This document shows, one piece after another, positions 1 to 64,000 of a stretch of 64,000 nt of DNA. The stretch's first letter is position 1. Each line of letters opens with the position of its first letter. Made by a program: the position numbers and the translations under genes. The notes beneath the pieces are model-generated. The model had not been told where the DNA came from. It made no database searches and saw nothing but the letters and a program-made list of their open reading frames with translations. Source of the stretch: Aquimarina sp. TRL1 (lineage in GTDB: Bacteria > Bacteroidota > Bacteroidia > Flavobacteriales > Flavobacteriaceae); the NCBI RefSeq assembly GCF_013365535.1, contig NZ_CP053590.1, positions 2,098,501 through 2,162,500 of the forward strand. The letters are read 5' to 3'.

Positions 1-6
1 TACACA

Positions 7-3000
7 ATGATGCATGATAATAAGAAATCAAAGACCCCAAATGTTATATCAAGAAAAAAGAATATACCTCCTCTTATAGGGTATATTACGTCTGAAGAAA
101 TAAAAAATATTCAAAGCAAAACAGACAAATTAGGAGAGAGAGGGGTTGGTATTTCCTTTTTCTCTTTTGAACATGTGATTACATCTTCGGATTGGAAGTG
201 TTTAAAAAATAAAGCACAGCAATATGAAATAGATTTGTGTTCACTATTCCTAAATAGTTTGATCCCGATTTTGGAAAGATGGAGTTCCCAAAGCTCTTTT
301 TTAGTTGAAACGTCTATTCTTCCTTCAGAGGAAGATCTCCCATTTGCAGAGCAGGTACTGATTGTTCAAAAAACGCCCTGGATTACGATAACAAAATACA
401 TAGAGGAGCAACTACAGAATGAAATAAGAGCAGTAGATGCAGAAAATGGCATTCCTATTAGTATTAGATCTAATTTGTGGACAATGCCTCAGGTAGAAAA
501 TGATGAAAAAGGTCTTTTGTGTTCGATTGTAGAAAATGATAGAGGAATAACTGTGTGTTGGGAAGTTGATTCTCGTTTTTTCGAAGAGAGAAAGGTACAT
601 GAAATGTTTACTTCATGGATATCTTTACTGGACTGGTTACAAGATGAAGAATGGGAAAAACCATTACCAGATATTTTACCAGTGAACCAACGAGAAGTTA
701 GGAACTCGATAAATAATACCCAGATACCTATTGTAAAAAAGACGTTACATCACGACTTTTTTTTACAACCAACTAGAAATATAGCCTTACAATATTATAA
801 TGAAGAAGGAAATTATGAGCAGTTGACATATGAAGCATTAGCTCATAAAGTACTTTCTCTGGCAGCAACCTTACAAGCCAAAGGGGTAAAAAAAGGAGAT
901 CTTGTAGGAATTACAATTCCCAGAGGTCCCAATCAGATTATAGCCGTAATGGGAATTGTATCAATAGGGGCAGCTTATGTTCCTATTGGGGTTAATCAAC
1001 CGATATCAAGACAGAGAACAATTCACCAAATAGGAGAGATTAAACATGTAGTTGTTACTCCCGAATATGAAGAGAAAATAGGATATCCGGCGATTCAGAC
1101 AATCTCAGTAACAGATTTGAATCATGGGGTATTTGATTTGACATCTGTAGATATATCAACCGATGAATTAGCTTACGTCATTTTTACATCAGGTTCTACA
1201 GGGGCACCCAAAGGAGTAGAAATTACACATGAAGCAGCCTATAATACTATTCAAGATATAAATAAGCGGTTCTTAGTGACAGAAAAAGACAAAGCCCTTG
1301 CCTTATCAGCATTGGATTTTGACTTATCGGTATATGACATTTTTGGATTATTGTCAGTGGGAGGTTCTCTTGTTTTATTATCTGAGCAAACAAGAAGAGA
1401 GGCGACCATTTGGCGGGAGATGATAGAACGACATAAAGTAACTTTATGGAATTCTGTTCCGGCCTTGTTAGAAATGCTATTGATTAGTAATGTAGAAAAA
1501 AGTGAACTGTCTTCGCTGAGATTGGCAATGGTTTCAGGAGACTGGGTTGGTTTAGACCTTTTAGAATGTTTGGAAAAGGTGGCGCCACAAACAAAACTTT
1601 TTGCTTTGGGAGGAGCTACAGAAGCAGCTATTTGGTCCAATGTTTTTCCGGTAACCGAGGTGGCTTCAGGATGGAAATCAATTCCTTATGGAACCCCGCT
1701 GGAGAACCAATGCTACCGGGTAGTAGATTCATTGGGAAGAGATCGTCCCAATGGAGTTCCTGGAGAATTATGGATAGGAGGTAGTGGAGTTGCTAGAGGT
1801 TACTTGGGAAATCCAAAGCTTACAGCTGAACGATTTATTGTAGAAGGGGAGCAACGTTGGTATAGAACAGGAGACTTAGGACGTTATTGGGAAAATGGTA
1901 CTCTGGAGTTTTTAGGGAGAGAAGACCGTCAGGTAAAACTTAGAGGGTATAGAATAGAATTGGGAGAGATAGAAGTAGCGCTCAAAAAAAATGAAGGAAT
2001 CGATCAGGCAATTGCTTCGGTCGTGTCAAGAGAACAGGTACAGCACCTGGTAGCAGCAGTTGTTTCTACTCTTCCACAAGGAACTGTTTCTTCCGAACAA
2101 AAAGGAGTATCTGGTGCAATCCAGAAATTCAGACAAAAAGAAATTACAAAGCAATCAGAAGTAATAGAAATGTTTTTATACCGATTGCTGAAAATAGATA
2201 ATTTATTACTAGAAAAAGAACAATGGAACCCGATCGCTACGCTTGATATTTCTGAAGAACACCATAGAGTAGTACAGATGTGGATGGAGTGGTTATTAAC
2301 TAGGGAATTACTGTATTTAGAAGGCAATTCTTATAAACCCGGAAAAAGATTCTATGAGGTCTACGAAAAGGTATCAGAGAAGCTGACAGAGAAAACAGAA
2401 AACGATTCCTCGTTACTAGTAAAAGTTGGAGCACAGTTAGGAAAAAGAATACTGGATTATAAAGCAATTTTAGCAGGAAAACTAGAAGCAGCTGTTTTAT
2501 TAGATGATGCCGTTTTGTCTCCTGAGTATCTATCCGTAAATGACCCTGGAACTATTAAGGGAATAGATATAATTGCTGAAAAAATTAAGAAATTATCTTT
2601 TTCCAAAAAGAGACCAGTACGGGTGGCTGTATTAGGAGGAAGAACAGGAGTAATGACAGTTCGGTTAGCCAAACAATTAACAGCAGAAGAAATGCATTGC
2701 ACATTACTTGATACCGCTCCTTCAATGATTGCAATGGCAAAACAAAACCTTAGGGAGTTTTCTTCTTATGTAGATTGTCAAAAAATACATAAAAACAATA
2801 TAACCGAAGCGTACCGATACCATTTTGATATTGTTCTAGCGATTAATGCACTGCATAGATATGAATGTATTGATGAAGGGCTTGGACTGGCAACTTTATT
2901 GGTTAATAATGGAGGAAAAATATTAGCATTAGAACATGCGGCATTGAGTCCGATAGCGATGGTGACTTCTTCTATTTTGGATAGAGGGTATGTAGATTTT

Positions 3001-3600
3001 GAATATGAAAGAAAAGTCAGATATAATCCAATGCTGACAGGAAAACAATGGAGTGAGTTTTTTGTGAAAAAAGGGTTGCTAGATGTACAATATGAAGGAA
3101 TTCCTGATTCTTTTACAGAAATAATAGAAGCACAGAGTTCAGAGGATAGAAAACTACTTTTTCCAAACTCGATTTTAGAAGAATTGTCGTGCAAGCTTCC
3201 AGAGCATATGATACCGGAACAAATAGCAATTCTACCTGTCTTTCCATTGACATCTAACGGAAAAATTGACAGGCTGTCTATTGCTGAATCATTTGATTTC
3301 CAGGAAGAAATTTCTATAGAAGAAACCCCTGAAGAAGGTGTGGAAACAGAAATAGCTTCTATGTGGCAGGAACTACTTCAGGTAACTAATATTGGCAGAA
3401 ACCACAGTTTTTTTAAGATTGGAGGTGATAGTTTGTTGGCGACCCGGTTCCTGGCTATGGTAAAGGAACGATATGAGATAGAATTATCACTTAGAGCAAT
3501 GTTTGAAACTCCTGAGCTAAGAGATGTAGCAGCGATCATAAAGGATAAATATTCTGAGCTATGCGAAACAATGGAATTAATGGAAGAAGGGGAGATATGA
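7..3600 (+). CDS. NRPS module: partial Cy - A(Cys) - embedded MT-like - PCP
   Basis: Nonribosomal peptide synthetase predicted to load cysteine. Residues about 25-235 resemble only the C-terminal half of a cyclization domain. The A domain spans about 245-690, with a TSGSTGAPKG loop (394-403), the FDLSVYD A4 motif and the LGRED..RGYRIELGEIE A8 motif. About 340 residues (715-1050) inserted between A8 and A10 (LTSNGKIDR) form a methyltransferase-like domain, as in PchE, PchF and HMWP2. A PCP follows (IGGDSLL, Ser1142). The by-eye specificity code is D-L-Y-N-M-S-L-I, close to the known cysteine code. The glycine-rich SAM loop reads VLGGRTG, so the usual acidic residue and one glycine are changed; methylation or epimerisation are both possible. 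The frame is open to the left edge (two codons without a stop), so the true start and a Cy N-half could lie upstream. The next gene starts inside its stop codon (ATGA). Confidence 0.9.
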   Translation: MMHDNKKSKTPNVISRKKNIPPLIGYITSEEIKNIQSKTDKLGERGVGISFFSFEHVITSSDWKCLKNKAQQYEIDLCSLFLNSLIPILERWSSQSSFLVETSILPSEEDLPFAEQVLIVQKTPWITITKYIEEQLQNEIRAVDAENGIPISIRSNLWTMPQVENDEKGLLCSIVENDRGITVCWEVDSRFFEERKVHEMFTSWISLLDWLQDEEWEKPLPDILPVNQREVRNSINNTQIPIVKKTLHHDFFLQPTRNIALQYYNEEGNYEQLTYEALAHKVLSLAATLQAKGVKKGDLVGITIPRGPNQIIAVMGIVSIGAAYVPIGVNQPISRQRTIHQIGEIKHVVVTPEYEEKIGYPAIQTISVTDLNHGVFDLTSVDISTDELAYVIFTSGSTGAPKGVEITHEAAYNTIQDINKRFLVTEKDKALALSALDFDLSVYDIFGLLSVGGSLVLLSEQTRREATIWREMIERHKVTLWNSVPALLEMLLISNVEKSELSSLRLAMVSGDWVGLDLLECLEKVAPQTKLFALGGATEAAIWSNVFPVTEVASGWKSIPYGTPLENQCYRVVDSLGRDRPNGVPGELWIGGSGVARGYLGNPKLTAERFIVEGEQRWYRTGDLGRYWENGTLEFLGREDRQVKLRGYRIELGEIEVALKKNEGIDQAIASVVSREQVQHLVAAVVSTLPQGTVSSEQKGVSGAIQKFRQKEITKQSEVIEMFLYRLLKIDNLLLEKEQWNPIATLDISEEHHRVVQMWMEWLLTRELLYLEGNSYKPGKRFYEVYEKVSEKLTEKTENDSSLLVKVGAQLGKRILDYKAILAGKLEAAVLLDDAVLSPEYLSVNDPGTIKGIDIIAEKIKKLSFSKKRPVRVAVLGGRTGVMTVRLAKQLTAEEMHCTLLDTAPSMIAMAKQNLREFSSYVDCQKIHKNNITEAYRYHFDIVLAINALHRYECIDEGLGLATLLVNNGGKILALEHAALSPIAMVTSSILDRGYVDFEYERKVRYNPMLTGKQWSEFFVKKGLLDVQYEGIPDSFTEIIEAQSSEDRKLLFPNSILEELSCKLPEHMIPEQIAILPVFPLTSNGKIDRLSIAESFDFQEEISIEETPEEGVETEIASMWQELLQVTNIGRNHSFFKIGGDSLLATRFLAMVKERYEIELSLRAMFETPELRDVAAIIKDKYSELCETMELMEEGEI

Positions 3601-4697
3601 TAGGAGTAATAGGAGGATACGGAGCTGTCGGAATAGCAGCAGTACAGATATTAAAAAAATGGAATAGATATCCATTAAAAATAGGAGGCAGGAATCCTGA
3701 AAAAGCTAGAGAAAAGCTAAAAAAAGAATTCCCGGATGTCAGGTGGTCGTATGTCGATGTCTTTAATGATACTAGTATTGCTGATTTTGCAAAGGATTGT
3801 ATAATCATTGTCAATTGTGTTGGTCCTTCTCATAAGGTGTCTTCCAGAGTAGCAAAAGTATGCTTGTCATTAAATTGTCATTTGGTAGATGCAGGAATTG
3901 ATAAAGTATTGGAGGAGATGAATGCTATCGACGCAGAGACCTGTATCCGATATGGAGCAGGAATGACCCCTGGATTAACCGGAATTTTGCCACAATGGTT
4001 GGCATCAGAATTTGATTCGGTAACTTCATTACAAATGTATACAGGAGCTCTGGATACGTTTACTCCTTCAGGAGCAGAAGATTATCTGGTAGGAGTGTTG
4101 GACACATCAAATGAACCATTGGCAGCATGGAGAGATGGTCAGAAACGACAAACTGCCTCAAAAAGAAAATCTGCAGTACACCTTCCCTTTTTTCCTCGAG
4201 AAGTTTCCGTATTTCCTTTTTTTGATAAAGAATCATTGTTGGTGGCTAATGCGCTAAAGCTTGTAAATGGAGATTGGAGTTTAGTGATCGATGGAGAACA
4301 TGCTCCGGAAGTACTTAATGAAGTTCGGCTACAGTTTGAAAATGACCCTGTGAAAGCAGTAGAGAAGTTATGTATGGCAGCTGCGTTAGACTTAGAAGGT
4401 AGGAAATCATACTGTAATATATTATTACAATTAGACGGACTAAAAGATACTACAGATAAAACAGTAACAGCGTTGTTACAAACGGAGAATGTTTCCCAAT
4501 TAACGGGTACAATAACGGCTCTTGTGAGTATGGCTGTGTTAGAGCAAGAAGTTACCCCGGGAATTGGTCCAGCGGCATCTATTCCCGAACCTCAAAAAAT
4601 AATAAAGCGTTTACAGAACTCAGGGATATTAAAACAATTTATAGTACTAGAAGCATCTATCGAATCTCTATGTGAAGAAGTGGAAGGGGAGATCTAG
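3597..4697 (+). CDS. Saccharopine dehydrogenase-like NAD(P) oxidoreductase
   Basis: A 366-residue oxidoreductase with an N-terminal Rossmann fold of the saccharopine dehydrogenase type: MIGVIGGYGAVG (G6, G9, G12), then a basic IGGRNPEKA stretch that suggests NADP(H). I chose the ATG at 3597 because it overlaps the NRPS stop as ATGA, has GGAAGAAGGGGAG just upstream, and begins directly with the nucleotide-binding strand. A longer in-frame reading from 3561 adds 12 residues that look like antisense of the NRPS tail. Translational coupling to the NRPS implies a tailoring role on the peptide product, for example reduction of a thiazoline, ketone or imine. The substrate cannot be read from sequence. 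A separate Irp3-type thiazolinyl reductase lies just downstream, so the cluster has two candidate reductases. Confidence 0.8.
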   Translation: MIGVIGGYGAVGIAAVQILKKWNRYPLKIGGRNPEKAREKLKKEFPDVRWSYVDVFNDTSIADFAKDCIIIVNCVGPSHKVSSRVAKVCLSLNCHLVDAGIDKVLEEMNAIDAETCIRYGAGMTPGLTGILPQWLASEFDSVTSLQMYTGALDTFTPSGAEDYLVGVLDTSNEPLAAWRDGQKRQTASKRKSAVHLPFFPREVSVFPFFDKESLLVANALKLVNGDWSLVIDGEHAPEVLNEVRLQFENDPVKAVEKLCMAAALDLEGRKSYCNILLQLDGLKDTTDKTVTALLQTENVSQLTGTITALVSMAVLEQEVTPGIGPAASIPEPQKIIKRLQNSGILKQFIVLEASIESLCEEVEGEI

Positions 4698-4804
4698 AAT
4701 TAAGAAATAAGATTTTGATTGTAGATAGGGAGCTTTTTTATCAAATACAATAAAACTATTGGTTTTGATAGAAAAGAGGTCTATTAAATAATAAATAAAA
4801 GTAA

Positions 4805-5914
4805 ATGAAACCTAATAAACTAAAAGCGATTGTTTGTGGTGCTACATTTGGTCAGTTTTATCTGGCATCATTAAAAATATTACAAGATCATTTCGAGGTT
4901 GTTGGTCTGTTATCCAGAGGGAGTGATCGATCTAAAAAATGTGCAAAACAATATGGGGTACCACTATTAACAAGTATTAAAGAAATACCAGATACTGTTG
5001 ATTTAGCCTGTGTGGTTCTAAGATCAGGAGTAATGGGAGGAGAAGGAACAAAACTATCTCTTACCTTATTAGAAAAAGGAATTCATGTGCTCCAGGAGCA
5101 TCCGGTTCATCATAAAGACCTGGCAGCTTGTTTACGGGCAGCTCAAAAGAATAAAGTTCTGTTTAGAACCGGGGATCTTTATATACACCTGCCTGAAGTT
5201 AGACGGTTTATTACTTGTTGTAGAAGTTTGTCAAAACAACAAAAACCAATATATATAGAAGCAGCGTACGCATCGCAAGTGTCATACCCGTTATTACATA
5301 TTTTATCAGAAGCATTGACAACCACCCGTCCCTGGAGTCTGGATCAAGTTTCAAAAACAAAAGGACCTTTTCAGGTGCTAACTGGAGTAGTAGGAGGAGT
5401 TCCGTTGATCTTAAGAGTTCATAACGAAGTAAATCCTAATGATCCAGATAATCATTTGCATTTATTACATCGGATTACCATTGGTTTTGAAGGAGGGAGT
5501 TTATCATTAACGGATACGCATGGACCAGTCGTCTGGAATCCAAGAATGCACGTCCCGGAAGATGTTGGTACGATGAAAGAATTATCAGAAGCGGAAGCCT
5601 CTTTCCTTACTGCTAATAGTGTAGAAATATTAGGAAAACATACACCATTAAGCTACAGGGAGATATTAACCAAACAATGGCCTGCTGCTATCGGAGTTGA
5701 TTTATTAGAAATTAAGGAAGGAATTGTCACGGGAACAAAATTTCAGACTAAATCACAAAATGAACTGCTAATTTCCAAACAGTGGCAGGATATAACAAAC
5801 ATGTTGGGGTATCCTTCTATGGTACCAAATAGTGTACACCAGCCTTTATCTGTATCGACCATATTAGAAGCAGGAGAAGAAAAGAGTCAGGCAGAACTTT
5901 TGTATGAAAGGTAG
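4805..5914 (+). CDS. Thiazolinyl imine reductase (Irp3/PchG/YbtU type)
   Basis: A 369-residue Gfo/Idh/MocA-fold reductase. The N-terminus IVCGATFGQFYL (9-20) is the signature of thiazolinyl imine reductases of yersiniabactin and pyochelin synthesis. The EKP motif of sugar dehydrogenases is replaced by QEHPVHH (97-103), also typical of this group. These enzymes use NADPH to reduce a carrier-bound thiazoline to a thiazolidine during assembly. Its presence beside cysteine-specific modules with Cy domains is strong evidence that the product contains at least one thiazolidine. About 107 bases separate it from the gene upstream, and no obvious terminator is seen there, so it is probably co-transcribed. 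Assignment to the family is confident; which ring is reduced is unknown. Confidence 0.88.
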   Translation: MKPNKLKAIVCGATFGQFYLASLKILQDHFEVVGLLSRGSDRSKKCAKQYGVPLLTSIKEIPDTVDLACVVLRSGVMGGEGTKLSLTLLEKGIHVLQEHPVHHKDLAACLRAAQKNKVLFRTGDLYIHLPEVRRFITCCRSLSKQQKPIYIEAAYASQVSYPLLHILSEALTTTRPWSLDQVSKTKGPFQVLTGVVGGVPLILRVHNEVNPNDPDNHLHLLHRITIGFEGGSLSLTDTHGPVVWNPRMHVPEDVGTMKELSEAEASFLTANSVEILGKHTPLSYREILTKQWPAAIGVDLLEIKEGIVTGTKFQTKSQNELLISKQWQDITNMLGYPSMVPNSVHQPLSVSTILEAGEEKSQAELLYER

Positions 5915-5987
5915 TGTTAGACATTACTACAGCAGAAGTATTCTGTCGGATTGGATCATATACCCTATATAATAAAGAATAATAATT

Positions 5988-6701
5988 ATGTTACAATGTA
6001 GTCACATCCTTTGCAAAGTAGATAATATCCATAAACTAGTAGAAGATTATACAAAATTAGGTTTCTCTCTAATTTGGGGAAGCCGGAAAGAAAAAGCACA
6101 TAATGCCTTGCTGTGGTTTGAAGAGGGACCTTATATAGAATTCTTTCAGCTGCCCAAAAAATTTGAGGTCTTAAGTTACCCTTTAAAGATGTTTTACGGT
6201 CGGGGAGCAGGGGATAGATGGACTAAATGGTCTAAAAGCCCTGAGGGGTGGTGCGATATGGCTTTGGAGAGTCAAGAAACAATACTTGCTACTTCTTTTA
6301 TGCCTCCAGTTGATTTAAAAGCCATAAAAAAAGAGATGGATAAGACAGGAGTTCGCTCTTCCAGAATAATAAAAAACAAAAGAGTTAGCCCGGAAGGAGT
6401 AAAAATAAAGTACAGTATTTTTTGTCCAAATGCAACAGGATTTCCTTTTGTTTTTTCTGGATATGATTCCCCTCAAAAACCTGAAAAAATCAAACACCCA
6501 AATGGAGCTACGAAGATCAATTGGGTTAAGATGGGTGTCGATAGTACATATACTGAAGAATTTCACCATTTGATAAGAACAACTCCTTTTATCAAAACCA
6601 TACCAGATACAGAGACGAAAGTTTTTGAAGTTGGGCTAACAGGGTTGCGAAATGAATTAGACCCTCAATTATTACACGGAGCAGTATTTAAAACCTCTTG
6701 A
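5988..6701 (+). CDS. Glyoxalase-like (VOC superfamily) protein
   Basis: A 237-residue protein that looks like the Glyoxalase_3 branch of the vicinal-oxygen-chelate superfamily. It begins LQCSHILCKVDNIHKLVEDYTKLGFSL, with an N-terminal His and an amphipathic first helix typical of these folds, followed by ALLWFEEGPYIEFFQL, which supplies a Glu at the usual metal-ligand position. VOC proteins act as metal-dependent lyases, isomerases and dioxygenases, or as binding proteins that sequester a thiazole drug (bleomycin resistance type). In this cluster it could tailor or bind the thiazoline product, but no function can be assigned. The stop codon overlaps a TTG that could in principle start the next gene; I prefer a later ATG for that gene. 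Confidence 0.6.
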   Translation: MLQCSHILCKVDNIHKLVEDYTKLGFSLIWGSRKEKAHNALLWFEEGPYIEFFQLPKKFEVLSYPLKMFYGRGAGDRWTKWSKSPEGWCDMALESQETILATSFMPPVDLKAIKKEMDKTGVRSSRIIKNKRVSPEGVKIKYSIFCPNATGFPFVFSGYDSPQKPEKIKHPNGATKINWVKMGVDSTYTEEFHHLIRTTPFIKTIPDTETKVFEVGLTGLRNELDPQLLHGAVFKTS

Positions 6702-6745
6702 CTTTCTTTCCAAAACAAATACATTTTTTAAACGCACATCAAGCC

Positions 6746-9700
6746 ATGTTAACAAACACTATTACAACAGCAGATTTATTACTAAAACTCAGAAATGAAG
6801 GAATTAAATTGTGGGAAGAAGGAGGAAAACTTCGTTATAAAGCACCACAAGGGGTCTTGAAAAAGGAAGATATAGAAGAGTTAAAACAGCACAAAGAAGC
6901 AATTATTTCTTTACTTCAGGCAGAACAAAAACAAGTGACAATTGTATCAAATCCCGAAAAAAAATATACCCCTTTTCCACTAACAGATGTGCAGTCTGCT
7001 TATCTGTTAGGAAGAAACGAAGTGTTTAATTACGGGGGGGTTGCATGTCATATTTATATGGAACTCACCTATGATAATTTAGATCCTTTACAAACGGAAA
7101 AGGTATGGAATCAATTAATTGCCAGACACGAAATGCTTCGGGCTGTAATAGATAAAGAAGGATACCAACAAGTGTTGGAAGAAGTACCTGAGTTTAAAGT
7201 AACTTATATAGATGCCAAGGGGAAAGAAGAAACAACTTGTACAGCTATATTGGAGGAAATTCGAACAGAAATGGGGCATCGTGTATATGAAACAAGTCAA
7301 TGGCCACTATTTGATATTCAGGTAACTCGTACAAATAAGGTATCCGTATTTCATTTTTCAATAGAGTTTTTAATAGCAGATTGGGCTAGTATATGGATGT
7401 TACTGTCAGAATTTGAAAAGCTATACAATTATCCCAAGACAGTATTGCCAGAGATTCATTTAAGTTTTAGAGATTATTTAATAGGAGAAAGAGGACTGAG
7501 GGAAACTACTTCTTATGCAAAAGACAAGCAATATTGGATGCATAGAATTCAGGAAATTCCCGGAGCTCCTGATCTCCCAATGGCAAGAAACCATGTCCCT
7601 TCCGGGAAAGGGCATTTTACAAGGCGTTTTGTGAAACTTACTACAGGAGAATGGAACGAGTTAAAATCATACTGTCAGCAATTAGGAGTTACCCCCACAA
7701 CAGTTGTTATGACTGCATATGCAGCAGTAATTGAACGGTGGAGCAAGACAAAGGATTTTTGTCTGAACCTTACAGTGTTAAATCGCTTGCCATTGCATGA
7801 AGAAGTTAATGCTATTGTAGGAGATTTTACTTCTGTGAGTTTGTTACAAATAAACTGGAAATCAGAAGAAACGTTTCTGGAAAGAATAAAAAAAATCAGT
7901 AACCAATTGTTTGATGATTTAGATCACAGGTTGTTTTCTGGAGTGGAGGTAATAAGAGAAATTACACGCCAGAGAGGAAGAGGAGAAGCATTAATGCCTT
8001 ATGTGTTTACCAGTGCAATTGGATTAACCAATCCGGAAGAAGGAAATCAGATAAAAGGAAAATTGAGTGGTCATGGAATCAGTCAGACCCCACAAGTATT
8101 TATTGATTGTCAGGCAATGGATACGGTAGAAGGACTACATGTGAATTGGGATATTAGAGAAGGTGTTTTTCCAGAAGGAGTAATTGATGATATGTTTCAT
8201 GCTTTTTCAGAGGTATTACGAAAGCTGGTGCATGACAAAAATTGCTGGGAAGACAGAACAGTTGTTGCTTTACCCGAATGGCAAATCATAGAAAGAAATG
8301 CGATTAATGCTACAGAAAAAGATATAGCAGACAAAACACTGCATCATCAGTTGGTAGAAAGTATTAAAAACACACCAGAAGCGATTGCAGTTATTGATAA
8401 TGGGCAAAAGATATCCTATGGCGAAATAGGAAAAAGAGCTACCGCATTAGCAAATAAGTTACTGGAGTTAGGGTGCAAACCTCAGGATCGTATAGCAATT
8501 TCCTTAGAAAAAGGCATGGAACAAATTATTTCAGCAGTTGCGATACTTTCAGTAGGAGGGGTTTATGTGCCGATTGATGTTTTTCAACCAGTAGAAAGAA
8601 GAAACCATATGTTGCACCATGCAGAAATCCGTTTTGCAATTCTTCATGAAGAGAATTTAACAACCTGGAAAGATATAGAAAATACAATTCCACTTATCCC
8701 TGTAGAAACAATAGAATCTTCATCAGTAATTAATTTACAGGTTACTAATAATACCTCTTTACCAGCATATATAATTTACACATCCGGTTCTACCGGACTT
8801 CCCAAAGGAGTTGTTATAAGTCATAAAGCGGCTGTTAATACGATTACTGATATCAATAATCGTTTTGGGGTAACAAGCAGTGATACTGTATTAAGTCTGG
8901 CACAGCTTGGTTTTGATCTGTCTGTTTATGATATTTTCGGGTTGCTTTCAGTAGGAGGAACACTGGTGATCCCATCTAAAGAAAGACAAACAGACCCATC
9001 TCATTGGGCAACATTGATTCAGGAATATGAAGTTACTGTTTGGAATACAGTACCGGCAATTATGCAGATGCTGGTAACGTATTTAGAAGCAGAAAAAGAT
9101 ACGGTTTTATCGACTCTTCGGTTAGCGCTGTTATCTGGGGATTGGATACCACTTACATTACCAGATAGTATGAAAAATATCATTCCGGATATTGAGGTGA
9201 TAAGTTTAGGAGGAGCTACCGAAGCCGCTATTTGGTCCATTCACCATGTATATCAGGGAATAGAAGAAGATTGGAGTAGTATTCCATATGGAAAACCTTT
9301 GGCGAATCAAGGATTCAGAGTGTTAGATGGTCATTTATCTGATTGTCCCGTTTGGAGTACAGGAGATCTTTACATTACAGGGGTAGGATTAGCAGATGAA
9401 TATTTAAATGATAAAGAATTAACGGAAAATGCTTTTTTCTTTCATCCTGTAGATGGACAACGATTGTATAAGACAGGAGATTTAGGACGCTATACTCCAG
9501 GAGGAGAGATAGAGTTTTTAGGTAGAGAAGATCATCAAGTAAAGATAAGAGGTCATCGAATCGAACTTGGAGAAATAGAAGCTGCATTGGTGAAACATCA
9601 TAATGTGAAAGAAGCTGGAGTTGTAGTTGCCGGAGGGAGGGAGAACCAATCTCTATTTGCAGTAGTTGTGATACAGACACAAAAAGAAAATCAGGAAAAA

Positions 9701-11110
9701 GAACTCATTCAATATGTGAGAACCCAAATTCCTGAATATATGGTTCCAGCCCATATTCAGGTTGTAGAGGTACTTCCGGTAACAAAAAATGGAAAAATAA
9801 ATAAAAAAGAGATCACTCGTTGGGCATCGGATTTTCATACTAATGCTTCTCTGACACATGATGATGATTCCATGAATGAATTAGAAAGTTCTTTGGCAAT
9901 ACAATGGAAAGATACATTAGGAATTTCCGCAATAGGAAAAAGACAAAGCTTTTATGATTTGGGAGCAGACTCATTGGTGATGGCACAGATGGCTGGGAAA
10001 TTAAGAGACCAATTACGAGATGATGTAACGTATAATGAAATTCCTTATGATGCATTGCTAAGACAAATGCTGAACTTTCCTACAATTGAGTCTTTGGCAC
10101 TTTTTATTGAAGAAAAAAGGGCAGGAAAGATAGATAAATCTTCTACGGATGAACAGGATATTACAGCAGGGAGTAATGGTGTATTAACATATTATGGAGA
10201 TAGTACGAATGGGCCTCTGAGAGTTATTTTTCATGCAGGTATCGGAACAATGAACTGCTTCCTGCCAATGTTAGAACAATTAAAAAAAGAAGATTACGGT
10301 CCTATAGTAGGGGTAACTGTAAAAGATACAGACTTGTATTGCGAGCACGATCCATATCAATTAATAGAATCAGTAGCAGAAGATTATGCAAATCGCCTGA
10401 TAGAGACCGGACATAAAGAAATGCAGTTGATTGGATATTGTATGGGAGGACAATTCGCAATTGAGGTCGCTAGAAGATTATTAGAGCAGGAGATAGAGGT
10501 TGTCGATATGGTATTGATCGATAGTCATCCAGTATATGTGGATGTAAAAGATGACCTGGTAATAGAATCACTATTTGTCCCTAATCTGAATATTTCGATG
10601 GTACAGGCAGGATTCAGAGAGGTAAATCCGATGGATGTAGCCAGAGGATTTATACAAATTATCGAAGAAAATAAAGGTGTAATTCCAGATGGAGCTGCAA
10701 GACAATTGCATGGAGATGAAGGGCTTGTTAGCGTAAGTGAACTATTTACAGAATTGGAAAATTGTACCATGAGAGAGCGATTTACCAGCTATGTAGATAC
10801 GATTGCTAGCATTACAGGAGAAAACATGGAAGTTGAGATGGCAGAAGGTTTATTCAAAGTATATAGACAGAGTTATCTTGCTTCTACGTTTACACCACTT
10901 CCATATATGGGAGATATCAGATTCCTTAATGCAGCAGGAAATTCAGGATTCTTGCCGGGAACAGATGAGAAGACAATTGCGTATTGGAGAGAAGCGTGTC
11001 TGGGAGAGATGACAGTTGAGGAAATAGGAGGCGATCACTTCTCATGTATAGAACCACCTCATTTGGATGATTTAGTGCCTAAAATCTCAGCACCGTTTCT
11101 AAACCAATAA
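6746..11110 (+). CDS. NRPS terminal module: TubC docking - Cy - A(Cys) - PCP - TE
   Basis: A 1454-residue synthetase expected to add the last cysteine and release the product. Order: TubC-type docking domain (about 8-60, GIKLW..LRYKAPQG), cyclization domain (about 70-510), A domain (about 530-1020), PCP (LGADSL, Ser1076) and thioesterase (about 1140-1454). The Cy active motif is EFLIADWAS (207-215), so the first Asp of DxxxxDxxS is Glu. The A pocket reads D-L-Y-N-L-S-L-I by eye, an exact match to the known cysteine code. The TE nucleophile elbow is GYCMGG with Cys1232 in place of Ser, and a C-terminal GDHFSC supplies the His. I start at ATG 6746 because the docking domain begins there; an upstream in-frame TTG at 6698 overlaps the stop of the previous gene and would add 16 residues. 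Confidence 0.9.
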   Translation: MLTNTITTADLLLKLRNEGIKLWEEGGKLRYKAPQGVLKKEDIEELKQHKEAIISLLQAEQKQVTIVSNPEKKYTPFPLTDVQSAYLLGRNEVFNYGGVACHIYMELTYDNLDPLQTEKVWNQLIARHEMLRAVIDKEGYQQVLEEVPEFKVTYIDAKGKEETTCTAILEEIRTEMGHRVYETSQWPLFDIQVTRTNKVSVFHFSIEFLIADWASIWMLLSEFEKLYNYPKTVLPEIHLSFRDYLIGERGLRETTSYAKDKQYWMHRIQEIPGAPDLPMARNHVPSGKGHFTRRFVKLTTGEWNELKSYCQQLGVTPTTVVMTAYAAVIERWSKTKDFCLNLTVLNRLPLHEEVNAIVGDFTSVSLLQINWKSEETFLERIKKISNQLFDDLDHRLFSGVEVIREITRQRGRGEALMPYVFTSAIGLTNPEEGNQIKGKLSGHGISQTPQVFIDCQAMDTVEGLHVNWDIREGVFPEGVIDDMFHAFSEVLRKLVHDKNCWEDRTVVALPEWQIIERNAINATEKDIADKTLHHQLVESIKNTPEAIAVIDNGQKISYGEIGKRATALANKLLELGCKPQDRIAISLEKGMEQIISAVAILSVGGVYVPIDVFQPVERRNHMLHHAEIRFAILHEENLTTWKDIENTIPLIPVETIESSSVINLQVTNNTSLPAYIIYTSGSTGLPKGVVISHKAAVNTITDINNRFGVTSSDTVLSLAQLGFDLSVYDIFGLLSVGGTLVIPSKERQTDPSHWATLIQEYEVTVWNTVPAIMQMLVTYLEAEKDTVLSTLRLALLSGDWIPLTLPDSMKNIIPDIEVISLGGATEAAIWSIHHVYQGIEEDWSSIPYGKPLANQGFRVLDGHLSDCPVWSTGDLYITGVGLADEYLNDKELTENAFFFHPVDGQRLYKTGDLGRYTPGGEIEFLGREDHQVKIRGHRIELGEIEAALVKHHNVKEAGVVVAGGRENQSLFAVVVIQTQKENQEKELIQYVRTQIPEYMVPAHIQVVEVLPVTKNGKINKKEITRWASDFHTNASLTHDDDSMNELESSLAIQWKDTLGISAIGKRQSFYDLGADSLVMAQMAGKLRDQLRDDVTYNEIPYDALLRQMLNFPTIESLALFIEEKRAGKIDKSSTDEQDITAGSNGVLTYYGDSTNGPLRVIFHAGIGTMNCFLPMLEQLKKEDYGPIVGVTVKDTDLYCEHDPYQLIESVAEDYANRLIETGHKEMQLIGYCMGGQFAIEVARRLLEQEIEVVDMVLIDSHPVYVDVKDDLVIESLFVPNLNISMVQAGFREVNPMDVARGFIQIIEENKGVIPDGAARQLHGDEGLVSVSELFTELENCTMRERFTSYVDTIASITGENMEVEMAEGLFKVYRQSYLASTFTPLPYMGDIRFLNAAGNSGFLPGTDEKTIAYWREACLGEMTVEEIGGDHFSCIEPPHLDDLVPKISAPFLNQ

Positions 11111-11123
11111 ACAAACCATACAA

Positions 11124-12503
11124 ATGAATAATCAAAAACAAAAACAATTTATACTTACCGGAAAAATGTGGCCGGTTATGTGGAAACTCTCTTGGCCTGC
11201 AATAATTGCCATGGTTTTATATGGACTCAATGTGCTGTTAGATGCTATTTTTGTAGGAACCTTTGTCGGGGAAAAAGCCTTGGCAGGAGTTTCTATTGTA
11301 TACCCTTTGTCGTCTTTTACGATGGGGATAGGATCTTTGATAGGAGTGGGAGCAGGCTCGTTATTAAGCATTGCTTTGGGAATGAATGATGAAGCAACAC
11401 AAAAAAAACTATTAGGAAACCTAAACTCTTTGACATTGGTAGGTACTGCCATATATATGATTCCTGCATTTATTTTTGCAGAACCGCTAGTGAAGATGAT
11501 GGGAGGGGAAGGGATTCCATTGGCATTTGGAGTTTCTTACTTCAAAATAACAGTAATAAGCTCGCTATTTTGGATATATGGGCTTGCTGCCAATATGGTT
11601 GTTCGAGCCGAAGGTAAAATGAAAACTGCAGCAGTAATGATGGCTGGAGGGTTGTTGATTAATACAGTATTTAACTATGTTTTCGTAGTAGTGATGGAAT
11701 ATGGAGTAGAAGGAGCAGCATGGGCATCAAATATCGGAATGTTGGTTTATGCTGTGCTGGGCTTCTTGTATTTCACAAGTAAAAAAACCTCTTTTCCGTC
11801 ATTTCCAAGAACAATATATTGGGATCGTGCGATTATCAAGTCGATATTTTCTATGGGGGTTCCATCTTTAATTATGACAGTAATGACCATTGTACAGGCT
11901 ATTGTTATTTTTAATGCCATTTCATCTTATGGGACAATCTTTGAATTAGCATTTTATGGTGCTGCCTTTAGAATATTAAACTTTTTAATGACTCCAATCT
12001 ATGGATTAATGAGAGCTCTGCAACCCGTTATTGGGATTAATTATGGAGCTAAACAATTTCATCGTGTTATTAAGAGTTTTTGGATTTTTACCATTGCAGG
12101 AGTGTTGATTATACTTCCTTTCTGGCTGTTGATGATGGCAGTCCCTAAACTAGTATTAAGTACGATGTTGGAGCAAGGAAGTTTAACTAGTGAAAGCATT
12201 TTCAATTTTAGAATATTTATTTCTGTTCTCCCTCTACTACCGGTTGTTTTTATGGCAATGACATTCTTTCCGGCAATTGATAAAGGAAAACCTGCTGCTG
12301 TGATTGGATTGGTAAGACAATTGATATTTTATGTTCCAGTGATGCTTATTCTTCCTGCAATGTTTGGCACTCAATGGATTTATTTAGGATCAACTATAAT
12401 CGATACAGTTATCATCGCATATACACTAACATTATTGTTGTTGGAATTCAGAAGATTAAGAGAGGATAAACAGGTCCCCCTAATGCAAGGAGCGAATGCA
12501 TGA
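11124..12503 (+). CDS. MATE-family efflux transporter
   Basis: A 459-residue integral membrane protein with about 12 hydrophobic segments, opening with PVMWKLSWPAIIAMVLYGLNVLLD and continuing with the paired-bundle layout of multidrug and toxin extrusion (MATE) proteins. Members export small molecules using a Na+ or H+ gradient. It starts 13 bases after the terminal NRPS gene and is the last gene of the rightward block, so it most likely exports the finished product across the inner membrane or protects the producer. A strong terminator hairpin follows within 150 bases. Family assignment is confident; the exported substrate is inferred from position only. Confidence 0.85.
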   Translation: MNNQKQKQFILTGKMWPVMWKLSWPAIIAMVLYGLNVLLDAIFVGTFVGEKALAGVSIVYPLSSFTMGIGSLIGVGAGSLLSIALGMNDEATQKKLLGNLNSLTLVGTAIYMIPAFIFAEPLVKMMGGEGIPLAFGVSYFKITVISSLFWIYGLAANMVVRAEGKMKTAAVMMAGGLLINTVFNYVFVVVMEYGVEGAAWASNIGMLVYAVLGFLYFTSKKTSFPSFPRTIYWDRAIIKSIFSMGVPSLIMTVMTIVQAIVIFNAISSYGTIFELAFYGAAFRILNFLMTPIYGLMRALQPVIGINYGAKQFHRVIKSFWIFTIAGVLIILPFWLLMMAVPKLVLSTMLEQGSLTSESIFNFRIFISVLPLLPVVFMAMTFFPAIDKGKPAAVIGLVRQLIFYVPVMLILPAMFGTQWIYLGSTIIDTVIIAYTLTLLLLEFRRLREDKQVPLMQGANA

Positions 12504-12616
12504 CAGTAAATTATCTCAGTCTAAAGGTAAACAGATAGTGTCATTACATAAGAAATAATGTTAGTTGGAGTGAGTCCTAGAGCATTTACATCTTTAATAT
12601 TGAAATAATTAATGTA

Positions 12617-12667
12617 CCCCCTTATCAATAATGTTAATTTATAGATAAGGGGGGATCTTTTTTAAGC
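12617..12667 (+). terminator. Intrinsic terminator between the two converging cluster halves
   Basis: A perfect 10-bp inverted repeat, CCCCCTTATC (12617-12626) and GATAAGGGGG (12644-12653), with a 17-base AT-rich loop. It is followed on the + strand by a run of seven T. It ends the MATE gene transcript and sits just before the stop of the convergent thioesterase gene. Confidence 0.8.
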
Positions 12668-12677
12668 TTCGGTTTTG

Positions 12678-13436
12678 TTATTCAATAACGTTTGCTTGTA
12701 ACAATGTTTGAAGAAGGGCGATATAATTTTTGCCTAACTGTTGGACAAAAAAATGATCTCCGGCGAATTCTTGGATGTCAAACTCTCCGGTGGTAACCTC
12801 TTTCCAATGCACCATAATTTCTTTAGTTGCGTCTTTATCTTTATTGGCAGCGTGCGCTACAATAGAAGCAGTAATTTTTTGGTTTTTATAAGTAAAACTT
12901 TCATGAAGTCTTAAGTCTCCCCGTATCATTGGAAGTAAGAATTGGATCATTTCCTTATTTTCCAGTATTTCTTTAGGCGTTCCGTTTAATACTTTTAATT
13001 CCTCAATCAGCTTCTCATCATTGAGCCAACTATGCAAGGTAGAAGGATCAGGCATATGTGGGGCATGTCTTCCCGCAATAATAATCTTGTCAGGTGATAA
13101 CTGATGATGATGTTCTAATTGATATGCCAGTTCGAATGCAATAGCTCCCCCCATACTATGACCAAAAAAGTAAAAAGGAATAGTAGGAGTAATAAAAGGA
13201 AGAATGATGGTAACCAGCTCCGGTATCAATATGGAAAAATCCTCAATAAGGGGATCCATAATTCTAGTACCTCTGCCAGGGAGTTCGATAGGAATAAAAG
13301 ACACAGAAGTATCTGATAGTGCCCAATCTTTATAAGCGGTTGCACTTCCTCCTGCATAATGAAAACAGAAGACATTGACAGAAGCAGTTTTCGTATCCGG
13401 GATTCCATAAGGGAACCATTTTGCTATATTTTTCAC
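12678..13436 (-). CDS. Type II thioesterase (YbtT/PchC-like editing enzyme)
   Basis: A 252-residue alpha/beta hydrolase of the type II (external) thioesterase family. It shows FCFHYAGGSATAYKDW (the early oxyanion region), the nucleophile motif GHSMGG (Ser94) and GDHFF (His228). Such enzymes clear misprimed or stalled acyl groups from carrier proteins of PKS and NRPS lines; YbtT and PchC do this in yersiniabactin and pyochelin synthesis. It is the last gene of the leftward block, 26 bases after the giant PKS-NRPS gene, so it is almost certainly part of that transcript. Unlike the integrated TE of the terminal NRPS, it keeps a normal serine nucleophile. Confidence 0.88.
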   Translation of the reverse strand: MKNIAKWFPYGIPDTKTASVNVFCFHYAGGSATAYKDWALSDTSVSFIPIELPGRGTRIMDPLIEDFSILIPELVTIILPFITPTIPFYFFGHSMGGAIAFELAYQLEHHHQLSPDKIIIAGRHAPHMPDPSTLHSWLNDEKLIEELKVLNGTPKEILENKEMIQFLLPMIRGDLRLHESFTYKNQKITASIVAHAANKDKDATKEIMVHWKEVTTGEFDIQEFAGDHFFVQQLGKNYIALLQTLLQANVIE

Positions 13437-13462
13437 ACGATTAAAGTTAGATGATTTGTTAA

Positions 13463-16400
13463 TTACTTATCCATAAGGGAAAGTGTTTGATATTCGAAGT
13501 TTTCCCACTGTGTTGTTTGTATTAATTGTTGAAGCATTTGGTGGTAAGCAGTGACCATTTCTTCGATCCAATCAGGATCAAAAACATGCTCTACAATATC
13601 CCAATTAATATGAATATGACCGTTTCTTTCGTATACTTGATGATCCATTGCTACTTGTGGAGTTTGGCTGATAGCATATACTTCTTTAAGTTCATTAGGG
13701 TAATAGGTTTGATTTTCAGTAGTATCACCAAATAGAAGACTGGTAAATACAATTGGCATGATTGCTTTTCCAGGAGTGTTTTTACTAAGCCTTCTTAATA
13801 AGTCTACACCGTTTTGCGTGCGATATTCTACCGCTTTCCACAGTTGATCTTGTACAGCAGCAACCTCTTCCAGAAAAGAAATATTTGTTTTCTTCTCATA
13901 AGAAATAAGAGTAATATTGGTAAAATCCCCAATAATTTTAGGAACCTCTTTATGAATAGGTAGCCGATTAAAAATAGTCAGATTTATGGTAAAGTCTTTA
14001 TTAGTGCTCCATTCGGATAATACTTTCATAAAGATGGTGCATACCACTGCGGAAGGAGTGAATCGGTATTCTTTTATTTTTTGTGAAAAGATGCGAGATT
14101 CTGTCGTATTAAGTACAATTTTCCATCGTTTAAATGAAGGTTGTTTAATAAGGTGATAAGGCGTTTTTAAAGGGAGCTCAGGAGCAGGAGGCAATTTCTT
14201 TAATTGAGTATTCCAAAATTCCGTGGCTTCTTTGATATTACTATGCTGCAATAACCATTCTTCTTCCTGAAGCAGGTAGTCTTTAAAACTAAATGCTGGT
14301 TTTTGAATTTGAACCCCATTATAAGTGGCAAATAACTCCTGAATAATCATCTCCGTACTGGAGGCATCCAATAACAAACAATCAAGACTAAAATGTAGTC
14401 GGGATCGTTGATCATTGATTTGGCTTATTTGCAGATGAAACATAGGCCAGCTTCCTAATTCGTATTTATGGTGAGACCATTGTTCCCGGATGGAAGTTAA
14501 TTCTTCTTCTTGCGCAATAACAGATACCGGGATTTCAAAGTAAGGAGTTTGCTTCATTAGTTGCTGGCTGGCATCACTATATATTTTTGTGCGTAGCATC
14601 TCATGTCGTTTGATGACCTGATTCCATGATATTTCCAGTTTTTTAGGTTCCAGTTTGTTGCATTCTAGTTCGATATAATAGTGCGTGTTGATATTCCCTA
14701 ATTCGAAATCAGAAGAACGTCCCAACATATATGCGAGTTGAACAGGTGTGAGTCGAAAAGGTTCATGTTTTTTTATGATACGGGACAGTTGTTTTTTCTC
14801 TGCAGTATCAGAAAGAAGAGCGATTAATGTGGTTTTATACCTTTTTAACTCTAAAAGTAGCTCTTTAGTGATGGTTCCTTGTGGAGCCTTATATTTTAAT
14901 TGTTGTTCTTTCAGATATAAAGTTATTCCTTGATCATAACAGTTGGTCAATAACTTTTTAGCGGACTCTAAGGCGGTTGCATCTATGGAAGAAATAGAAG
15001 GAAGTGTTGCCTCATTTGAATTGATGCCACTTCCGATTAGAGAATTTAGATAATAGTGATCGATTGTAAGACCAAATGCATCAGACAAAGATTGTAGATT
15101 ATAGGAATTTAGAGGAGTACTCCCTATTTGAAGAGAAGTACCCCCAGCAGACAATACCTGACTAATGGATCCGCTCTCCATAAAGCAAAACTGTAATGAC
15201 TTCTCCTTGTGTAGTGGATAAATAGCTTTGAGGTCGGCAATAAAATGAAGCAAAAATGAAGCATGAGGATGCTGCTTTTTGATTTCTGTGATGGTTTCTT
15301 CTGAAAGCGAGCTAATTTTTCGAAGAGAGGGATCTGTCATACGTAGATAATAATTCCCAGCCTCTATATGTTCAATACTATTTGGAAGTATGCTTAGGTA
15401 TATTTGTATAGGATATGCCTCATCTTTAGCCTCAAACCCTATTTCACTAAGCACTGTTGTTTCTTTTTCTAGGTGTAGTTTTATAAAATGGACAAAATCC
15501 TCAAATGAAATGGTCTCTTTGGATGCCTCCATATCTTTTGACAGAGGAATAAAAGGGAGTTTAGAGTCAAGTAATAAAGGAATGTTTTTACCTGTATCCA
15601 GATCAGGGCGAAGTGTATTAGTTGTGTTTTTAAAAGACACAAAATCTTCATGCTCTTCAATGATAGGCATGGATTTTAAATGTTGTATTTGTTCTTTGGA
15701 GAATAGACTAAACTCGTAAGAAGTAATTCCCTCTTTTTGATTTTCATCAGGCGTAATAATGTGCTTATCTGCGTAGAAATCGATTAATTGGGCAATGGTT
15801 TCGTATCGAATCATATCACCTACAGAAGGACGCTCAGAAAAATGAGTTTCCAGTTCATTAGCTAATCGGATCATGTCTACAGAAGAAACTCCTAATGAAC
15901 CAAAACTATCAGTAGGAGTTATAGATGATAAGTGTAGTACTTGTTTCGTTAGTTCCAAAACTGGATGTTGTGCAGAAATGACATCAGAAGAAGGTGTTAG
16001 AGATGTGGTAGTTTCCTGTTGGGAAGTATACTTTATTTTCAGTTGCTTCCGGTCTATTTTACCATTAGCTGTAATTGGGTATTCTGCTAGAGCAATAATC
16101 TTCTCAGGAATAAAATATCCAGGGAGGTGCTGCCGGAGTTTCTTCTTTAGAGAAGTTTCATCAAATGATGAAGGAGCTTTTTTCACAAAAGCAATTAACT
16201 TTTTATGTCCCATTTGATTTCCAATAGGGAGAATAAGTGGAGTTAAAGAAGCATCACATTTTTCGAAAGCAGCTTGTATTTCTCCAATTTCTACCCGATA
16301 CCCGTTGATCTTTAATTGGGTATCCTTACGTCCCAGAAATTCGATTATATTTCCTTGTCGGTAACGACCGTAATCCCCAGTGTCATAGAGTCTGTGTTGC

Positions 16401-19400
16401 AGATTTTTTTCATAGAAGAAAGCAGCGGCTGTCAGCTCTTTTTCATTAAAATATTCTGTGGCTAATCCTTTTCCGGCGATATGAAGTTTCCCTTCTACCC
16501 ACTCAGGACAAGGGCGGTTAAATTCATCTAAAATATAGAATGCCTGATTCGCCAAGGGATACCCATATGGAATTGACTTCCATTCAGGATTTAGTGTAGT
16601 AACATGGAAGTAATTAGACCAGATAGAAGCTTCAGTAGCTCCCCCCATACTGGTTAATTGAGCATTTGGTAGGGCAGATTTAATTTTTGGAATAAGAGCC
16701 AGGGGAATCCAGTCACCGGAATGGATGATTCTCGAAATATAAAGATCCTTTTTAACTGTAGGATTCTGCAAGATGTAATCCGTATAAATATCCATCAATG
16801 CAGGAACGGAATTCCATAGTGTTGGGAGGTATGTTTCTGAGAGGTGTTTCCAGCTTTTGGGATCTATGCGCTCTTCTTCGGTAGGAAGGATAAGAGTTCC
16901 TCCTGTATGAAGTAGTCCGAAAATATCATAGACAGATAGGTCAAAACTCAAAGAAGAAAGCCCGAGAACCCGATCGTCAGCGGTAATCCGCAGTTTGTGA
17001 TTGACATCTAATATCGTATTCATTGCTGCCTGATGTTGAATACAAACACCTTTAGGAGTTCCTGTAGAACCAGATGTGAAGATAATATATGCCAGAGTTT
17101 CAGGAGAGATTTCGACTGGTCTCCAAACTCCTCTTCTCAGATCAATATCTTTAGGGATAAACTGGGTTATTTTTTTAGAGGGAAATGCCAGATAATTATC
17201 CGTAAAAATAAATTGAATATTGGCTTTTTTCAGAATGTTATAACTTCTGTTTACAGGTTGATCATAAGTAAAAGGAACATAAACTCCACCCGTTTGAAGA
17301 ATTCCCAAAACAATGGCAATCTGATCAAAAGATTTTCTCATTTGGATAGCGATTTTATCCCCCTTTTTGATACCATTTTTCTGCAGAAGATCTGCTACCT
17401 GATTTGATCGTTTGCTTAGCTTTTGATAACTGTATTCTTTCGCATCATGGATGATTGCTGTTTTGAGAGGACTCTCTTTTATCTGCTGCATTATTCCTTC
17501 ATGTAACAGCATATTTCTTGTTGGGCGATTTGTTTTGTTAACCAGTGTATGTGCCTGTTGTTGTGAAGAGGTTCTCCCATCCAGAATTTCTTTATTCCAA
17601 AAATTGTTATCAGCAATAGCCTGCATGACTAATTCGGTATATTTTTCGAACATAGCATTGACCATATTCTCAGGGAATACGGCATCTAAAGTATCCCAGG
17701 ATAGGGTAATACCTTCTTTTTCCTGATATACTTGATGATCAATCCATACTTGAGGAGTCGAAGAAACAGACCAGCTTAAGTGAGATAAGAAATCGTTGTT
17801 CTCAACAGGAGTATTTAGCTCATCTACTCCTAATGCACTTGTGAATACAAACGGATACATTCTGTCTTTCTGTTCTGATGTTTCATTTAGTGCTTTTACG
17901 AAATTAATAGCAGAGTACGTACTATGTTCCAAATCTGAGTGCATTTGTTCCTGAATACCTACTCCATTTAGACCAATAGCCTGTTGCTTTCTTTGTATTT
18001 CTATAAGGGCTAGTTCCGTAAAATCTCCGATAATTTGATTGATGTGAGGATGTATATTTTCTCGGTCAAATACAGTAAGCATAATAGCAAAGTGACTCCC
18101 TCCTCCCCATGCAGAAAGTACTTCTGAATACAGGGTGAGTAAAGCTGCCGATGGGGTTAGATTTTGTGCTGCAGCATTTTCTGTGAATTTTTGCCATGAA
18201 TGTTGATCAATCCATTGTTGTCTCCGAATAAAAGTTCCATTTGCATGAGTTTTGGTGACATCCTTTATTGGAAGTTGAGGGGCAAACGGAAAACCCTTGG
18301 TGCGTTGTAACCAATATTGCTCCGCGTCGAGGTACTCCGTAGTTTGCTTTCGCTGCTCATGATATTCCAGATAATCTTTGTATGAGATTTGTAGAGGAGG
18401 AAGTTCTTCCCCTGTATATAACAAAGAAAGATCTTTCCAAAAGACAAATAAGCTTAGTGCATCTGCGATGAGGAAATCAATTAAAAAATGAATGCGATAG
18501 CCCTCACTTTTTAAAGAGGATATTCGAATGTCAAACATGGGAGCCCCCAGAGGGATTGACAATTCGGACATTTCAGAACGAATTTTCTCTAAGTGATTTT
18601 CTGACTGATTTTGTTGTTCTTGGGGATAAATCCTCAATGGAGTCTCGATGGTTGGCAGTATCTGCTGTTTCCCATCAGCATCAATACGACACCGAAGCAT
18701 TTCGTGTCGGTTAATTAAGGATTCCAGGGCAGAAATAAATTGCGGGATATCCAATGTCTCCATATCAATTTCGAAGTAGGCGCTGCAACTGACACCTCCC
18801 CAATCTAATTCAGGGTTCCTTCCTGCCCAATACGCATATTGAATCTCATTGAGAGGAAAAGGAGCAAACTTTTTCTCTGGATATGCTATAAAGGAAGGAA
18901 CGGTTCTTTTTCCAGAGATAGATCTTGAAGTATTGAGCTTTTTAAACAATAAGGAAGCCCATTGAGAGATGGTATTGTTTTTTAAAAAGAAAGAAGGTTT
19001 CAAAGCTATGTCAAATTCTTTTTTCCAACGGGTAACCAGACGGGCGACGACAATAGAGTTAATCCCAAAAAGCAATAAATTTTCCTGTTCATTTAATTCT
19101 TCGATATCGATTTTTAATTCTTTGGAAAGGATTGTTTTTATATAGGTAATAACGTCGGAAACTTCTTTAAAAGTAAGTGTAGAATTGACAATAGGTAATG
19201 TTGTCTCCGGTGATATCTCGTCAGAGGTACTGGCTTTCTCTTGAGCGGTCTTTAAATATTCAACAATGACAGGGAGTTGAGCTTTTGCCTCTTCATTTAG
19301 AGAAGAGGTATCGGCTGTAGAGAGTATAGAATCCCATTGATTTTTTGCAATAATATTTTGGAAGGAGGAAGGAAGGCTAAAATGTGTTTCCGTAAAGGTG

Positions 19401-22084
19401 TAATTAGGAATTCGAATGTTCTGGAAGGAAGAGAAGTCATAAAAAGATGACCAGTTGATGGTTGCTCCATGAACATATAGTTGGAAAAGAGCTTTCTCTA
19501 TTTGATGTGTTGTCTTTTCATCTTTGTAGTTGCTGGCAATGGTCTCTACTGCTGTTTCTATAATTTCTTCAACCATTCCTATAAGGGCAGGAGCAGGACC
19601 GATTTCTACAAAGGTATAGTTATCTGTATCTTTAAGACGTTGAATTGTTTTACAAAATCTGACAGGAGATAATATATGATTGCTCCAATACTGAGCGGTC
19701 GCAAAAATATGAGGATCAGTAGTTGTATCGACTACTGTGGAATACATTGTTTTTAATGGGGGGCGGTAAGTAATCGTTGTAGCTAATTTTTCAAAATCAG
19801 CGATCATAGGTCTCATTAATGGAGAATGTGCTGCATGAGAAAGTGCTAAGATTTTAGAATCAATGCCTTCTTTTGTTAAAAATGCACAGAATTCATGTAT
19901 CTCTTTTTCTTTTCCGGAGATAACGGTTTGATCGGGGGTGTTTACTGCTGCGATATTTACATTGGGATACTTAGTCAGTTTTTCTGAAACTACTTTTTCA
20001 TTTGCAAATACAGCCGCCATAGTTCCATTTTTAGGAAGCGCATACATTAATTCTCCTCGGGTAGTAATTAGCTTAATAGCATCTTCCAGACTAAATATTC
20101 CCGAGAGACATGCAGCAGCATATTCTCCGGTACTATGCCCTATACAAATATCAGGAGTGATTCCGTATTCCATCCACATACGAGCAAGGGAATACTCGAC
20201 TACAAATAAAGCAACCTGTGTATAACGCATCTGATGAACTGTATTTCCTGAAGAAAAAATAATAGGAAGCAGCTCTTGTTGTGTATGCTTTTTATAGAAA
20301 GCATTACACTGATCCATGTATTTTCTGAAAATGGGATTTTCAGCATAAAACTCATGAAACATTTCAGGGTATTGCGATCCTCCTCCACTAAACAGGAATA
20401 CAGTTTTTTTAGGAGCTTTTCCTCTAATAATTGAAGGATTGGATATGCCTTTTATTGCATCTGCAATAGTTGTTTTTAGCTCCTCAATGTTTTCAGCCCA
20501 TAGGACAATTCTTTCCTGAAGATCCGCCCTTCCTTTATTTTGACTATAGCTTAGATGTTGAATCTGATCATCTGAGGTTTGATCCAAAAATGAAAGAAAT
20601 GTTTCTAACTGTAAAAGGATGCCTTTTTGAGAAGGAGCACTAAATTTAAATGGCCATTGTTTTCCTTCGGGGATTGTTTGTTCTTTTGTCGATAAAACAG
20701 AAACCTTGGCAACAGGAGTATATTGTTCTATAACCGCATGAGCATTTGTCCCGCTTAAACCAAAAGAACTAACAGCTGCTGTTCTTTTGTGTGTGGTTTC
20801 CCATGAAAGTGTAGTTGTTGGAATTTCGAATTTTTGACGAGACCAGTCAATGTGCGGAGTAGGAGTCTTAAAATGTAAATTCCCTGGAATTTTCCCATGC
20901 TCTATGGCGAGTATAGTCTTTATTAGCCCGGCAATACCTGCTGCTGCTTCTAAATGCCCCGTCATGGTTTTTAAAGCTCCAAGGTATACTGGAGTTGTTC
21001 TTTGATTAGGAATAATATGGTCCAATGCTGTAATCTCTATAGGATCCCCCAGTGCTGTTCCTGTTCCATGAGTTTCAATAAAATCGATATGTTGTGGATT
21101 GATATTGCTTCGTTTCCAGACCTCTTGTAAGAGCTGTTCCTGTGCAGGACCATAGGGAGCTGTTAAACCAGAACTAATACCGTCTTGGTTTACACCACTT
21201 CCCTTTATTAAGGCATGGATATGATCTCCATCTCTTTTGGCATCAGAAAGCCTTTTTAATATGACAATACCACACCCTTCTCCTCGGACAGTACCATTTG
21301 CAGAAGCGTCGAATGCTCTGCTTTGGCAATCAGGAGAAAGAACATTTAGAGAGCCCATTAAGCGCGTTGTATCTGGGGAGATCATCAAATTTACACCTCC
21401 CGCAATTGCCATATTACAGTCTTTTGCATAGAGTCCTTTACATGCCTGGTCAATAGCTACTAGTGAAGAGGAACAAGCAGTATCAATAGTAATGGCAGGT
21501 CCCTGGAAACCAAAATAATAAGAAGTTCTTCCCGAAATAAAGGAAAAACCGGTTCCCATTACGTCATTGGGATCCGGGTTATGGAGGTCTTGCGTTCCTT
21601 GTATCTGTTGAATATGATCATAGACAGACGCTCCGGCATAGATTCCGGTTTTTGTACCTCGGAGCGAAGAGGGAGCATATCCTGAATTCTCTAATGCCTC
21701 CCAGCATACTTTTAGGAATAGTCGTTGGTGTGGGTCTGTCTTTTCTACTTCTTTTGGAGACATCCTGAATAATCGATGATCAAAATTATAAATGTCATCC
21801 GTCAAAAAACCACCTTTTTGTAAATAAGGATTCTTATTGAGAATTTCTTTATCGTATTGTTCCCATCTGTTTTCAGGAATTGTTGCTGTTAGATCTTTTT
21901 GTTTTAATAAGGCATCCCAAAAAGATTCAGGAGAAGTAACTCCTCCAGGGAATCGACACCCTATCCCTATAACTGCAATTGCTTCCTGTTCAAAGAAGGA
22001 AACTTCTTCTTTTTCCTTTTTTAGGCGTTTGATTTCTGAAAGGGCTTTTTTTAAAATCGTATTCTTATCTGAGAGGGTGTTCAT
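13463..22084 (-). CDS. Hybrid PKS-NRPS: KS-AT-ACP-Cy-A(Cys)-PCP-Ox-like-TubC-Cy
   Basis: A 2873-residue megasynthase. A coiled N-terminal docking helix (1-30) precedes a ketosynthase (35-460; Cys204, His339, His377). The acyltransferase (about 560-860) has GHSTGE (Ser651) and HAAH at the selectivity site, which suggests malonyl-CoA. An ACP follows (FGINS, Ser1010). Cy1 has DFLIADALS (1203-1211). The A domain (about 1530-2020) has FDLSVYD and a cysteine-like code D-L-Y-N-I-S-M-I. The PCP carries LGVSS (Ser2068). Residues about 2120-2355 resemble SagB/BlmIII-type flavin oxidase domains but lack the usual Arg-rich flavin-binding segment. A TubC-type docking domain (2375-2425) is buried inside the chain, then Cy2 with DCLLLDASS (2568-2576) ends the protein without an A domain. 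There is no KR, DH or ER, so a beta-keto group should persist. It starts 2 bases after the FAAL gene. Confidence 0.92.
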   Translation of the reverse strand: MNTLSDKNTILKKALSEIKRLKKEKEEVSFFEQEAIAVIGIGCRFPGGVTSPESFWDALLKQKDLTATIPENRWEQYDKEILNKNPYLQKGGFLTDDIYNFDHRLFRMSPKEVEKTDPHQRLFLKVCWEALENSGYAPSSLRGTKTGIYAGASVYDHIQQIQGTQDLHNPDPNDVMGTGFSFISGRTSYYFGFQGPAITIDTACSSSLVAIDQACKGLYAKDCNMAIAGGVNLMISPDTTRLMGSLNVLSPDCQSRAFDASANGTVRGEGCGIVILKRLSDAKRDGDHIHALIKGSGVNQDGISSGLTAPYGPAQEQLLQEVWKRSNINPQHIDFIETHGTGTALGDPIEITALDHIIPNQRTTPVYLGALKTMTGHLEAAAGIAGLIKTILAIEHGKIPGNLHFKTPTPHIDWSRQKFEIPTTTLSWETTHKRTAAVSSFGLSGTNAHAVIEQYTPVAKVSVLSTKEQTIPEGKQWPFKFSAPSQKGILLQLETFLSFLDQTSDDQIQHLSYSQNKGRADLQERIVLWAENIEELKTTIADAIKGISNPSIIRGKAPKKTVFLFSGGGSQYPEMFHEFYAENPIFRKYMDQCNAFYKKHTQQELLPIIFSSGNTVHQMRYTQVALFVVEYSLARMWMEYGITPDICIGHSTGEYAAACLSGIFSLEDAIKLITTRGELMYALPKNGTMAAVFANEKVVSEKLTKYPNVNIAAVNTPDQTVISGKEKEIHEFCAFLTKEGIDSKILALSHAAHSPLMRPMIADFEKLATTITYRPPLKTMYSTVVDTTTDPHIFATAQYWSNHILSPVRFCKTIQRLKDTDNYTFVEIGPAPALIGMVEEIIETAVETIASNYKDEKTTHQIEKALFQLYVHGATINWSSFYDFSSFQNIRIPNYTFTETHFSLPSSFQNIIAKNQWDSILSTADTSSLNEEAKAQLPVIVEYLKTAQEKASTSDEISPETTLPIVNSTLTFKEVSDVITYIKTILSKELKIDIEELNEQENLLLFGINSIVVARLVTRWKKEFDIALKPSFFLKNNTISQWASLLFKKLNTSRSISGKRTVPSFIAYPEKKFAPFPLNEIQYAYWAGRNPELDWGGVSCSAYFEIDMETLDIPQFISALESLINRHEMLRCRIDADGKQQILPTIETPLRIYPQEQQNQSENHLEKIRSEMSELSIPLGAPMFDIRISSLKSEGYRIHFLIDFLIADALSLFVFWKDLSLLYTGEELPPLQISYKDYLEYHEQRKQTTEYLDAEQYWLQRTKGFPFAPQLPIKDVTKTHANGTFIRRQQWIDQHSWQKFTENAAAQNLTPSAALLTLYSEVLSAWGGGSHFAIMLTVFDRENIHPHINQIIGDFTELALIEIQRKQQAIGLNGVGIQEQMHSDLEHSTYSAINFVKALNETSEQKDRMYPFVFTSALGVDELNTPVENNDFLSHLSWSVSSTPQVWIDHQVYQEKEGITLSWDTLDAVFPENMVNAMFEKYTELVMQAIADNNFWNKEILDGRTSSQQQAHTLVNKTNRPTRNMLLHEGIMQQIKESPLKTAIIHDAKEYSYQKLSKRSNQVADLLQKNGIKKGDKIAIQMRKSFDQIAIVLGILQTGGVYVPFTYDQPVNRSYNILKKANIQFIFTDNYLAFPSKKITQFIPKDIDLRRGVWRPVEISPETLAYIIFTSGSTGTPKGVCIQHQAAMNTILDVNHKLRITADDRVLGLSSLSFDLSVYDIFGLLHTGGTLILPTEEERIDPKSWKHLSETYLPTLWNSVPALMDIYTDYILQNPTVKKDLYISRIIHSGDWIPLALIPKIKSALPNAQLTSMGGATEASIWSNYFHVTTLNPEWKSIPYGYPLANQAFYILDEFNRPCPEWVEGKLHIAGKGLATEYFNEKELTAAAFFYEKNLQHRLYDTGDYGRYRQGNIIEFLGRKDTQLKINGYRVEIGEIQAAFEKCDASLTPLILPIGNQMGHKKLIAFVKKAPSSFDETSLKKKLRQHLPGYFIPEKIIALAEYPITANGKIDRKQLKIKYTSQQETTTSLTPSSDVISAQHPVLELTKQVLHLSSITPTDSFGSLGVSSVDMIRLANELETHFSERPSVGDMIRYETIAQLIDFYADKHIITPDENQKEGITSYEFSLFSKEQIQHLKSMPIIEEHEDFVSFKNTTNTLRPDLDTGKNIPLLLDSKLPFIPLSKDMEASKETISFEDFVHFIKLHLEKETTVLSEIGFEAKDEAYPIQIYLSILPNSIEHIEAGNYYLRMTDPSLRKISSLSEETITEIKKQHPHASFLLHFIADLKAIYPLHKEKSLQFCFMESGSISQVLSAGGTSLQIGSTPLNSYNLQSLSDAFGLTIDHYYLNSLIGSGINSNEATLPSISSIDATALESAKKLLTNCYDQGITLYLKEQQLKYKAPQGTITKELLLELKRYKTTLIALLSDTAEKKQLSRIIKKHEPFRLTPVQLAYMLGRSSDFELGNINTHYYIELECNKLEPKKLEISWNQVIKRHEMLRTKIYSDASQQLMKQTPYFEIPVSVIAQEEELTSIREQWSHHKYELGSWPMFHLQISQINDQRSRLHFSLDCLLLDASSTEMIIQELFATYNGVQIQKPAFSFKDYLLQEEEWLLQHSNIKEATEFWNTQLKKLPPAPELPLKTPYHLIKQPSFKRWKIVLNTTESRIFSQKIKEYRFTPSAVVCTIFMKVLSEWSTNKDFTINLTIFNRLPIHKEVPKIIGDFTNITLISYEKKTNISFLEEVAAVQDQLWKAVEYRTQNGVDLLRRLSKNTPGKAIMPIVFTSLLFGDTTENQTYYPNELKEVYAISQTPQVAMDHQVYERNGHIHINWDIVEHVFDPDWIEEMVTAYHQMLQQLIQTTQWENFEYQTLSLMDK

Positions 22085-22086
22085 AA

Positions 22087-24189
22087 TTAGTCGTTTAATT
22101 CTTTTTCTAGTAGTGAGAGTAGTTCTTGTTCAGAATAATGATCATAGTTTTCTTCCGGTGTCGTGATAGGAATATGATTTGTTACAGTTTGTTCTTTTAG
22201 TTGATATAGGTGTTGACTTAACAACGGAATCGTATTGTAATTGAATAAGGTCGTACTGGGGATAGGAATATCGAGTATGTTTTCCAGAGTGTCTTTTATC
22301 AGAAGGGACATCATTGAAGTAATACCTAATTCTATAAAGGGAGTGTTATACTTTAAAGATTGTTCCGAAACTCCTAATTGTTCGGCAACAAGTGTTGTAA
22401 TACATTGTTCTAATTGTGCCTGAGAGGTGATATCTGTAGCTGTGTATAGAGGAGGTTGGCGGGTATAGGAATGTATAATCTTTTTCCATTCATTATTAAG
22501 GTACATTGACTTGGCTTTACTTCGTTGTATCTTTCCACTGGTTGTTCTGGGGATATGCATGGGAGGAATGAAGAAAATACTTTCCAGGATAATACCATGC
22601 GTACGTATAATTTCTTGTTTTATATGTTGTTCCCAGAGTTTGTAATCAGGAGTTCGAATACCAGATCTTGTGAGTTCCTGGAACAAAATCACTTTTTCCT
22701 GTCCTTCCTTGAGAATGGAGAAAGCAGCGGCACCATCGGTTCTTAGGTTTTCATTACATGAAAAAGCTGTTCGTTCTATGTCCTGAGGATAATAGTTTGC
22801 TCCTCTGATGATAATAAGGTCTTTGATTCTTCCTGTGACATAGAGGGTATTATCGGAATCTAAAAAGCCCAGATCTCCTGTTTTGATATATGGGATTGTG
22901 GTTATCTCTCGAATAAAAGTAGTTGAGGTCACCTTAGGGTTATTCCAGTATCCCGTGGGTAATGAAGGTCCAGAAAAACAAATTTCTCCGATTTGCTGTG
23001 GAGGAGACAAGATACCAGTTTCCGGATCTCTTATTGTAATGGTGTGATTGTCAATACAATGCCCATTGCTAACGAGATAAGAGGAGAAATCTTCTTTTTT
23101 TAACGTACTTTCTTTTGTGTCGTTTAGTATACCCTGATTGATTTTGGAAACCGTATTTTCCAGAAGGAGTTTTTTATCAACCTCCAACCATTTTACTGGT
23201 TGAGAAACCGTGTGAGATGAAACTACTAATGTTGCCTCTGCCAGACCATATCCGGGCGAAATAACGTGATCTTTTAATCCATATGATGCAGCGATTTCCT
23301 GAAACCGAACCATGGTAGATAGATGGATAGGTTCGGCTCCGCAAACAGCTCGTTCCAACGAGGCGAAAGAATAGTTTTTTCGACTTTTATCACTTAGTTT
23401 ATCGGCGATTAATTCATAGGCAAAATTAGGGGCAGCAGTATGAGTTCCTTTGTATTTAGTAATAATTTCTACCCATAGAAGCGGGTGGCTCATAAAATCA
23501 GCTGGACTCATTAAGTAAACGGGGCACTGGCTGTATAAACCTTGTAAAATTCCAAGGATCAACCCCATATCGTGGTAGAAAGGAAGCCAACTAACCATTT
23601 TACTTTCTTTTGAGAAAGAGAACAATTTTTTTGTCTCTTTGAGATTGTTGATCAAAGCGTGCTGAGAAACCATTACTCCTTTCGGGGCTCCTGTAGAACC
23701 AGATGTGTACTGAAGAAAAGCAATAGTATCAGGGGAAGGAGAATCGTTTTTTTTGGTAAGGAAATCTTCTTTAATAGCTAGTACCGGAAGCGATGAAAGT
23801 ATCGATGAAGGGGTTAAAGTTGTGGTAATAAAATCTTTTTGAGAAGGAGTTGTTATGATCGATACAGGGTTTGCATCAGAGGCGATTTTTTCCCATTTGA
23901 AGAGAGGTTTGTTTCTTCCAGGAATATTCAGTGGAATGGGAATTGCACCAATCCAGTTACAAGCTAAAAAAGAGATAATAAATGAGATGCCTTGCGGAAA
24001 TAATAAGAGGCATCTATCTCCTTTGTGGATTTTTTTGCTTTTTAAATAAGAAGCATATAATATCGTTTTGGTTAAAAGTGTTCCATATGTTATGCTGGTA
24101 ATATTACCAGTTAGATCTATATAATTATAAGCGATCGTATCAGGGCTGTCTTCTGCTCTGTACTGTAAGATTTCAATGATGGATTTCAT
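22087..24189 (-). CDS. Fatty acyl-AMP ligase with C-terminal ACP (loading protein)
   Basis: A 700-residue FAAL-ACP didomain. The adenylating domain (about 1-590) has LQYTSGSTGAPKGVMVSQ as its ATP loop, SWLPFYHDMGLI, GYGLAE, and a C-terminal YIKTGDLGFLD..GRIKDLIIIRG segment. Fatty acyl-AMP ligases activate a free fatty acid and pass it to an ACP without CoA. The ACP is at about 600-680 (ELGITS, Ser625). The last 20 residues are acidic and helical and probably dock with the lysine-rich helix at the N-terminus of the following KS. This makes a fatty acid, not salicylate, the likely starter unit, as in micacocidin-type pathways. The gene precedes the PKS-NRPS in the same transcript with a 2-base gap. 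Confidence 0.88.
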   Translation of the reverse strand: MKSIIEILQYRAEDSPDTIAYNYIDLTGNITSITYGTLLTKTILYASYLKSKKIHKGDRCLLLFPQGISFIISFLACNWIGAIPIPLNIPGRNKPLFKWEKIASDANPVSIITTPSQKDFITTTLTPSSILSSLPVLAIKEDFLTKKNDSPSPDTIAFLQYTSGSTGAPKGVMVSQHALINNLKETKKLFSFSKESKMVSWLPFYHDMGLILGILQGLYSQCPVYLMSPADFMSHPLLWVEIITKYKGTHTAAPNFAYELIADKLSDKSRKNYSFASLERAVCGAEPIHLSTMVRFQEIAASYGLKDHVISPGYGLAEATLVVSSHTVSQPVKWLEVDKKLLLENTVSKINQGILNDTKESTLKKEDFSSYLVSNGHCIDNHTITIRDPETGILSPPQQIGEICFSGPSLPTGYWNNPKVTSTTFIREITTIPYIKTGDLGFLDSDNTLYVTGRIKDLIIIRGANYYPQDIERTAFSCNENLRTDGAAAFSILKEGQEKVILFQELTRSGIRTPDYKLWEQHIKQEIIRTHGIILESIFFIPPMHIPRTTSGKIQRSKAKSMYLNNEWKKIIHSYTRQPPLYTATDITSQAQLEQCITTLVAEQLGVSEQSLKYNTPFIELGITSMMSLLIKDTLENILDIPIPSTTLFNYNTIPLLSQHLYQLKEQTVTNHIPITTPEENYDHYSEQELLSLLEKELND

Positions 24190-24300
24190 GAGTAGTATTA
24201 TTTTGTTTTTGAAATGAAATGACCATGTAGCTTTTTAATAAAAAGTAGCATCAGGATAGCAGTCATTTTTGTGTGAAAAATTTATGCGATCATATCAATT

Positions 24301-24337
24301 ACAGCGCTAATGATAGAAATCATATCATTAGCGCTGT
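24301..24337 (-). other. Perfect 14-bp inverted repeat between ABC permease and FAAL genes
   Basis: ACAGCGCTAATGAT (24301-24314) and ATCATTAGCGCTGT (24324-24337) form a perfect 14-bp stem with a 9-base loop. It lies 25 bases after the permease stop and about 110 bases before the FAAL start. No clean T-run follows on the minus strand, so it may be a partial terminator or attenuator, an mRNA processing or stability hairpin, or a protein-binding palindrome. It would let the transporter and synthase genes be expressed at different levels. Confidence 0.6.
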
Positions 24338-24361
24338 CTCTATAGGTTGTTTTTTTATGCG

Positions 24362-27300
24362 TTATATCGCTTTGTCATAAAGAAGTGCAGGAATTTCCTG
24401 AACAGTTTCAATATCTTTTTTTATTTCTATTTGATCTTCTTTGGAAAGATTTACTAAAAATCGGCGGTATAAAGCTGTAAAGGGAACAGGAGTATCTCGG
24501 AATTGTCGGATACTGTTTTTTACAACTAGAGTAAAAGTATCAGCGCCCATTTTTTTCATCATTTTATATAAAACAAGAGTTCCTTTGTTTTGTGCCAGGT
24601 ACGGAGCCCCATCAGTATAGAGCAAAGGAATTTCTGTATTGGGATCATTTCCTCTTTCTTTGATATAAGCGTTGTATTTTTTTTCTAAAATACTATGGAC
24701 TCCCTCTGCTCCATGTTTTTCCAAAACAATTTGTAAAGCCAGCGCTTCAGGAAGTGCTGTTTGTAACATGTCAGCTCCTTGTACATTAGCAATGTGTATG
24801 TTTCTATATACCCATTGTCTGATGAGTTGTGAAGCTGTTAAAAAAGTAAGATAGGATTGTTCAGGGATTTCTTGTATATCAGCAATCCACCCTTCTTTTT
24901 CTGAAGTAGCGATTGTATTCGCATAACTATATTGTTTTTCCTGATAAAAAGGAATTTCTACCATTCGATTCTCTGAATATGGATAATTCCCAAGTTGAGT
25001 ATTAATAAAATCTAATGTGTTGTCAATTGCCTCTTGATAATGAATAAGGTTATAATGATGTTTTTTGTGATGAAGGATTGAAACATCGACATCATGAGTG
25101 CGGAATTGAAGTTGCTCCTGCTCAGATGAACTGATATACCAAGCAAATGGAGTAGGTTCCGTAATTTCATACATATAATGGCTTCGCTGTTGATCATTCC
25201 ATGTTTTTACCAGTTTTCCAGGAGCGACAGCAAATTGCGTTTTACTGGTGCTTAGCTGTATTTTACCAGTGAGCCATTTGGCATCTGGAGCAAAAACGTC
25301 CTGTTGCATAGCTATAGCATTCTCTATAGAAGGCATTCGGTTTTCTACTCTGGGGAGTTGATGTTCGATGCGTTCTCTGTTCTTTTTTAATTCACGATGC
25401 ACATCGTATCCAATGGTAGGGATAATCTCCCTGATAGAAAAGAAAGAACCGTTAAACAACAATTCGGGTTGGGGATTTTCGCCCTTTTGAGTGAATCCAC
25501 TGTATTCTTTTTGACTATATACGGATAGTACTCCACTTGCTGCCGTATCTATAGATAGTGGAATAGCGTACATTCGTAATTCCTCATCTTTTTTACTTAT
25601 TTTGATAGGAGAATGATTCCATAATAGTTTTTTGATCGTTGTAAATGGAGCCATACTTAAATATACTGTATCAATTGAGTGATTACAATCATTGGTAAGC
25701 GTCAAGGCTGCTTTTGAAATGGCTTTTCTTTCTTCAGGATATAAAGCAATATCGAGTTCAGCATGTGTGATTTTGGGTTGTGGTTCAGATAAAATTCGTT
25801 TGTATTTTTTTTCATAAGAAGCGGCTTGTGAATTTAGAACTTCTTCTGGTTGAAAATTCCCTTTTTCATTAACCTCACTGACAATAAATGATTGTAATGA
25901 AATAAAGGCAATCACCATAAGGAGCACAGCCCCTTTTCCATATATATTTAGTTGATTGGTTCGGAAAGTAATCTTTCTTTTGAAATCGAATGCTTTTCCT
26001 CTTCTCCAAAAATGAATTCCTAAGAGTACAAAAATAATGGCTAATGTAGCCCATAAAAGGAAGAACCAGTTTGAAGCTAGATTCCATATTCCATATCCAC
26101 TAATTTCTGAAAAATCTTCTACCCCGGGCGTTAGGGTATAAGTATATCTGATTTCTTCAATGATATCGAATTCTACACTTATTAGATTAAATAGGTAATA
26201 CCCTACTGTTAGTACATGTGTAGCAAATCGATTACCAGTAAGTCCTGCGATAAAAAAAGCGAAGGAAATATTGAGGACATAGGTGAGCCATCCCCATTTA
26301 TATCCCAGAAGATCTTCTGCATATAACCAGAGATCAATATGTTCCCACCCTCCTTTGGCGACCTGAGCAAGAATACCACATAAAATGATGGTGACCGATA
26401 AGATAAAAGCAACTCCACACATAGCTAGATATTTGGAGAATTGGCTAACCCATACAGGAACGGGAAGCGCATCTGTAATTTGCCAAATATTGGAAGTTTT
26501 ATCTTTAAAGAACAATTCTACCGACCAGATCATTAATAAAATCATTATGGCAGCTCCTGTGGTAATTCGGGTCAATGTCATAGAAGCTGTGGTAGGAAGC
26601 TGAGCCCCGAGATAGTAGGTTGGATTCCATACCAGGTTTTGTAAAAAGAACATAAGGGCAACCATGATCATTATGACTTTAAAATTTACCGGACGAATAA
26701 CATTTTTAAACTCCAATACGGCAAGTCGAGATAGTTTTTTTATAAATTCTTTAGCAGAAAAGAAAAGTTGAACTTCTGGAACCCCTATATCACTACTGAA
26801 ACTGGTGGTCTCTGTATCAGGAACTATATTTTTCTTTGCTTTAGGTGATAAGGCTTTGATAAAATATTTAAAACTGAATTTTTTATAAGAAATTATCAGT
26901 AGTAGAATAGCCCCTCCGGTCCAGATTGCTTTATGAATAAAATACATATAGGTTAAAGGGAGATAGGTAGTATTCTTGGCAGTGGCAGGTAGTGTGTCCA
27001 GTATTTCTGTAGTATATCCGTAGCCAAATGGATCCAATAATTGAAGAAATGTAGTATAGGGGGTATTGGGACGAATGGTTTCTGTAACCATAAAGAGAAT
27101 TGCAACTACAAAAATGCCTAAGTATCCTGCAGCCATTTTTCTAAAAAAAACTAATGCTGCAAAGCAGGCAACTGTTAATAGAAAAAGGTTGGGAACCGTG
27201 AGTAGAAAAAAACCTTCGAGCATTTGTCCCCATGGAGTGGGACCAAATTTATCAGCAGAGCCAATTCCTGAATATGGGACTAATAACATCCCTACAAAAA

Positions 27301-27652
27301 GACCTGTTCCGAGGATGAGGTTGGTTGATAGAGCTGCCAGGAAACGTCCTAGAAAAAAAGATTTTTCGTTGATCGGCATAGTGTATAAAATACCGGCACT
27401 TTTATGCTGAATGTCTTTAAAGAGTACTCCACCAGTGACTATGGCTACAATAATGATCATAATCATACCGCCTCCGGCAAAATTCTTATAAAAGAGCGCA
27501 GCCCCATTCATCAACGTAGCTTCATTAGCATAATAAGTATATGCCCCCTGAGTAAACCAAATAGATTGAAAAATCATCAATAGAAAAAAGAACCATGAGA
27601 TAGGTTTTTTCCATCTGGTTTTAGTTTCGAATTTTAAAATTTTAGCGATCAT
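24362..27652 (-). CDS. ABC-2 type permease fused to a degenerate M1 peptidase-like domain
   Basis: A 1096-residue protein. The first half has two sets of about six membrane segments, starting with ISWFFFLLMIFQSIWFTQGAY and including GGVLFKDIQHKSAGILYTMPI, as in ABC-2 family permeases. After about residue 560 comes a long soluble part resembling M1 aminopeptidases. The position where HExxH would lie reads ASQLIRQW (about 936-943), so both zinc-binding His are missing, while EALALQ recalls the later Glu helix. The domain is therefore unlikely to be catalytic. Fusions of permease and M1-like domain are known in Bacteroidetes. The ATPase gene upstream overlaps its start by 4 bases, so the two form one transporter, possibly for export or uptake of the cluster product. 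Confidence 0.8.
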   Translation of the reverse strand: MIAKILKFETKTRWKKPISWFFFLLMIFQSIWFTQGAYTYYANEATLMNGAALFYKNFAGGGMIMIIIVAIVTGGVLFKDIQHKSAGILYTMPINEKSFFLGRFLAALSTNLILGTGLFVGMLLVPYSGIGSADKFGPTPWGQMLEGFFLLTVPNLFLLTVACFAALVFFRKMAAGYLGIFVVAILFMVTETIRPNTPYTTFLQLLDPFGYGYTTEILDTLPATAKNTTYLPLTYMYFIHKAIWTGGAILLLIISYKKFSFKYFIKALSPKAKKNIVPDTETTSFSSDIGVPEVQLFFSAKEFIKKLSRLAVLEFKNVIRPVNFKVIMIMVALMFFLQNLVWNPTYYLGAQLPTTASMTLTRITTGAAIMILLMIWSVELFFKDKTSNIWQITDALPVPVWVSQFSKYLAMCGVAFILSVTIILCGILAQVAKGGWEHIDLWLYAEDLLGYKWGWLTYVLNISFAFFIAGLTGNRFATHVLTVGYYLFNLISVEFDIIEEIRYTYTLTPGVEDFSEISGYGIWNLASNWFFLLWATLAIIFVLLGIHFWRRGKAFDFKRKITFRTNQLNIYGKGAVLLMVIAFISLQSFIVSEVNEKGNFQPEEVLNSQAASYEKKYKRILSEPQPKITHAELDIALYPEERKAISKAALTLTNDCNHSIDTVYLSMAPFTTIKKLLWNHSPIKISKKDEELRMYAIPLSIDTAASGVLSVYSQKEYSGFTQKGENPQPELLFNGSFFSIREIIPTIGYDVHRELKKNRERIEHQLPRVENRMPSIENAIAMQQDVFAPDAKWLTGKIQLSTSKTQFAVAPGKLVKTWNDQQRSHYMYEITEPTPFAWYISSSEQEQLQFRTHDVDVSILHHKKHHYNLIHYQEAIDNTLDFINTQLGNYPYSENRMVEIPFYQEKQYSYANTIATSEKEGWIADIQEIPEQSYLTFLTASQLIRQWVYRNIHIANVQGADMLQTALPEALALQIVLEKHGAEGVHSILEKKYNAYIKERGNDPNTEIPLLYTDGAPYLAQNKGTLVLYKMMKKMGADTFTLVVKNSIRQFRDTPVPFTALYRRFLVNLSKEDQIEIKKDIETVQEIPALLYDKAI

Positions 27653-28557
27653 AAGGCAGGAGTGGGGATTGGTTCTTTCGTGTTGTTTTTCTTGTTTGAT
27701 AGTGTTTGGAAATACACATCTTCCAATGTAGGCTCTTTAGCTGTAAATTGGCTGTCAGGAGGGTATGGAGAAATAACTGTGATAACCATTTTACCCAAAT
27801 GTAATCGGGTAGAGATAACATTCATACTTTTTTCATAAGAAGCTAATTCTTCTTTGTTAATTTTTTTCTCCCAAACATGTCCGATTAATCTACTGGAAAT
27901 TTCTTCCGGGTTTCCATGTAATAATACTTTTCCTTTTCCAATAATTGCCATCTGATTACAGAGGGTACTGACATCTTCTACAATATGTGTGGAGAGGATA
28001 ACGACAATATGTTCTCCAATTTCTGACAAGAGGTTATAAAACCGATTGCGTTCCATAGGATCCAGACCAGCTGTAGGCTCGTCAACAATAATTAATTTTG
28101 GATCCCCTAATAATGCCTGAGCAATGCCGAAACGTTGTTTCATTCCTCCAGAGTATCCTCCTAGTTTTTTATTTCGTACATCCCATAAGTTGACCTTCTT
28201 TAATAAGCTTTCTACTTGCTGATTTCTTTGAGATACATTGGTGATTCCTTTCATGTCTGCTATATGAAGCAAGAGTTCATAAGCTGTTGAAGATGGGTAT
28301 ACTCCGAATTCCTGAGGTAGATATCCTAATACTTTTCTCAGTTCTTCAGGGTGTTCTTGAATATCAATATCATTAAAGCATATATGCCCTTGATCAGGGT
28401 TTTGAAGTGTTGCTATGGTTCGCATTAGCGTTGACTTTCCTGCTCCGTTTTGTCCCAAAAGACCAAACATGCCTTTGTCTATTTTTAAGGACACATTTTG
28501 TAAGGCTTGCACTCCGTTGGGGTATGTTTTGCTGAGGTTTTTTATTTCGAGTTGCAT
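27649..28557 (-). CDS. ABC transporter ATP-binding protein
   Basis: A 302-residue ABC ATPase. It has the Walker A GQNGAGKS (about 35-42), a Q-loop at YLPQEFGVYP, the signature YSGGMKQR, the Walker B LIIVDEPTAGLD and the switch His in ILSTHIVEDV. It resembles the CcmA/NatA-type subunits that partner ABC-2 permeases. Its stop overlaps the start of the permease-M1 fusion by 4 bases, which couples their translation. It is the first gene of the leftward block that continues to the FAAL and PKS-NRPS genes. A role in product or metal transport is inferred from position only. Confidence 0.9.
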   Translation of the reverse strand: MQLEIKNLSKTYPNGVQALQNVSLKIDKGMFGLLGQNGAGKSTLMRTIATLQNPDQGHICFNDIDIQEHPEELRKVLGYLPQEFGVYPSSTAYELLLHIADMKGITNVSQRNQQVESLLKKVNLWDVRNKKLGGYSGGMKQRFGIAQALLGDPKLIIVDEPTAGLDPMERNRFYNLLSEIGEHIVVILSTHIVEDVSTLCNQMAIIGKGKVLLHGNPEEISSRLIGHVWEKKINKEELASYEKSMNVISTRLHLGKMVITVISPYPPDSQFTAKEPTLEDVYFQTLSNKKNNTKEPIPTPAL

Positions 28558-29109
28558 CTTGGTATGGTATTGTTCCTTCTTCGTCAGTGAAGGGAAGTTA
28601 AAAAGTGTGTTTTATAGATGTATGAATGCATTTGATTGCATACACTATTATGTTTTTTTTGTTTTTGATTAAGTATTCATTGAAAAAATTAAATGAAGTT
28701 CATGATATAAGGTGTTATTGTTGTTTTTTTAATACGAGTGTTAAGGTGGTTACGGTAGCGGAGTATATTTTGATGCAACCCATCGAAATGAGAAGAGAAG
28801 CATATGTCAGTTTATGGAGAATAGTGCGCACTCTAGGATGGTTTTTCAACATGGAAAAATCCAATGAAAAAAGCGAATTAGTACTTGTATACCCTTCGTT
28901 TTTTATAACACTTGACTCCCAATAACAAGAAAGGGGAATTGAAAACGTTATACTGAAACAAGGATAAAAAGTCATAACAAACGCTTAAAAAAGTGTTATT
29001 TTTTATTTAGATCGATTTTAAATTGATAATATTGACTAACAAATTTAATTTGTTAATCAGCTTAGGAGTTACGCAAGACGTAATATTTTATACGCATAAA
29101 GGAATAATT
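28558..29109. promoter_or_regulatory. Divergent intergenic region between ABC ATPase and araC-type gene
   Basis: A 552-base AT-rich region between two divergent genes, so it should carry promoters for both. An interrupted palindrome lies at 29034-29058: GACTAACAAAT and ATTTGTTAATC, 11-base arms with one mismatch and a 3-base spacer, about 50 bases before the regulator's ATG. It is a candidate operator. A 99-codon open frame at 28626-28925 has low complexity and no recognisable family, and I do not call it a gene. No RNA gene is visible. Confidence 0.5.
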
Positions 29110-30111
29110 ATGGGACTGAAATTGCACTATAAAGATTTGGAGGAGATTACCTTTAACTCAGGTAATGTCAATTACTTAATAGATATTGCAGGCACAAAAG
29201 AGTATGATCATTCTTTTGAATATAGAGGAGTAAAAGGGTCTTTTAAAGAGATTGTTTTAGAGAATTTCAGGATTGGATATGGATGCAGTTATTTAGATAA
29301 AAAGACGACTTTATTATTTGATTTTGAAAATGAAACGGTAGAAATGCACTTTTCATTAAATGGAGATACAAAAACGAGTATGGATAGCATGCATCGGGAT
29401 TTTTCATTCTGTAGTAATGAACACAATATATTTTACTGTAGTAATTCCAGAGGTTCCTTTCAGATGTGCTCTAAGCATTCACATATTTTTGAAGTCAATT
29501 TAAATCCTGATTTTTTTACAAAGTACCTTCCAAAAGACGAAATGTTTGATAGCTTTAAGGAGTTGATTAAAAATCATCAGGCAGGATTTATGAGCAATCA
29601 TAACTATCCCATAACTCCAGAGATGCATTTTATCATTAGGGAGATTATAAAGTGTCAGTGGAAGGGACATTACAGAAAGCTGTTTCTGGAAGCAAAAGTA
29701 TTAGAATTGTTAATGCTGCAAATGAAACAGATACAAGAGATAAGTGAGAGAGGAACAATTGTAACTGATCCGGTTGATATTGAACGAATGACAGTGGCAA
29801 AGGAAGTGATCACGAATCGATTAAGTGATCCCCTGACATTATCCGATCTGGCGAAACAGGTAGGAACCAATGAGTGTGCCTTGAAGAAAGGCTTTAAGAA
29901 AGTTTTTGGGACAACGGTTTTTGGTTATATTCAGGATGCCAAAATGAACAATGCCAAAAAATTACTATTAGAGCAAAAAATGTCTATTAACCAAGTGGCA
30001 GACATTACAGGATATAAAAACCCACAGCATTTTTCTACAGCTTTTAAAAAGAAGTTTGGAATTCCTCCAAGTTATTTAAAAGAAGGAAAATGTACTTCCA
30101 AAGTTTTCTAA
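29110..30111 (+). CDS. AraC-family transcriptional regulator (PchR/YbtA-like role)
   Basis: A 333-residue regulator with a divergent N-terminal sensing domain and a C-terminal AraC double helix-turn-helix. The first helix is at LTLSDLAKQVGTNECALKKGFKKVFG and the second around INQVADITGYKNPQHFSTAFKKKFGIPPSYL (last about 100 residues). I chose ATG 29110, preceded by AAAGGAATAATT; an in-frame TTG at 29023 would add 29 residues without family support. In pyochelin and yersiniabactin systems an AraC regulator (PchR, YbtA) binds the ferric siderophore and activates synthesis and receptor genes. The position between the biosynthetic block and a TonB receptor fits this. The effector is inferred. Confidence 0.87.
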   Translation: MGLKLHYKDLEEITFNSGNVNYLIDIAGTKEYDHSFEYRGVKGSFKEIVLENFRIGYGCSYLDKKTTLLFDFENETVEMHFSLNGDTKTSMDSMHRDFSFCSNEHNIFYCSNSRGSFQMCSKHSHIFEVNLNPDFFTKYLPKDEMFDSFKELIKNHQAGFMSNHNYPITPEMHFIIREIIKCQWKGHYRKLFLEAKVLELLMLQMKQIQEISERGTIVTDPVDIERMTVAKEVITNRLSDPLTLSDLAKQVGTNECALKKGFKKVFGTTVFGYIQDAKMNNAKKLLLEQKMSINQVADITGYKNPQHFSTAFKKKFGIPPSYLKEGKCTSKVF

Positions 30112-30133
30112 TTAATGTGGTTTATCCGTTAAG

Positions 30134-30162
30134 AATTCCGTCTAACGTAGTTTTAATTCCGT
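30134..30162 (+). promoter_or_regulatory. Direct repeats AATTCCGT, 21-bp period, upstream of TonB receptor
   Basis: AATTCCGT occurs at 30134-30141 and 30155-30162, start to start 21 bp, which is two helical turns. The extended match is AATTCCGTnTAnnG. A further partial copy (ATCCGTTAAG) lies at 30124-30133. AraC-family activators commonly bind tandem direct repeats with this spacing, so this is a candidate site for the regulator encoded immediately upstream, controlling the receptor gene about 100 bases downstream. Confidence 0.5.
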
Positions 30163-30259
30163 ATACAGTAGATAAGGGCTAATTGCTTCCATATACATTT
30201 GCTTTTGTCTTTTATTTATTAATAAGCGTAAATAAGGGGGCTTTTAGAATATTTCTCGA

Positions 30260-32620
30260 ATGAAACTTTTAGTCAATTTGCTAGTACTAGGAATAGTACT
30301 GTATTGTCAGAACATTTATACCCAATATCAGATTTCAGGAACGATAACCACTAGCTCTGGAGCTCCTGTATCAGATGCTTCTGTTTACATAAAAAACTCA
30401 AATAACGGTACGGTTTCCAATAGTCATGGAACATATGCTTTAGAATTACAATCTGATAAAGATATTGTACTCATAGTTTCGAATCTCGGTTTTGTAACTC
30501 AGGAAAAGAAGATTACTATAGAACAAGTTTCGACTGTGGTTGATTTTGCTTTGGAAGAAGATGTTGCTCACTTAAATGAAGTAACTATTGCAGGAAAGAG
30601 CAAAGCACAGTTATTGAGAGAGACGGTCTATAAACCAGAAGTTATTAATGTAGAGAGTTTACAGATAAAATCAACACCAGTAGCCGATATTATCGGACAG
30701 ATATCAGGGGTCAAAGTTCGACAACAAGGAGGGTTGGGTAGTGAAGCCAATGTAATGATTAATGGAATATCTGGAAAAGGAATTCGTACGTTTATAGATG
30801 GTATTCCTGTGGATTATCTAGGTGACAGTTTCGAGTTGAGGAATATGTCTTCTGATATGATTAAGAGTATTGAAATTTATAAGAATGTTATTCCGGTTTC
30901 GTTTGGTTCTGATATTTTGGGAGGGGTGGTTAATATTGTTACCAAAAACAGATACCAGAACTATATAGAGGCATCCTATAGTTATGGTTCGTGGAATACA
31001 CATTTAGGAAATATAAGTGTCAAAAGAAGATTAGGAAAAAAAGGAAATCAGTTTTTGCAGGCAGATGCGGTGATTAATCATTCCGATAATTCATATTGGA
31101 TGGAAGAGATCGAAGTGCCGATAGATGAACTAAATAATACGGCAATAGGGAGAGCAAAACGGTTTCACGATACATATACCAGTACTTTTGGAAGGGTACA
31201 ATATGGTACTGAAAATGTTCCCTGGGCAGATGATTTTAGAGTGGGGATTTCTGTGTCAGAGATTAATAAGGAATTCCAACATGGAATTAGTGCAATTACT
31301 CCCTGGGGAGGTGTGGAAAATACAAATACTTCATATAATGGATTGCTTTCCTGGAAGAAAAAAATATGGAAAGACAGACTTACCTCAGATGTTATTTTAG
31401 GAATTAATAAGGTCAAAGAACAATTTATCGATACTCTGGCGAGAACTTATTATTGGGATGGGAGCTATGTCCCTAAAAGTACCAGAGGAGAAAGTGGTCT
31501 CTATGTAAATGGGAGAACCCCTGAACTCGATAGGGACAATGTTTTTGTCCGCTTAGGAATGAACTACGAATTGCATGAAAACCATCAGGTAAATCTCACT
31601 TCGTTGATTTCATACGAAGAAGTGTCCGGAGAAGATAAGGCTGGAGCCGCTACATTTACTCAGGATATTTTTAAAACACCTCAGGAATTAACTAAAGTAT
31701 TTACGGGGATTTCTCTGGAAAGTACTTTTTTGGATGGAAAAATCACGAATAATATTTCTGCAAAATATTATTTTGGGAAAAGCTTTGCTGTTTCCCTAAA
31801 AGAAGATAATACTCTGGATCAATTCATAAAGAGCAAGCAAGAGACCTTAGGGTATGGGAATGTTTTAAAATACGAAATAACTCCTGCTTTTACAGGGTTT
31901 TTAGGATATGAATATGCGATTCGTATTCCCGATAGCGAAGAGATTTTTGGAGATGGGCTTATCATCGGACCTAATGCCAATCTGAAAATGGAACAAAGTC
32001 ACAATGCGAATGCAGGAATCCAGTGGAAAGGGATGGAAGATAAAGTCCAATTATCAGTAAATGGATTTTTTAGAAAAACAGAGAATCAAATATTTCTGAA
32101 TGCAATTAGCTCCGGGATTTCTGCATACCTTAATCTTTTTAATACCAAAACAATCGGGGTAGAAGGGACATTCACACTCTTTCCTATTAAGAATACATCT
32201 GTTTATGCAAATCTAACCTGGCAGAAAGTTACATTGAATGGGGTAGATGATTATGGAATAGTGGAAAGCAGACATATAGGGTCCAGAATCCCGAACACTC
32301 CTTATCTTTTTGGAAACCTTGGAGCAGATTATCAATTCCGTCATGCTTTTCAAAAAAATGATGCTTTCCATATAAGCTATCAAAACAATTTTGTAGAGGA
32401 ATTCTTTTTGTCCTGGGAGAACGACGGACTAGATGAAACTAAAGCGATTATTCCCAGACAGTTTGTTCATAATGCTTCTATAGGGTATACATTTCCTGAA
32501 AAAAAATATAGCCTGAGTCTGGAATGCAGAAATGTATCAGATGAATTGGTCTATGACAATTATAAAGTTCAAAAACCAGGGAGAAGCTTTTATGTAAAAT
32601 TTCGAGTTTTTCTCCAATAA
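30260..32620 (+). CDS. TonB-dependent outer-membrane receptor (siderophore type)
   Basis: A 786-residue outer-membrane receptor. A signal peptide (about 1-21) precedes a carboxypeptidase-regulatory-like beta domain (about 24-105), then the plug (about 115-230, with IIGQISGVKVRQQGG, VMINGISGKGIRTFIDGIPV and GVVNIVTK) and a beta-barrel ending in the aromatic strand SFYVKFRVFLQ. The length and lack of a SusD partner fit a siderophore receptor and not a SusC. It lies between the AraC regulator and a DUF4374 lipoprotein and is likely to take up the metal complex of the cluster's product. The gene downstream starts 29 bases after its stop, so the two form an operon. Confidence 0.9.
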   Translation: MKLLVNLLVLGIVLYCQNIYTQYQISGTITTSSGAPVSDASVYIKNSNNGTVSNSHGTYALELQSDKDIVLIVSNLGFVTQEKKITIEQVSTVVDFALEEDVAHLNEVTIAGKSKAQLLRETVYKPEVINVESLQIKSTPVADIIGQISGVKVRQQGGLGSEANVMINGISGKGIRTFIDGIPVDYLGDSFELRNMSSDMIKSIEIYKNVIPVSFGSDILGGVVNIVTKNRYQNYIEASYSYGSWNTHLGNISVKRRLGKKGNQFLQADAVINHSDNSYWMEEIEVPIDELNNTAIGRAKRFHDTYTSTFGRVQYGTENVPWADDFRVGISVSEINKEFQHGISAITPWGGVENTNTSYNGLLSWKKKIWKDRLTSDVILGINKVKEQFIDTLARTYYWDGSYVPKSTRGESGLYVNGRTPELDRDNVFVRLGMNYELHENHQVNLTSLISYEEVSGEDKAGAATFTQDIFKTPQELTKVFTGISLESTFLDGKITNNISAKYYFGKSFAVSLKEDNTLDQFIKSKQETLGYGNVLKYEITPAFTGFLGYEYAIRIPDSEEIFGDGLIIGPNANLKMEQSHNANAGIQWKGMEDKVQLSVNGFFRKTENQIFLNAISSGISAYLNLFNTKTIGVEGTFTLFPIKNTSVYANLTWQKVTLNGVDDYGIVESRHIGSRIPNTPYLFGNLGADYQFRHAFQKNDAFHISYQNNFVEEFFLSWENDGLDETKAIIPRQFVHNASIGYTFPEKKYSLSLECRNVSDELVYDNYKVQKPGRSFYVKFRVFLQ

Positions 32621-32649
32621 AGAATCTAGTTAAACCAAAATAATAAGAC

Positions 32650-33948
32650 ATGAAAACAATAATAAAAAACATCCTGTTACTCGCATTGACAGGAATATTA
32701 ATTAGCTCATGTAGCAGTGATGATGACAGCTCATCAGATACTCCGGTAGTGAAAGATGATCCGTATACACTCCTTACCAGAGTACAAACTGGAAGTTCGG
32801 TAAATTATAATTTTTATTTACAAAGTATATCGGATTTAGACAAAGAACTTTCTTTTACGAATGAAAAAGCCGTAGAGGCTATGGCAGGAGGAGCTGCTGG
32901 AGTGTATTTATTTGATAATAAATTGTACATCAATGAATATGCTACTTCAAAAAGTATAACGAAGTGGAGTAAGAATGATAAGGGAGTATATGTAAGTGAC
33001 GGGGCTATTAGTACCAAAGAAATTGGTTTTGCAGGAAATCCTTATTTCCTGGATAAAAATACGGCTTTTGTAGGAGGATCATCGGCAAGTAAAATTTTGA
33101 TCTTTAATCCGTCTACAATGACGAAAACAGGAGTTATTGATTTTAGTAATCATTCGAGATTAAATGAACTGACAGATTTTCCATCTGCAGGAGGTAAGGT
33201 TAATATTGAAACAGTTACTGAGATGGTAGTAAGAGATAATCACTTGTTTGTCGGGGTGTTTTTATTAAATGAAATGCAGGCATTTACACCTGCAAGTTTG
33301 TCTTCTGATATCCTGGTTATTGATCTTAATAAAGTAGATGTTGCGGGAACTGATAATTCGGCTGCAGTTGTTAAATGGATTAGTGACGACAGAGGTGTAG
33401 GAGTAGGTTCCTGGAATTCAGGATCTGGATCTTCTTTTATGACAGTTGACGAAAAAGGAGATATCTACCTATTAGCACATAATATGTGGGGAGGAGCTAG
33501 AGCATCTGGAGTTTCCAGTAAACCAGCTTGTGTTCTCCGAATCAAAAAAGGAAGCCTGGATTTTGACAAGGAATATTACTTTGATGTAGAAGCTGTTAGT
33601 AAAGGAGATGGGAATTCAGTGGTCAATATGGAATATGCTGGAAATGGAATCTTCTTTGCAACTTCAAATGACAATTCAGCAATTAATCCAGATGATCCAT
33701 ATTCTTTTTATCTCGATCCTATTGCACAATGGTACCAGTTTAATTTATATGATAAAACAGCAAAGCAGGTAAATGATACCTATACGAAAGGGGCTTGGGC
33801 AAGTAAAATATTATTTGACCAAAACAAGGCATATATTCCATATCAAAATAAAACAGAATCTTACTTTCTAGAGGTTGATATGACCTCTATGAAAAGTAAC
33901 AAAAAATTCTCGACGGTAGGAGCTCCGATCCTGTTCAAATCGAACTAG
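32650..33948 (+). CDS. DUF4374-like surface lipoprotein (XusB-like siderophore capture)
   Basis: A 432-residue lipoprotein. The signal peptide ends in a lipobox with Cys21 (LISSC), followed at once by SSDDDSSSD, an acidic tail similar to the surface-export signal of Bacteroidetes lipoproteins. The mature part has repeating beta-rich segments that suggest a propeller, and I recognise it as the DUF4374 type. As I recall, XusB of Bacteroides, which holds ferric siderophores at the cell surface beside the XusA receptor, belongs to this family. Here too it sits directly behind a TonB receptor. Binding of the cluster's own product is the simplest reading; the ligand is inferred. A strong terminator follows. 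Confidence 0.75.
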   Translation: MKTIIKNILLLALTGILISSCSSDDDSSSDTPVVKDDPYTLLTRVQTGSSVNYNFYLQSISDLDKELSFTNEKAVEAMAGGAAGVYLFDNKLYINEYATSKSITKWSKNDKGVYVSDGAISTKEIGFAGNPYFLDKNTAFVGGSSASKILIFNPSTMTKTGVIDFSNHSRLNELTDFPSAGGKVNIETVTEMVVRDNHLFVGVFLLNEMQAFTPASLSSDILVIDLNKVDVAGTDNSAAVVKWISDDRGVGVGSWNSGSGSSFMTVDEKGDIYLLAHNMWGGARASGVSSKPACVLRIKKGSLDFDKEYYFDVEAVSKGDGNSVVNMEYAGNGIFFATSNDNSAINPDDPYSFYLDPIAQWYQFNLYDKTAKQVNDTYTKGAWASKILFDQNKAYIPYQNKTESYFLEVDMTSMKSNKKFSTVGAPILFKSN

Positions 33949-34000
33949 GGCAGCAGGAGGTCAATTGTTGTCGTTTTGTTGAATGTTTATAATAAGGCAG

Positions 34001-34031
34001 GGCTGGTTTAGAAATAACCAGCCTTTTTTTT
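34001..34031 (+). terminator. Intrinsic terminator after the receptor-lipoprotein operon
   Basis: GGCTGGTT (34001-34008) pairs with AACCAGCC (34016-34023) around a 7-base loop, followed by eight T (34024-34031). It closes the rightward receptor operon at the right border of the metallophore gene region. Confidence 0.88.
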
Positions 34032-34044
34032 ATTCCTTCAGAGA

Positions 34045-34263
34045 TTAATCAGATAGGGGCTGGATAAAAAAACCTTTCGTTTGTACTAAGTTGATCACAT
34101 CATCTTCTGATAGATTTTCAGTCGCCTCAATCCGAAGTACATTATCGATATCTTCTATGTCAACAGACCAATTGATAATATCCGAATGCTTATTAAATGT
34201 AGGGCTAATCGATCTTACTTTTTTTCTGGACTTGATGTCGGTACAAAAAATTAATAGTTCCAT
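34045..34263 (-). CDS. Small conserved-looking protein, ferredoxin-like fold possible
   Basis: A 72-residue protein starting MELLIFCTDIKSRKKVRSISPTFNKH. It alternates short strands and helices (IINWSVDIEDIDNVLRIEAT, then ENLSEDDVINLVQTKGFF) in a pattern like the beta-alpha-beta ferredoxin-like fold of heavy-metal-associated domains, but has no CxxC metal site. I believe similar short proteins occur in flavobacteria. No function can be assigned. It lies alone between the receptor operon terminator and a sigma-factor gene pair and is read leftward. Confidence 0.6.
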   Translation of the reverse strand: MELLIFCTDIKSRKKVRSISPTFNKHSDIINWSVDIEDIDNVLRIEATENLSEDDVINLVQTKGFFIQPLSD

Positions 34264-34350
34264 AGTGATTAAATTTACTTCCTCAACAAGGAATGTTATT
34301 TCGAGAGATATCTCGTATTAAAATTTGTGTTAACAGGGGGTAAGCAATAT

Positions 34351-34779
34351 CTAGTCTTGTTCCTGATTCGCGTTAGATTCATTAGAAGGTTCTTGTTTGG
34401 GCTGTAGTTTTCGTTCCACATATTGCCTGTAATATTCATCACCTTCTTCTTTCCAGAACTGATCATAATATTTCCATTTTGAGAAGTCTGTTTTCGAATC
34501 AGATTTGCACAAATCATCCGAATCTTTGGAAGAGCTTTTACTGCTTCCGCCACCGCAGCCTCCCAAGAGTATTTTTAATAGTATAAATAAACCAACTGCT
34601 TGCCAAAAAGTAAGTGTTGTCAAACCGAAAATATCAGGCATTAGCCAATTCCATAACCACATAATTACGAAGCCAAAAAGGATTGCCAAACCTGTAATGG
34701 CAATAGCTCCGAAGATGATGATTCCTGCAATCTCCAAAGGAGATTTTTTTCTGAATTTATGGGTGAAAAAATTTGTCAT
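34351..34779 (-). CDS. Small membrane protein paired with ECF sigma factor
   Basis: A 142-residue protein with a short basic N-terminus, two hydrophobic segments (about 15-45 and 55-72), then a Gly-, Ser- and Asp-rich linker (GGCGGGSSKSSSKDSDD) and a hydrophilic C-terminus. It starts 3 bases after the sigma-factor stop, so the two are co-translated. Its position suggests that it controls or is controlled by the sigma factor, but it does not look like a classic zinc-binding anti-sigma factor (no HxxxCxxC). Function unknown. Confidence 0.65.
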   Translation of the reverse strand: MTNFFTHKFRKKSPLEIAGIIIFGAIAITGLAILFGFVIMWLWNWLMPDIFGLTTLTFWQAVGLFILLKILLGGCGGGSSKSSSKDSDDLCKSDSKTDFSKWKYYDQFWKEEGDEYYRQYVERKLQPKQEPSNESNANQEQD

Positions 34780-34782
34780 AAT

Positions 34783-35322
34783 CTACGATTGTATTTTGTT
34801 AACTTCTTGTTCTATCTTTTTATATAATATTCCAATAGCTCTATGCCTTCGAGACATTAGTGTTCCTATTGAGATTCCTGTCTCAAATGAAATTTCTTTA
34901 TAGGAATACCCTTCAAAATCTACTGCAATAATAATGTCTCTATATGCGGGCTTTAGTTGTTGTATGCATTTTTTTAATACAGATACCATCTGATCAGATG
35001 GATAATTGTCAGCTGATTGATACAACGCTCCGGCAAGTTTTAATATGTCCTGATCAGTATCAATAGCTTGTGTTTTTTTTGTCGTTCGCATTACATCGAT
35101 GATCTTGTTTTTTATAGATCGGTATACAAAACCAGCAACGTTATTGATAGGAGCATATCGATCTGCTCCCGAAAAAAGTTTCAAAGCTACGTCCTGGATG
35201 ATGTCTTCAGCATCGCGATTGGCGGTATTACTGATTTTAGCACCCACGTATCTTCTGAGAGATTCATACTCCTTTCCAAAGAACTCGCTAAGCTTTTTAC
35301 TATTTTCTGATTCTAAACTCAT
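34783..35322 (-). CDS. ECF-type RNA polymerase sigma factor
   Basis: A 179-residue sigma-70 family factor of the extracytoplasmic-function class. Region 2 is at about 13-80 (RDAEDIIQDVALKLF, then NVAGFVYRSIKNKIIDVMR) and region 4 at about 115-165 (QLKPAYRDIIIAVDFEGYSYKEIS, then GISIGTLMSRRHRAIGIL). It directs RNA polymerase to a specific promoter set. The gene is followed within 3 bases by a small membrane protein. No FecR-type anti-sigma gene is present, so it is not an obvious partner of the nearby TonB receptor. Confidence 0.88.
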   Translation of the reverse strand: MSLESENSKKLSEFFGKEYESLRRYVGAKISNTANRDAEDIIQDVALKLFSGADRYAPINNVAGFVYRSIKNKIIDVMRTTKKTQAIDTDQDILKLAGALYQSADNYPSDQMVSVLKKCIQQLKPAYRDIIIAVDFEGYSYKEISFETGISIGTLMSRRHRAIGILYKKIEQEVNKIQS

Positions 35323-35643
35323 TAAAACCTTTTATGAAGGGCTTTCAGTTAATAAGACGAGGCTTTTTTAGTTTATTGCATTTCTGATAATTATTTTTTA
35401 AAAATAAAATTAATTATAAAGACTTTCACTCTCTTAGATGGAGAGTGCTAAAGGGAACTTTTAAAAATAAAGAAAGAGGTTTTTTTCTGGGAGATATGTC
35501 GCAAGAAGGGATAATAGGATAAGAGTAAAACTCAGGGAAGAAGATCGGGACACTGTTACTTGGAAAAAGAAAACGGTGTATACAAAATATTTATGTATAC
35601 ACCGCTTCTAGTTGATGGTTGGCTTCGAAAAACGAGTTATCTA
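35323..35643. other. Intergenic region with one terminator
   Basis: A 321-base AT-rich stretch between the sigma-factor start and the mscS stop, both read leftward. Its right part holds the terminator at 35562-35604. The left part should hold the sigma-factor promoter, but I see no clear consensus box and no gene. Confidence 0.5.
35562..35604 (-). terminator. Intrinsic terminator of the mechanosensitive channel gene
   Basis: CGGTGTATACA (35574-35584) and TGTATACACCG (35594-35604) form a perfect 11-bp stem with a 9-base loop. On the minus strand it is followed by TTTTCTTTTT (complement of 35563-35573). It lies about 40 bases past the mscS-type stop codon. Confidence 0.82.
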
Positions 35644-36459
35644 TTAATTTGCATTGTGGATGTGGACATCTCTTTGTGGATAAGGAATACTAATTCCAGC
35701 AGCATCCAATGCAGTTTTACAGTCTTCTAATGTTTCAAAATAAACATCCCAATAATTTACTACATCCGCATAAGGTCTCACAACCAGATTGATTGCATTA
35801 TCTCCTAGTTCACTAACGGCAACAGTAGGAGCAGGATCTTTTAATACTTTAGGAGAGTCTGTAAGTACTTTCATAATGACATCTTTTGCTTTTTTAATAT
35901 CGTCATTATATCCGATTCCGATATTCAAATCTACACGGAGCTTTCCTTCTGATGTGTAGTTGATAATGTTTCCGTTTGATAATGTTCCATTAGGAATGAT
36001 TGCTTCCTTATTTTCGGGAGTAAGTAGTTTTGTTGTAAAAATTTCAATTTCTTTTACAACTCCTGTAACTCCTTGCGCTTCGATAAGATCTCCAATTTTA
36101 AAAGGTTTGAAAACCATGATCAATACGCCTCCGGCGAAGTTTGCTAAGGACCCTTGTAGCGCCATTCCGATAGCTAAACCTGCAGCAGCTAGAATCGCGG
36201 CAAAAGAAGTGGTTTCAACTCCTACAGTTCCCAGTACAGCTAGAATAAGTACAATTTTAAGTACCCAACCCAATAGGTTTGTTAAGAACTTTTGTAAGCT
36301 TTCATCATAATTTCTTTTGGACATAACCATGGCAGTGGTACCAAGTATCCTTTTTATGATCCAGGATCCTATGATCCAAATGAATATGGCTCCTATAACT
36401 TTTGGACCGAAATTCATAATGAATTCTATTCCTTTATCTAACCATTTTTCAGCATCCAT
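35644..36459 (-). CDS. Small-conductance mechanosensitive ion channel (MscS family)
   Basis: A 271-residue membrane channel. There are three hydrophobic N-terminal segments. The pore-lining helix region is rich in Ala and Gly (FAAILAAAGLAIGMALQGSLANFAGGV), followed by the MscS beta-domain motif FKIGDLIEAQGVTGVVKEIEIFTTKL and PNGTLSNGNIINYT. MscS channels open under membrane tension to release solutes during hypo-osmotic shock. I start at ATG 36459 (MDAEKWLDKGIEF); an upstream TTG at 36501 would add 14 polar residues. It is a single gene with its own terminator. Confidence 0.88.
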   Translation of the reverse strand: MDAEKWLDKGIEFIMNFGPKVIGAIFIWIIGSWIIKRILGTTAMVMSKRNYDESLQKFLTNLLGWVLKIVLILAVLGTVGVETTSFAAILAAAGLAIGMALQGSLANFAGGVLIMVFKPFKIGDLIEAQGVTGVVKEIEIFTTKLLTPENKEAIIPNGTLSNGNIINYTSEGKLRVDLNIGIGYNDDIKKAKDVIMKVLTDSPKVLKDPAPTVAVSELGDNAINLVVRPYADVVNYWDVYFETLEDCKTALDAAGISIPYPQRDVHIHNAN

Positions 36460-36683
36460 GTATTTTATTTTTTTAGGTATTAATGTATTTTCTGGAGCCA
36501 AAATAAAGGAATCCGTAGCTAATAAATGATAAGAAAGGAAAATGATTTTGTTATAAAATCGATAAATGACATATGAGATCCTATAAAGTGCATAAAAAGG
36601 GATGTTAAAAAAAGCGCATTCTTTGGTGCTTTAGCTTTTGTTTTTTTAATTGTACTTTTAGCGCCACCTCAAAACTTTAAAAC

Positions 36684-37268
36684 ATGTCAGATTTTTGGCT
36701 TTACCTAAAACTAGGTTTTTATCACGTACTTGATTGGAATGCTTATGACCATATTCTATTCCTTATTGTATTAACAGTTGCATATACATTTTCTAACTGG
36801 AAAAAAGTATTGTTATTAGTCACCCTTTTTACCTTGGGGCATACCATGTCGTTATTTCTTTCGGTGTATGGAGTGGTTCGAGTCAATGCTAGTCTCGTCG
36901 AATTTTTAATTCCAATAACTATATTTTTTGCCGCACTGTTTAATGTTTTTACGGCAAGTAATTCCAATAAATATGAGAAAGTAGGAGTTCTGTATGCAAC
37001 TACAGTGTTTTTCGGTATTATTCACGGACTGGGGTTTTCTAATTATTTTAATGTGATTAGTAGTAATGTTAGTAGTAAGACATTACCGTTGATTGAATTT
37101 GCGCTAGGTGTGGAGTTAGCCCAGATAGTAGTTGTTTTTATAGTACTTTTATTGAGTTTTATAATCCAGACTGTTTTTAGATTTTCAAAGAGAGACTGGA
37201 TTCTTGTGATATCTTCAATCGTAATAGGAATGGTGATTCCTATGATTATTTCCAATAAAATATGGTAA
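36684..37268 (+). CDS. HupE/UreJ-like membrane protein
   Basis: A 194-residue membrane protein with about six hydrophobic segments. It has the HupE/UreJ-type motifs GFYHVLDWNAYDHILFL near the start, LGHTMSLFLS in the middle and FGIIHGLGFSNYF later; the conserved His and Asp residues lie in or next to the membrane. Relatives are thought to be nickel or cobalt permeases or accessory factors of hydrogenase and urease clusters. No such cluster is present here, so the substrate is unknown. This short form is common in flavobacteria as far as I recall. Confidence 0.72.
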   Translation: MSDFWLYLKLGFYHVLDWNAYDHILFLIVLTVAYTFSNWKKVLLLVTLFTLGHTMSLFLSVYGVVRVNASLVEFLIPITIFFAALFNVFTASNSNKYEKVGVLYATTVFFGIIHGLGFSNYFNVISSNVSSKTLPLIEFALGVELAQIVVVFIVLLLSFIIQTVFRFSKRDWILVISSIVIGMVIPMIISNKIW

Positions 37269-37351
37269 TTTACAGTTTGTTAAGGTTGTATTTGACACAT
37301 AGTCATAATATCTTCGTATTTTAATTATTAACCTTAGAGGAGAAAAGACGT

Positions 37352-37783
37352 ATGTCAAATAATAAACAGCTCAAGTATGATAAGGCATATCTGAGAATTG
37401 CCAGAGAATGGGGGAAACTTTCTCATTGCTCCCGAAAAAAAGTAGGAGCAGTCATAGTAAAAGATCGTATGATTATATCTGATGGATTTAATGGGACACC
37501 TACAGGTTTTGAAAACCCTTGTGAAGATGAAGAAGGGTATACCAAATGGTATGTGTTGCATGCAGAAGCAAATGCAATTTTAAAAGTGGCTTCGTCTACA
37601 CAATCATGCAAAGGAGCAACGCTGTATATTACTTTATCTCCTTGTAAAGAATGTAGTAAGCTGATCCACCAGGCAGGAATAGAACGGGTGGTGTATCAGT
37701 CGGACTATAAAGATAATTCAGGGTTGAAATTTTTGGAGAAAGCAGGAGTAGTTATAGAACAAATAAAAGAGTTAGAGGATTAA
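37352..37783 (+). CDS. dCMP/deoxycytidylate deaminase family protein
   Basis: A 143-residue zinc-dependent deaminase. The zinc ligands and catalytic Glu are visible as HAEAN (His70, Glu72) and PCKEC (Cys98, Cys101). The length and the extended GFNGTPTGFENPCEDE loop fit dCMP deaminase, which makes dUMP for thymidylate synthesis. A good ribosome site, GAGGAGAA, lies just before the start, which is unusual for this genome. The S41 protease gene begins directly after its stop. Genes for ribonucleotide reductase and dNTPase lie within 10 kb, so several dNTP-pool enzymes cluster loosely here. Confidence 0.87.
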   Translation: MSNNKQLKYDKAYLRIAREWGKLSHCSRKKVGAVIVKDRMIISDGFNGTPTGFENPCEDEEGYTKWYVLHAEANAILKVASSTQSCKGATLYITLSPCKECSKLIHQAGIERVVYQSDYKDNSGLKFLEKAGVVIEQIKELED

Positions 37784-39367
37784 ATGGGATATTCAAAAAA
37801 ATATACGCCATTACTTATAGGGGTAGCTATGGGAGTTGGTGTTTTTCTCGGAAGTAAGTTGGATTTTAGAGCTTCCTCTTCCAGACTTTTTTCTTATAAC
37901 CCTAAAAAAGAAAAACTAAACAGGCTTATTGATTACATTGACTATGAGTATGTAGATGAGATTAATACGGATAGTATTGTAGAAGTTACGGTTAATAGGA
38001 TTCTGGAGAATTTGGATCCACATTCTGTCTATATCCCCTCAGAAGAATTAGAAGGAATTACTGAGAACATGCAAGGAGATTTTATAGGAATTGGAGTGAG
38101 TTATTATTCTTATAAAGATACTATTTCGGTAATCAATACGATTAAAGGTGGTCCCAGTGAAAAATCTGGGATAAAGGCAGGGGATCGTATATTAATGGCA
38201 GGACAAGATACCTTATATGGAGAGCGTTTGGTGCGAGATAAATTGGCAGATAAACTCAAAGGGGAGCTGAACAGTCAGGTACAGTTAAAGGTTTACAGAA
38301 GGGGAACAGGGATTTTTGATGTAGTGGTAAAAAGGGGAAGAGTTCCTATACAAAGTGTAGATGCTTTTTATATGGTTGATGAAAATGTGGGGTATATAAA
38401 AATTAACAGGTTCGCAGAAACTACTTATAAGGAATTTAAAGAAGCATTGAAGGAGCTTCAAAAAAATAATATGAAAGAGCTCATCCTGGACCTTAGAGAT
38501 AATGGAGGAGGTTTTATTGCTCCTGCCCTGAAAATTGCTGATGAATTTCTGGTTGATGAGACCTTGATGATGTTTACAAAAAATAAAAAAGGAGCAATTG
38601 ATAATAGTTATGCAACTGATGAAGGGGATTTTGAAACAGGAGGGATTTATATTTTGCTCAATGAAAATTCTGCTTCAGCCAGTGAGATTTTAGCAGGTGC
38701 TTTACAGGATAATGATCGAGGGGTTATCGTAGGGAGAAGGTCTTATGGCAAAGGACTAGTACAGCGAGAAATGGCATTGGGAGATGGAAGTGCAGTGCGA
38801 TTGACCATATCAAGATATTATACTCCTACAGGAAGGTCTATACAAAAACCATATAAAAACGGAAATGAAGCTTATTTCAAGGAATATATGGAACGGTATA
38901 AGAATGGGGAATTACAACATGCGGATAGTATCCAGGTAGCTGATTCTTTACGATTTAGGACACCAGGGGGGAAAATTGTATATGGAGGAGGAGGGATTAT
39001 TCCTGATGTCTTTGTTAGTAAGGATACCACCAGAGTAGGAGAAACATTGGAATATATGCTTCGGTCTGGATATATCGCTAGATATGTTTTTGAAGAGTTG
39101 GATAAAAAAAGAGCTTATTACAATAGTCTTTCGAAAGAAAATTTTACAAAAGAATTTGTCGTAGATAATTCATTTGTCGATCATTTCTTGTCGTACACCG
39201 AAAAAAAAGGAGTAGAATTGAACCTTGTAGGGTATAGAGACCAATTAAAGAAGTATCTTAGAGCTATAATAGCAGAACAGTTGTTTGATAAAAATGTATT
39301 TGAAGAGATCCTTAACCAGGATGATAAAATGATTAATAAGGTGTTGGAATTAAGTAAAAAAGAATAA
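37784..39367 (+). CDS. S41-family C-terminal processing protease with PDZ domain
   Basis: A 527-residue exported protease. An N-terminal hydrophobic signal or anchor (about 8-23) is followed by a PDZ domain (about 90-180) with VSYYSYKDTISVINTIKGGPSEKSGIKAGD. The S41 catalytic core (about 195-400) has LDLRDNGGGF, the nucleophile region NENSASASE (Ser298) and the general base Lys323 in SYGKGLVQ. CtpA-type proteases trim or degrade periplasmic proteins. The start codon directly follows the dCMP deaminase stop, so the two are co-transcribed. Confidence 0.9.
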   Translation: MGYSKKYTPLLIGVAMGVGVFLGSKLDFRASSSRLFSYNPKKEKLNRLIDYIDYEYVDEINTDSIVEVTVNRILENLDPHSVYIPSEELEGITENMQGDFIGIGVSYYSYKDTISVINTIKGGPSEKSGIKAGDRILMAGQDTLYGERLVRDKLADKLKGELNSQVQLKVYRRGTGIFDVVVKRGRVPIQSVDAFYMVDENVGYIKINRFAETTYKEFKEALKELQKNNMKELILDLRDNGGGFIAPALKIADEFLVDETLMMFTKNKKGAIDNSYATDEGDFETGGIYILLNENSASASEILAGALQDNDRGVIVGRRSYGKGLVQREMALGDGSAVRLTISRYYTPTGRSIQKPYKNGNEAYFKEYMERYKNGELQHADSIQVADSLRFRTPGGKIVYGGGGIIPDVFVSKDTTRVGETLEYMLRSGYIARYVFEELDKKRAYYNSLSKENFTKEFVVDNSFVDHFLSYTEKKGVELNLVGYRDQLKKYLRAIIAEQLFDKNVFEEILNQDDKMINKVLELSKKE

Positions 39368-39383
39368 AAACAAATAATAAAGT

Positions 39384-39689
39384 ATGTCAGGATTCGAAGG
39401 TTATTTAGAAGTAGTAGCATTGTGTTCCCCTCTTTTATTCTTCGTGATGGCGGTTGCTTTTAGGTTGTTGGATAACAGTGCTTCTATCTTTTTAAAACAC
39501 GATATCCTAGTAACCTCTTCTTATGTCTCCGGTGAAGTCATAAAAAAATGTATTGATGATACTGAGGATCAAAAACTAAAAAAAATGTTGGGGAAAGCAC
39601 TTATGTTTAGAAGATTACATAATTTTTTTATGATTCTCGTATTAGTGTCAATTCCCCCGGTAGTTATAGCTTACTTTTTAGCTTTTTGA
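39384..39689 (+). CDS. Small two-helix membrane protein of unknown function
   Basis: A 101-residue protein with hydrophobic segments at about 8-27 (VVALCSPLLFFVMAVAFRLL) and 80-101 (FFMILVLVSIPPVVIAYFLAF) and a charged middle (CIDDTEDQKLKKMLGKALMFRRLHN). No family is recognised. It begins 16 bases after the protease stop, so it probably belongs to the same transcript as the deaminase and S41 protease. It faces a convergent small membrane-protein gene 12 bases on. Confidence 0.55.
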   Translation: MSGFEGYLEVVALCSPLLFFVMAVAFRLLDNSASIFLKHDILVTSSYVSGEVIKKCIDDTEDQKLKKMLGKALMFRRLHNFFMILVLVSIPPVVIAYFLAF

Positions 39690-39701
39690 TAGTTCTCTGC
39701 T

Positions 39702-39896
39702 TTATTTTGCTTTTTCTTGCACGGCTCTCGATATAAGAAGGATTACCATTAATAAGATAGCACAGGCAGAAGCTAAAATCCCGATAACAGCCGTTTTGCT
39801 ATCCCCGGAAAAAAGATTGTCAAAATCAAGCATCGTTGTATTGTATATCAATAAACCAGCTGCCAGAGTGATAAGTAAATAGATAAAATATTTCAT
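39702..39896 (-). CDS. Small membrane protein of unknown function
   Basis: A 64-residue protein with two hydrophobic segments (1-20 and about 36-58) separated by the polar stretch MLDFDNLFSGDSKTAV, and a short charged tail. The start KYFIYLLITLAAGLLIYN and compact layout suggest a real two-pass protein. No family is recognised. It is read leftward, downstream of and in line with the MarC-family gene. Confidence 0.5.
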   Translation of the reverse strand: MKYFIYLLITLAAGLLIYNTTMLDFDNLFSGDSKTAVIGILASACAILLMVILLISRAVQEKAK

Positions 39897-39966
39897 ATGT
39901 TGTTATAATACTGTGGTTTTTATTGTTGACTGAAAATGGTTTTCATTTTCAAGAACTAAGTGTGTT

Positions 39967-40578
39967 TTATAAGAATAATCCTTTAATATTAGCAGCAAAT
40001 AATTTCACAGCAATTGCTAGAAGGATAACACCAAATATTTTTCTGATAACGTTAATTCCCTGTTTACCCAGAAAACGTTCTATAATCCCTGAAGATTTTA
40101 GTACCACGTATACAAAAATGATATTGATCAGTATCGCGATTACAATATTAATAGGAAAAAACTCTGCGCGTAATGAAAGCAATGTCGTCATGGTTCCTGC
40201 TCCTGCGATTAACGGGAAAGCTAAGGGAACAACCGCAGCAGTTTCCGGTTCATCATCTTTGTATAGTTGTATTCCGAGGATCATTTCGATCGCTAAGAAA
40301 AAGATGATAAATGAACCAGCAACAGCAAAAGAATTGACATCAATACCTATGAGGGTTAAAATTTCTTTTCCCAGGAATAGGAAAACAATCATTAGTAAAG
40401 CAGCAACAATAGAAGCTTTTTCGCTTTGTATATGTCCTACTTTTTTACGTAAATCCAAGATAATCGGAATGCTTCCAATAATATCTATTACAGCAAATAA
40501 TACCATACTGGCGGTAATTATTTCTTTAAAATCAATTCTTGTGAATGCTGAAAATATTTCTCTTAGTTCCATATTCAT
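39967..40578 (-). CDS. MarC-family integral membrane protein
   Basis: A 203-residue membrane protein with about six hydrophobic segments. Features of the MarC/UPF0056 family are LFAVIDIIGSIPIILDLRKK in the first part, FLAIEMILGIQLYKDDEPE in the middle, and PLAFPLIAGAGTMTTLLSL, the family's most conserved stretch. The physiological role of MarC proteins is not settled; an early link to antibiotic resistance was withdrawn. It appears to be transcribed with the 64-residue membrane protein that follows on the same strand. Confidence 0.88.
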   Translation of the reverse strand: MNMELREIFSAFTRIDFKEIITASMVLFAVIDIIGSIPIILDLRKKVGHIQSEKASIVAALLMIVFLFLGKEILTLIGIDVNSFAVAGSFIIFFLAIEMILGIQLYKDDEPETAAVVPLAFPLIAGAGTMTTLLSLRAEFFPINIVIAILINIIFVYVVLKSSGIIERFLGKQGINVIRKIFGVILLAIAVKLFAANIKGLFL

Positions 40579-40682
40579 GATATTACGTTTTAGTGAAACA
40601 AATATAGTAGAATCCTTTCGTGCCGATATGTAAATGTATAATAAAAAGAAAAATAAACTTTATTTTTTGATGCTTTTAGAAG

Positions 40683-40690
40683 TATCTTTG
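40683..40690 (+). promoter_or_regulatory. -7 box TATCTTTG just before the DUF3109 gene
   Basis: TATCTTTG matches the Bacteroidetes -7 consensus TAnnTTTG. It ends only 4 bases before the ATG at 40695. If used, transcription would start at or next to the start codon and the mRNA would be leaderless. A good -33 TTTG at the right spacing is not evident (the nearest TTTG is 13 bases upstream). Confidence 0.5.
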
Positions 40691-40694
40691 CCGC

Positions 40695-41261
40695 ATGTTT
40701 CAGTTAGGAAAGACCATTGTTTCGGAGGATATTATCCAAAAAGACTTCGTTTGTAATCTATCAGCTTGTAAAGGGACTTGCTGTATAGATGGAGATGCAG
40801 GTGCTCCTTTAGAATCTACAGAAGTAGATCGTTTAAAAGAAGTGTACCCATTCGTGAAACCATACCTGAGAGAAGAAGCAATTAAAGCGATAGAGGTGCA
40901 GGGAACCCATATAGAAACGGAAGAAGGAGAGCTAGAAACTCCTCTGATTAATGGAGCAGATTGTGTATATGTTATTTTTGATGATAAAGGAATGGCATTA
41001 TGTGCGATAGAAGAAGCTTATAATCGAGGAGATATTCAGTGGAAAAAGCCAATTTCATGCCATATGTATCCTGTTAGAGTTCAGGAATATACAGAATTTG
41101 CTGCAGTAAATTATCACAAATGGGAAATATGTGATGATGCCTGTACATTAGGGAAAGAACTTCAGGTTCCAGTCTATAAATTTGTAAAAGAGGCACTTAT
41201 CAGGAAATTTGGTCAGGACTGGTATCAAGAACTGGAAAAAGTAGCGAAAAACTTTGAATAA
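40695..41261 (+). CDS. DUF3109 family cysteine-rich protein
   Basis: A 188-residue soluble protein with a conserved Cys pattern: VCNLSACKGTCCIDGDAGAP (Cys21, 25, 29, 30 region), then CVYV, MALCAIEEAY, ISCHMYPVR and ICDDACTLG. This matches DUF3109, widespread in Bacteroidetes and related to the YkgJ-type putative zinc or iron-sulfur cluster proteins. The many conserved Cys suggest metal binding; the function is not known. It is a single gene with a promoter box immediately in front and a long intergenic region behind. Confidence 0.85.
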   Translation: MFQLGKTIVSEDIIQKDFVCNLSACKGTCCIDGDAGAPLESTEVDRLKEVYPFVKPYLREEAIKAIEVQGTHIETEEGELETPLINGADCVYVIFDDKGMALCAIEEAYNRGDIQWKKPISCHMYPVRVQEYTEFAAVNYHKWEICDDACTLGKELQVPVYKFVKEALIRKFGQDWYQELEKVAKNFE

Positions 41262-41897
41262 AAACAGTATTACTCAACTATTTGTTTCTCTTTATTTTTA
41301 CAACCAACTAATTTTCGATAAGAGAGTTTTCTGGTTATGTACTATCAAGGCTGTTTCTCGTGTCTAAATCTGATGCGAAATATCAATGATTATAGGTTTT
41401 AATGCATTATATTTTTGTTGTGATGAACTTGTAAAAAAAACAATTGATGTTATAGTGTGTTTTTTTTGTAATCATTGCTGTTGATTTGGTAAGGATAAAC
41501 ACTTTTTTTTATGGCGTTTTGCTTTTTTATGAAAAAAAATGAGGTTTTTTTATCGATAAAAACCACTTTTTCAACACTACGGTTTACCCGTAATTTATGT
41601 TTTTTTAATAAATTGAAAAAACCACTAAAAAAGAGCGCTGAACTAGTGAAAAACATAAGGTTTTGAGTATTATGAATATAGCTATTTGTCTTAAGGGTTA
41701 AAAATTTAATATACTGATAAACAGTATATTGGCTATGTGTCTTTTTGACTGTTTGTTTTTGTAAGAACTTCCCTCGTGTTGAAAACTTTGTTGAAAACGT
41801 TTATGGGTTTTTGCTGGATTTTTTCTCACAATTTTTGATCTTTGTTTTATCCTAATAGCAATAGAATTTTACAACAATTACAATTAAAAAAAGGTAG
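41262..41897 (+). promoter_or_regulatory. 636-base leader region upstream of nrdB
   Basis: AT-rich, with no convincing gene (a 68-codon Lys- and Phe-rich antisense frame at 41450-41656 looks like noise). Three copies of the 9-mer TGTTGAAAA are present: 41777-41785, 41789-41797, and inverted at 41568-41576. A perfect 9-bp inverted repeat, AATATACTG and CAGTATATT, lies at 41708-41730. These are likely control elements of ribonucleotide reductase expression; the 9-mers recall DnaA boxes but differ from the standard TTATCCACA. Confidence 0.5.
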
Positions 41898-42875
41898 ATG
41901 AGTGTCGTAGAGCCAATCTTACAAGAAAACAAAGATAGATTTGTTATTTTTCCGATACAGCACCATGATATATGGGAGTGGTATAAAAAATCAGAAGCAA
42001 GTTTCTGGACGGCAGAAGAAATTGATTTGCATCAGGATATTACGGATTGGACGACAAAGCTGACTGATGATGAGCGATATTTTATTAAGCATATTCTGGC
42101 TTTCTTTGCAGCTTCTGATGGAATTGTAAATGAAAATCTGGCAGAAAACTTTGTTAGTGAAGTGCAGTATACTGAAGCCAAGTTTTTTTATGGGTTTCAG
42201 ATAATGATGGAAAATATTCACTCCGAAACATATTCATTGTTGATAGATACATATGTGAAGGATGAAAAAGAAAAAGATATACTCTTTAAAGCAATCGATA
42301 ATTTCCCAGCTATTAGAAAAAAGGCGGATTGGGCATTAAACTGGATAGAGTCAGATTCTTTTGCAGAACGCTTAATAGCATTCGCAGCTGTTGAAGGGAT
42401 TTTCTTCTCAGGGGCGTTTTGTTCTATATTCTGGCTTAAGAAACGAGGACTGATGCCAGGGCTAACGTTTTCTAATGAGTTAATATCCAGAGATGAAGGA
42501 GTGCATTGTGATTTTGCAGTGCATTTGCATAATAATCACTTGATCAATAAAGTGCCTAAGGAAAAAATAAGAGAAATACTTGTTGATGCTTTAGATATAG
42601 AAAGGGAATTTATTACAGAATCACTTCCGGTAAGTCTGATCGGAATGAATGGTAAACTGATGACACAGTATTTAGAGTTTGTAACTGATAGACTTTTGGT
42701 AGAATTAGGTTGCGAAAAAGAATACGGGGTGTCGAATCCATTTGATTTTATGGATATGATTTCTCTTCAGGGAAAAACCAACTTTTTTGAGAAGAGAGTT
42801 TCTGAATATCAAAAAGCAGGAGTTCTAAATAAAGAATCCGGAGAAGATAAAATTAGTTTTGATGCAGATTTTTAA
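41898..42875 (+). CDS. nrdB: Ribonucleoside-diphosphate reductase small subunit
   Basis: A 325-residue class I R2 subunit that houses the diiron-tyrosyl radical. Metal ligands and radical residue are visible: Asp74 ([10 protein letters not shown]), then ENIHSETY with Glu105, His108 and Tyr112, and the second Glu/His set around [10 protein letters not shown]. It pairs with the nrdA product downstream to reduce NDPs to dNDPs. The gene order nrdB-nrdA with a 308-base gap is seen here. Start ATG 41898 follows AAAAAAAGGTAG. Confidence 0.94.
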
Positions 42876-43183
42876 TAAAAATCACTTCGCATTAATATAA
42901 AGAATATTCATTCTGAGCTGATCCGACTAACTACTTCCGTTGAATAGGTTAGCTCAGTTTGATGTTATAGCAGTGTTTGTATAAACACAATTTTAAGGGT
43001 AAAAGTCAACGAAATAAAGAAAAAATAGTAGGATATTTTTTGATTTCATAAAAATCAAAAAGGACTTTGTATTGCTTTATGTAAAAACAGTTAATTGTAG
43101 TTGTTTGGAAATAAAGCCTTTACGGAGAAGGGTAAAATATAGTAGGATTTCTTCAGTAGGAAGAAGAATTAAAAAAGTAGCGT
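42876..43183 (+). other. Spacer between nrdB and nrdA with hairpins
   Basis: A 308-base spacer without a gene. CTGAGCT (42913-42919) can pair with AGCTCAG (42951-42957), a weak hairpin after nrdB. TTTTTGATTT (43037-43046) and AAATCAAAAA (43052-43061) form a perfect 10-bp AT-rich stem with a 5-base loop. The spacer may hold a separate nrdA promoter or an attenuator that balances the two subunits. Confidence 0.45.
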
Positions 43184-45643
43184 ATGTATGTAGTAAAAAG
43201 AGATGGGAGAAAAGAGCCCATAATGTTTGATAAAATTACCGCAAGGGTAAGAAAACTTTGTTATAGTCTTAATCCGTTAGTGGATCCGGTTAAGGTGGCG
43301 ATGAGAGTGATAGAGGGGTTGTATGATGGTGTTACCACTAGTGAATTGGATAATTTAGCTGCAGAAATAGCAGCAACCATGACCACAACACATCCGGATT
43401 ATGCAAAATTAGCGGCTCGTATCTCTGTTTCTAACTTACATAAAAATACCAAAAAAACATTCTCGGATGTAGTGACAGATTTATATGAATATGTAAACCC
43501 GAGAACCGGAAAAGAAGCACCTTTAATTGCGGATGATGTATATGAGGTTATCATGGCAAATAAAGAAAAGCTTGACTCTACTATTATCTATAATAGAGAT
43601 TTTGGGTATGATTATTTTGGTTTTAAAACCTTAGAGAGGTCATATCTGTTGAAAATTAATGGTAAAATAGCAGAAAGACCTCAACACATGTTGATGAGGG
43701 TTTCTATCGGAATTCATTTAGGAGACCTGGATGCGGCGATAGAAACTTATGAGTTGATGTCTAAGAAATATTTTACACACGCTACTCCTACATTGTTCAA
43801 CGCAGGAACTCCTAAACCACAAATGTCATCGTGTTTTCTTTTGACGACAAAAGAAGATAGTATCGATGGAATATATGATACGCTAAAACAAACTGCTAAA
43901 ATTTCTCAGTCAGCAGGAGGAATCGGACTATCTATTCATAATATCCGTGCTACAGGATCCTATATTTCGGGAACAAATGGAACTTCAAACGGGATTGTTC
44001 CGATGCTTCGGGTGTTTAATGATACTGCTAGATATGTGGACCAAGGAGGAGGAAAGAGAAAAGGATCTTTTGCGATTTATGTCGAACCATGGCATGCGGA
44101 TATTTTTGACTTCCTGGATCTGAAAAAAAATCACGGAAAAGAAGAAATGAGGGCAAGAGACCTGTTCTATGCAATGTGGATTCCAGATTTGTTTATGAAA
44201 CGAGTACAGGATGATGCAGAATGGACGCTGATGTGCCCTAATGAATGTCCGGGCTTATTCGATCTTCATAGCGAAGAATTTGAAAAACAATATTTGGCAT
44301 ACGAAGAACAGGGGAAAGGAAGAAGAACGATTAAGGCTAGAGAACTGTGGGAGAAAATACTGGAATCTCAGATTGAAACTGGAACACCATATATGTTGTA
44401 TAAAGATGCAGCAAACCGCAAGTCCAATCAACAGAATCTGGGAACTATTCGCTCTTCTAATCTATGTACGGAAATTTTAGAATATACCAGCCCGGAAGAA
44501 ATTGCAGTATGTAATCTCGCCTCTATCGCATTACCAATGTTTGTGAAAGATGGGGCATTTGATCATCAAGAATTATTTAGAATTACCAAGAGGGTTACTA
44601 AAAACCTGAATAGAGTAATTGATAGAAATTATTACCCGGTAAAAGAAGCTGAAAATTCGAATGTTCGCCATCGACCTATCGGATTGGGAGTTCAGGGATT
44701 GGCAGATGCCTTTATTAAACTGAGATTACCATTTACCAGTGATGAGGCAAAGAAACTAAATCAGGAAATTTTTGAAACCTTATACTTTGCAGCTGTGACA
44801 GCCTCTATGGAAGAAGCTAAGGTTGACGGAGCATATCAGACCTATGAAGGATCACCAATCTCCAAAGGAGAATTTCAGCATAACCTATGGGGGATTAAAG
44901 ATGAAGAGTTAAGTGGACGATGGAATTGGGAAGAATTGCGTAAGGAAGTATTGGAGCATGGAGTGAGAAATTCATTGTTAGTAGCGCCAATGCCAACAGC
45001 CTCTACGTCTCAGATTTTAGGAAACAATGAAGCCTTTGAGCCTTATACAAGTAATATTTATACAAGACGGGTGCTCTCAGGAGAATTTATCGTAGTAAAT
45101 AAACATTTATTAGAAGATTTAGTAGCATTGAATTTGTGGAATGATGACCTGAAAGATGCTATTATGAGAGCAAACGGATCTGTTCAGAATATAGATGTTA
45201 TTCCGCAGGATATTAAAGAATTGTATAAGACTGTTTGGGAAATGAGTATGAAGGATATTATCGATATGTCCAGACATAGAGGGTACTTCATTGATCAGTC
45301 ACAATCTTTGAATCTGTTTATGGAGGGAGCTACAATGGCTAAATTAACATCAATGCATTTCTATGCATGGAAGAGCGGATTAAAAACAGGAATGTATTAC
45401 CTGCGAACAAAATCGGCAGTAGATGCAATTAAGTTTACCTTAAAAAGCAAGCCGAAAGAAGAGCCTACACAATCAGAAAAAGTAGCTGCAGCGGCTGCAC
45501 AGGTATTAGAAAAAGAAACAGCTAAAAAGGAACAGCCAGCAGTGGTGCCAGAAGGAACAGCATTAACACCAGAAGAACTACGAGCTATTATAGAGCAGTC
45601 AAAAGCTGCAGAAGGAGATGATTGTTTAATGTGTGGATCCTAA
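43184..45643 (+). CDS. nrdA: Ribonucleoside-diphosphate reductase large subunit
   Basis: An 819-residue class Ia R1 subunit. An N-terminal ATP-cone (about 1-90, [20 protein letters not shown]) gives allosteric activity control. The catalytic barrel includes SCFLL, SAGGIG, NLCTEI (with the active-site Cys), the dCxE region and [11 protein letters not shown]. The C-terminus ends CLMCGS (Cys814, Cys817), the redox pair that re-reduces the active site. An Ala- and Glu-rich linker (about 755-800) connects core and tail. It is the partner of nrdB upstream, and a strong terminator follows. Confidence 0.95.
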
Positions 45644-45708
45644 TATATTACGACAAATGTATTTTGTGAAGATTTCCTAATACGTTGGGAACCGATTTTT
45701 TAAATGAC

Positions 45709-45746
45709 AAAAAGGGAAGTTATCGCTAGAAAACTTCCCTTTTTTG
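45709..45746 (+). terminator. Intrinsic terminator after nrdA
   Basis: AAAAAGGGAAGTT (45709-45721) pairs with AACTTCCCTTTTT (45732-45744), a 13-bp stem with a 10-base loop running into a T-tract. A TATCTTCG box at 45747-45754, close to the -7 consensus, follows directly and may serve the dNTPase gene. Confidence 0.85.
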
Positions 45747-45769
45747 TATCTTCGAATTTTTGAAAAATT

Positions 45770-47116
45770 ATGATGAAATGGGAACAACTCCTATCCTTAA
45801 AACGATATGGAGATACGAATAAACGACTTCGAAAAGATCAGGACGAAACCAGATTGGGGTTTGAAGTAGATTATGATAGAATTATTTTTTCTTCGGCTTT
45901 TAGAAGCTTGCAGGATAAGACACAGGTGATTCCATTATCAAAAACTAGTTTTGTGCATACGCGATTGACACATAGTTTGGAGGTGTCTGTTGTAGGGCGT
46001 TCATTGGGGCGAGTGGTAGGGAAAAAAATACTGGAAAAACATCCGTACTTGCAAGAAGAACACGGGTACCAGGTAAATGATTTCGGAGCGATAGTAGCTG
46101 TAGCATCCTTGGCACATGATATTGGAAATCCACCTTTTGGACATTCGGGGGAAAAAGCAATTGGGGAGTATTTCAAAACAGGAGCAGGAAAGCAGTATAA
46201 ATCTTCTTTGACACCAAAAGAATATCAAGATCTTATCGATTTTGAGGGAAATGCAAATGGATTTAAGATTGTTACAGAGTCCAGAGAAGGAGTAGAAGGA
46301 GGATTGCGACTTTCTTATGCAACCTTGGGAGCTTTTACAAAATATCCAAAAGAATCACTGCCTAAAAAACCAACGAAGGAGATCGCTCATAAAAAATTTG
46401 GATACTTTCAGAGTGAACGTTCTTTTTTCGAAGATGTCGCTGCAGAAGTGGGGCTGATAAAAAGAAAAATTGAAGATGAATATACCTATTGTAGGCATCC
46501 ATTAGCGTTTCTGGTAGAAGCAGCAGATGATATTTGTTATACTATTATTGACTTTGAAGATGGGATTAATCTGGGGTTGATAGAAGAGGAGTATGCTTTA
46601 GAATATTTAATTAATTTGGTAAAAGGAGCGATTAATACCGCTAAGTACAATAGCCTTTCTTCCACAGCAGATCGCTTAAGTTATTTAAGAGCCTTAGCGA
46701 TTAACACGCTTATACAAGAGGCGGCAAGTGTTTTTATAGCGAATGAAGAAAAAATATTATCAGGGGAATTTCATCAGGCTTTGATAGAAAAAAGCAGGTA
46801 TGAAGCTCAGATTGAAGATATATTGCAACTGAGCAGAGATAAAATATATCAAAGTCAGGAGGTGATCGAAAAAGAAATTGCAGGATATGAGATTCTGGCA
46901 ACCCTTTTGGATCGATATTGTACTGCGGCAACTCATTATCATACCGGGGCGAGTTCTAATTATGATAAACTTATTCTAAAATCCGAAGAAGGGAATTTTG
47001 ATTATAAGAATGAAAATTTATACACCCGTTTGATTAGTATTAGTAATTATGTGGCGAGTCTGACAGATGGAAATGCACTGTTGAAATATCAAAAAATAAG
47101 AGGACTTAAGGTGTAA
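45770..47116 (+). CDS. dgt: dNTP triphosphohydrolase (dGTPase-like)
   Basis: A 448-residue HD-domain enzyme of the deoxyguanosinetriphosphate triphosphohydrolase family. Visible motifs are RIIFSSAFRSLQDKTQV near the start, THSLEV (His68) and HDIGNPPFGHSGEKAI (His116, Asp117), with a later DDICYTIIDFEDG. These enzymes cleave dNTP to nucleoside and triphosphate and lower dNTP pools. It lies directly after ribonucleotide reductase, so synthesis and breakdown of dNTPs are encoded side by side. Two ATGs at the start (45770, 45773) are equally possible. Confidence 0.9.
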   Translation: MMKWEQLLSLKRYGDTNKRLRKDQDETRLGFEVDYDRIIFSSAFRSLQDKTQVIPLSKTSFVHTRLTHSLEVSVVGRSLGRVVGKKILEKHPYLQEEHGYQVNDFGAIVAVASLAHDIGNPPFGHSGEKAIGEYFKTGAGKQYKSSLTPKEYQDLIDFEGNANGFKIVTESREGVEGGLRLSYATLGAFTKYPKESLPKKPTKEIAHKKFGYFQSERSFFEDVAAEVGLIKRKIEDEYTYCRHPLAFLVEAADDICYTIIDFEDGINLGLIEEEYALEYLINLVKGAINTAKYNSLSSTADRLSYLRALAINTLIQEAASVFIANEEKILSGEFHQALIEKSRYEAQIEDILQLSRDKIYQSQEVIEKEIAGYEILATLLDRYCTAATHYHTGASSNYDKLILKSEEGNFDYKNENLYTRLISISNYVASLTDGNALLKYQKIRGLKV

Positions 47117-47125
47117 AATATAGAG

Positions 47126-47158
47126 AAAACAGCCAATTAACATTGGCTGTTTTTTTTA
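47126..47158 (+). terminator. Bidirectional intrinsic terminator between dgt and dxs
   Basis: AAAACAGCCAAT (47126-47137) pairs with ATTGGCTGTTTT (47142-47153), with a 4-base loop and T-runs on both strands. It separates the convergent dNTPase and dxs genes. Confidence 0.88.
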
Positions 47159-47164
47159 TCTGTA

Positions 47165-48949
47165 TTATGAGGTGTAATGTAGCTTTTCTCTGATTGTTTT
47201 AGTAATCCCTTCAGTAGCAATCCCACAATATTGATGGAGTTCTTCTATAGTTCCGTGATGGATGAATTCGTCAGAGATCCCTAAAGAAGTAATATCAGGA
47301 GAATATGTTGATTGATTTGCCATGTCGAGAATACTACTGCCGAAACCGCCTTTAATAACTCCATCTTCTACCGTAATAATTGTTTTGTAAGTAGAGAAAA
47401 TATGATCTAGAAGGGGTTGATCCAGGGGTTTGATAAAGCAGAAGTGGTAATGTGCGACTTCAGTAGGGGTGCTGATCTGCTGGATAGCATTTGTTACATT
47501 TCTTCGGATTGTTCCGGTAGATAGAATGGCTATGCTTGTTCCGGTTGTCAGTTGTTTTGCTTTTCCGACAGTGATTTTTTTCATGGGTTTCCTCCATTCA
47601 ATAATTTCCCCCCTGCCTCTGGGATATCGGATAGCTATAGGATGTGGTAGTCCTAATGAAGCAGTATATAGTAAATTTCGCAATTCGATTTCATCTCCTG
47701 GAGCAGCGATTAGTATGTTAGGGATACAATTGAGATAAGCAATGTCAAATACTCCATGATGTGTAGCACCGTCTGCTCCAACCAAACCAGCACGATCTAC
47801 GCAAAAGACTACCGGCAGGTTTTGTAGGGCAACATCGTGAATAACTTGGTCGTAGGCTCGTTGCAAAAAAGTGGAATAAATTGTACAAAAAGGAATTAGT
47901 CCCTGTGTTGCCATTCCTGCAGCCAATGTTACGGCATGCTGTTCTGCAATTCCAACATCAATAGCCCGCTCTGGCATCTCCTCCATCATATATTTCAGAG
48001 AACTTCCCGTAGGCATAGCAGGAGTGATTCCGACAATTTTTTTATTCTCTCTGGCAAGGTCCACTAGAGTGTAGCCAAAAACATCCTGAAATTTAGGAGG
48101 TTGTTTCTTGTTACTTTTAGGAATGAGATCTCCTGTTCTTGCATCAAATTTTCCAGGAGCATGGTAGGTAACCTGATTTTCCTCTGCTTGTTTTAATCCT
48201 TTGCCTTTTGTTGTTATAATATGCAATAGTTTGGGACCGTTAATAGATTTTAACTGTTCCAGAGTTTCGCATAATTTAGGAAGGTCATGACCATCAACAG
48301 GACCAAAATAATCAAAGTTAAGTGCTTCTATAATATTATCTGTTCTGGGTTTGAACCCTACTTTTGCCTTGGTTAAATATTGTTTTAAGGCGCCTACGCT
48401 AGGATCAATACCAATGGCATTGTCATTGAGAATAACCAGCATATTGGTATTTGTTACTCCAGCGTGATTAAGCCCTTCAAAAGCCATTCCACTGGCAATA
48501 GAGGCATCTCCAATGACAGCAATATGTTGTTTTTGTAGATTTTCTTGTAGCCTTGATGCAATAGCCATTCCTAAAACCGCAGAAATAGAAGTAGAAGAAT
48601 GACCGACACCAAAGGTATCATATATGCTTTCGCTCCTTTTTGGGAAACCGCTAATGCCATCGTACTGTCGGTTTGTGTGGAACACGTCTTTTCTGCCAGT
48701 CAGGATTTTATGAGGGTATGCCTGATGTCCTACATCCCAGACCAATAAGTCTTCAGGAGTATTAAAAATATAATGTAGCGCTATAGTGAGTTCTACAACT
48801 CCCAGACTAGCCCCTAAATGACCTTCTTTAGTAGCGACAATGTTAATGACAAAATCGCGTAACTCCTGTGCTAATAGAGGTAATTGTTCGAGAGTTAATT
48901 TCCTAAGGTCTTCGGGAGACTCAATATGCGAAAGTAAAGAATCTTTCAC
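47165..48949 (-). CDS. dxs: 1-deoxy-D-xylulose-5-phosphate synthase
   Basis: A 594-residue thiamine-diphosphate enzyme that condenses pyruvate and glyceraldehyde 3-phosphate, the first step of the MEP isoprenoid pathway. Motifs include GHLGASLGVVELTIALH, VWDVGHQAYPHKILTGR, GDASIASGMAFEGLNHAG with NDNAIGI (ThDP/Mg site), then DVGIAEQHAVTLAAG (general acid-base His) and DRAGLVGADGATHHG in the pyrimidine and transketolase-type domains. It is slightly shorter than the usual 620-640 residues but all domains are present. Single gene with a shared terminator. Confidence 0.94.
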   Translation of the reverse strand: MKDSLLSHIESPEDLRKLTLEQLPLLAQELRDFVINIVATKEGHLGASLGVVELTIALHYIFNTPEDLLVWDVGHQAYPHKILTGRKDVFHTNRQYDGISGFPKRSESIYDTFGVGHSSTSISAVLGMAIASRLQENLQKQHIAVIGDASIASGMAFEGLNHAGVTNTNMLVILNDNAIGIDPSVGALKQYLTKAKVGFKPRTDNIIEALNFDYFGPVDGHDLPKLCETLEQLKSINGPKLLHIITTKGKGLKQAEENQVTYHAPGKFDARTGDLIPKSNKKQPPKFQDVFGYTLVDLARENKKIVGITPAMPTGSSLKYMMEEMPERAIDVGIAEQHAVTLAAGMATQGLIPFCTIYSTFLQRAYDQVIHDVALQNLPVVFCVDRAGLVGADGATHHGVFDIAYLNCIPNILIAAPGDEIELRNLLYTASLGLPHPIAIRYPRGRGEIIEWRKPMKKITVGKAKQLTTGTSIAILSTGTIRRNVTNAIQQISTPTEVAHYHFCFIKPLDQPLLDHIFSTYKTIITVEDGVIKGGFGSSILDMANQSTYSPDITSLGISDEFIHHGTIEELHQYCGIATEGITKTIREKLHYTS

Positions 48950-49370
48950 CAGATGATATTTTGATTAAACATAATAAACTATGCGGAGTTTATAAAAATA
49001 GTTGCTAGTACAAAAATATCATTTTTAAGATGTTTTCTTGTAATCTTTTGTAATAAGAGCTGACGAGAAGTTGCGGATTATATAAGAGCAGAGGAATATA
49101 GCTTATTATCGGCAGAAGATTTTTGTAGGAGACTTGTGATGAGAATGTTTTGTAGTGAAGTGTATCGTTGTTTGGCAAGCTGAATTTGTTTAGATTTACT
49201 CGATAATCGAGATGTGGATACTCTGGGAACTTATTTTCGAATTAATGTCTGTTTCTTAATAGAAAGCCTTTCTGGATGAGGGAGAACTGTTGTGAGTTTG
49301 TTAGGGTCGGCATTTTGAGGAACAACCATGGAGGGGAAACTCTCCGTTTTTTAAAATAAAGAAGAAAAAT
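48950..49370. other. Divergent region between dxs and tadA with orphan terminator
   Basis: A 421-base region that should carry the dxs promoter (leftward) and tadA promoter (rightward). No protein gene is visible. The palindromic repeat GATTTACTCGATAATCGAGA is at 49193-49212; related copies occur elsewhere in the window. A classic terminator hairpin on the + strand ends the region at 49330-49352, although no + strand gene lies upstream. A small RNA or a tadA leader attenuator is possible. Confidence 0.5.
49330..49352 (+). terminator. Orphan GAAA-loop terminator hairpin just before tadA
   Basis: GGAGGG (49330-49335) pairs with CTCTCC (49340-49345), including one G-T pair, across a GAAA tetraloop, followed by G and six T (49347-49352). 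It has the form of an intrinsic terminator but stands only 18 bases before the tadA start and has no + strand gene before it. Confidence 0.7.
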
Positions 49371-49820
49371 ATGTTAGACCCATTTGATGATGCACATTTT
49401 ATGAGAAAAGCGTTGATGGAGGCTGAAGCAGCGTATGAAAAAGGAGAAATTCCGATAGGAGCGGTGGTGGTTGTAGCAGATAGGATTATTGCCAGGGCGC
49501 ATAATCTTACCGAGTTATTGAATGATGTGACAGCCCATGCAGAAATGCAGGCAATTACAGCTGCAGCAAATTACCTGGGAGGAAAATACCTCAAAGAATG
49601 CACATTGTACGTAACGATAGAACCTTGTCAGATGTGCGCTGGAGCCCTTTATTGGAGTCAGATAGGAAGGATTGTTTACGGAGCTAGAGATCATCAGAGA
49701 GGATGTATTGAAATGGGAACAAAATTGCACCCAAAAACTACCATGGAAGGAGGCGTTATGGAAGAAGAATGTAGTGCTATTCTCAAGCGTTTCTTCATCG
49801 AGAAAAGGAACCTTAATTAA
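49371..49820 (+). CDS. tadA: tRNA-specific adenosine deaminase
   Basis: A 149-residue zinc deaminase. Zinc and catalytic residues are His56 and Glu58 (AHAEMQAI) and Cys86 and Cys89 (EPCQMCAGAL). The sequence MRKALMEAEAAYEKGEIPIGAVVV is typical of TadA, which converts A34 to inosine in tRNA-Arg(ACG). Related guanine or cytosine deaminases share the fold, but the ALYWSQIGRIVYGARD stretch favours TadA. The start codon follows an AT-rich leader with a hairpin that could attenuate transcription. Confidence 0.88.
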   Translation: MLDPFDDAHFMRKALMEAEAAYEKGEIPIGAVVVVADRIIARAHNLTELLNDVTAHAEMQAITAAANYLGGKYLKECTLYVTIEPCQMCAGALYWSQIGRIVYGARDHQRGCIEMGTKLHPKTTMEGGVMEEECSAILKRFFIEKRNLN

Positions 49821-49914
49821 TACCTCAAAGGATAGTCCTGAGAGCACCTTTTGTACAAACTTTTATTCTCAGGTAATTCCTGGACGTTAAAAACTCATAT
49901 AGGAAGCATACATC

Positions 49915-51834
49915 ATGAAAAATACAATTGCAGAAAGAATTCAGGATTTTTTAAAACAATTCCCTCCTTTCGAAAAATTTCAAAAAGAAGACTTGTTAGA
50001 AGTCGCAAAGCAAATTCGGGTGCTGTATGTAGAGAATAAAGAATATATCTTTCGGCAAGAAGAACCATGTCATGATGAGTTTTATATTGTTCGGGAAGGA
50101 GCTATAGGATTGTATAGAGGAGGTGCAGAAGATGCTAATCTGGTCGATGTGTGTGATGTGGGAGATATGTTTGGCTTGCGTATTATGATTATAAAGAAGA
50201 ATTATCGCATGTCAGCAAGAGCAGATGAAGAATCCATTGTCTATGCAATTCCGGCGAAGGTCTTTGATCCTTTTATTCAAAAAAATACAGAGGTTAATCG
50301 TTTTTTGTTAGAGACGTTCGCGTCTCATGCCAGAAATTACTATACGGAGAATGAAGAAGGGCAAAAAGTAGATAATACGATATCATTAGAAGCAGCAAAG
50401 GACTTATCATCATTGCGAAGTGTTTCGTATCGCAAAAAGCCAGTGACCTGTTCCATAGACGATACAGTACAGGATATTGCTAGAAAAATGGCAAAGTACA
50501 GGGTGAGTTGTATTATTGCAGTTAGTAGTGAAATGTATCCGCTAGGGATGGTGACAGACCGGGACCTTCGGGTTAAAATTGCAACCGGAGAATTCCCAAT
50601 TCATGCTTCTGTAGGGGAGATAATGACATCTCCTGTGGTTACATATGCCAAAAGCCTCACTATTGTAGAAGCGCAAATCGCATTGATCAAAAATGAAATA
50701 GGATATTTGTGTATTACCAAAGATGGTACGCGAAATAGTAAATTGATTGGTATTTTGACCGATCACGATTTGGTCGTTTCTTTTGGGAATAACCCATCGG
50801 TTTTAATAAAAGAGACAAAACGGGTAAAACAGATAAAACAGCTTCGATATATACGACAGCAAACAGAAAAATTGTTGGAGCAGTATTTAGAGCAGAATAT
50901 TTCTACCATCCACATTCTGAATATTATTTCGGAGATTAACGATGCGGTGATTACACGTGTGATTGATCTTGCGATTCAAGAGATGTCAGTTCCTCCTCCG
51001 GTACAATTTGGTTTTTTGGTTCTGGGGAGTCAGGGGAGACGGGAGCAGTTGTTATTGACAGATCAGGATAATGCGATTGTTTTTGAAGATGTAGCGGAGA
51101 AAGATTATGAAGCAACCCAGCATTATTTTATGGTATTGGCTACAGAAATAACCAAAGGGTTGCATTCGGTAGGATTTGAATACTGCCCGGCAGAAATGAT
51201 GGCGAGTAATCCTCGATGGTGTATGTCGCTATCCAAGTGGGAAGAGCAATTCGAAAGCTGGATGACCAAACCGAGTGAAGAAGGTACTTTGTTGTCGTCT
51301 ATTTTTTTTGATTTTCATCACCTGTATGGTGATCCAACCCTGGCTGATCGATTATCAGATGTAGTATTTGAAGGGGTGAATAAAAGCAATCGCTTTTTGA
51401 GTTTATTAGGAGTTAGTGCCTTAGATAAACCTTCACCGCTTGGGTTTTTTAAACAATTTCTGGTGGAGCAGAACGGAGAACATAAAGATTCTTTTGATAT
51501 CAAAACCAGAGCGATGATGGTTCTTATTGATGCCGCGAGAATATTAGGGCTGTATTACAATCTGAAAAATGTGAATAATACAATTCTCAGGTATGAGAAA
51601 CTGGCAACTTTAGAACCTAATAACAAAGAACTTTTTGAGAGTTGTGGAAAGGCATTTCGGGTATTGATTAAGTTCAGAACCAAGCAAGGGTTGATTCATC
51701 AGGATTCAGGACGATTTATTCAGCTGAATCAACTAAGTAAAGCAGATAAACTGAGACTTAAAAGATGTTTTAAGCCAATACGGGATATTCAGGAATTGTT
51801 AAAGCATAGATTTCATTTAAATGCATATATGTGA
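49915..51834 (+). CDS. DUF294 nucleotidyltransferase-like protein with cNMP and CBS domains
   Basis: A 639-residue cytoplasmic signalling protein. An N-terminal cyclic-nucleotide-binding domain (about 15-145) is followed by two CBS domains (about 165-290, with MVTDRDLRVKIATG and GILTDHDLVVSF). The DUF294 nucleotidyltransferase core has LGSQGRREQLLLTDQDNAIVF (about 364-384), where the GS..R.E..L.TD.D pattern is the active-site signature. A DUF294 C-terminal helical domain completes it. The layout matches GlnD-like putative regulators that respond to adenine nucleotides. The downstream exonuclease gene starts 35 bases later, a pairing that suggests a common role, as seen in other bacteria. Confidence 0.85.
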   Translation: MKNTIAERIQDFLKQFPPFEKFQKEDLLEVAKQIRVLYVENKEYIFRQEEPCHDEFYIVREGAIGLYRGGAEDANLVDVCDVGDMFGLRIMIIKKNYRMSARADEESIVYAIPAKVFDPFIQKNTEVNRFLLETFASHARNYYTENEEGQKVDNTISLEAAKDLSSLRSVSYRKKPVTCSIDDTVQDIARKMAKYRVSCIIAVSSEMYPLGMVTDRDLRVKIATGEFPIHASVGEIMTSPVVTYAKSLTIVEAQIALIKNEIGYLCITKDGTRNSKLIGILTDHDLVVSFGNNPSVLIKETKRVKQIKQLRYIRQQTEKLLEQYLEQNISTIHILNIISEINDAVITRVIDLAIQEMSVPPPVQFGFLVLGSQGRREQLLLTDQDNAIVFEDVAEKDYEATQHYFMVLATEITKGLHSVGFEYCPAEMMASNPRWCMSLSKWEEQFESWMTKPSEEGTLLSSIFFDFHHLYGDPTLADRLSDVVFEGVNKSNRFLSLLGVSALDKPSPLGFFKQFLVEQNGEHKDSFDIKTRAMMVLIDAARILGLYYNLKNVNNTILRYEKLATLEPNNKELFESCGKAFRVLIKFRTKQGLIHQDSGRFIQLNQLSKADKLRLKRCFKPIRDIQELLKHRFHLNAYM

Positions 51835-51869
51835 TTTGGTGTAAAATGAATTTGATATCTTTATAAGTA

Positions 51870-52541
51870 ATGAGGCTTTGGCAGCAAAAAAATAAAAAAG
51901 AAGTTCCTGTTTTTTGGAAGGATTACGCACGGCTTTTTGATAAAAAAAGAAAGTATCAGCAAGTCGAAGAAGAGCGAATCATTGCGTTTGATACAGAGAC
52001 CACTGGTTTTAATTACAAAGAAGATCGAATTTTGTCTATTGGAGCTGTTGCTGTAAAAGGAAAGGCGATTAATGTTTCGGATCAGTTAGAATTGTATTTA
52101 GAACAGGAAGTTTTTAAATCGGAAACAGTGGCTATTCATGAGATCAGGAAAAATCATAAATATGATAAAGTTTCCGAAAAGAAAGCATTGGAATTATTTT
52201 TAGACTATGTGCAGGATGCTGTTTTGATAGCGCATCATGCAGAGTTTGATAAGAAAATGATCAATGCTGCATTAAAACGACATGAACTGGGGAAATTAAA
52301 AAATAAACTATTGGATACAAGTGTCTTGTTCCGTAAAACGAAGCATAAAATTTATACGATGCATGATCCGGAGAAGCATTATAGTTTGGATGAGTTGTGT
52401 ATGGATCTGAAAATATCCAAAAGTGACAGGCATACCGCTTCAGGAGATGCGTTTATTACAGCCATAGCTTTTTTAAAAATACTTGGAAAGCTTAAAAAGA
52501 ATGGGAAAGTATCAATGAAAGGACTCTTTCGAATAAAATAA
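51870..52541 (+). CDS. DnaQ-like 3'-5' exonuclease (DEDDh)
   Basis: A 223-residue exonuclease related to the epsilon proofreading subunit. Exo I is AFDTETTGF (Asp41, Glu43), Exo II is LIAHHAEFDKKMI, and Exo III is SDRHTASGDAFITA, giving the DEDDh set. It removes nucleotides from 3' ends, either in proofreading or in RNA or DNA turnover. It follows the DUF294 protein closely. A TATCTTTA box at 51856-51863 lies 6 bases before the ATG and could act as a -7 element for a near-leaderless transcript. Confidence 0.87.
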   Translation: MRLWQQKNKKEVPVFWKDYARLFDKKRKYQQVEEERIIAFDTETTGFNYKEDRILSIGAVAVKGKAINVSDQLELYLEQEVFKSETVAIHEIRKNHKYDKVSEKKALELFLDYVQDAVLIAHHAEFDKKMINAALKRHELGKLKNKLLDTSVLFRKTKHKIYTMHDPEKHYSLDELCMDLKISKSDRHTASGDAFITAIAFLKILGKLKKNGKVSMKGLFRIK

Positions 52542-52664
52542 GCAGAGCCATTAGATTCTTAGAGGTAAAAATGCTGTTGTAATATACGGTGATGTATTAG
52601 TGGTACTAAGGAAGGTGTAATTTCTTGCTTTTTATAAAGTCTTTATGGGAACAATCCATGCTTT

Positions 52665-53432
52665 ATGAAAAAAAGAATCCTTTTTATAGTATTGCTATAT
52701 GCTGTACAAGTGTGGTCTCAGGAACAACACCTGATTCAGGGAGTTGTTATGTCTAATCAACAGAAGCTATCAGGAGTTCATGTGCTGAACCTATCCAGAC
52801 AAGAAGGAGGAATTACGGATGAATACGGACGATATCAGTTAATAGCAGCAGCAGGAGATACTCTTTCTTTTTCTGCGATACAATATGTAACTAAAAAGAT
52901 AAAGATTACCCGTAAAGAACTAATGGAGGAACGTTTAGATGTTTTATTACGTGAAAATGTAAATGAATTAGATCCGGTATTATTGTCAGATCAAAAACTC
53001 AGTGGACAATTAGAAGAAGATGCAAAAAATATAAAGACATATGAACAGTATTTTCCTTTGTGGAATGCTGAAGAGGTGATTCGTGCTATGCCTGTAGTTA
53101 AGGATGATGCGCAATCTCCGGTAAAAAATCAGGTATTTAGTGATGGGACTGTAGCTACGCCTTTGAATTTTATAGCAATAGGAAAGCTGGTGGCAGGTTT
53201 TGTAAAGAAAAAGAAGAAGAAAAAGAAAAGACCAAAGAAGTTTATCCCTCTTTCAGCGATATATGATAAACAGTTTGTGATACATAAAATCGGAATACCT
53301 GAGGGGGAGTACGAATCATTTGTTTCGTATATTCATAGTCAGCCCGGAACTCAGGAAGTATTCAGACATCCCGATCAGCTGATTGTTTTGGAGTATTGTA
53401 TAAAGATGGCAGCACATTATCGCAAACAATAA
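52665..53432 (+). CDS. Exported protein with carboxypeptidase-regulatory-like domain
   Basis: A 255-residue protein with a cleavable signal peptide (MKKRILFIVLLYAVQVWSQ, cut near residue 19). A CarboxypepD_reg-like beta domain follows (about 22-100), with HLIQGVVMSNQQKLSGVHVLN and GGITDEYGRYQL. This domain usually precedes TonB receptors, but here there is no barrel. The C-terminal half is basic, with a run of eight Lys (KKKKKKKKRPKK) near residue 185. Similar stand-alone proteins occur in flavobacteria. Function unknown, probably periplasmic or envelope-associated. Confidence 0.7.
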   Translation: MKKRILFIVLLYAVQVWSQEQHLIQGVVMSNQQKLSGVHVLNLSRQEGGITDEYGRYQLIAAAGDTLSFSAIQYVTKKIKITRKELMEERLDVLLRENVNELDPVLLSDQKLSGQLEEDAKNIKTYEQYFPLWNAEEVIRAMPVVKDDAQSPVKNQVFSDGTVATPLNFIAIGKLVAGFVKKKKKKKKRPKKFIPLSAIYDKQFVIHKIGIPEGEYESFVSYIHSQPGTQEVFRHPDQLIVLEYCIKMAAHYRKQ

Positions 53433-53482
53433 AGCCCTGTAATAACAGAGCTTTATGATTTGAAACTGTAAATTATATTTTG

Positions 53483-53680
53483 TTAGCCGTGGAGTACTCT
53501 TACTCTGGCTGCAATAGTTCCTTTTTTTCCTTTTTCTTCGTCATACGCTACTTTGTCCCCTTCATTAAGAGCTTCTCCGTTAAGTCCAGATGCATGAACA
53601 AAGATGTCTTTTCCTGTTTCGTCGTTTGTAATGAATCCATAACCTTTTGACTCATTAAAAAATTTAACTGTTCCTTCCAT
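53483..53680 (-). CDS. Cold shock protein (CspA family)
   Basis: A 65-residue single-domain nucleic-acid-binding protein. RNP1 is KGYGFI (12-17) and RNP2 is DIFVHA (25-30) in MEGTVKFFNESKGYGFI. CspA-type proteins bind single-stranded RNA and DNA and melt RNA structure in the cold or during stress. The 258 bases upstream on the minus strand are free of genes, so a long 5' leader as in other csp genes is possible. Confidence 0.93.
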   Translation of the reverse strand: MEGTVKFFNESKGYGFITNDETGKDIFVHASGLNGEALNEGDKVAYDEEKGKKGTIAARVRVLHG

Positions 53681-53864
53681 TTTGTGTGATAATGATTTTA
53701 ATATAGTCTTAAAGGTAGGCTTAATTATGGGAAGTGTTGTTATAAAAAAGTAAATATTTTTTAAAAAAATGTTTTTGTTGGTTCATCAAGCAAGATTTTA
53801 AAGCCTTGAAGAGAGATTCGAAATTAAGGTTTGCGGTGCTAAATCTTATGAACTTGTTTTCAGG

Positions 53865-53884
53865 GATTTTGTCCGATAATTGAG
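53865..53884 (+). repeat. Dispersed intergenic repeat, copy near csp
   Basis: GATTTTGTCCGATAATTGAG, the most diverged of three related intergenic copies (others at 49193-49212 and 57918-57937). The common core is YCGATAATYGAG. It lies in the 258-base region between the cold shock gene and a small membrane-protein gene. Confidence 0.4.
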
Positions 53885-53938
53885 TGTTGCGTGTTTTGGA
53901 ATTTTCTTTGTTTCCTGTAAGGAGCGTTCTGAGGCGAC

Positions 53939-54187
53939 TTACTTTTTTTCGTCCGAATTAAAATCTCTCATCTTTTTTAAATTCTCATCAGTAAGCATGT
54001 AATCTTTTACCTTTTTATCTTTCCATCGGTGGTAGATAAAAAGAGGCATAAGAAGAAAGGAAGCGATGAGAATACTAATGCCAATACATTTATCCCCTGT
54101 AGGGTGATTTCCTGTGTTTTTGAAGTAGTAACCTACGCCGATTCCGATAGTTACTGCGATGAATAAAAAACGAATTATATATTTCAT
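53939..54187 (-). CDS. Small two-helix membrane protein of unknown function
   Basis: An 82-residue protein with hydrophobic segments at about 3-20 (YIIRFLFIAVTIGIGVGYYF) and 34-53 (CIGISILIASFLLMPLFIYH), followed by a highly charged tail (RWKDKKVKDYMLTDENLKKMRDFNSDEKK). No family is recognised. It starts 32 bases after the ClC transporter gene on the same strand, so they are probably co-transcribed. Confidence 0.6.
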   Translation of the reverse strand: MKYIIRFLFIAVTIGIGVGYYFKNTGNHPTGDKCIGISILIASFLLMPLFIYHRWKDKKVKDYMLTDENLKKMRDFNSDEKK

Positions 54188-54219
54188 AGGTCTGGTATTG
54201 CTGTTTTTCTATGCTTTTT

Positions 54220-56004
54220 TTATCGGGTAAAATTAATCAACTTTCTTCTATATACGGTAAGGAGTTTTGATTTAGAAATAAATCCATAATATTGGTCGTT
54301 TTTGAGAACAGGAAGATTCCAGGCTCCTGTATTTTGAAATTTTTTCATAACTGTTTTGGCAGCATCTTTTTCAAGTTGTATAACTTCTTCTGCTTGTCTC
54401 ATTAACATTTCTACAGTGGTGGTTTTATAAAGCTTGGTATCAAACATGATCTCCCGGATATCATCTAGTAATACAATTCCTAAAAGAGCATTGTGTTCAT
54501 CTACTACGGGAAAAATATTTCGGTTGGATTTAGCAACTGCTTTATGGAGTAGTTCTTCCAGTGTTTGATTGGGAAGTACGGAGATAAAATTCGTTTCTAC
54601 AATGCTTTCTATATTTAGAAGGTTAAGAACTGTTTGATCTTTATTATGAGTAAGGAGTTCTCCTTTTTCGGCCAGTTCCCGGGTGTATATTGTATAATGA
54701 ACACTACTTCTGGAAATGCTGAAAGAGATAGCAGCCGTGATCATTAGGGGGACGAAGAGTTCGTAGCTGGTAGTAATTTCTGCAATTAGGAAGATGGATG
54801 TTAATGGGGCATGTAGTACTCCTGCAATCAGACCAGCCATTCCTAGAAGGGTGAAGTTGGCTTCAGATACTTGTATTCCGATTCCTAGATTATTAATCAC
54901 TTTAGAAACCACATTGCCTAAGGCACTACCCATTACCATAGTTGGGATAAAGATCCCTCCACAACCACCTGCAGCAAAAGTAGTGGTCATTGCGATTGCT
55001 TTGAAAATAGTGATCCCAAAAAGGAGTGCAATAGCCACCCAAATATTACTTTTGGGAATATCAAACGGAGTTTTTCCCAAGGCGGTAACATGATCTTCGT
55101 GCAATAAATTGTTGATAAACCCCAGACCTTCTCCATATAAGTTGGGAATAAAATATAGCATGATTCCAATGGCAATTCCTCCGATTAATAAGCGATGTAA
55201 TTTGTTCGAAAACTGATTGAAAAATCGCATAATGCCGAAATACATTTTGGTGAAGTAAATAGAAGCAAAAGCGGTTCCTATACCTAACAAAATGTAAAAA
55301 GGAGTATCATAGATGCTGAAAGTTTCTAATACCTCAAATTTAAACAATACTTCATCCCCTAGAAAAAAGTAGGAAGTGATAATTGCAGAAACAGAGGCGA
55401 GAAGTAATGGTAGTAAAGAAACCAGTGTGAGATCCAGACTAAAGACCTCTACAGCAAAGACCAATCCAGCCAGAGGGGATTTAAACACAGCAGAAATAGC
55501 TCCGGCTGCAGCACACCCGATCAACAGAATTCTTGTTTTTCTATCCATGTGGAATAATGTACTGATGTTCGAACTGATGGCAGCTCCTGATCCGATAGCA
55601 GGTCCCAAAAGCCCAACAGAACCACCAAATCCAACAGTAATAGGAGCAAGAAGTAATGGAAAATATGATTCCATATGTTTCATAATACCATTTTTTTTGG
55701 ATAAGGAAAAAAGAATAGAAGGGATTGCCGAAGTAATTTCTTTTCTGAACAAGTACTTTGTGAGAGTAAAGACGATAAAAAGACCGGCAACAGGAATAAT
55801 AAAATAAAAGGAAGATTGCCAGGAGATAATATCACTTTCCAGAATGTCCTGTAGTAAGTGGGTACTGTTTTTTAGGAAAACAGCTCCTAATCCCGAAAGA
55901 AAACCAACAAGAATACTTAGTAATAGAATAAAATTTTTATTGGAGATATGTCGATATCTCCAGATAAGAAAACGATATAATATGTTCTTTTTTGATGATC
56001 CCAT
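54220..56004 (-). CDS. ClC-family chloride channel/transporter with CBS domains
   Basis: A 594-residue protein with the ClC membrane domain (about 20-440) and a C-terminal pair of CBS domains (about 455-585). Family signatures are present, such as AGGCGGIFIPTMVMGSALG (the GxFxP selectivity motif). The usual GREGP motif reads GLLGP (131-135), so the gating glutamate (E148 of the E. coli exchanger) is replaced by Leu133. This suggests it may act as a channel and not as a proton-coupled exchanger, or use another gate. CBS domains often sense nucleotides. Single gene or paired with the small membrane protein downstream. Confidence 0.88.
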   Translation of the reverse strand: MGSSKKNILYRFLIWRYRHISNKNFILLLSILVGFLSGLGAVFLKNSTHLLQDILESDIISWQSSFYFIIPVAGLFIVFTLTKYLFRKEITSAIPSILFSLSKKNGIMKHMESYFPLLLAPITVGFGGSVGLLGPAIGSGAAISSNISTLFHMDRKTRILLIGCAAAGAISAVFKSPLAGLVFAVEVFSLDLTLVSLLPLLLASVSAIITSYFFLGDEVLFKFEVLETFSIYDTPFYILLGIGTAFASIYFTKMYFGIMRFFNQFSNKLHRLLIGGIAIGIMLYFIPNLYGEGLGFINNLLHEDHVTALGKTPFDIPKSNIWVAIALLFGITIFKAIAMTTTFAAGGCGGIFIPTMVMGSALGNVVSKVINNLGIGIQVSEANFTLLGMAGLIAGVLHAPLTSIFLIAEITTSYELFVPLMITAAISFSISRSSVHYTIYTRELAEKGELLTHNKDQTVLNLLNIESIVETNFISVLPNQTLEELLHKAVAKSNRNIFPVVDEHNALLGIVLLDDIREIMFDTKLYKTTTVEMLMRQAEEVIQLEKDAAKTVMKKFQNTGAWNLPVLKNDQYYGFISKSKLLTVYRRKLINFTR

Positions 56005-56098
56005 ATGATAACTGCTACCAGAACAATATACAATTCGTATTGGTATAAAAAGGAAATATATAAAGATAGCAGCCTTCAGGGAGATCTGCTAATCGATA

Positions 56099-56130
56099 TG
56101 AAAAAAAATCCCGCCGGATAAGGCGGGATC
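56099..56130 (-). terminator. Intrinsic terminator of aspS
   Basis: ATCCCGCC (56108-56115) pairs with GGCGGGAT (56122-56129) with a 6-base loop. On the minus strand it is followed by a T-run (complement of the A-run at 56100-56108). It overlaps the region just past the aspS stop and is also T-rich on the + strand. Confidence 0.85.
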
Positions 56131-56135
56131 GTTTT

Positions 56136-57884
56136 TTATAGATCTAATTTGATGTTTAGTTCTTTTAGTTGCTCGCTGTCCACATTGGCAGGAGCGTCGA
56201 TCATTACATCTCTTCCGCTGTTGTTTTTGGGGAAGGCGATAAAGTCGCGAATGGTTTCTTGTCCACCCAGAATTGAAACCAGTCGGTCAAATCCGAAAGC
56301 AATTCCTCCGTGAGGAGGAGCTCCATATTGGAAAGCATCCATTAGGAAACCAAATTGTGCTTTAGCTTCTTCAGGAGTAAACCCTAAATGGTCAAACATT
56401 AACGCTTGTGTTTCCTTATCGTGGATACGAATAGATCCACCTCCGATTTCGTTTCCGTTCAGAACCAAATCGTATGCATTAGCTCTTACTTTTCCGGGAT
56501 TCGTATCTAGTAAAGGAATATCGTCCGGTTTTGGAGAGGTAAACGGGTGGTGCATTGCGTGATATCTCTCTGTTTCTTCATCCCACTCCAGTAATGGAAA
56601 ATCGACTACCCATAAGGGGGCAAATTCTTCAGGATTTCTAAGCTGTAATCTTTCTGCCAGTTCCATACGAAGTGCACTTAATTGCGAACGTACTTTATTA
56701 GCCTCTCCTGATAGTACACAGATCAGATCTCCAGGAACTGCTCCTGTTTTTTCTGCCCATTTTTTTAAGTCTTCCTGATCGTAGAATTTATCTACAGAAG
56801 ATTTAAAACTACCATCTTCATTATATTTTACATATACCATGCCCTGGGCGCCTATCTGCGGTCTTTTTACCCAGTCAATGAGTTTGTCAATTTCCTTTCG
56901 GGTATATGAAGCCCCACCGGGAACTGCAATAGCTACTACTAAATCAGCCTCATTAAATACTTTGAAATCTTTGTGTTGTGCAATAGCATTTAGTTCTCCG
57001 AATTTCATCCCGAAACGGATATCAGGTTTGTCATTTCCATAGGTCTTCATTGCTTCATCATAGGTCATTCTTGGAAATTCTGTGATGTTCACTCCTTTGA
57101 TTTCTTTGAGAAGGTGTTTGGTTAGCCCCTCGAAAATAGAAAGAATATCTTCCTGTTCTACAAAAGCCATTTCACAGTCAATCTGTGTAAATTCCGGTTG
57201 TCTGTCAGCTCGTAGATCTTCGTCTCTAAAACATTTTACAATCTGAAAATATTTATCCATCCCTCCGACCATCAATAACTGTTTGAAAGTTTGAGGAGAT
57301 TGAGGAAGTGCGTAAAATTGCCCCTCATTCATTCGAGATGGAACGACAAAATCTCGTGCCCCTTCGGGAGTAGATTTGATAAGGTAAGGAGTTTCTACTT
57401 CAATAAAACCTTCTTGAGATAGGTAGTTTCTTACCTTCATACCTACCTGATGACGAAACAGTAGGTTGTTTTTTACCGGATTTCTGCGAATATCCAGATA
57501 CCTGTATTTCATTCGGATGTCTTCTCCTCCGTCTGTAGTATCTTCAATTGTAAAAGGAGGAACCAGTGCTTCATTAAGAACGGTTAACTCTTTTACTAAA
57601 ATCTCTATGGCTCCAGTAGGAATGGCGTCGTTTTTAGATTCCCGCTCAATAACATTCCCTTTTACCTGAATAACAAATTCACGTCCCAGCTTTTTCGCTT
57701 TTTCAGTAACGTCCTTGGGAGTTCTTTCCTCATCAAATATCAATTGTGTAATACCATACCGATCTCGAAGATCGACCCATATCATAAATCCTTTATCACG
57801 TATTTTTTGAACCCACCCGGCAAGAGTGACTTCTGTATTGATATCTGAAGAGCGTAGTTCGCCGCAAGAATGACTTCTGTACAT
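56136..57884 (-). CDS. aspS: Aspartyl-tRNA synthetase
   Basis: A 582-residue class II aminoacyl-tRNA synthetase. An N-terminal OB-fold anticodon-binding domain (about 1-110, [26 protein letters not shown]) is followed by the catalytic core. Motif 2 is visible in [19 protein letters not shown] and motif 3 in [15 protein letters not shown], with a GAD insert typical of bacterial AspRS (about 290-420). It charges tRNA-Asp. The start ATG at 57884 matches the conserved [11 protein letters not shown]. Length and domains are complete. Confidence 0.96.
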
Positions 57885-58229
57885 AGTTACTTAGTATTAA
57901 AGCTGCAAAAATAAGAAGATTTACCCGATAATCGAGAGTTGAATGCCCTTAGACTTGTCTCGAAATTAAAAATCATTTCCAATGGATCACTTCATGTATT
58001 TGTGGCGAGGTAGTTTAGTAGTAAAAATAGAGTTTCTGAATAGTGAGTATAAAGTGTTTTTTTAGAAGAAATTTTGGGAATTTTGGACAAGTTAAATTTT
58101 TGTCTTTTTAATGTTTTTAATGGTGTTATGTTAATTTTTAACACAAAAAACTAACAAATGTTAGGTGTGGTGAGTAATTTTTTAATAATAATTTAATAGA
58201 TTTAACATGAAAATTTAAAATAGGTTATT
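57885..58229. promoter_or_regulatory. Divergent region between aspS and SusC gene
   Basis: A 345-base region with the aspS promoter on one side and the SusC leader on the other. The dispersed repeat GATTTACCCGATAATCGAGA is at 57918-57937. Two perfect palindromes lie about 70-100 bases before the SusC start: TGTTAATTTTTAACA (58129-58143) and CTAACAAATGTTAG (58151-58164). They may be operator sites or part of a structured leader. No gene is visible. Confidence 0.5.
57906..57913 (-). promoter_or_regulatory. -7 box TATTTTTG of aspS
   Basis: On the minus strand this reads TATTTTTG, fitting the Bacteroidetes -7 consensus TAnnTTTG, 21 bases before the aspS ATG. No clear -33 TTTG is seen at the expected distance, so this is only a candidate. 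Confidence 0.4.
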
Positions 58230-61211
58230 ATGAAAAAACAAACAAACCGTAGCAAGGGGGCTTTGCTATTGCTATTTTTTCTGCCTGTGTTAATGTTTGC
58301 GCAGGAAACCATCACAGGAAAAGTAGTCAATGTAGATGCAGGTGTAGGGGCCTCATTTATGAATGTAGTGGAAGATGGAACCAATAATGGAACCGCTACA
58401 GATATTGATGGTAATTTTAGTCTTAAAGTAGCAAAACTACCCGTAAAATTAAGAGTATTTGCATTAGGGTTTTCTACAAAATTTGTGAATGTAACTACTG
58501 CTGGACCGATCACTATTCAGGTGACGGAGTCTTCCGAATCTTTAGATGAGGTAGTTGTTACCGGGTTAGCATCTTCGGTAAAACGAAGTAATCTGGCCAA
58601 TGCAGTTTCCACGGTTACCTCCGAGGAACTTGTAGGAAATACAGGGCAGACAACCGTAGACGGAGCTTTATATGGGAAAGTAACGGGGGTTAATATTACA
58701 TCATCTTCTGGAGCACCAGGAGGAGGATTTGCATTGCGTTTACGGGGGATATCTTCTATTAATGGAAACAATCAACCGTTGATTATTGTAGATGGAGTGT
58801 ATGTGAATAATGTGGAGATACCTTCGGGCTTGAGATTTGCTTCCGGAGGAAACAGAGGAAATGAAGAAAATGCAGCAAATAGATTAGCGGATTTAGATCC
58901 GAATGATATTGAAAATATAGAGGTTTTAAAAGGATCTTCTGCAGCAGCGATATATGGGCAAAGAGGAAATGCCGGAGTTGTGATTATTACCACAAAACGA
59001 GGTAAAGGAGGAAGGACAAAAATTAGCTTTAGTCAGGATAGTGGGTTTAACGTAATTCAGAATAAATTAGGGCTAAGACCCTGGACAGAACAAAGTGTGT
59101 TTGATGCTTTTTTTGTTCCTAATCCAGATGATCCAGCTGCAGAAGCAAAATCAAGAGCCGCAGCAGAAGCAGAAGTTGAAGCTTTTAAAAATACTATTGC
59201 AGCTAATGGAAAACTGTTTGATTATGAAGATGAGATTTATGGAAATACTGGGTTTATATCAGATACGAGGATTAGTGCTACCGGAGGAAATGAAAAAACA
59301 AAGTTTTATGTAGGAGGATCCTATAGAGATGAAGAAGGAATTATACAAAATACAGGATTTGATCGTCTTTCGCTGCGAGCGAATATTGATCATAGAATTT
59401 CGGATGTATTTGATTTTACCTCTACGACTAATTACGTGAGAAGTAATTCCAGTCGTAGTTTTACAGGAAATGAAAACGAAGGAGGATTGAGTTATGGGTA
59501 TACCTTGGCATTTACCAGACCTTGGAACAACTTATTTCCGGATGCAAATGGGAATTATCCTAATAACCCTAACTATTCAGGAAACCCCATTTTTGTAAGA
59601 GATCAGGCAAAGAATGAAGATAGTAACAACAGAATTATCCAGGGATTTAAATTAAATACTAAATTGTTTACCAATGATATTCACCGGGTGCGTTTTATCG
59701 TAAACGGAGGGGTAGATTACTTGGCGAATGAAACCTATGTATATGTACCAGAGACCCATCAAGCACAAATAGGAGGACAAGGAGGATTTATTGCACAGGG
59801 GAAAAACAACTTTACACAGTTTAACTCTCAGGCTATTGGAGTATGGGATGTACAGGCGATTCCCGATGCATTAGATATAACGACACAATTAGGGGTTACC
59901 TATTTAAAACAAGAAGGAAATTTGGTTAATAGCAGAGGGTCACAATTAACAGCCGGGCAGACCAATGTAGATCAATCAGTGAATCAGGTGATTGATCAGT
60001 TTATTTCAGAGGAAGAAGATTTTGGGTATTTTACTCAGGTAGAAGGAAATTATAAAGATCAGTTTATTGCTACTTTGGGGTATCGATTGGACAAGTCATC
60101 CAGAAATGGAGATCCTAATAAGCTTTACGGATTTCCAAAAGCCTCGTTAGCAGTTAATTTAACCAACTTCGATTTTTGGAGCTTGGATGCTATTAATCAG
60201 TTAAAGTTTAGAGCAGCTTATGGAGAGACAGGAAACCCTGCAGCATTTGGAGCTACGTTTACTAGCTTAGGAACTTCTAATACTGGAGGTAACGGAGGTG
60301 TTTCTATAGTTGGACTCAAAGGAGATCCAAATGTAGAGCCGGAAACCGCAACGGAATTTGAGGTAGGGTTCGATATGGGAATATTACAAAACCTAACTCT
60401 TGAAGCTACCTACTATAATAAGACGGTTAGAGATTTGATCTTATCAAGGGCGCTACCTGCATCTGCTGGATTTACCAGAGAAACAACCAACCTGGCAGAT
60501 CTGAGAAACTATGGGTTGGAATTAGCCCTTCGAGGGGATGTTTTTGATCAGGAAAACTTTCGATGGAACACCGGAGTTCAATTTTACTTAAACCGATCTG
60601 AAGTAACCAGGCTAGATGTTCCTGCTTTTGCTCAAAACGGAGCTGGTTTCGGTACAGGATTAGGGACTTTTTATATAGAAGAAGGAAAACCAGTAACGCA
60701 ATTAGTAGGGAATATTGACGGAGAATTACAGCAGGTAGGGAATGTAGAACCTGATTTTCAGATGTCTTTCAATAACCAGTTTACTTTGTTTAAGCAATTA
60801 GATCTGTCATTCCTATTGCAGTGGAAACAAGGAGGAGATAACCTGAACTTGTCGAGATTTCTTACCGATTTAGGAAAAACTAGTTCAGATTTGGAAACCC
60901 CGGAAGGACAGGCACGATTGGCTTCTGCAGCAAATGCTTTGCGTTTTGTGGAAGATGCCAGCTATGTGCGATTAAGAGAAGCGGCAATATATTACAGATT
61001 CCCGTCACAACAAGTTAAAAGTTGGTTCGGAGAAGTGGTAAGTGATATTAAACTAGGATTGTCTGGAAGAAACTTGTTTACAATTACGGACTATAGTAGT
61101 TACGATCCTGAGGTTTCTGTAAATGGTGGAGCAGGTTTATCTAGTGGAATTGAGGTAACACCATTCCCTAGTTCAAAACAATATTACTTACACCTAAATG
61201 TTAATTTTTAA
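58230..61211 (+). CDS. SusC/RagA-type TonB-linked outer-membrane protein
   Basis: A 993-residue outer-membrane transporter. A signal peptide (about 1-25, cut after MFA) is followed by a carboxypeptidase-regulatory-like domain (about 27-105), the TonB-box region SLDEVVVTGLAS, the SusC plug signature (SSGAPGGGFALRLRGISSINGNNQPLIIVDGV and AAAIYGQRGNAGVVIITTKRGK) and a large barrel. With the SusD-type lipoprotein encoded 11 bases downstream it forms a pedal-bin importer for oligosaccharides, peptides or other polymers. No glycoside hydrolase or peptidase gene lies beside it in this window, so the substrate is unknown. Confidence 0.94.
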   Translation: MKKQTNRSKGALLLLFFLPVLMFAQETITGKVVNVDAGVGASFMNVVEDGTNNGTATDIDGNFSLKVAKLPVKLRVFALGFSTKFVNVTTAGPITIQVTESSESLDEVVVTGLASSVKRSNLANAVSTVTSEELVGNTGQTTVDGALYGKVTGVNITSSSGAPGGGFALRLRGISSINGNNQPLIIVDGVYVNNVEIPSGLRFASGGNRGNEENAANRLADLDPNDIENIEVLKGSSAAAIYGQRGNAGVVIITTKRGKGGRTKISFSQDSGFNVIQNKLGLRPWTEQSVFDAFFVPNPDDPAAEAKSRAAAEAEVEAFKNTIAANGKLFDYEDEIYGNTGFISDTRISATGGNEKTKFYVGGSYRDEEGIIQNTGFDRLSLRANIDHRISDVFDFTSTTNYVRSNSSRSFTGNENEGGLSYGYTLAFTRPWNNLFPDANGNYPNNPNYSGNPIFVRDQAKNEDSNNRIIQGFKLNTKLFTNDIHRVRFIVNGGVDYLANETYVYVPETHQAQIGGQGGFIAQGKNNFTQFNSQAIGVWDVQAIPDALDITTQLGVTYLKQEGNLVNSRGSQLTAGQTNVDQSVNQVIDQFISEEEDFGYFTQVEGNYKDQFIATLGYRLDKSSRNGDPNKLYGFPKASLAVNLTNFDFWSLDAINQLKFRAAYGETGNPAAFGATFTSLGTSNTGGNGGVSIVGLKGDPNVEPETATEFEVGFDMGILQNLTLEATYYNKTVRDLILSRALPASAGFTRETTNLADLRNYGLELALRGDVFDQENFRWNTGVQFYLNRSEVTRLDVPAFAQNGAGFGTGLGTFYIEEGKPVTQLVGNIDGELQQVGNVEPDFQMSFNNQFTLFKQLDLSFLLQWKQGGDNLNLSRFLTDLGKTSSDLETPEGQARLASAANALRFVEDASYVRLREAAIYYRFPSQQVKSWFGEVVSDIKLGLSGRNLFTITDYSSYDPEVSVNGGAGLSSGIEVTPFPSSKQYYLHLNVNF

Positions 61212-61222
61212 TAGTAAGCGTG

Positions 61223-62548
61223 ATGAAATATATTCTAAAAAATACAATAAAATACATAGCAGTAGGAGCTTTTGCTATAACAGTCACCTCATGTACTATT
61301 GATGAGGTGGTAGATCCTAATGGACCTAGTGTAGAAGGAGTGTTGAGTAATGCTTCTAAAACACAGCTAAATGAAATTGCCGTAGGAGTGGAGTCGACTT
61401 CCAGAAACGGAATGGGAGTTGAAGTAACCGCAAGTGGAACTATGGCAAGAGAGTTTTATGTGTTTGATGCAGACCCCAGAAATACAGGAGATTTATTAGG
61501 TAAAAATGGAATAAGTCTGGATAATAACTCTTTTTACAGTACTTCTCAGTGGACTGGAAGTTACAATTGTATTAAAAATGCAAACTTGCTGATCGATGCT
61601 ATAGCCAATACCACAGCAGTAAATGATCAGGAAAAAGCAGGATACCTGGGATTTGCCAAGACGATGATAGCGTATGAATTAATTCAGTTGGTTAAGTCTT
61701 ATGGAAAGGCAAGAGTAGATGTTTCTGACCCCAATAACCTGGGAGCGATACTGGAAGAAGCTGCGGTTCTTACAGAAGTAAGATCGTTGCTTGATGAGGC
61801 AAAAACAAATTTGGAAGGAGCAGGAGATGCTTTTGAATTTTCGTTAAGTCATAGTTATAATACACCAGAAAAATTCATCGAATTTAACCGTGCAATAGCA
61901 GCTATTGCAGCAGTATATTCCGGAGATGGGAATGCTGCTCTGACAGCACTAAATGATTCCTTTTTTAATTTGAGTGGAGATCTTAAGGAAGGACCAAGAT
62001 TTAGTTTTGGTCTTGGAGGGGGAGATCGTGCTAATCCGGTATTCAAAGTGCCATCAGAATCGGCAGAAAAACCTAATAACGGGGACCAGATTATTGTACA
62101 TGATAGTTGGATTACCGAAGCAGAAGCAGGAGATACGAGAGTAACCGAAAAAACGGCCGTACGACCAGATCCAACAACACAGGATGATCTTAGTGGAACC
62201 CATGAAACCAGATTGTATGCATCTAATGTGGCACCAATTGATATCGTAAGAAATGAAGAATTGATATTGGTTTATGCAGAAGCAAATATTTTAGCCAATG
62301 ATCTGGGAGAAGCAGAAACAGCTCTTAATGTAATTAGAAATGCGGCTGGACTTCCTGATTATAGTGGAGCACAGACAGCAGATGCCTTAACAACAGAAAT
62401 GCTGAATCAGCGTAGGTATTCATTGTGGTGTGAGAATCACAGAATGTATGATCTGAGACGTTATGACTTGTCTGATACGTTACCTATTGATAGAACAGGA
62501 GATCAGATATTTAATGTGTTTCCGGTACCATTATCAGAAAACAACTAA
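61223..62548 (+). CDS. SusD/RagB-type surface nutrient-binding lipoprotein
   Basis: A 441-residue lipoprotein that caps the SusC barrel. The signal peptide ends with the lipobox VTSC (Cys24), then TIDEVVDPNGPS. The RagB/SusD helical fold is seen in FIEFNRAIAAIAAVYSGD and NEELILVYAEANILANDLGEAETALNVIRNAAGLPDY, and near the end in LNQRRYSLWCENHRMYDLRRYD. At 441 residues it is shorter than many SusD proteins (500-600). I use ATG 61223; the GTG directly before it (61220) would add one Met. A terminator follows. Confidence 0.92.
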   Translation: MKYILKNTIKYIAVGAFAITVTSCTIDEVVDPNGPSVEGVLSNASKTQLNEIAVGVESTSRNGMGVEVTASGTMAREFYVFDADPRNTGDLLGKNGISLDNNSFYSTSQWTGSYNCIKNANLLIDAIANTTAVNDQEKAGYLGFAKTMIAYELIQLVKSYGKARVDVSDPNNLGAILEEAAVLTEVRSLLDEAKTNLEGAGDAFEFSLSHSYNTPEKFIEFNRAIAAIAAVYSGDGNAALTALNDSFFNLSGDLKEGPRFSFGLGGGDRANPVFKVPSESAEKPNNGDQIIVHDSWITEAEAGDTRVTEKTAVRPDPTTQDDLSGTHETRLYASNVAPIDIVRNEELILVYAEANILANDLGEAETALNVIRNAAGLPDYSGAQTADALTTEMLNQRRYSLWCENHRMYDLRRYDLSDTLPIDRTGDQIFNVFPVPLSENN

Positions 62549-62573
62549 GAAATTAATTGGAGTATTGATAAAA

Positions 62574-62605
62574 AAAGCGCCACAAAATGTGGCGCTTTCC
62601 TTTTG
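62574..62605 (+). terminator. Intrinsic terminator after SusC/SusD operon
   Basis: AAAGCGCCACA (62574-62584) pairs with TGTGGCGCTTT (62588-62598) around a 3-base loop, followed by a T-rich stretch (CCTTTTG). It lies 25 bases after the SusD-type stop and before the convergent CBS gene. Confidence 0.82.
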
Positions 62606-62637
62606 TAAATATCTAGGGCTTAGCGATAAGGATATTT

Positions 62638-63063
62638 CTAAAATTGTTCTAGTAAAAAATTGATTAGATCTGTAGTAGTGACAATCCCTACCAGTTTGCC
62701 ATGATCAATTACCGGCAATGCGTGAAACTCTCTCATTGATAAAATCTCGGCAACCTCCTTGATCGTAGTTGTAGAACTAACGCTAACCAGGTTTTTTGCC
62801 ATAACCTGCTCAATTGTAAACATTTCATATACTACAGTGTCTACTTCATTGGTTTCTACATTAACGGCATCTGCGAAACTGATACGCAACAAATCTGTAT
62901 AACTTAGCATTCCTATAATAGCATCTCCGCTCACCACGGGAATATGACGTATGTTATGTTCCTTAAAGAGCTTCTCAGCCGTTTCTAAACCATGGGTGTG
63001 ATTAAGGGTGATGACATCAGTAGTCATAATCTTGGATATTGGTGTTCTTTTTTTCATGCTCAT
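62638..63063 (-). CDS. Two-CBS-domain protein
   Basis: A 141-residue soluble protein made of a CBS pair: TPISKIMTTDVITLNHTHGLETAEKLFKEHNIRHIPVV with GMLSYTDLL (about 7-60), then TIEQVMAKNLVSVSSTTTIKEVAEILSMREFHALPVID with GIVTTTDLI (about 78-135). Such Bateman modules bind adenosine nucleotides and act as energy-sensing regulators. No catalytic domain is attached. The start is ATG 63063, with a second in-frame ATG two codons later. Single gene with no clear partner. Confidence 0.9.
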   Translation of the reverse strand: MSMKKRTPISKIMTTDVITLNHTHGLETAEKLFKEHNIRHIPVVSGDAIIGMLSYTDLLRISFADAVNVETNEVDTVVYEMFTIEQVMAKNLVSVSSTTTIKEVAEILSMREFHALPVIDHGKLVGIVTTTDLINFLLEQF

Positions 63064-63118
63064 TACTTTTAATTTCTATTCTAAAAGTACTATCAGATTC
63101 TTAGATTAAGTATGATAA

Positions 63119-63307
63119 ATGTCAGCTTTGATGGGTTCTATAAAATTTTTTTTGATCAGCGGAGGGAATGAAGATCAAATTACCGATGAAGAACTACTAC
63201 AACAGTTTAAAGAAGTACAGCTGCTAGATAAAGAAGACAAGCATCTGATTAAAACTTTTATTGATGCCTTTCTGACAAAACGTAAAGTGCAAAAACTGGC
63301 GCAATAA
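63119..63307 (+). pseudogene. Remnant of XRE-type regulator (C-terminal part only)
   Basis: A 62-codon open frame whose last 45 residues (LISGGNEDQITDEELLQQFKEV, then LIKTFIDAFLTKRKVQKLAQ) look like the C-terminal tail of XRE-family helix-turn-helix regulators common in Bacteroidetes, where the segment follows a DYL-type motif. The helix-turn-helix part that should precede it is absent; upstream bases give unrelated residues. I read it as a decayed gene, though a short expressed peptide cannot be excluded. A second, similar remnant follows at 63369-63584. Confidence 0.55.
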
Positions 63308-63311
63308 AAAA

Positions 63312-63340
63312 ACCAGCTATATCTCTATAACTGGTCTTTA
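63312..63340 (+). terminator. Terminator-like hairpin after the first XRE remnant
   Basis: ACCAGCTATA (63312-63321) pairs with TATAACTGGT (63326-63335) with one mismatched pair (C-A), followed by CTTTA. It lies just after the stop of the first remnant, where the terminator of an intact gene would be expected. Confidence 0.5.
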
Positions 63341-63368
63341 TATTTATTTTATCTGCTTATTCATATGA

Positions 63369-63584
63369 AAGTCCGAGTCGCAGACTCGAACTAGCGCATA
63401 CTATAACCCAGCGGGGGTATCATTGGATTATCTCGTGGGTAATGCTTCTACTGTGGTTAAAGATAAAAAGATTCTAGAACGTATCGAAGCTATTGCCGAT
63501 ATGCCTACAGATAACCAAAACCAGATTTTTAATGTGATTGATGCACTAATACGGGATTATAACGCTAAAAAAGCATATTCATAA
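63369..63584 (+). pseudogene. Second XRE-type regulator remnant (C-terminal part only)
   Basis: An open stretch without a start codon (a TGA at 63366-63368 precedes it). From 63402 it reads YNPAGVSLDYLVGNASTVVKD, then KILERIEAIADMPTDNQNQI and FNVIDALIRDYNAKKAYS, ending in TAA at 63582-63584. This is the dimerisation tail of XRE-family repressors; the DNA-binding helices that should come first are replaced by a palindromic sequence. No ATG gives the full tail, so it is very likely a truncated gene. Confidence 0.6.
63370..63392. repeat. REP-like imperfect palindrome
   Basis: AGTCCGAGTC (63370-63379) and GACTCGAACT (63383-63392) form a 10-bp stem with one mismatch and a 3-base loop GCA. It is much more GC-rich than its surroundings. 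The form recalls REP palindromes mobilised by Y1 transposases (RAYT), and it sits exactly where the second XRE remnant loses its N-terminal coding sequence. Confidence 0.45.
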
Positions 63585-63596
63585 AACAAAGAAAAA

Positions 63597-63616
63597 CCAT
63601 CCCGAAGGATGGCTTT
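63597..63616. terminator. Short hairpin after the second XRE remnant
   Basis: CCATCC (63597-63602) pairs with GGATGG (63607-63612) around a 4-base loop, with A-run before and CTTTAT after. It could end transcription from either side, between the remnant and the convergent gene at the window end. Confidence 0.5.
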
Positions 63617-63642
63617 ATAACATCTTGTATTGTAATTACAAA

Positions 63643-64000
63643 TTATTGATCATTAATTTTAATGGTTTTAAATGCATCCTTGAGCAATTTTTCTTCTTTT
63701 TCATCTAGATTTTTTGCGTAAATCTTTAAATCTTTACCTAAACTATTTATACTATCGAAACTGATACCTGTTATCCCAGATTTTTCATTTTTGGGAAAAC
63801 GCAATTTAGCTCGTAAATTACTTATCGTATCGTAGTAATAAAATTCATTCAAAAAAGTACCTTGTGATTGATCTATATGAGGTTTCTTTGAAAAGACTAA
63901 ATTTTTAGTATCTAACCCCAAAGAGTCATATTTTTTTATTTGATCCATAGAAAATACCTGAACAGTATCATCAAACAAGTCTTTATAATTCCCATATTCT
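63643..64000 (-). CDS. Unidentified protein, 5' end outside the window
   Basis: The last 118 codons of a leftward gene whose frame stays open to the right edge (reading EYGNYKDLFDDTVQVFSMDQ inward). The visible part is polar and mixed alpha/beta, with FYYYDTISNLRAKLRFPKN and GITGISFDSINSLGKDLKIYAKNL, and no membrane segment. I do not recognise a family. A TTG at 63978 could serve as a start, but continuation beyond the window is more likely. Confidence 0.6.
   Translation of the reverse strand, partial: EYGNYKDLFDDTVQVFSMDQIKKYDSLGLDTKNLVFSKKPHIDQSQGTFLNEFYYYDTISNLRAKLRFPKNEKSGITGISFDSINSLGKDLKIYAKNLDEKEEKLLKDAFKTIKINDQ

What the first reader, a model, noticed from the sequence alone, without database searches (positions are those of the whole stretch)
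7..33948. Lipid-primed thiazoline metallophore cluster with its own regulator, export and uptake
The cluster combines a FAAL-ACP starter, one KS-AT-ACP extension without reductive domains, three cysteine-type A domains, three Cy domains, an Irp3-type reductase and a type II TE. It is followed by an AraC regulator, a TonB receptor and a DUF4374 lipoprotein. This is the pyochelin/yersiniabactin logic, but no salicylate genes are present. The predicted product is a 3-oxo-fatty-acyl chain on a row of three cysteine-derived heterocycles, one reduced. A beta-keto (enol) thiazoline could take the metal-binding place of the phenol. I know of no described flavobacterial compound of this type.
Basis: partly seen in the sequence, partly recalled or inferred. 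Interest (0 to 1): 0.88.

Follow-up and report, generated by a model that had tools for sequence, protein, structure and literature searches.

The report
Lipid-headed thiazoline metal-scavenger gene cluster
A marine Aquimarina-type bacterium carries a gene cluster that very probably builds a fatty, sulfur-ring metal-scavenging molecule related to pyochelin and sorangibactin but with a lipid head instead of the usual salicylate, next to genes that look able to take the metal complex back up; the compound itself has not been shown.

Summary
In detail: FAAL-ACP, a KS-AT-ACP module without reductive domains, three complete Cy domains, three Cys-coded A domains, an Irp3 reductase, type II TE, AraC, TonB receptor and a DUF4374 lipoprotein. 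The genome has no salicylate synthase over cut-off. The DUF4374 protein matches XusB, the siderophore-capturing lipoprotein of Bacteroides. One operator-like element precedes both the NRPS1 and the TonB-XusB operon. By contig match the genus is Aquimarina; the cluster lies behind tRNA-Leu(CAA). FAAL/PKS/tris-cysteine relatives occur in Pelosinus, Paenibacillus, Cohnella and Clostridium; Flavobacterium and Chryseobacterium have a longer-PKS version. Best reading: a new variant of the thiazol(id)ine metallophores with a beta-ketoacyl lipid in place of the aryl cap. Product, metal and enol-thiazoline ligand are inferred. Ten searches of open-licence papers listed no described product of this architecture.

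The parts
7..3600 (+). NRPS1: C-lobe remnant of a Cy domain (about 7-711), cysteine A domain (775-1806), MT-like insert (Pfam match 2632-2919), PCP (3349-3537)
   Evidence: Pfam; hhalign of the N-terminus to Cy3, probability 99.5%; A code DLYNMSLIW
3597..4697 (+). SDH-like oxidoreductase, same Pfam class as sorangibactin SrbE; homologue of the gene directly behind PchF in P. protegens (PchK position); first ATG of the open frame at 3561, homologues begin at 3597
   Evidence: PF03435; 50 homologous 90%-identity clusters, own included; alignment; 76 of 80 kept loci of this family hold a Cy3-like condensation domain (tblastn 1e-10, ordinary C domains may be among them)
4805..5914 (+). Irp3/PchG-type thiazolinyl imine reductase
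   Evidence: TIGR01761 301.9 bits over cut-off 188.8; PDB YbtU/Irp3 E=1e-39
5988..6701 (+). Glyoxalase_3/VOC protein (same class as sorangibactin SrbJ)
   Evidence: PF13468 E=6e-14; SrbJ described in PMC10127202
6698..11110 (+). NRPS2: TubC_N docking, Cy3 (ExxxxD), cysteine A, PCP, TE with active-site Cys (GYCMGG)
   Evidence: Pfam; A code DLYNLSLIW; TE motif; Cy motif
11124..12503 (+). MATE exporter
   Evidence: PF01554 E=4.5e-30
12678..13436 (-). type II thioesterase
   Evidence: PF00975 E=2.5e-39
13463..22084 (-). PKS-NRPS: KS-AT-ACP-Cy1-A1-PCP-(Ox remnant)-TubC_N-Cy2; no KR, DH or ER match
   Evidence: Pfam; KS Cys, AT GHSTGE and HAAH motifs; A1 code DLYNISMIW
14975..15487 (-). SagB/BmdC-like oxidase domain, FMN-binding residues lost
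   Evidence: TIGR03605 E=2.5e-9, 36.9 bits, cut-off 78.4; PDB BmdC E=5e-7; motif loss
22087..24189 (-). FAAL-ACP (fatty acyl starter)
   Evidence: Pfam; best NCBIfam hit a fatty-acid-AMP ligase family; the 25 hits shown are all below their cut-offs
24362..27652 (-). large membrane protein, probably ABC permease with a C-terminal extracytoplasmic part; overlaps the ATPase gene by 4 bases
   Evidence: ABC2_membrane_4 only at E=0.09; gene order
27649..28557 (-). ABC transporter ATPase
   Evidence: PF00005 E=1.8e-33
29110..30111 (+). AraC-family regulator (open frame listed from TTG 29023)
   Evidence: PF12833; ATG 29110 behind AAAGGA
30145..30177 (+). operator-like element upstream of TonB; its twin lies left of the window (window -158 to -126) upstream of NRPS1
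30260..32620 (+). TonB-dependent outer-membrane receptor
   Evidence: PF00593/PF07715; NF038079 MxcH-type siderophore receptor 463 bits, cut-off 925
32650..33948 (+). XusB-like (DUF4374) lipoprotein, lipobox Cys 21 followed by an acidic/serine stretch
   Evidence: PDB 9hqe XusB E=2.3e-10; sequence; Cys 21 invariant in 29 rows

Best explanation
A biosynthesis-and-uptake locus for a lipid-headed thiazol(id)ine metallophore. FAAL activates a fatty acid onto its ACP; KS-AT-ACP adds one malonyl unit and leaves the beta-keto group; Cy1-A1-PCP makes the first cysteine thiazoline, which stays a thiazoline because the oxidase domain has decayed; Cy2 (C-terminus of the PKS-NRPS) works with A2-(MT-like)-PCP of NRPS1 across a split module; Cy3-A3-PCP-TE of NRPS2 makes the third ring and releases the chain; Irp3 and probably the SDH-like protein reduce one or two rings; the MT-like insert N-methylates or epimerises ring 2. 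MATE and/or the ABC pair export it; the metal complex is captured by the XusB-like lipoprotein and imported through the TonB receptor; the AraC protein probably switches the NRPS1 and TonB operons on through a shared operator. Shown: gene content, domain order, A-domain codes, XusB homology, shared promoter element, cross-phylum conservation. Inferred: number of extensions, chain length, redox state and methylation of each ring, export, the metal, and the beta-keto(enol)-thiazoline ligand.
For: Domain calls; three Cys codes, two identical to P. protegens PchE and PchF (68); AT malonyl-type motif and intact KS Cys (98); no salicylate synthase over cut-off in the genome; Ox FMN residues lost (84, with PMC8795117 in 125). 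XusB match in the PDB (19), XusB being described as siderophore-capturing in PMC13142918. A 33-bp element upstream of NRPS1 and of TonB, no third copy in the 5.4 Mb genome at up to 3 mismatches; 19 of its 22 fixed letters stand upstream of A. aquimarini NRPS1, and a shortened form matches there without mismatch. Same PKS-NRPS architecture in Aquimarina sp. I32.4 and Pelosinus fermentans and, without an Ox hit, in Paenibacillus, Cohnella and C. beijerinckii, each with FAAL in front. An unnamed assembly has PKS-NRPS, SDH-like and XusB homologues with one and the same longest-contig length, 5241564. Uptake genes beside relatives: of 80 loci 3 showed a TonB hit at 1e-4; those three were annotated and confirmed: TonB, Trep_Strep, ABC ATPase, CbiQ and AraC in Pelosinus, TonB in a Selenomonadales MAG and in Flavobacterium poyangense. 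Deletion of srbE/F/G, of srbI and of srbJ each abolished sorangibactin A (PMC10127202).
Against: No product is known. The A. aquimarini cluster has the tail operon without FAAL/PKS in its neighbourhood, and that genome shows no close PKS-NRPS homologue elsewhere (best KS-AT match 36%; 23, 30, 32), so the tail might work with another head or be a remnant. A XusB homologue was found in only 1 of 52 Aquimarina-genus genomes, the own one, at E<=1e-30, although the protein database names homologues from A. aquimarini and A. muelleri; none of the 80 loci holds a XusB hit and 77 show no TonB hit within the flanks, many being from monoderm hosts. The two-site motif match alone is modest: 53 of 2000 shuffle pairs reach it. 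The shortened motif with 1 mismatch also hits three other genomes of the genus, with no AraC, TonB or cluster gene within the 14 kb fetched around each, and the reversed control hits 1 of 52. The promoter region of the PKS-NRPS operon does not carry the element (13 of 22 at best, 78). TE chemistry is open: Cys at the active site also occurs in P. protegens PchF (62).
Confidence: 0.68

Rival explanations
1. Iterative-PKS reading: the KS-AT-ACP works several times on the fatty acyl starter and makes an alkylresorcylic (or alkylsalicylic) ring, as in micacocidin/massiliachelin, so the head is a phenol and the product a member of that known class.
For: Massiliachelin and micacocidin assembly lines also use FAAL, ACP, KS and AT ahead of Cys modules (figure legends; FAAL fused to the PKS in micacocidin, PMC11837247 passage; the exact domain order is recalled).
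Against: Those lines carry a KR, this one has none and no dehydratase match. In Chryseobacterium the homologous KS (61%) is a lone KS placed behind a KS-DH-KR-ACP protein, i.e. it seems to take a finished chain in ordinary modular order. No KS phylogeny with iterative references was made.
Confidence: 0.12
2. The molecule is not a metallophore but an antibiotic or signal; the TonB-XusB-AraC genes are neighbours by chance or serve a xenosiderophore.
For: XusB homologues are described as parts of xenosiderophore systems. The two biosynthetic operons are convergent and the PKS promoter lacks the shared element. MATE and ABC genes would fit antibiotic export. Most related loci show no TonB hit in their flanks.
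Against: Shared element at the NRPS1 and TonB promoters, conserved at A. aquimarini NRPS1; TonB neighbours in Pelosinus, Selenomonadales and Flavobacterium relatives; the enzyme set is that of known metallophores.
Confidence: 0.12
3. Sorangibactin-type end group: the Cys-TE adds homocysteine (thiolactone) to the chain, giving lipid-(thiazoline)-(thiazolidine)2-homocysteine thiolactone. This is a refinement rather than an opponent of the best explanation.
For: Same classes of trans-acting enzymes (SDH-like, Irp3, VOC) and a TE with Cys in place of Ser.
Against: Among the 55 TE hits with the motif aligned, 42 have Cys, P. protegens PchF included, 12 have Ser, among them Pelosinus, Cohnella and C. 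beijerinckii of the lipid group, and 1 is misaligned, so Cys does not mark the homocysteine tag. The trans methyltransferases and the P450 of sorangibactin are absent.
Confidence: 0.3

Closest known systems
Sorangibactin / anthrochelin (coelibactin-like) clusters
   Same: Cy/Cys-A NRPS with Irp3 (SrbI), saccharopine-dehydrogenase-like SrbE and glyoxalase-like SrbJ, TE with active-site Cys; contiguous heterocycles
   Different: No salicylate synthase, no P450, no trans MTs; instead FAAL-ACP and KS-AT-ACP supply a lipid head. PMC10127202: passages and section 7 seen; the anthrochelin paper is not held
Pyochelin / enantio-pyochelin and yersiniabactin
   Same: Cys codes identical to P. protegens PchE and PchF, Irp3/PchG-type reductase, a homologue of the gene behind PchF, AraC plus TonB receptor
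   Different: Three Cys modules split over three proteins, lipid/PKS starter, XusB-like lipoprotein
Micacocidin / massiliachelin
   Same: FAAL, ACP, KS and AT ahead of Cy/Cys modules and a thiazolinyl imide reductase (legends seen; order recalled)
   Different: Those have a KR and make an alkylsalicylate; this one has no KR
XusAB xenosiderophore uptake (Bacteroides)
   Same: TonB receptor followed by a DUF4374 lipoprotein
   Different: Here it sits beside a biosynthetic cluster, i.e. it probably serves a self-made compound; no PepSY match in the neighbours scanned
Karamomycin-like BGC of Sporomusa termitida (predicted in PMC12971057, passages)
   Same: Thiazol(id)ine NRPS and oxidoreductases with a non-salicylate head; a S. 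termitida protein belongs to the SDH-like family, whether from that very cluster was not checked
   Different: Naphthoate (menaquinone-derived) head instead of a lipid

Membership tests
Thiazol(id)ine NRP metallophores (pyochelin/yersiniabactin kind) | Cy domains paired with cysteine-specific A domains | tested here: met
   3 complete Cy with (D/E)xxxxD, 3 Cys-type codes
Thiazol(id)ine NRP metallophores (pyochelin/yersiniabactin kind) | trans-acting thiazolinyl imine reductase | tested here: met
   TIGR01761 over cut-off
Thiazol(id)ine NRP metallophores (pyochelin/yersiniabactin kind) | aryl acid (salicylate) starter | tested here: not met
   no TIGR03494 match over cut-off in the genome; FAAL-ACP instead
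Thiazol(id)ine NRP metallophores (pyochelin/yersiniabactin kind) | product binds metal and is taken up | not testable with these tools
   only gene context: TonB, XusB-like, AraC, shared element
Sorangibactin/coelibactin-type clusters | SrbE-like, SrbI-like and SrbJ-like genes with the NRPS | tested here: met
   same Pfam/NCBIfam classes; 13 of 80 SDH-family loci hold SDH, Irp3 and VOC hits together. No direct alignment to Srb proteins was possible
Sorangibactin/coelibactin-type clusters | P450, trans methyltransferases and salicyl starter | tested here: not met
   no such match among the 14 proteins of 7-33948
Micacocidin/massiliachelin | FAAL-primed PKS with KR making an alkylsalicylate | tested here: not met
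   FAAL and KS-AT present, no KR
XusAB-type uptake | DUF4374 lipoprotein next to a TonB receptor | tested here: met
XusAB-type uptake | beta-propeller fold and siderophore site | not tested
SagB/BmdC thiazoline oxidase | FMN-binding R-x-S-x-R and GG-YP motifs | tested here: not met
   lost in the window domain, kept in the Chryseobacterium/Flavobacterium rows

The most novel reading that the evidence does not exclude
A new class of bacterial metal chelator: a beta-keto(enol)-thiazoline lipid takes the place of the phenol-thiazoline of pyochelin/yersiniabactin. It is made by a cluster family shared between Bacteroidota and Bacillota that chelator-pathway mining rules do not see, and in Aquimarina it is recovered by a XusAB-type receptor serving a self-made compound rather than a stolen one.
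Probability: 0.4. Interest if true: 0.78.

Novelty: new variant of a known kind. Interest (0 to 1): 0.62.

Why it matters
A survey of 59,851 genomes gives no Bacteroidota row in its table of phyla with detected NRP metallophores and leaves out chelators made by the NRPS/PKS core itself because they could not be detected without many false positives (PMC12971057, passages). This locus is a concrete, testable case of that blind spot, with the same front end in Bacillota. (Other kinds of siderophore, made without NRPS, are known from flavobacteria; recalled.) If true, it adds a phenol-free lipid chelating head and gives XusB-type lipoproteins a second role, in recovering a self-made metallophore. 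Pelosinus fermentans JBW45, whose complete genome carries a homologous cluster, offers a second organism for the test.

Tried and rejected
Close relatives of NRPS2 in genome contigs: the first scan found none; the second, with an alignment of the SDH-like family, gave 113 relatives of which 80 loci were kept. Plasmid collection: no near DNA match for 7-12500, the only part given; protein matches of P0003 in 1049 records, all under 60% identity. Thiazole formation at ring 1: rejected because the Ox domain has lost its FMN residues. The Cys-TE as a mark of a homocysteine tag: rejected, since P. protegens PchF has it too. Extra operator copies in three other genomes of the genus: no AraC, TonB or cluster gene found within the 14 kb fetched around each. 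The right flank (sigma factor, MscS, HupE, deaminase, protease, ribonucleotide reductase) is ordinary and not part of the locus. MT versus epimerase for the insert in NRPS1: not settled; SAM motif I reads GGR(T/S)G in 7 of 8 NRPS1 orthologues and EGRRG in the eighth; of four further rows S. ovata reads GTRAG, two did not align and PchF was not extracted. Structure of the XusB-like protein: the job never finished. Literature for a described product: ten searches, open-licence PMC papers only.
Full report
OBSERVATION. The window is contig position 2098501-2162500 of a 5.41 Mb genome. The locus consists of a + operon (NRPS1, SDH-like, Irp3, VOC, NRPS2, MATE), a convergent - operon (ABC ATPase, permease-like protein, FAAL-ACP, PKS-NRPS, type II TE) and a right-hand + group (AraC, TonB, XusB-like). 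Downstream genes from 34.3 kb are ordinary. The A-domain codes are DLYNISMIW, DLYNMSLIW and DLYNLSLIW; the last two equal those of P. protegens PchE and PchF taken from a fetched locus in the same alignment. That such codes stand for cysteine is recalled, supported here by the pyochelin yardstick. Salicylate synthase TIGR03494 has three sub-threshold matches in the genome and none over cut-off.

ANATOMY BEYOND THE FINDING. The PKS-NRPS reads KS-AT-ACP-Cy1-A1-PCP-X-TubC_N-Cy2. X matches SagB (TIGR03605, E=2.5e-9, below cut-off) and the bacillamide oxidase BmdC (E=5e-7). BmdC holds FMN with Arg145, Arg146, Ser147 and Arg149 (PMC8795117, passages). In an alignment of homologues the corresponding motif (RKSYR) and the GG-YP motif are kept in the Chryseobacterium/Flavobacterium rows, partly lost in Pelosinus and Sporomusa, and lost in the window, in Aquimarina sp. 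I32.4 (P0009) and in an unnamed close relative (P0010). Ring 1 should therefore remain a thiazoline. NRPS1 begins with a stretch that aligns to the C-lobe of Cy3 (hhalign probability 99.5%, 8 orthologues on each side, one Cy3 row short) without the catalytic acidic motif, so its working Cy is probably Cy2 at the C-terminus of the PKS-NRPS: a split module. Its MT-like insert passes the Pfam gathering score (35.3 bits, cut-off 30); motif I is GGR(T/S)G in 7 of 8 orthologues; N-methylation or epimerisation cannot be told apart. Cy3 has E in place of the first D, as in a number of relatives.

SECOND REDUCTASE AND VOC. The SDH-like protein has 50 homologous 90%-identity clusters, own included, by a word-based search of 5.8 billion proteins; a scan of named genomes reached further: 113 relatives, 80 kept. 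Of those 80 loci, 76 hold a Cy3-like condensation domain (tblastn 1e-10; ordinary C domains may be counted), 45 an Irp3 homologue and 13 SDH, Irp3 and VOC together. In P. protegens the homologue directly follows the PchF gene, the place of PchK (name recalled). In sorangibactin biosynthesis deletion of srbE/F/G (SrbE is saccharopine-dehydrogenase-like), of srbI (Irp3-like) and of srbJ (VOC) each abolished sorangibactin A (PMC10127202, section 7 read). Hence the tail half of the window has the gene classes of sorangibactin-type loci, while the head is different.

RELATIVES. Proteins with the same domains and about the same length as the PKS-NRPS occur in Aquimarina sp. I32.4 (55% over residues 2130-2873), an unnamed 5.24 Mb contig (54%), Pelosinus fermentans (44%) and Sporomusa sphaeroides (43%). 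FAAL followed by this PKS-NRPS, with A-MT-PCP, SDH, Irp3 and Cy-A-TE upstream, was mapped in Pelosinus, Paenibacillus arenosi, Cohnella phaseoli and Clostridium beijerinckii; a FAAL of 40% identity or more shows in these 4 of the 80 loci. Flavobacterium poyangense and Chryseobacterium vrystaatense have FAAL and two KS-bearing proteins before ACP-Cy1-A1-PCP-Ox-TubC-Cy2; in Chryseobacterium these are FAAL-AcylCoA-dehydrogenase-ACP, KS-DH-KR-ACP and a lone KS. FAAL matches at E<=1e-60 were found in 6 of 11 genomes examined. For a tree of the SDH family 37 of the 80 loci and the window were given; 36 rows were used, two (Paenibacillus, Pelosinus) fell out because the script met a stop codon upstream of the gene start. 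The window and A. aquimarini pair (100/99) inside a starred 18-row set of Bacteroidota, Bacillota, Desulfobacter and an Aerophobetes MAG. In the genus, 2 of 52 genomes show close NRPS2 homologues, own and A. aquimarini (65% and 59% in two pieces); in the other 50 no listed match exceeds 35% (capped list). TIGR01761 passes its cut-off in 1 of 395 genomes of the order sample, the own one, and in 1 of 14 controls (A. aquimarini is not among the genomes listed there).

METALLOPHORE EVIDENCE. The lipoprotein matches XusB. [quoted passage not shown] A 33-bp element lies at -158 to -126 of the window (upstream of NRPS1) and at 30145-30177 (upstream of TonB). The pattern was drawn from these two sites, so their two matches are by construction; a third copy is absent from the genome at up to 3 mismatches, control 0. 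The pair alone agrees in 23 of 33 letters, reached by 53 of 2000 shuffles; the independent support is 19 of 22 fixed letters upstream of A. aquimarini NRPS1 and a perfect match of a shortened pattern there. At one mismatch that shortened pattern also hits three other genomes in unrelated surroundings, and the reversed control hits one. ACGTAG recurs at 21-bp spacing in both NRPS1 copies, a spacing usual for AraC-type half sites (recalled). Of 80 loci only 3 show a TonB hit at 1e-4; ten flank proteins of these three were annotated, giving TonB receptors in each, plus Trep_Strep, CbiQ, ABC ATPase and AraC in Pelosinus. Against: XusB is found in 1 of 52 genomes of the genus at E<=1e-30 and in none of the 80 loci, though the protein database names homologues from A. 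aquimarini and A. muelleri; and A. aquimarini's cluster lacks the FAAL/PKS half nearby.

SITE. A tRNA-Leu(CAA) lies 358-442 bp upstream of the window start, behind a prs gene that is present in 50 of 52 genomes of the genus. tRNA-Leu(CAA) stands beside prs in 6 of 6 other genomes examined; none of the 11 right-flank proteins tested was found in the 8 kb behind it, and the open frames there differ in layout. This suggests a variable site and horizontal arrival; no att repeat was sought.

MECHANISM AND LIMITS. See Best explanation. Shown by sequence: domains, order, codes, loss of Ox residues, conservation, shared element. Inferred: one (not several) malonyl extension, ring redox states, methylation, TE chemistry, export, metal. 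The iterative, aromatic alternative is disfavoured by the absent KR and by the placement of the homologous KS in Chryseobacterium; no KS tree was made.

NOVELTY. A mining survey leaves out chelators made by the NRPS/PKS core, and its table has no Bacteroidota row in the passages I saw; the word stem 'bacteroid' does not occur in its main text (PMC12971057). My ten paper searches in the open-licence PMC library listed no described product of this architecture; the anthrochelin and leptochelin papers are not held and were not read. Other papers (PMC11934131, PMC10291242, PMC6604713, PMC12210259, PMC11877528, PMC11837247, PMC3672683) were seen in passages only, the first also in its abstract. New variant of a known kind; interest 0.62.

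Noticed in passing
window 7-711 (NRPS1 N-terminus) and orthologues in L041-L057: A C-lobe-only Cy remnant is conserved at the start of NRPS1 in the 8 orthologues aligned (Aquimarina, Flavobacterium, Bacillota) although the full Cy2 sits on another protein; it may be a docking or scaffolding half-domain.
   Followed up: partly
window 14975-15487: A decayed FMN oxidase domain is kept in place within the PKS-NRPS of the window, Aquimarina sp. I32.4 and an unnamed relative, while Chryseobacterium/Flavobacterium keep the motifs and Paenibacillus, Cohnella and C. beijerinckii show no match.
   Followed up: yes
L046:5-4229: In Pelosinus fermentans the related cluster is flanked by Trep_Strep, a two-domain ABC ATPase and CbiQ (ECF-type importer set) plus a TonB receptor: a possible importer for this metallophore class.
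   Followed up: partly
L130 (Chryseobacterium vrystaatense): FAAL fused to an acyl-CoA dehydrogenase and ACP, then a KS-DH-KR-ACP and a lone KS without AT, ahead of the Cys modules: a longer, probably unsaturated lipid head.
   Followed up: partly
L009:19559-19643 (window -442 to -358): tRNA-Leu(CAA) directly left of the cluster; the open frames behind this tRNA differ between the genomes of the genus examined, suggesting an insertion hotspot.
   Followed up: partly
G000:C1:1167590-1186327 and 371670-427265: The same genome holds further large NRPS/PKS clusters, with open frames up to 7092 aa; not studied.
   Followed up: no
window 58230-62548: A SusC/SusD-like pair (TonB receptor and SusD_RagB) lies further right, apparently unrelated.
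   Followed up: no
L023:6499-7638 (A. aquimarini): A Cys/Met PLP enzyme adjoins the MATE gene of the A. aquimarini cluster; it could concern cysteine or homocysteine supply.
   Followed up: no
L062 and L064 (Microbulbifer), near 15.7-16.7 kb: The window's ABC ATPase (45-46%) and permease-like protein (19%) have neighbours-in-pair beside an Irp3 homologue in two Microbulbifer thiazoline-type loci, which hints that the pair belongs to such clusters.
   Followed up: no
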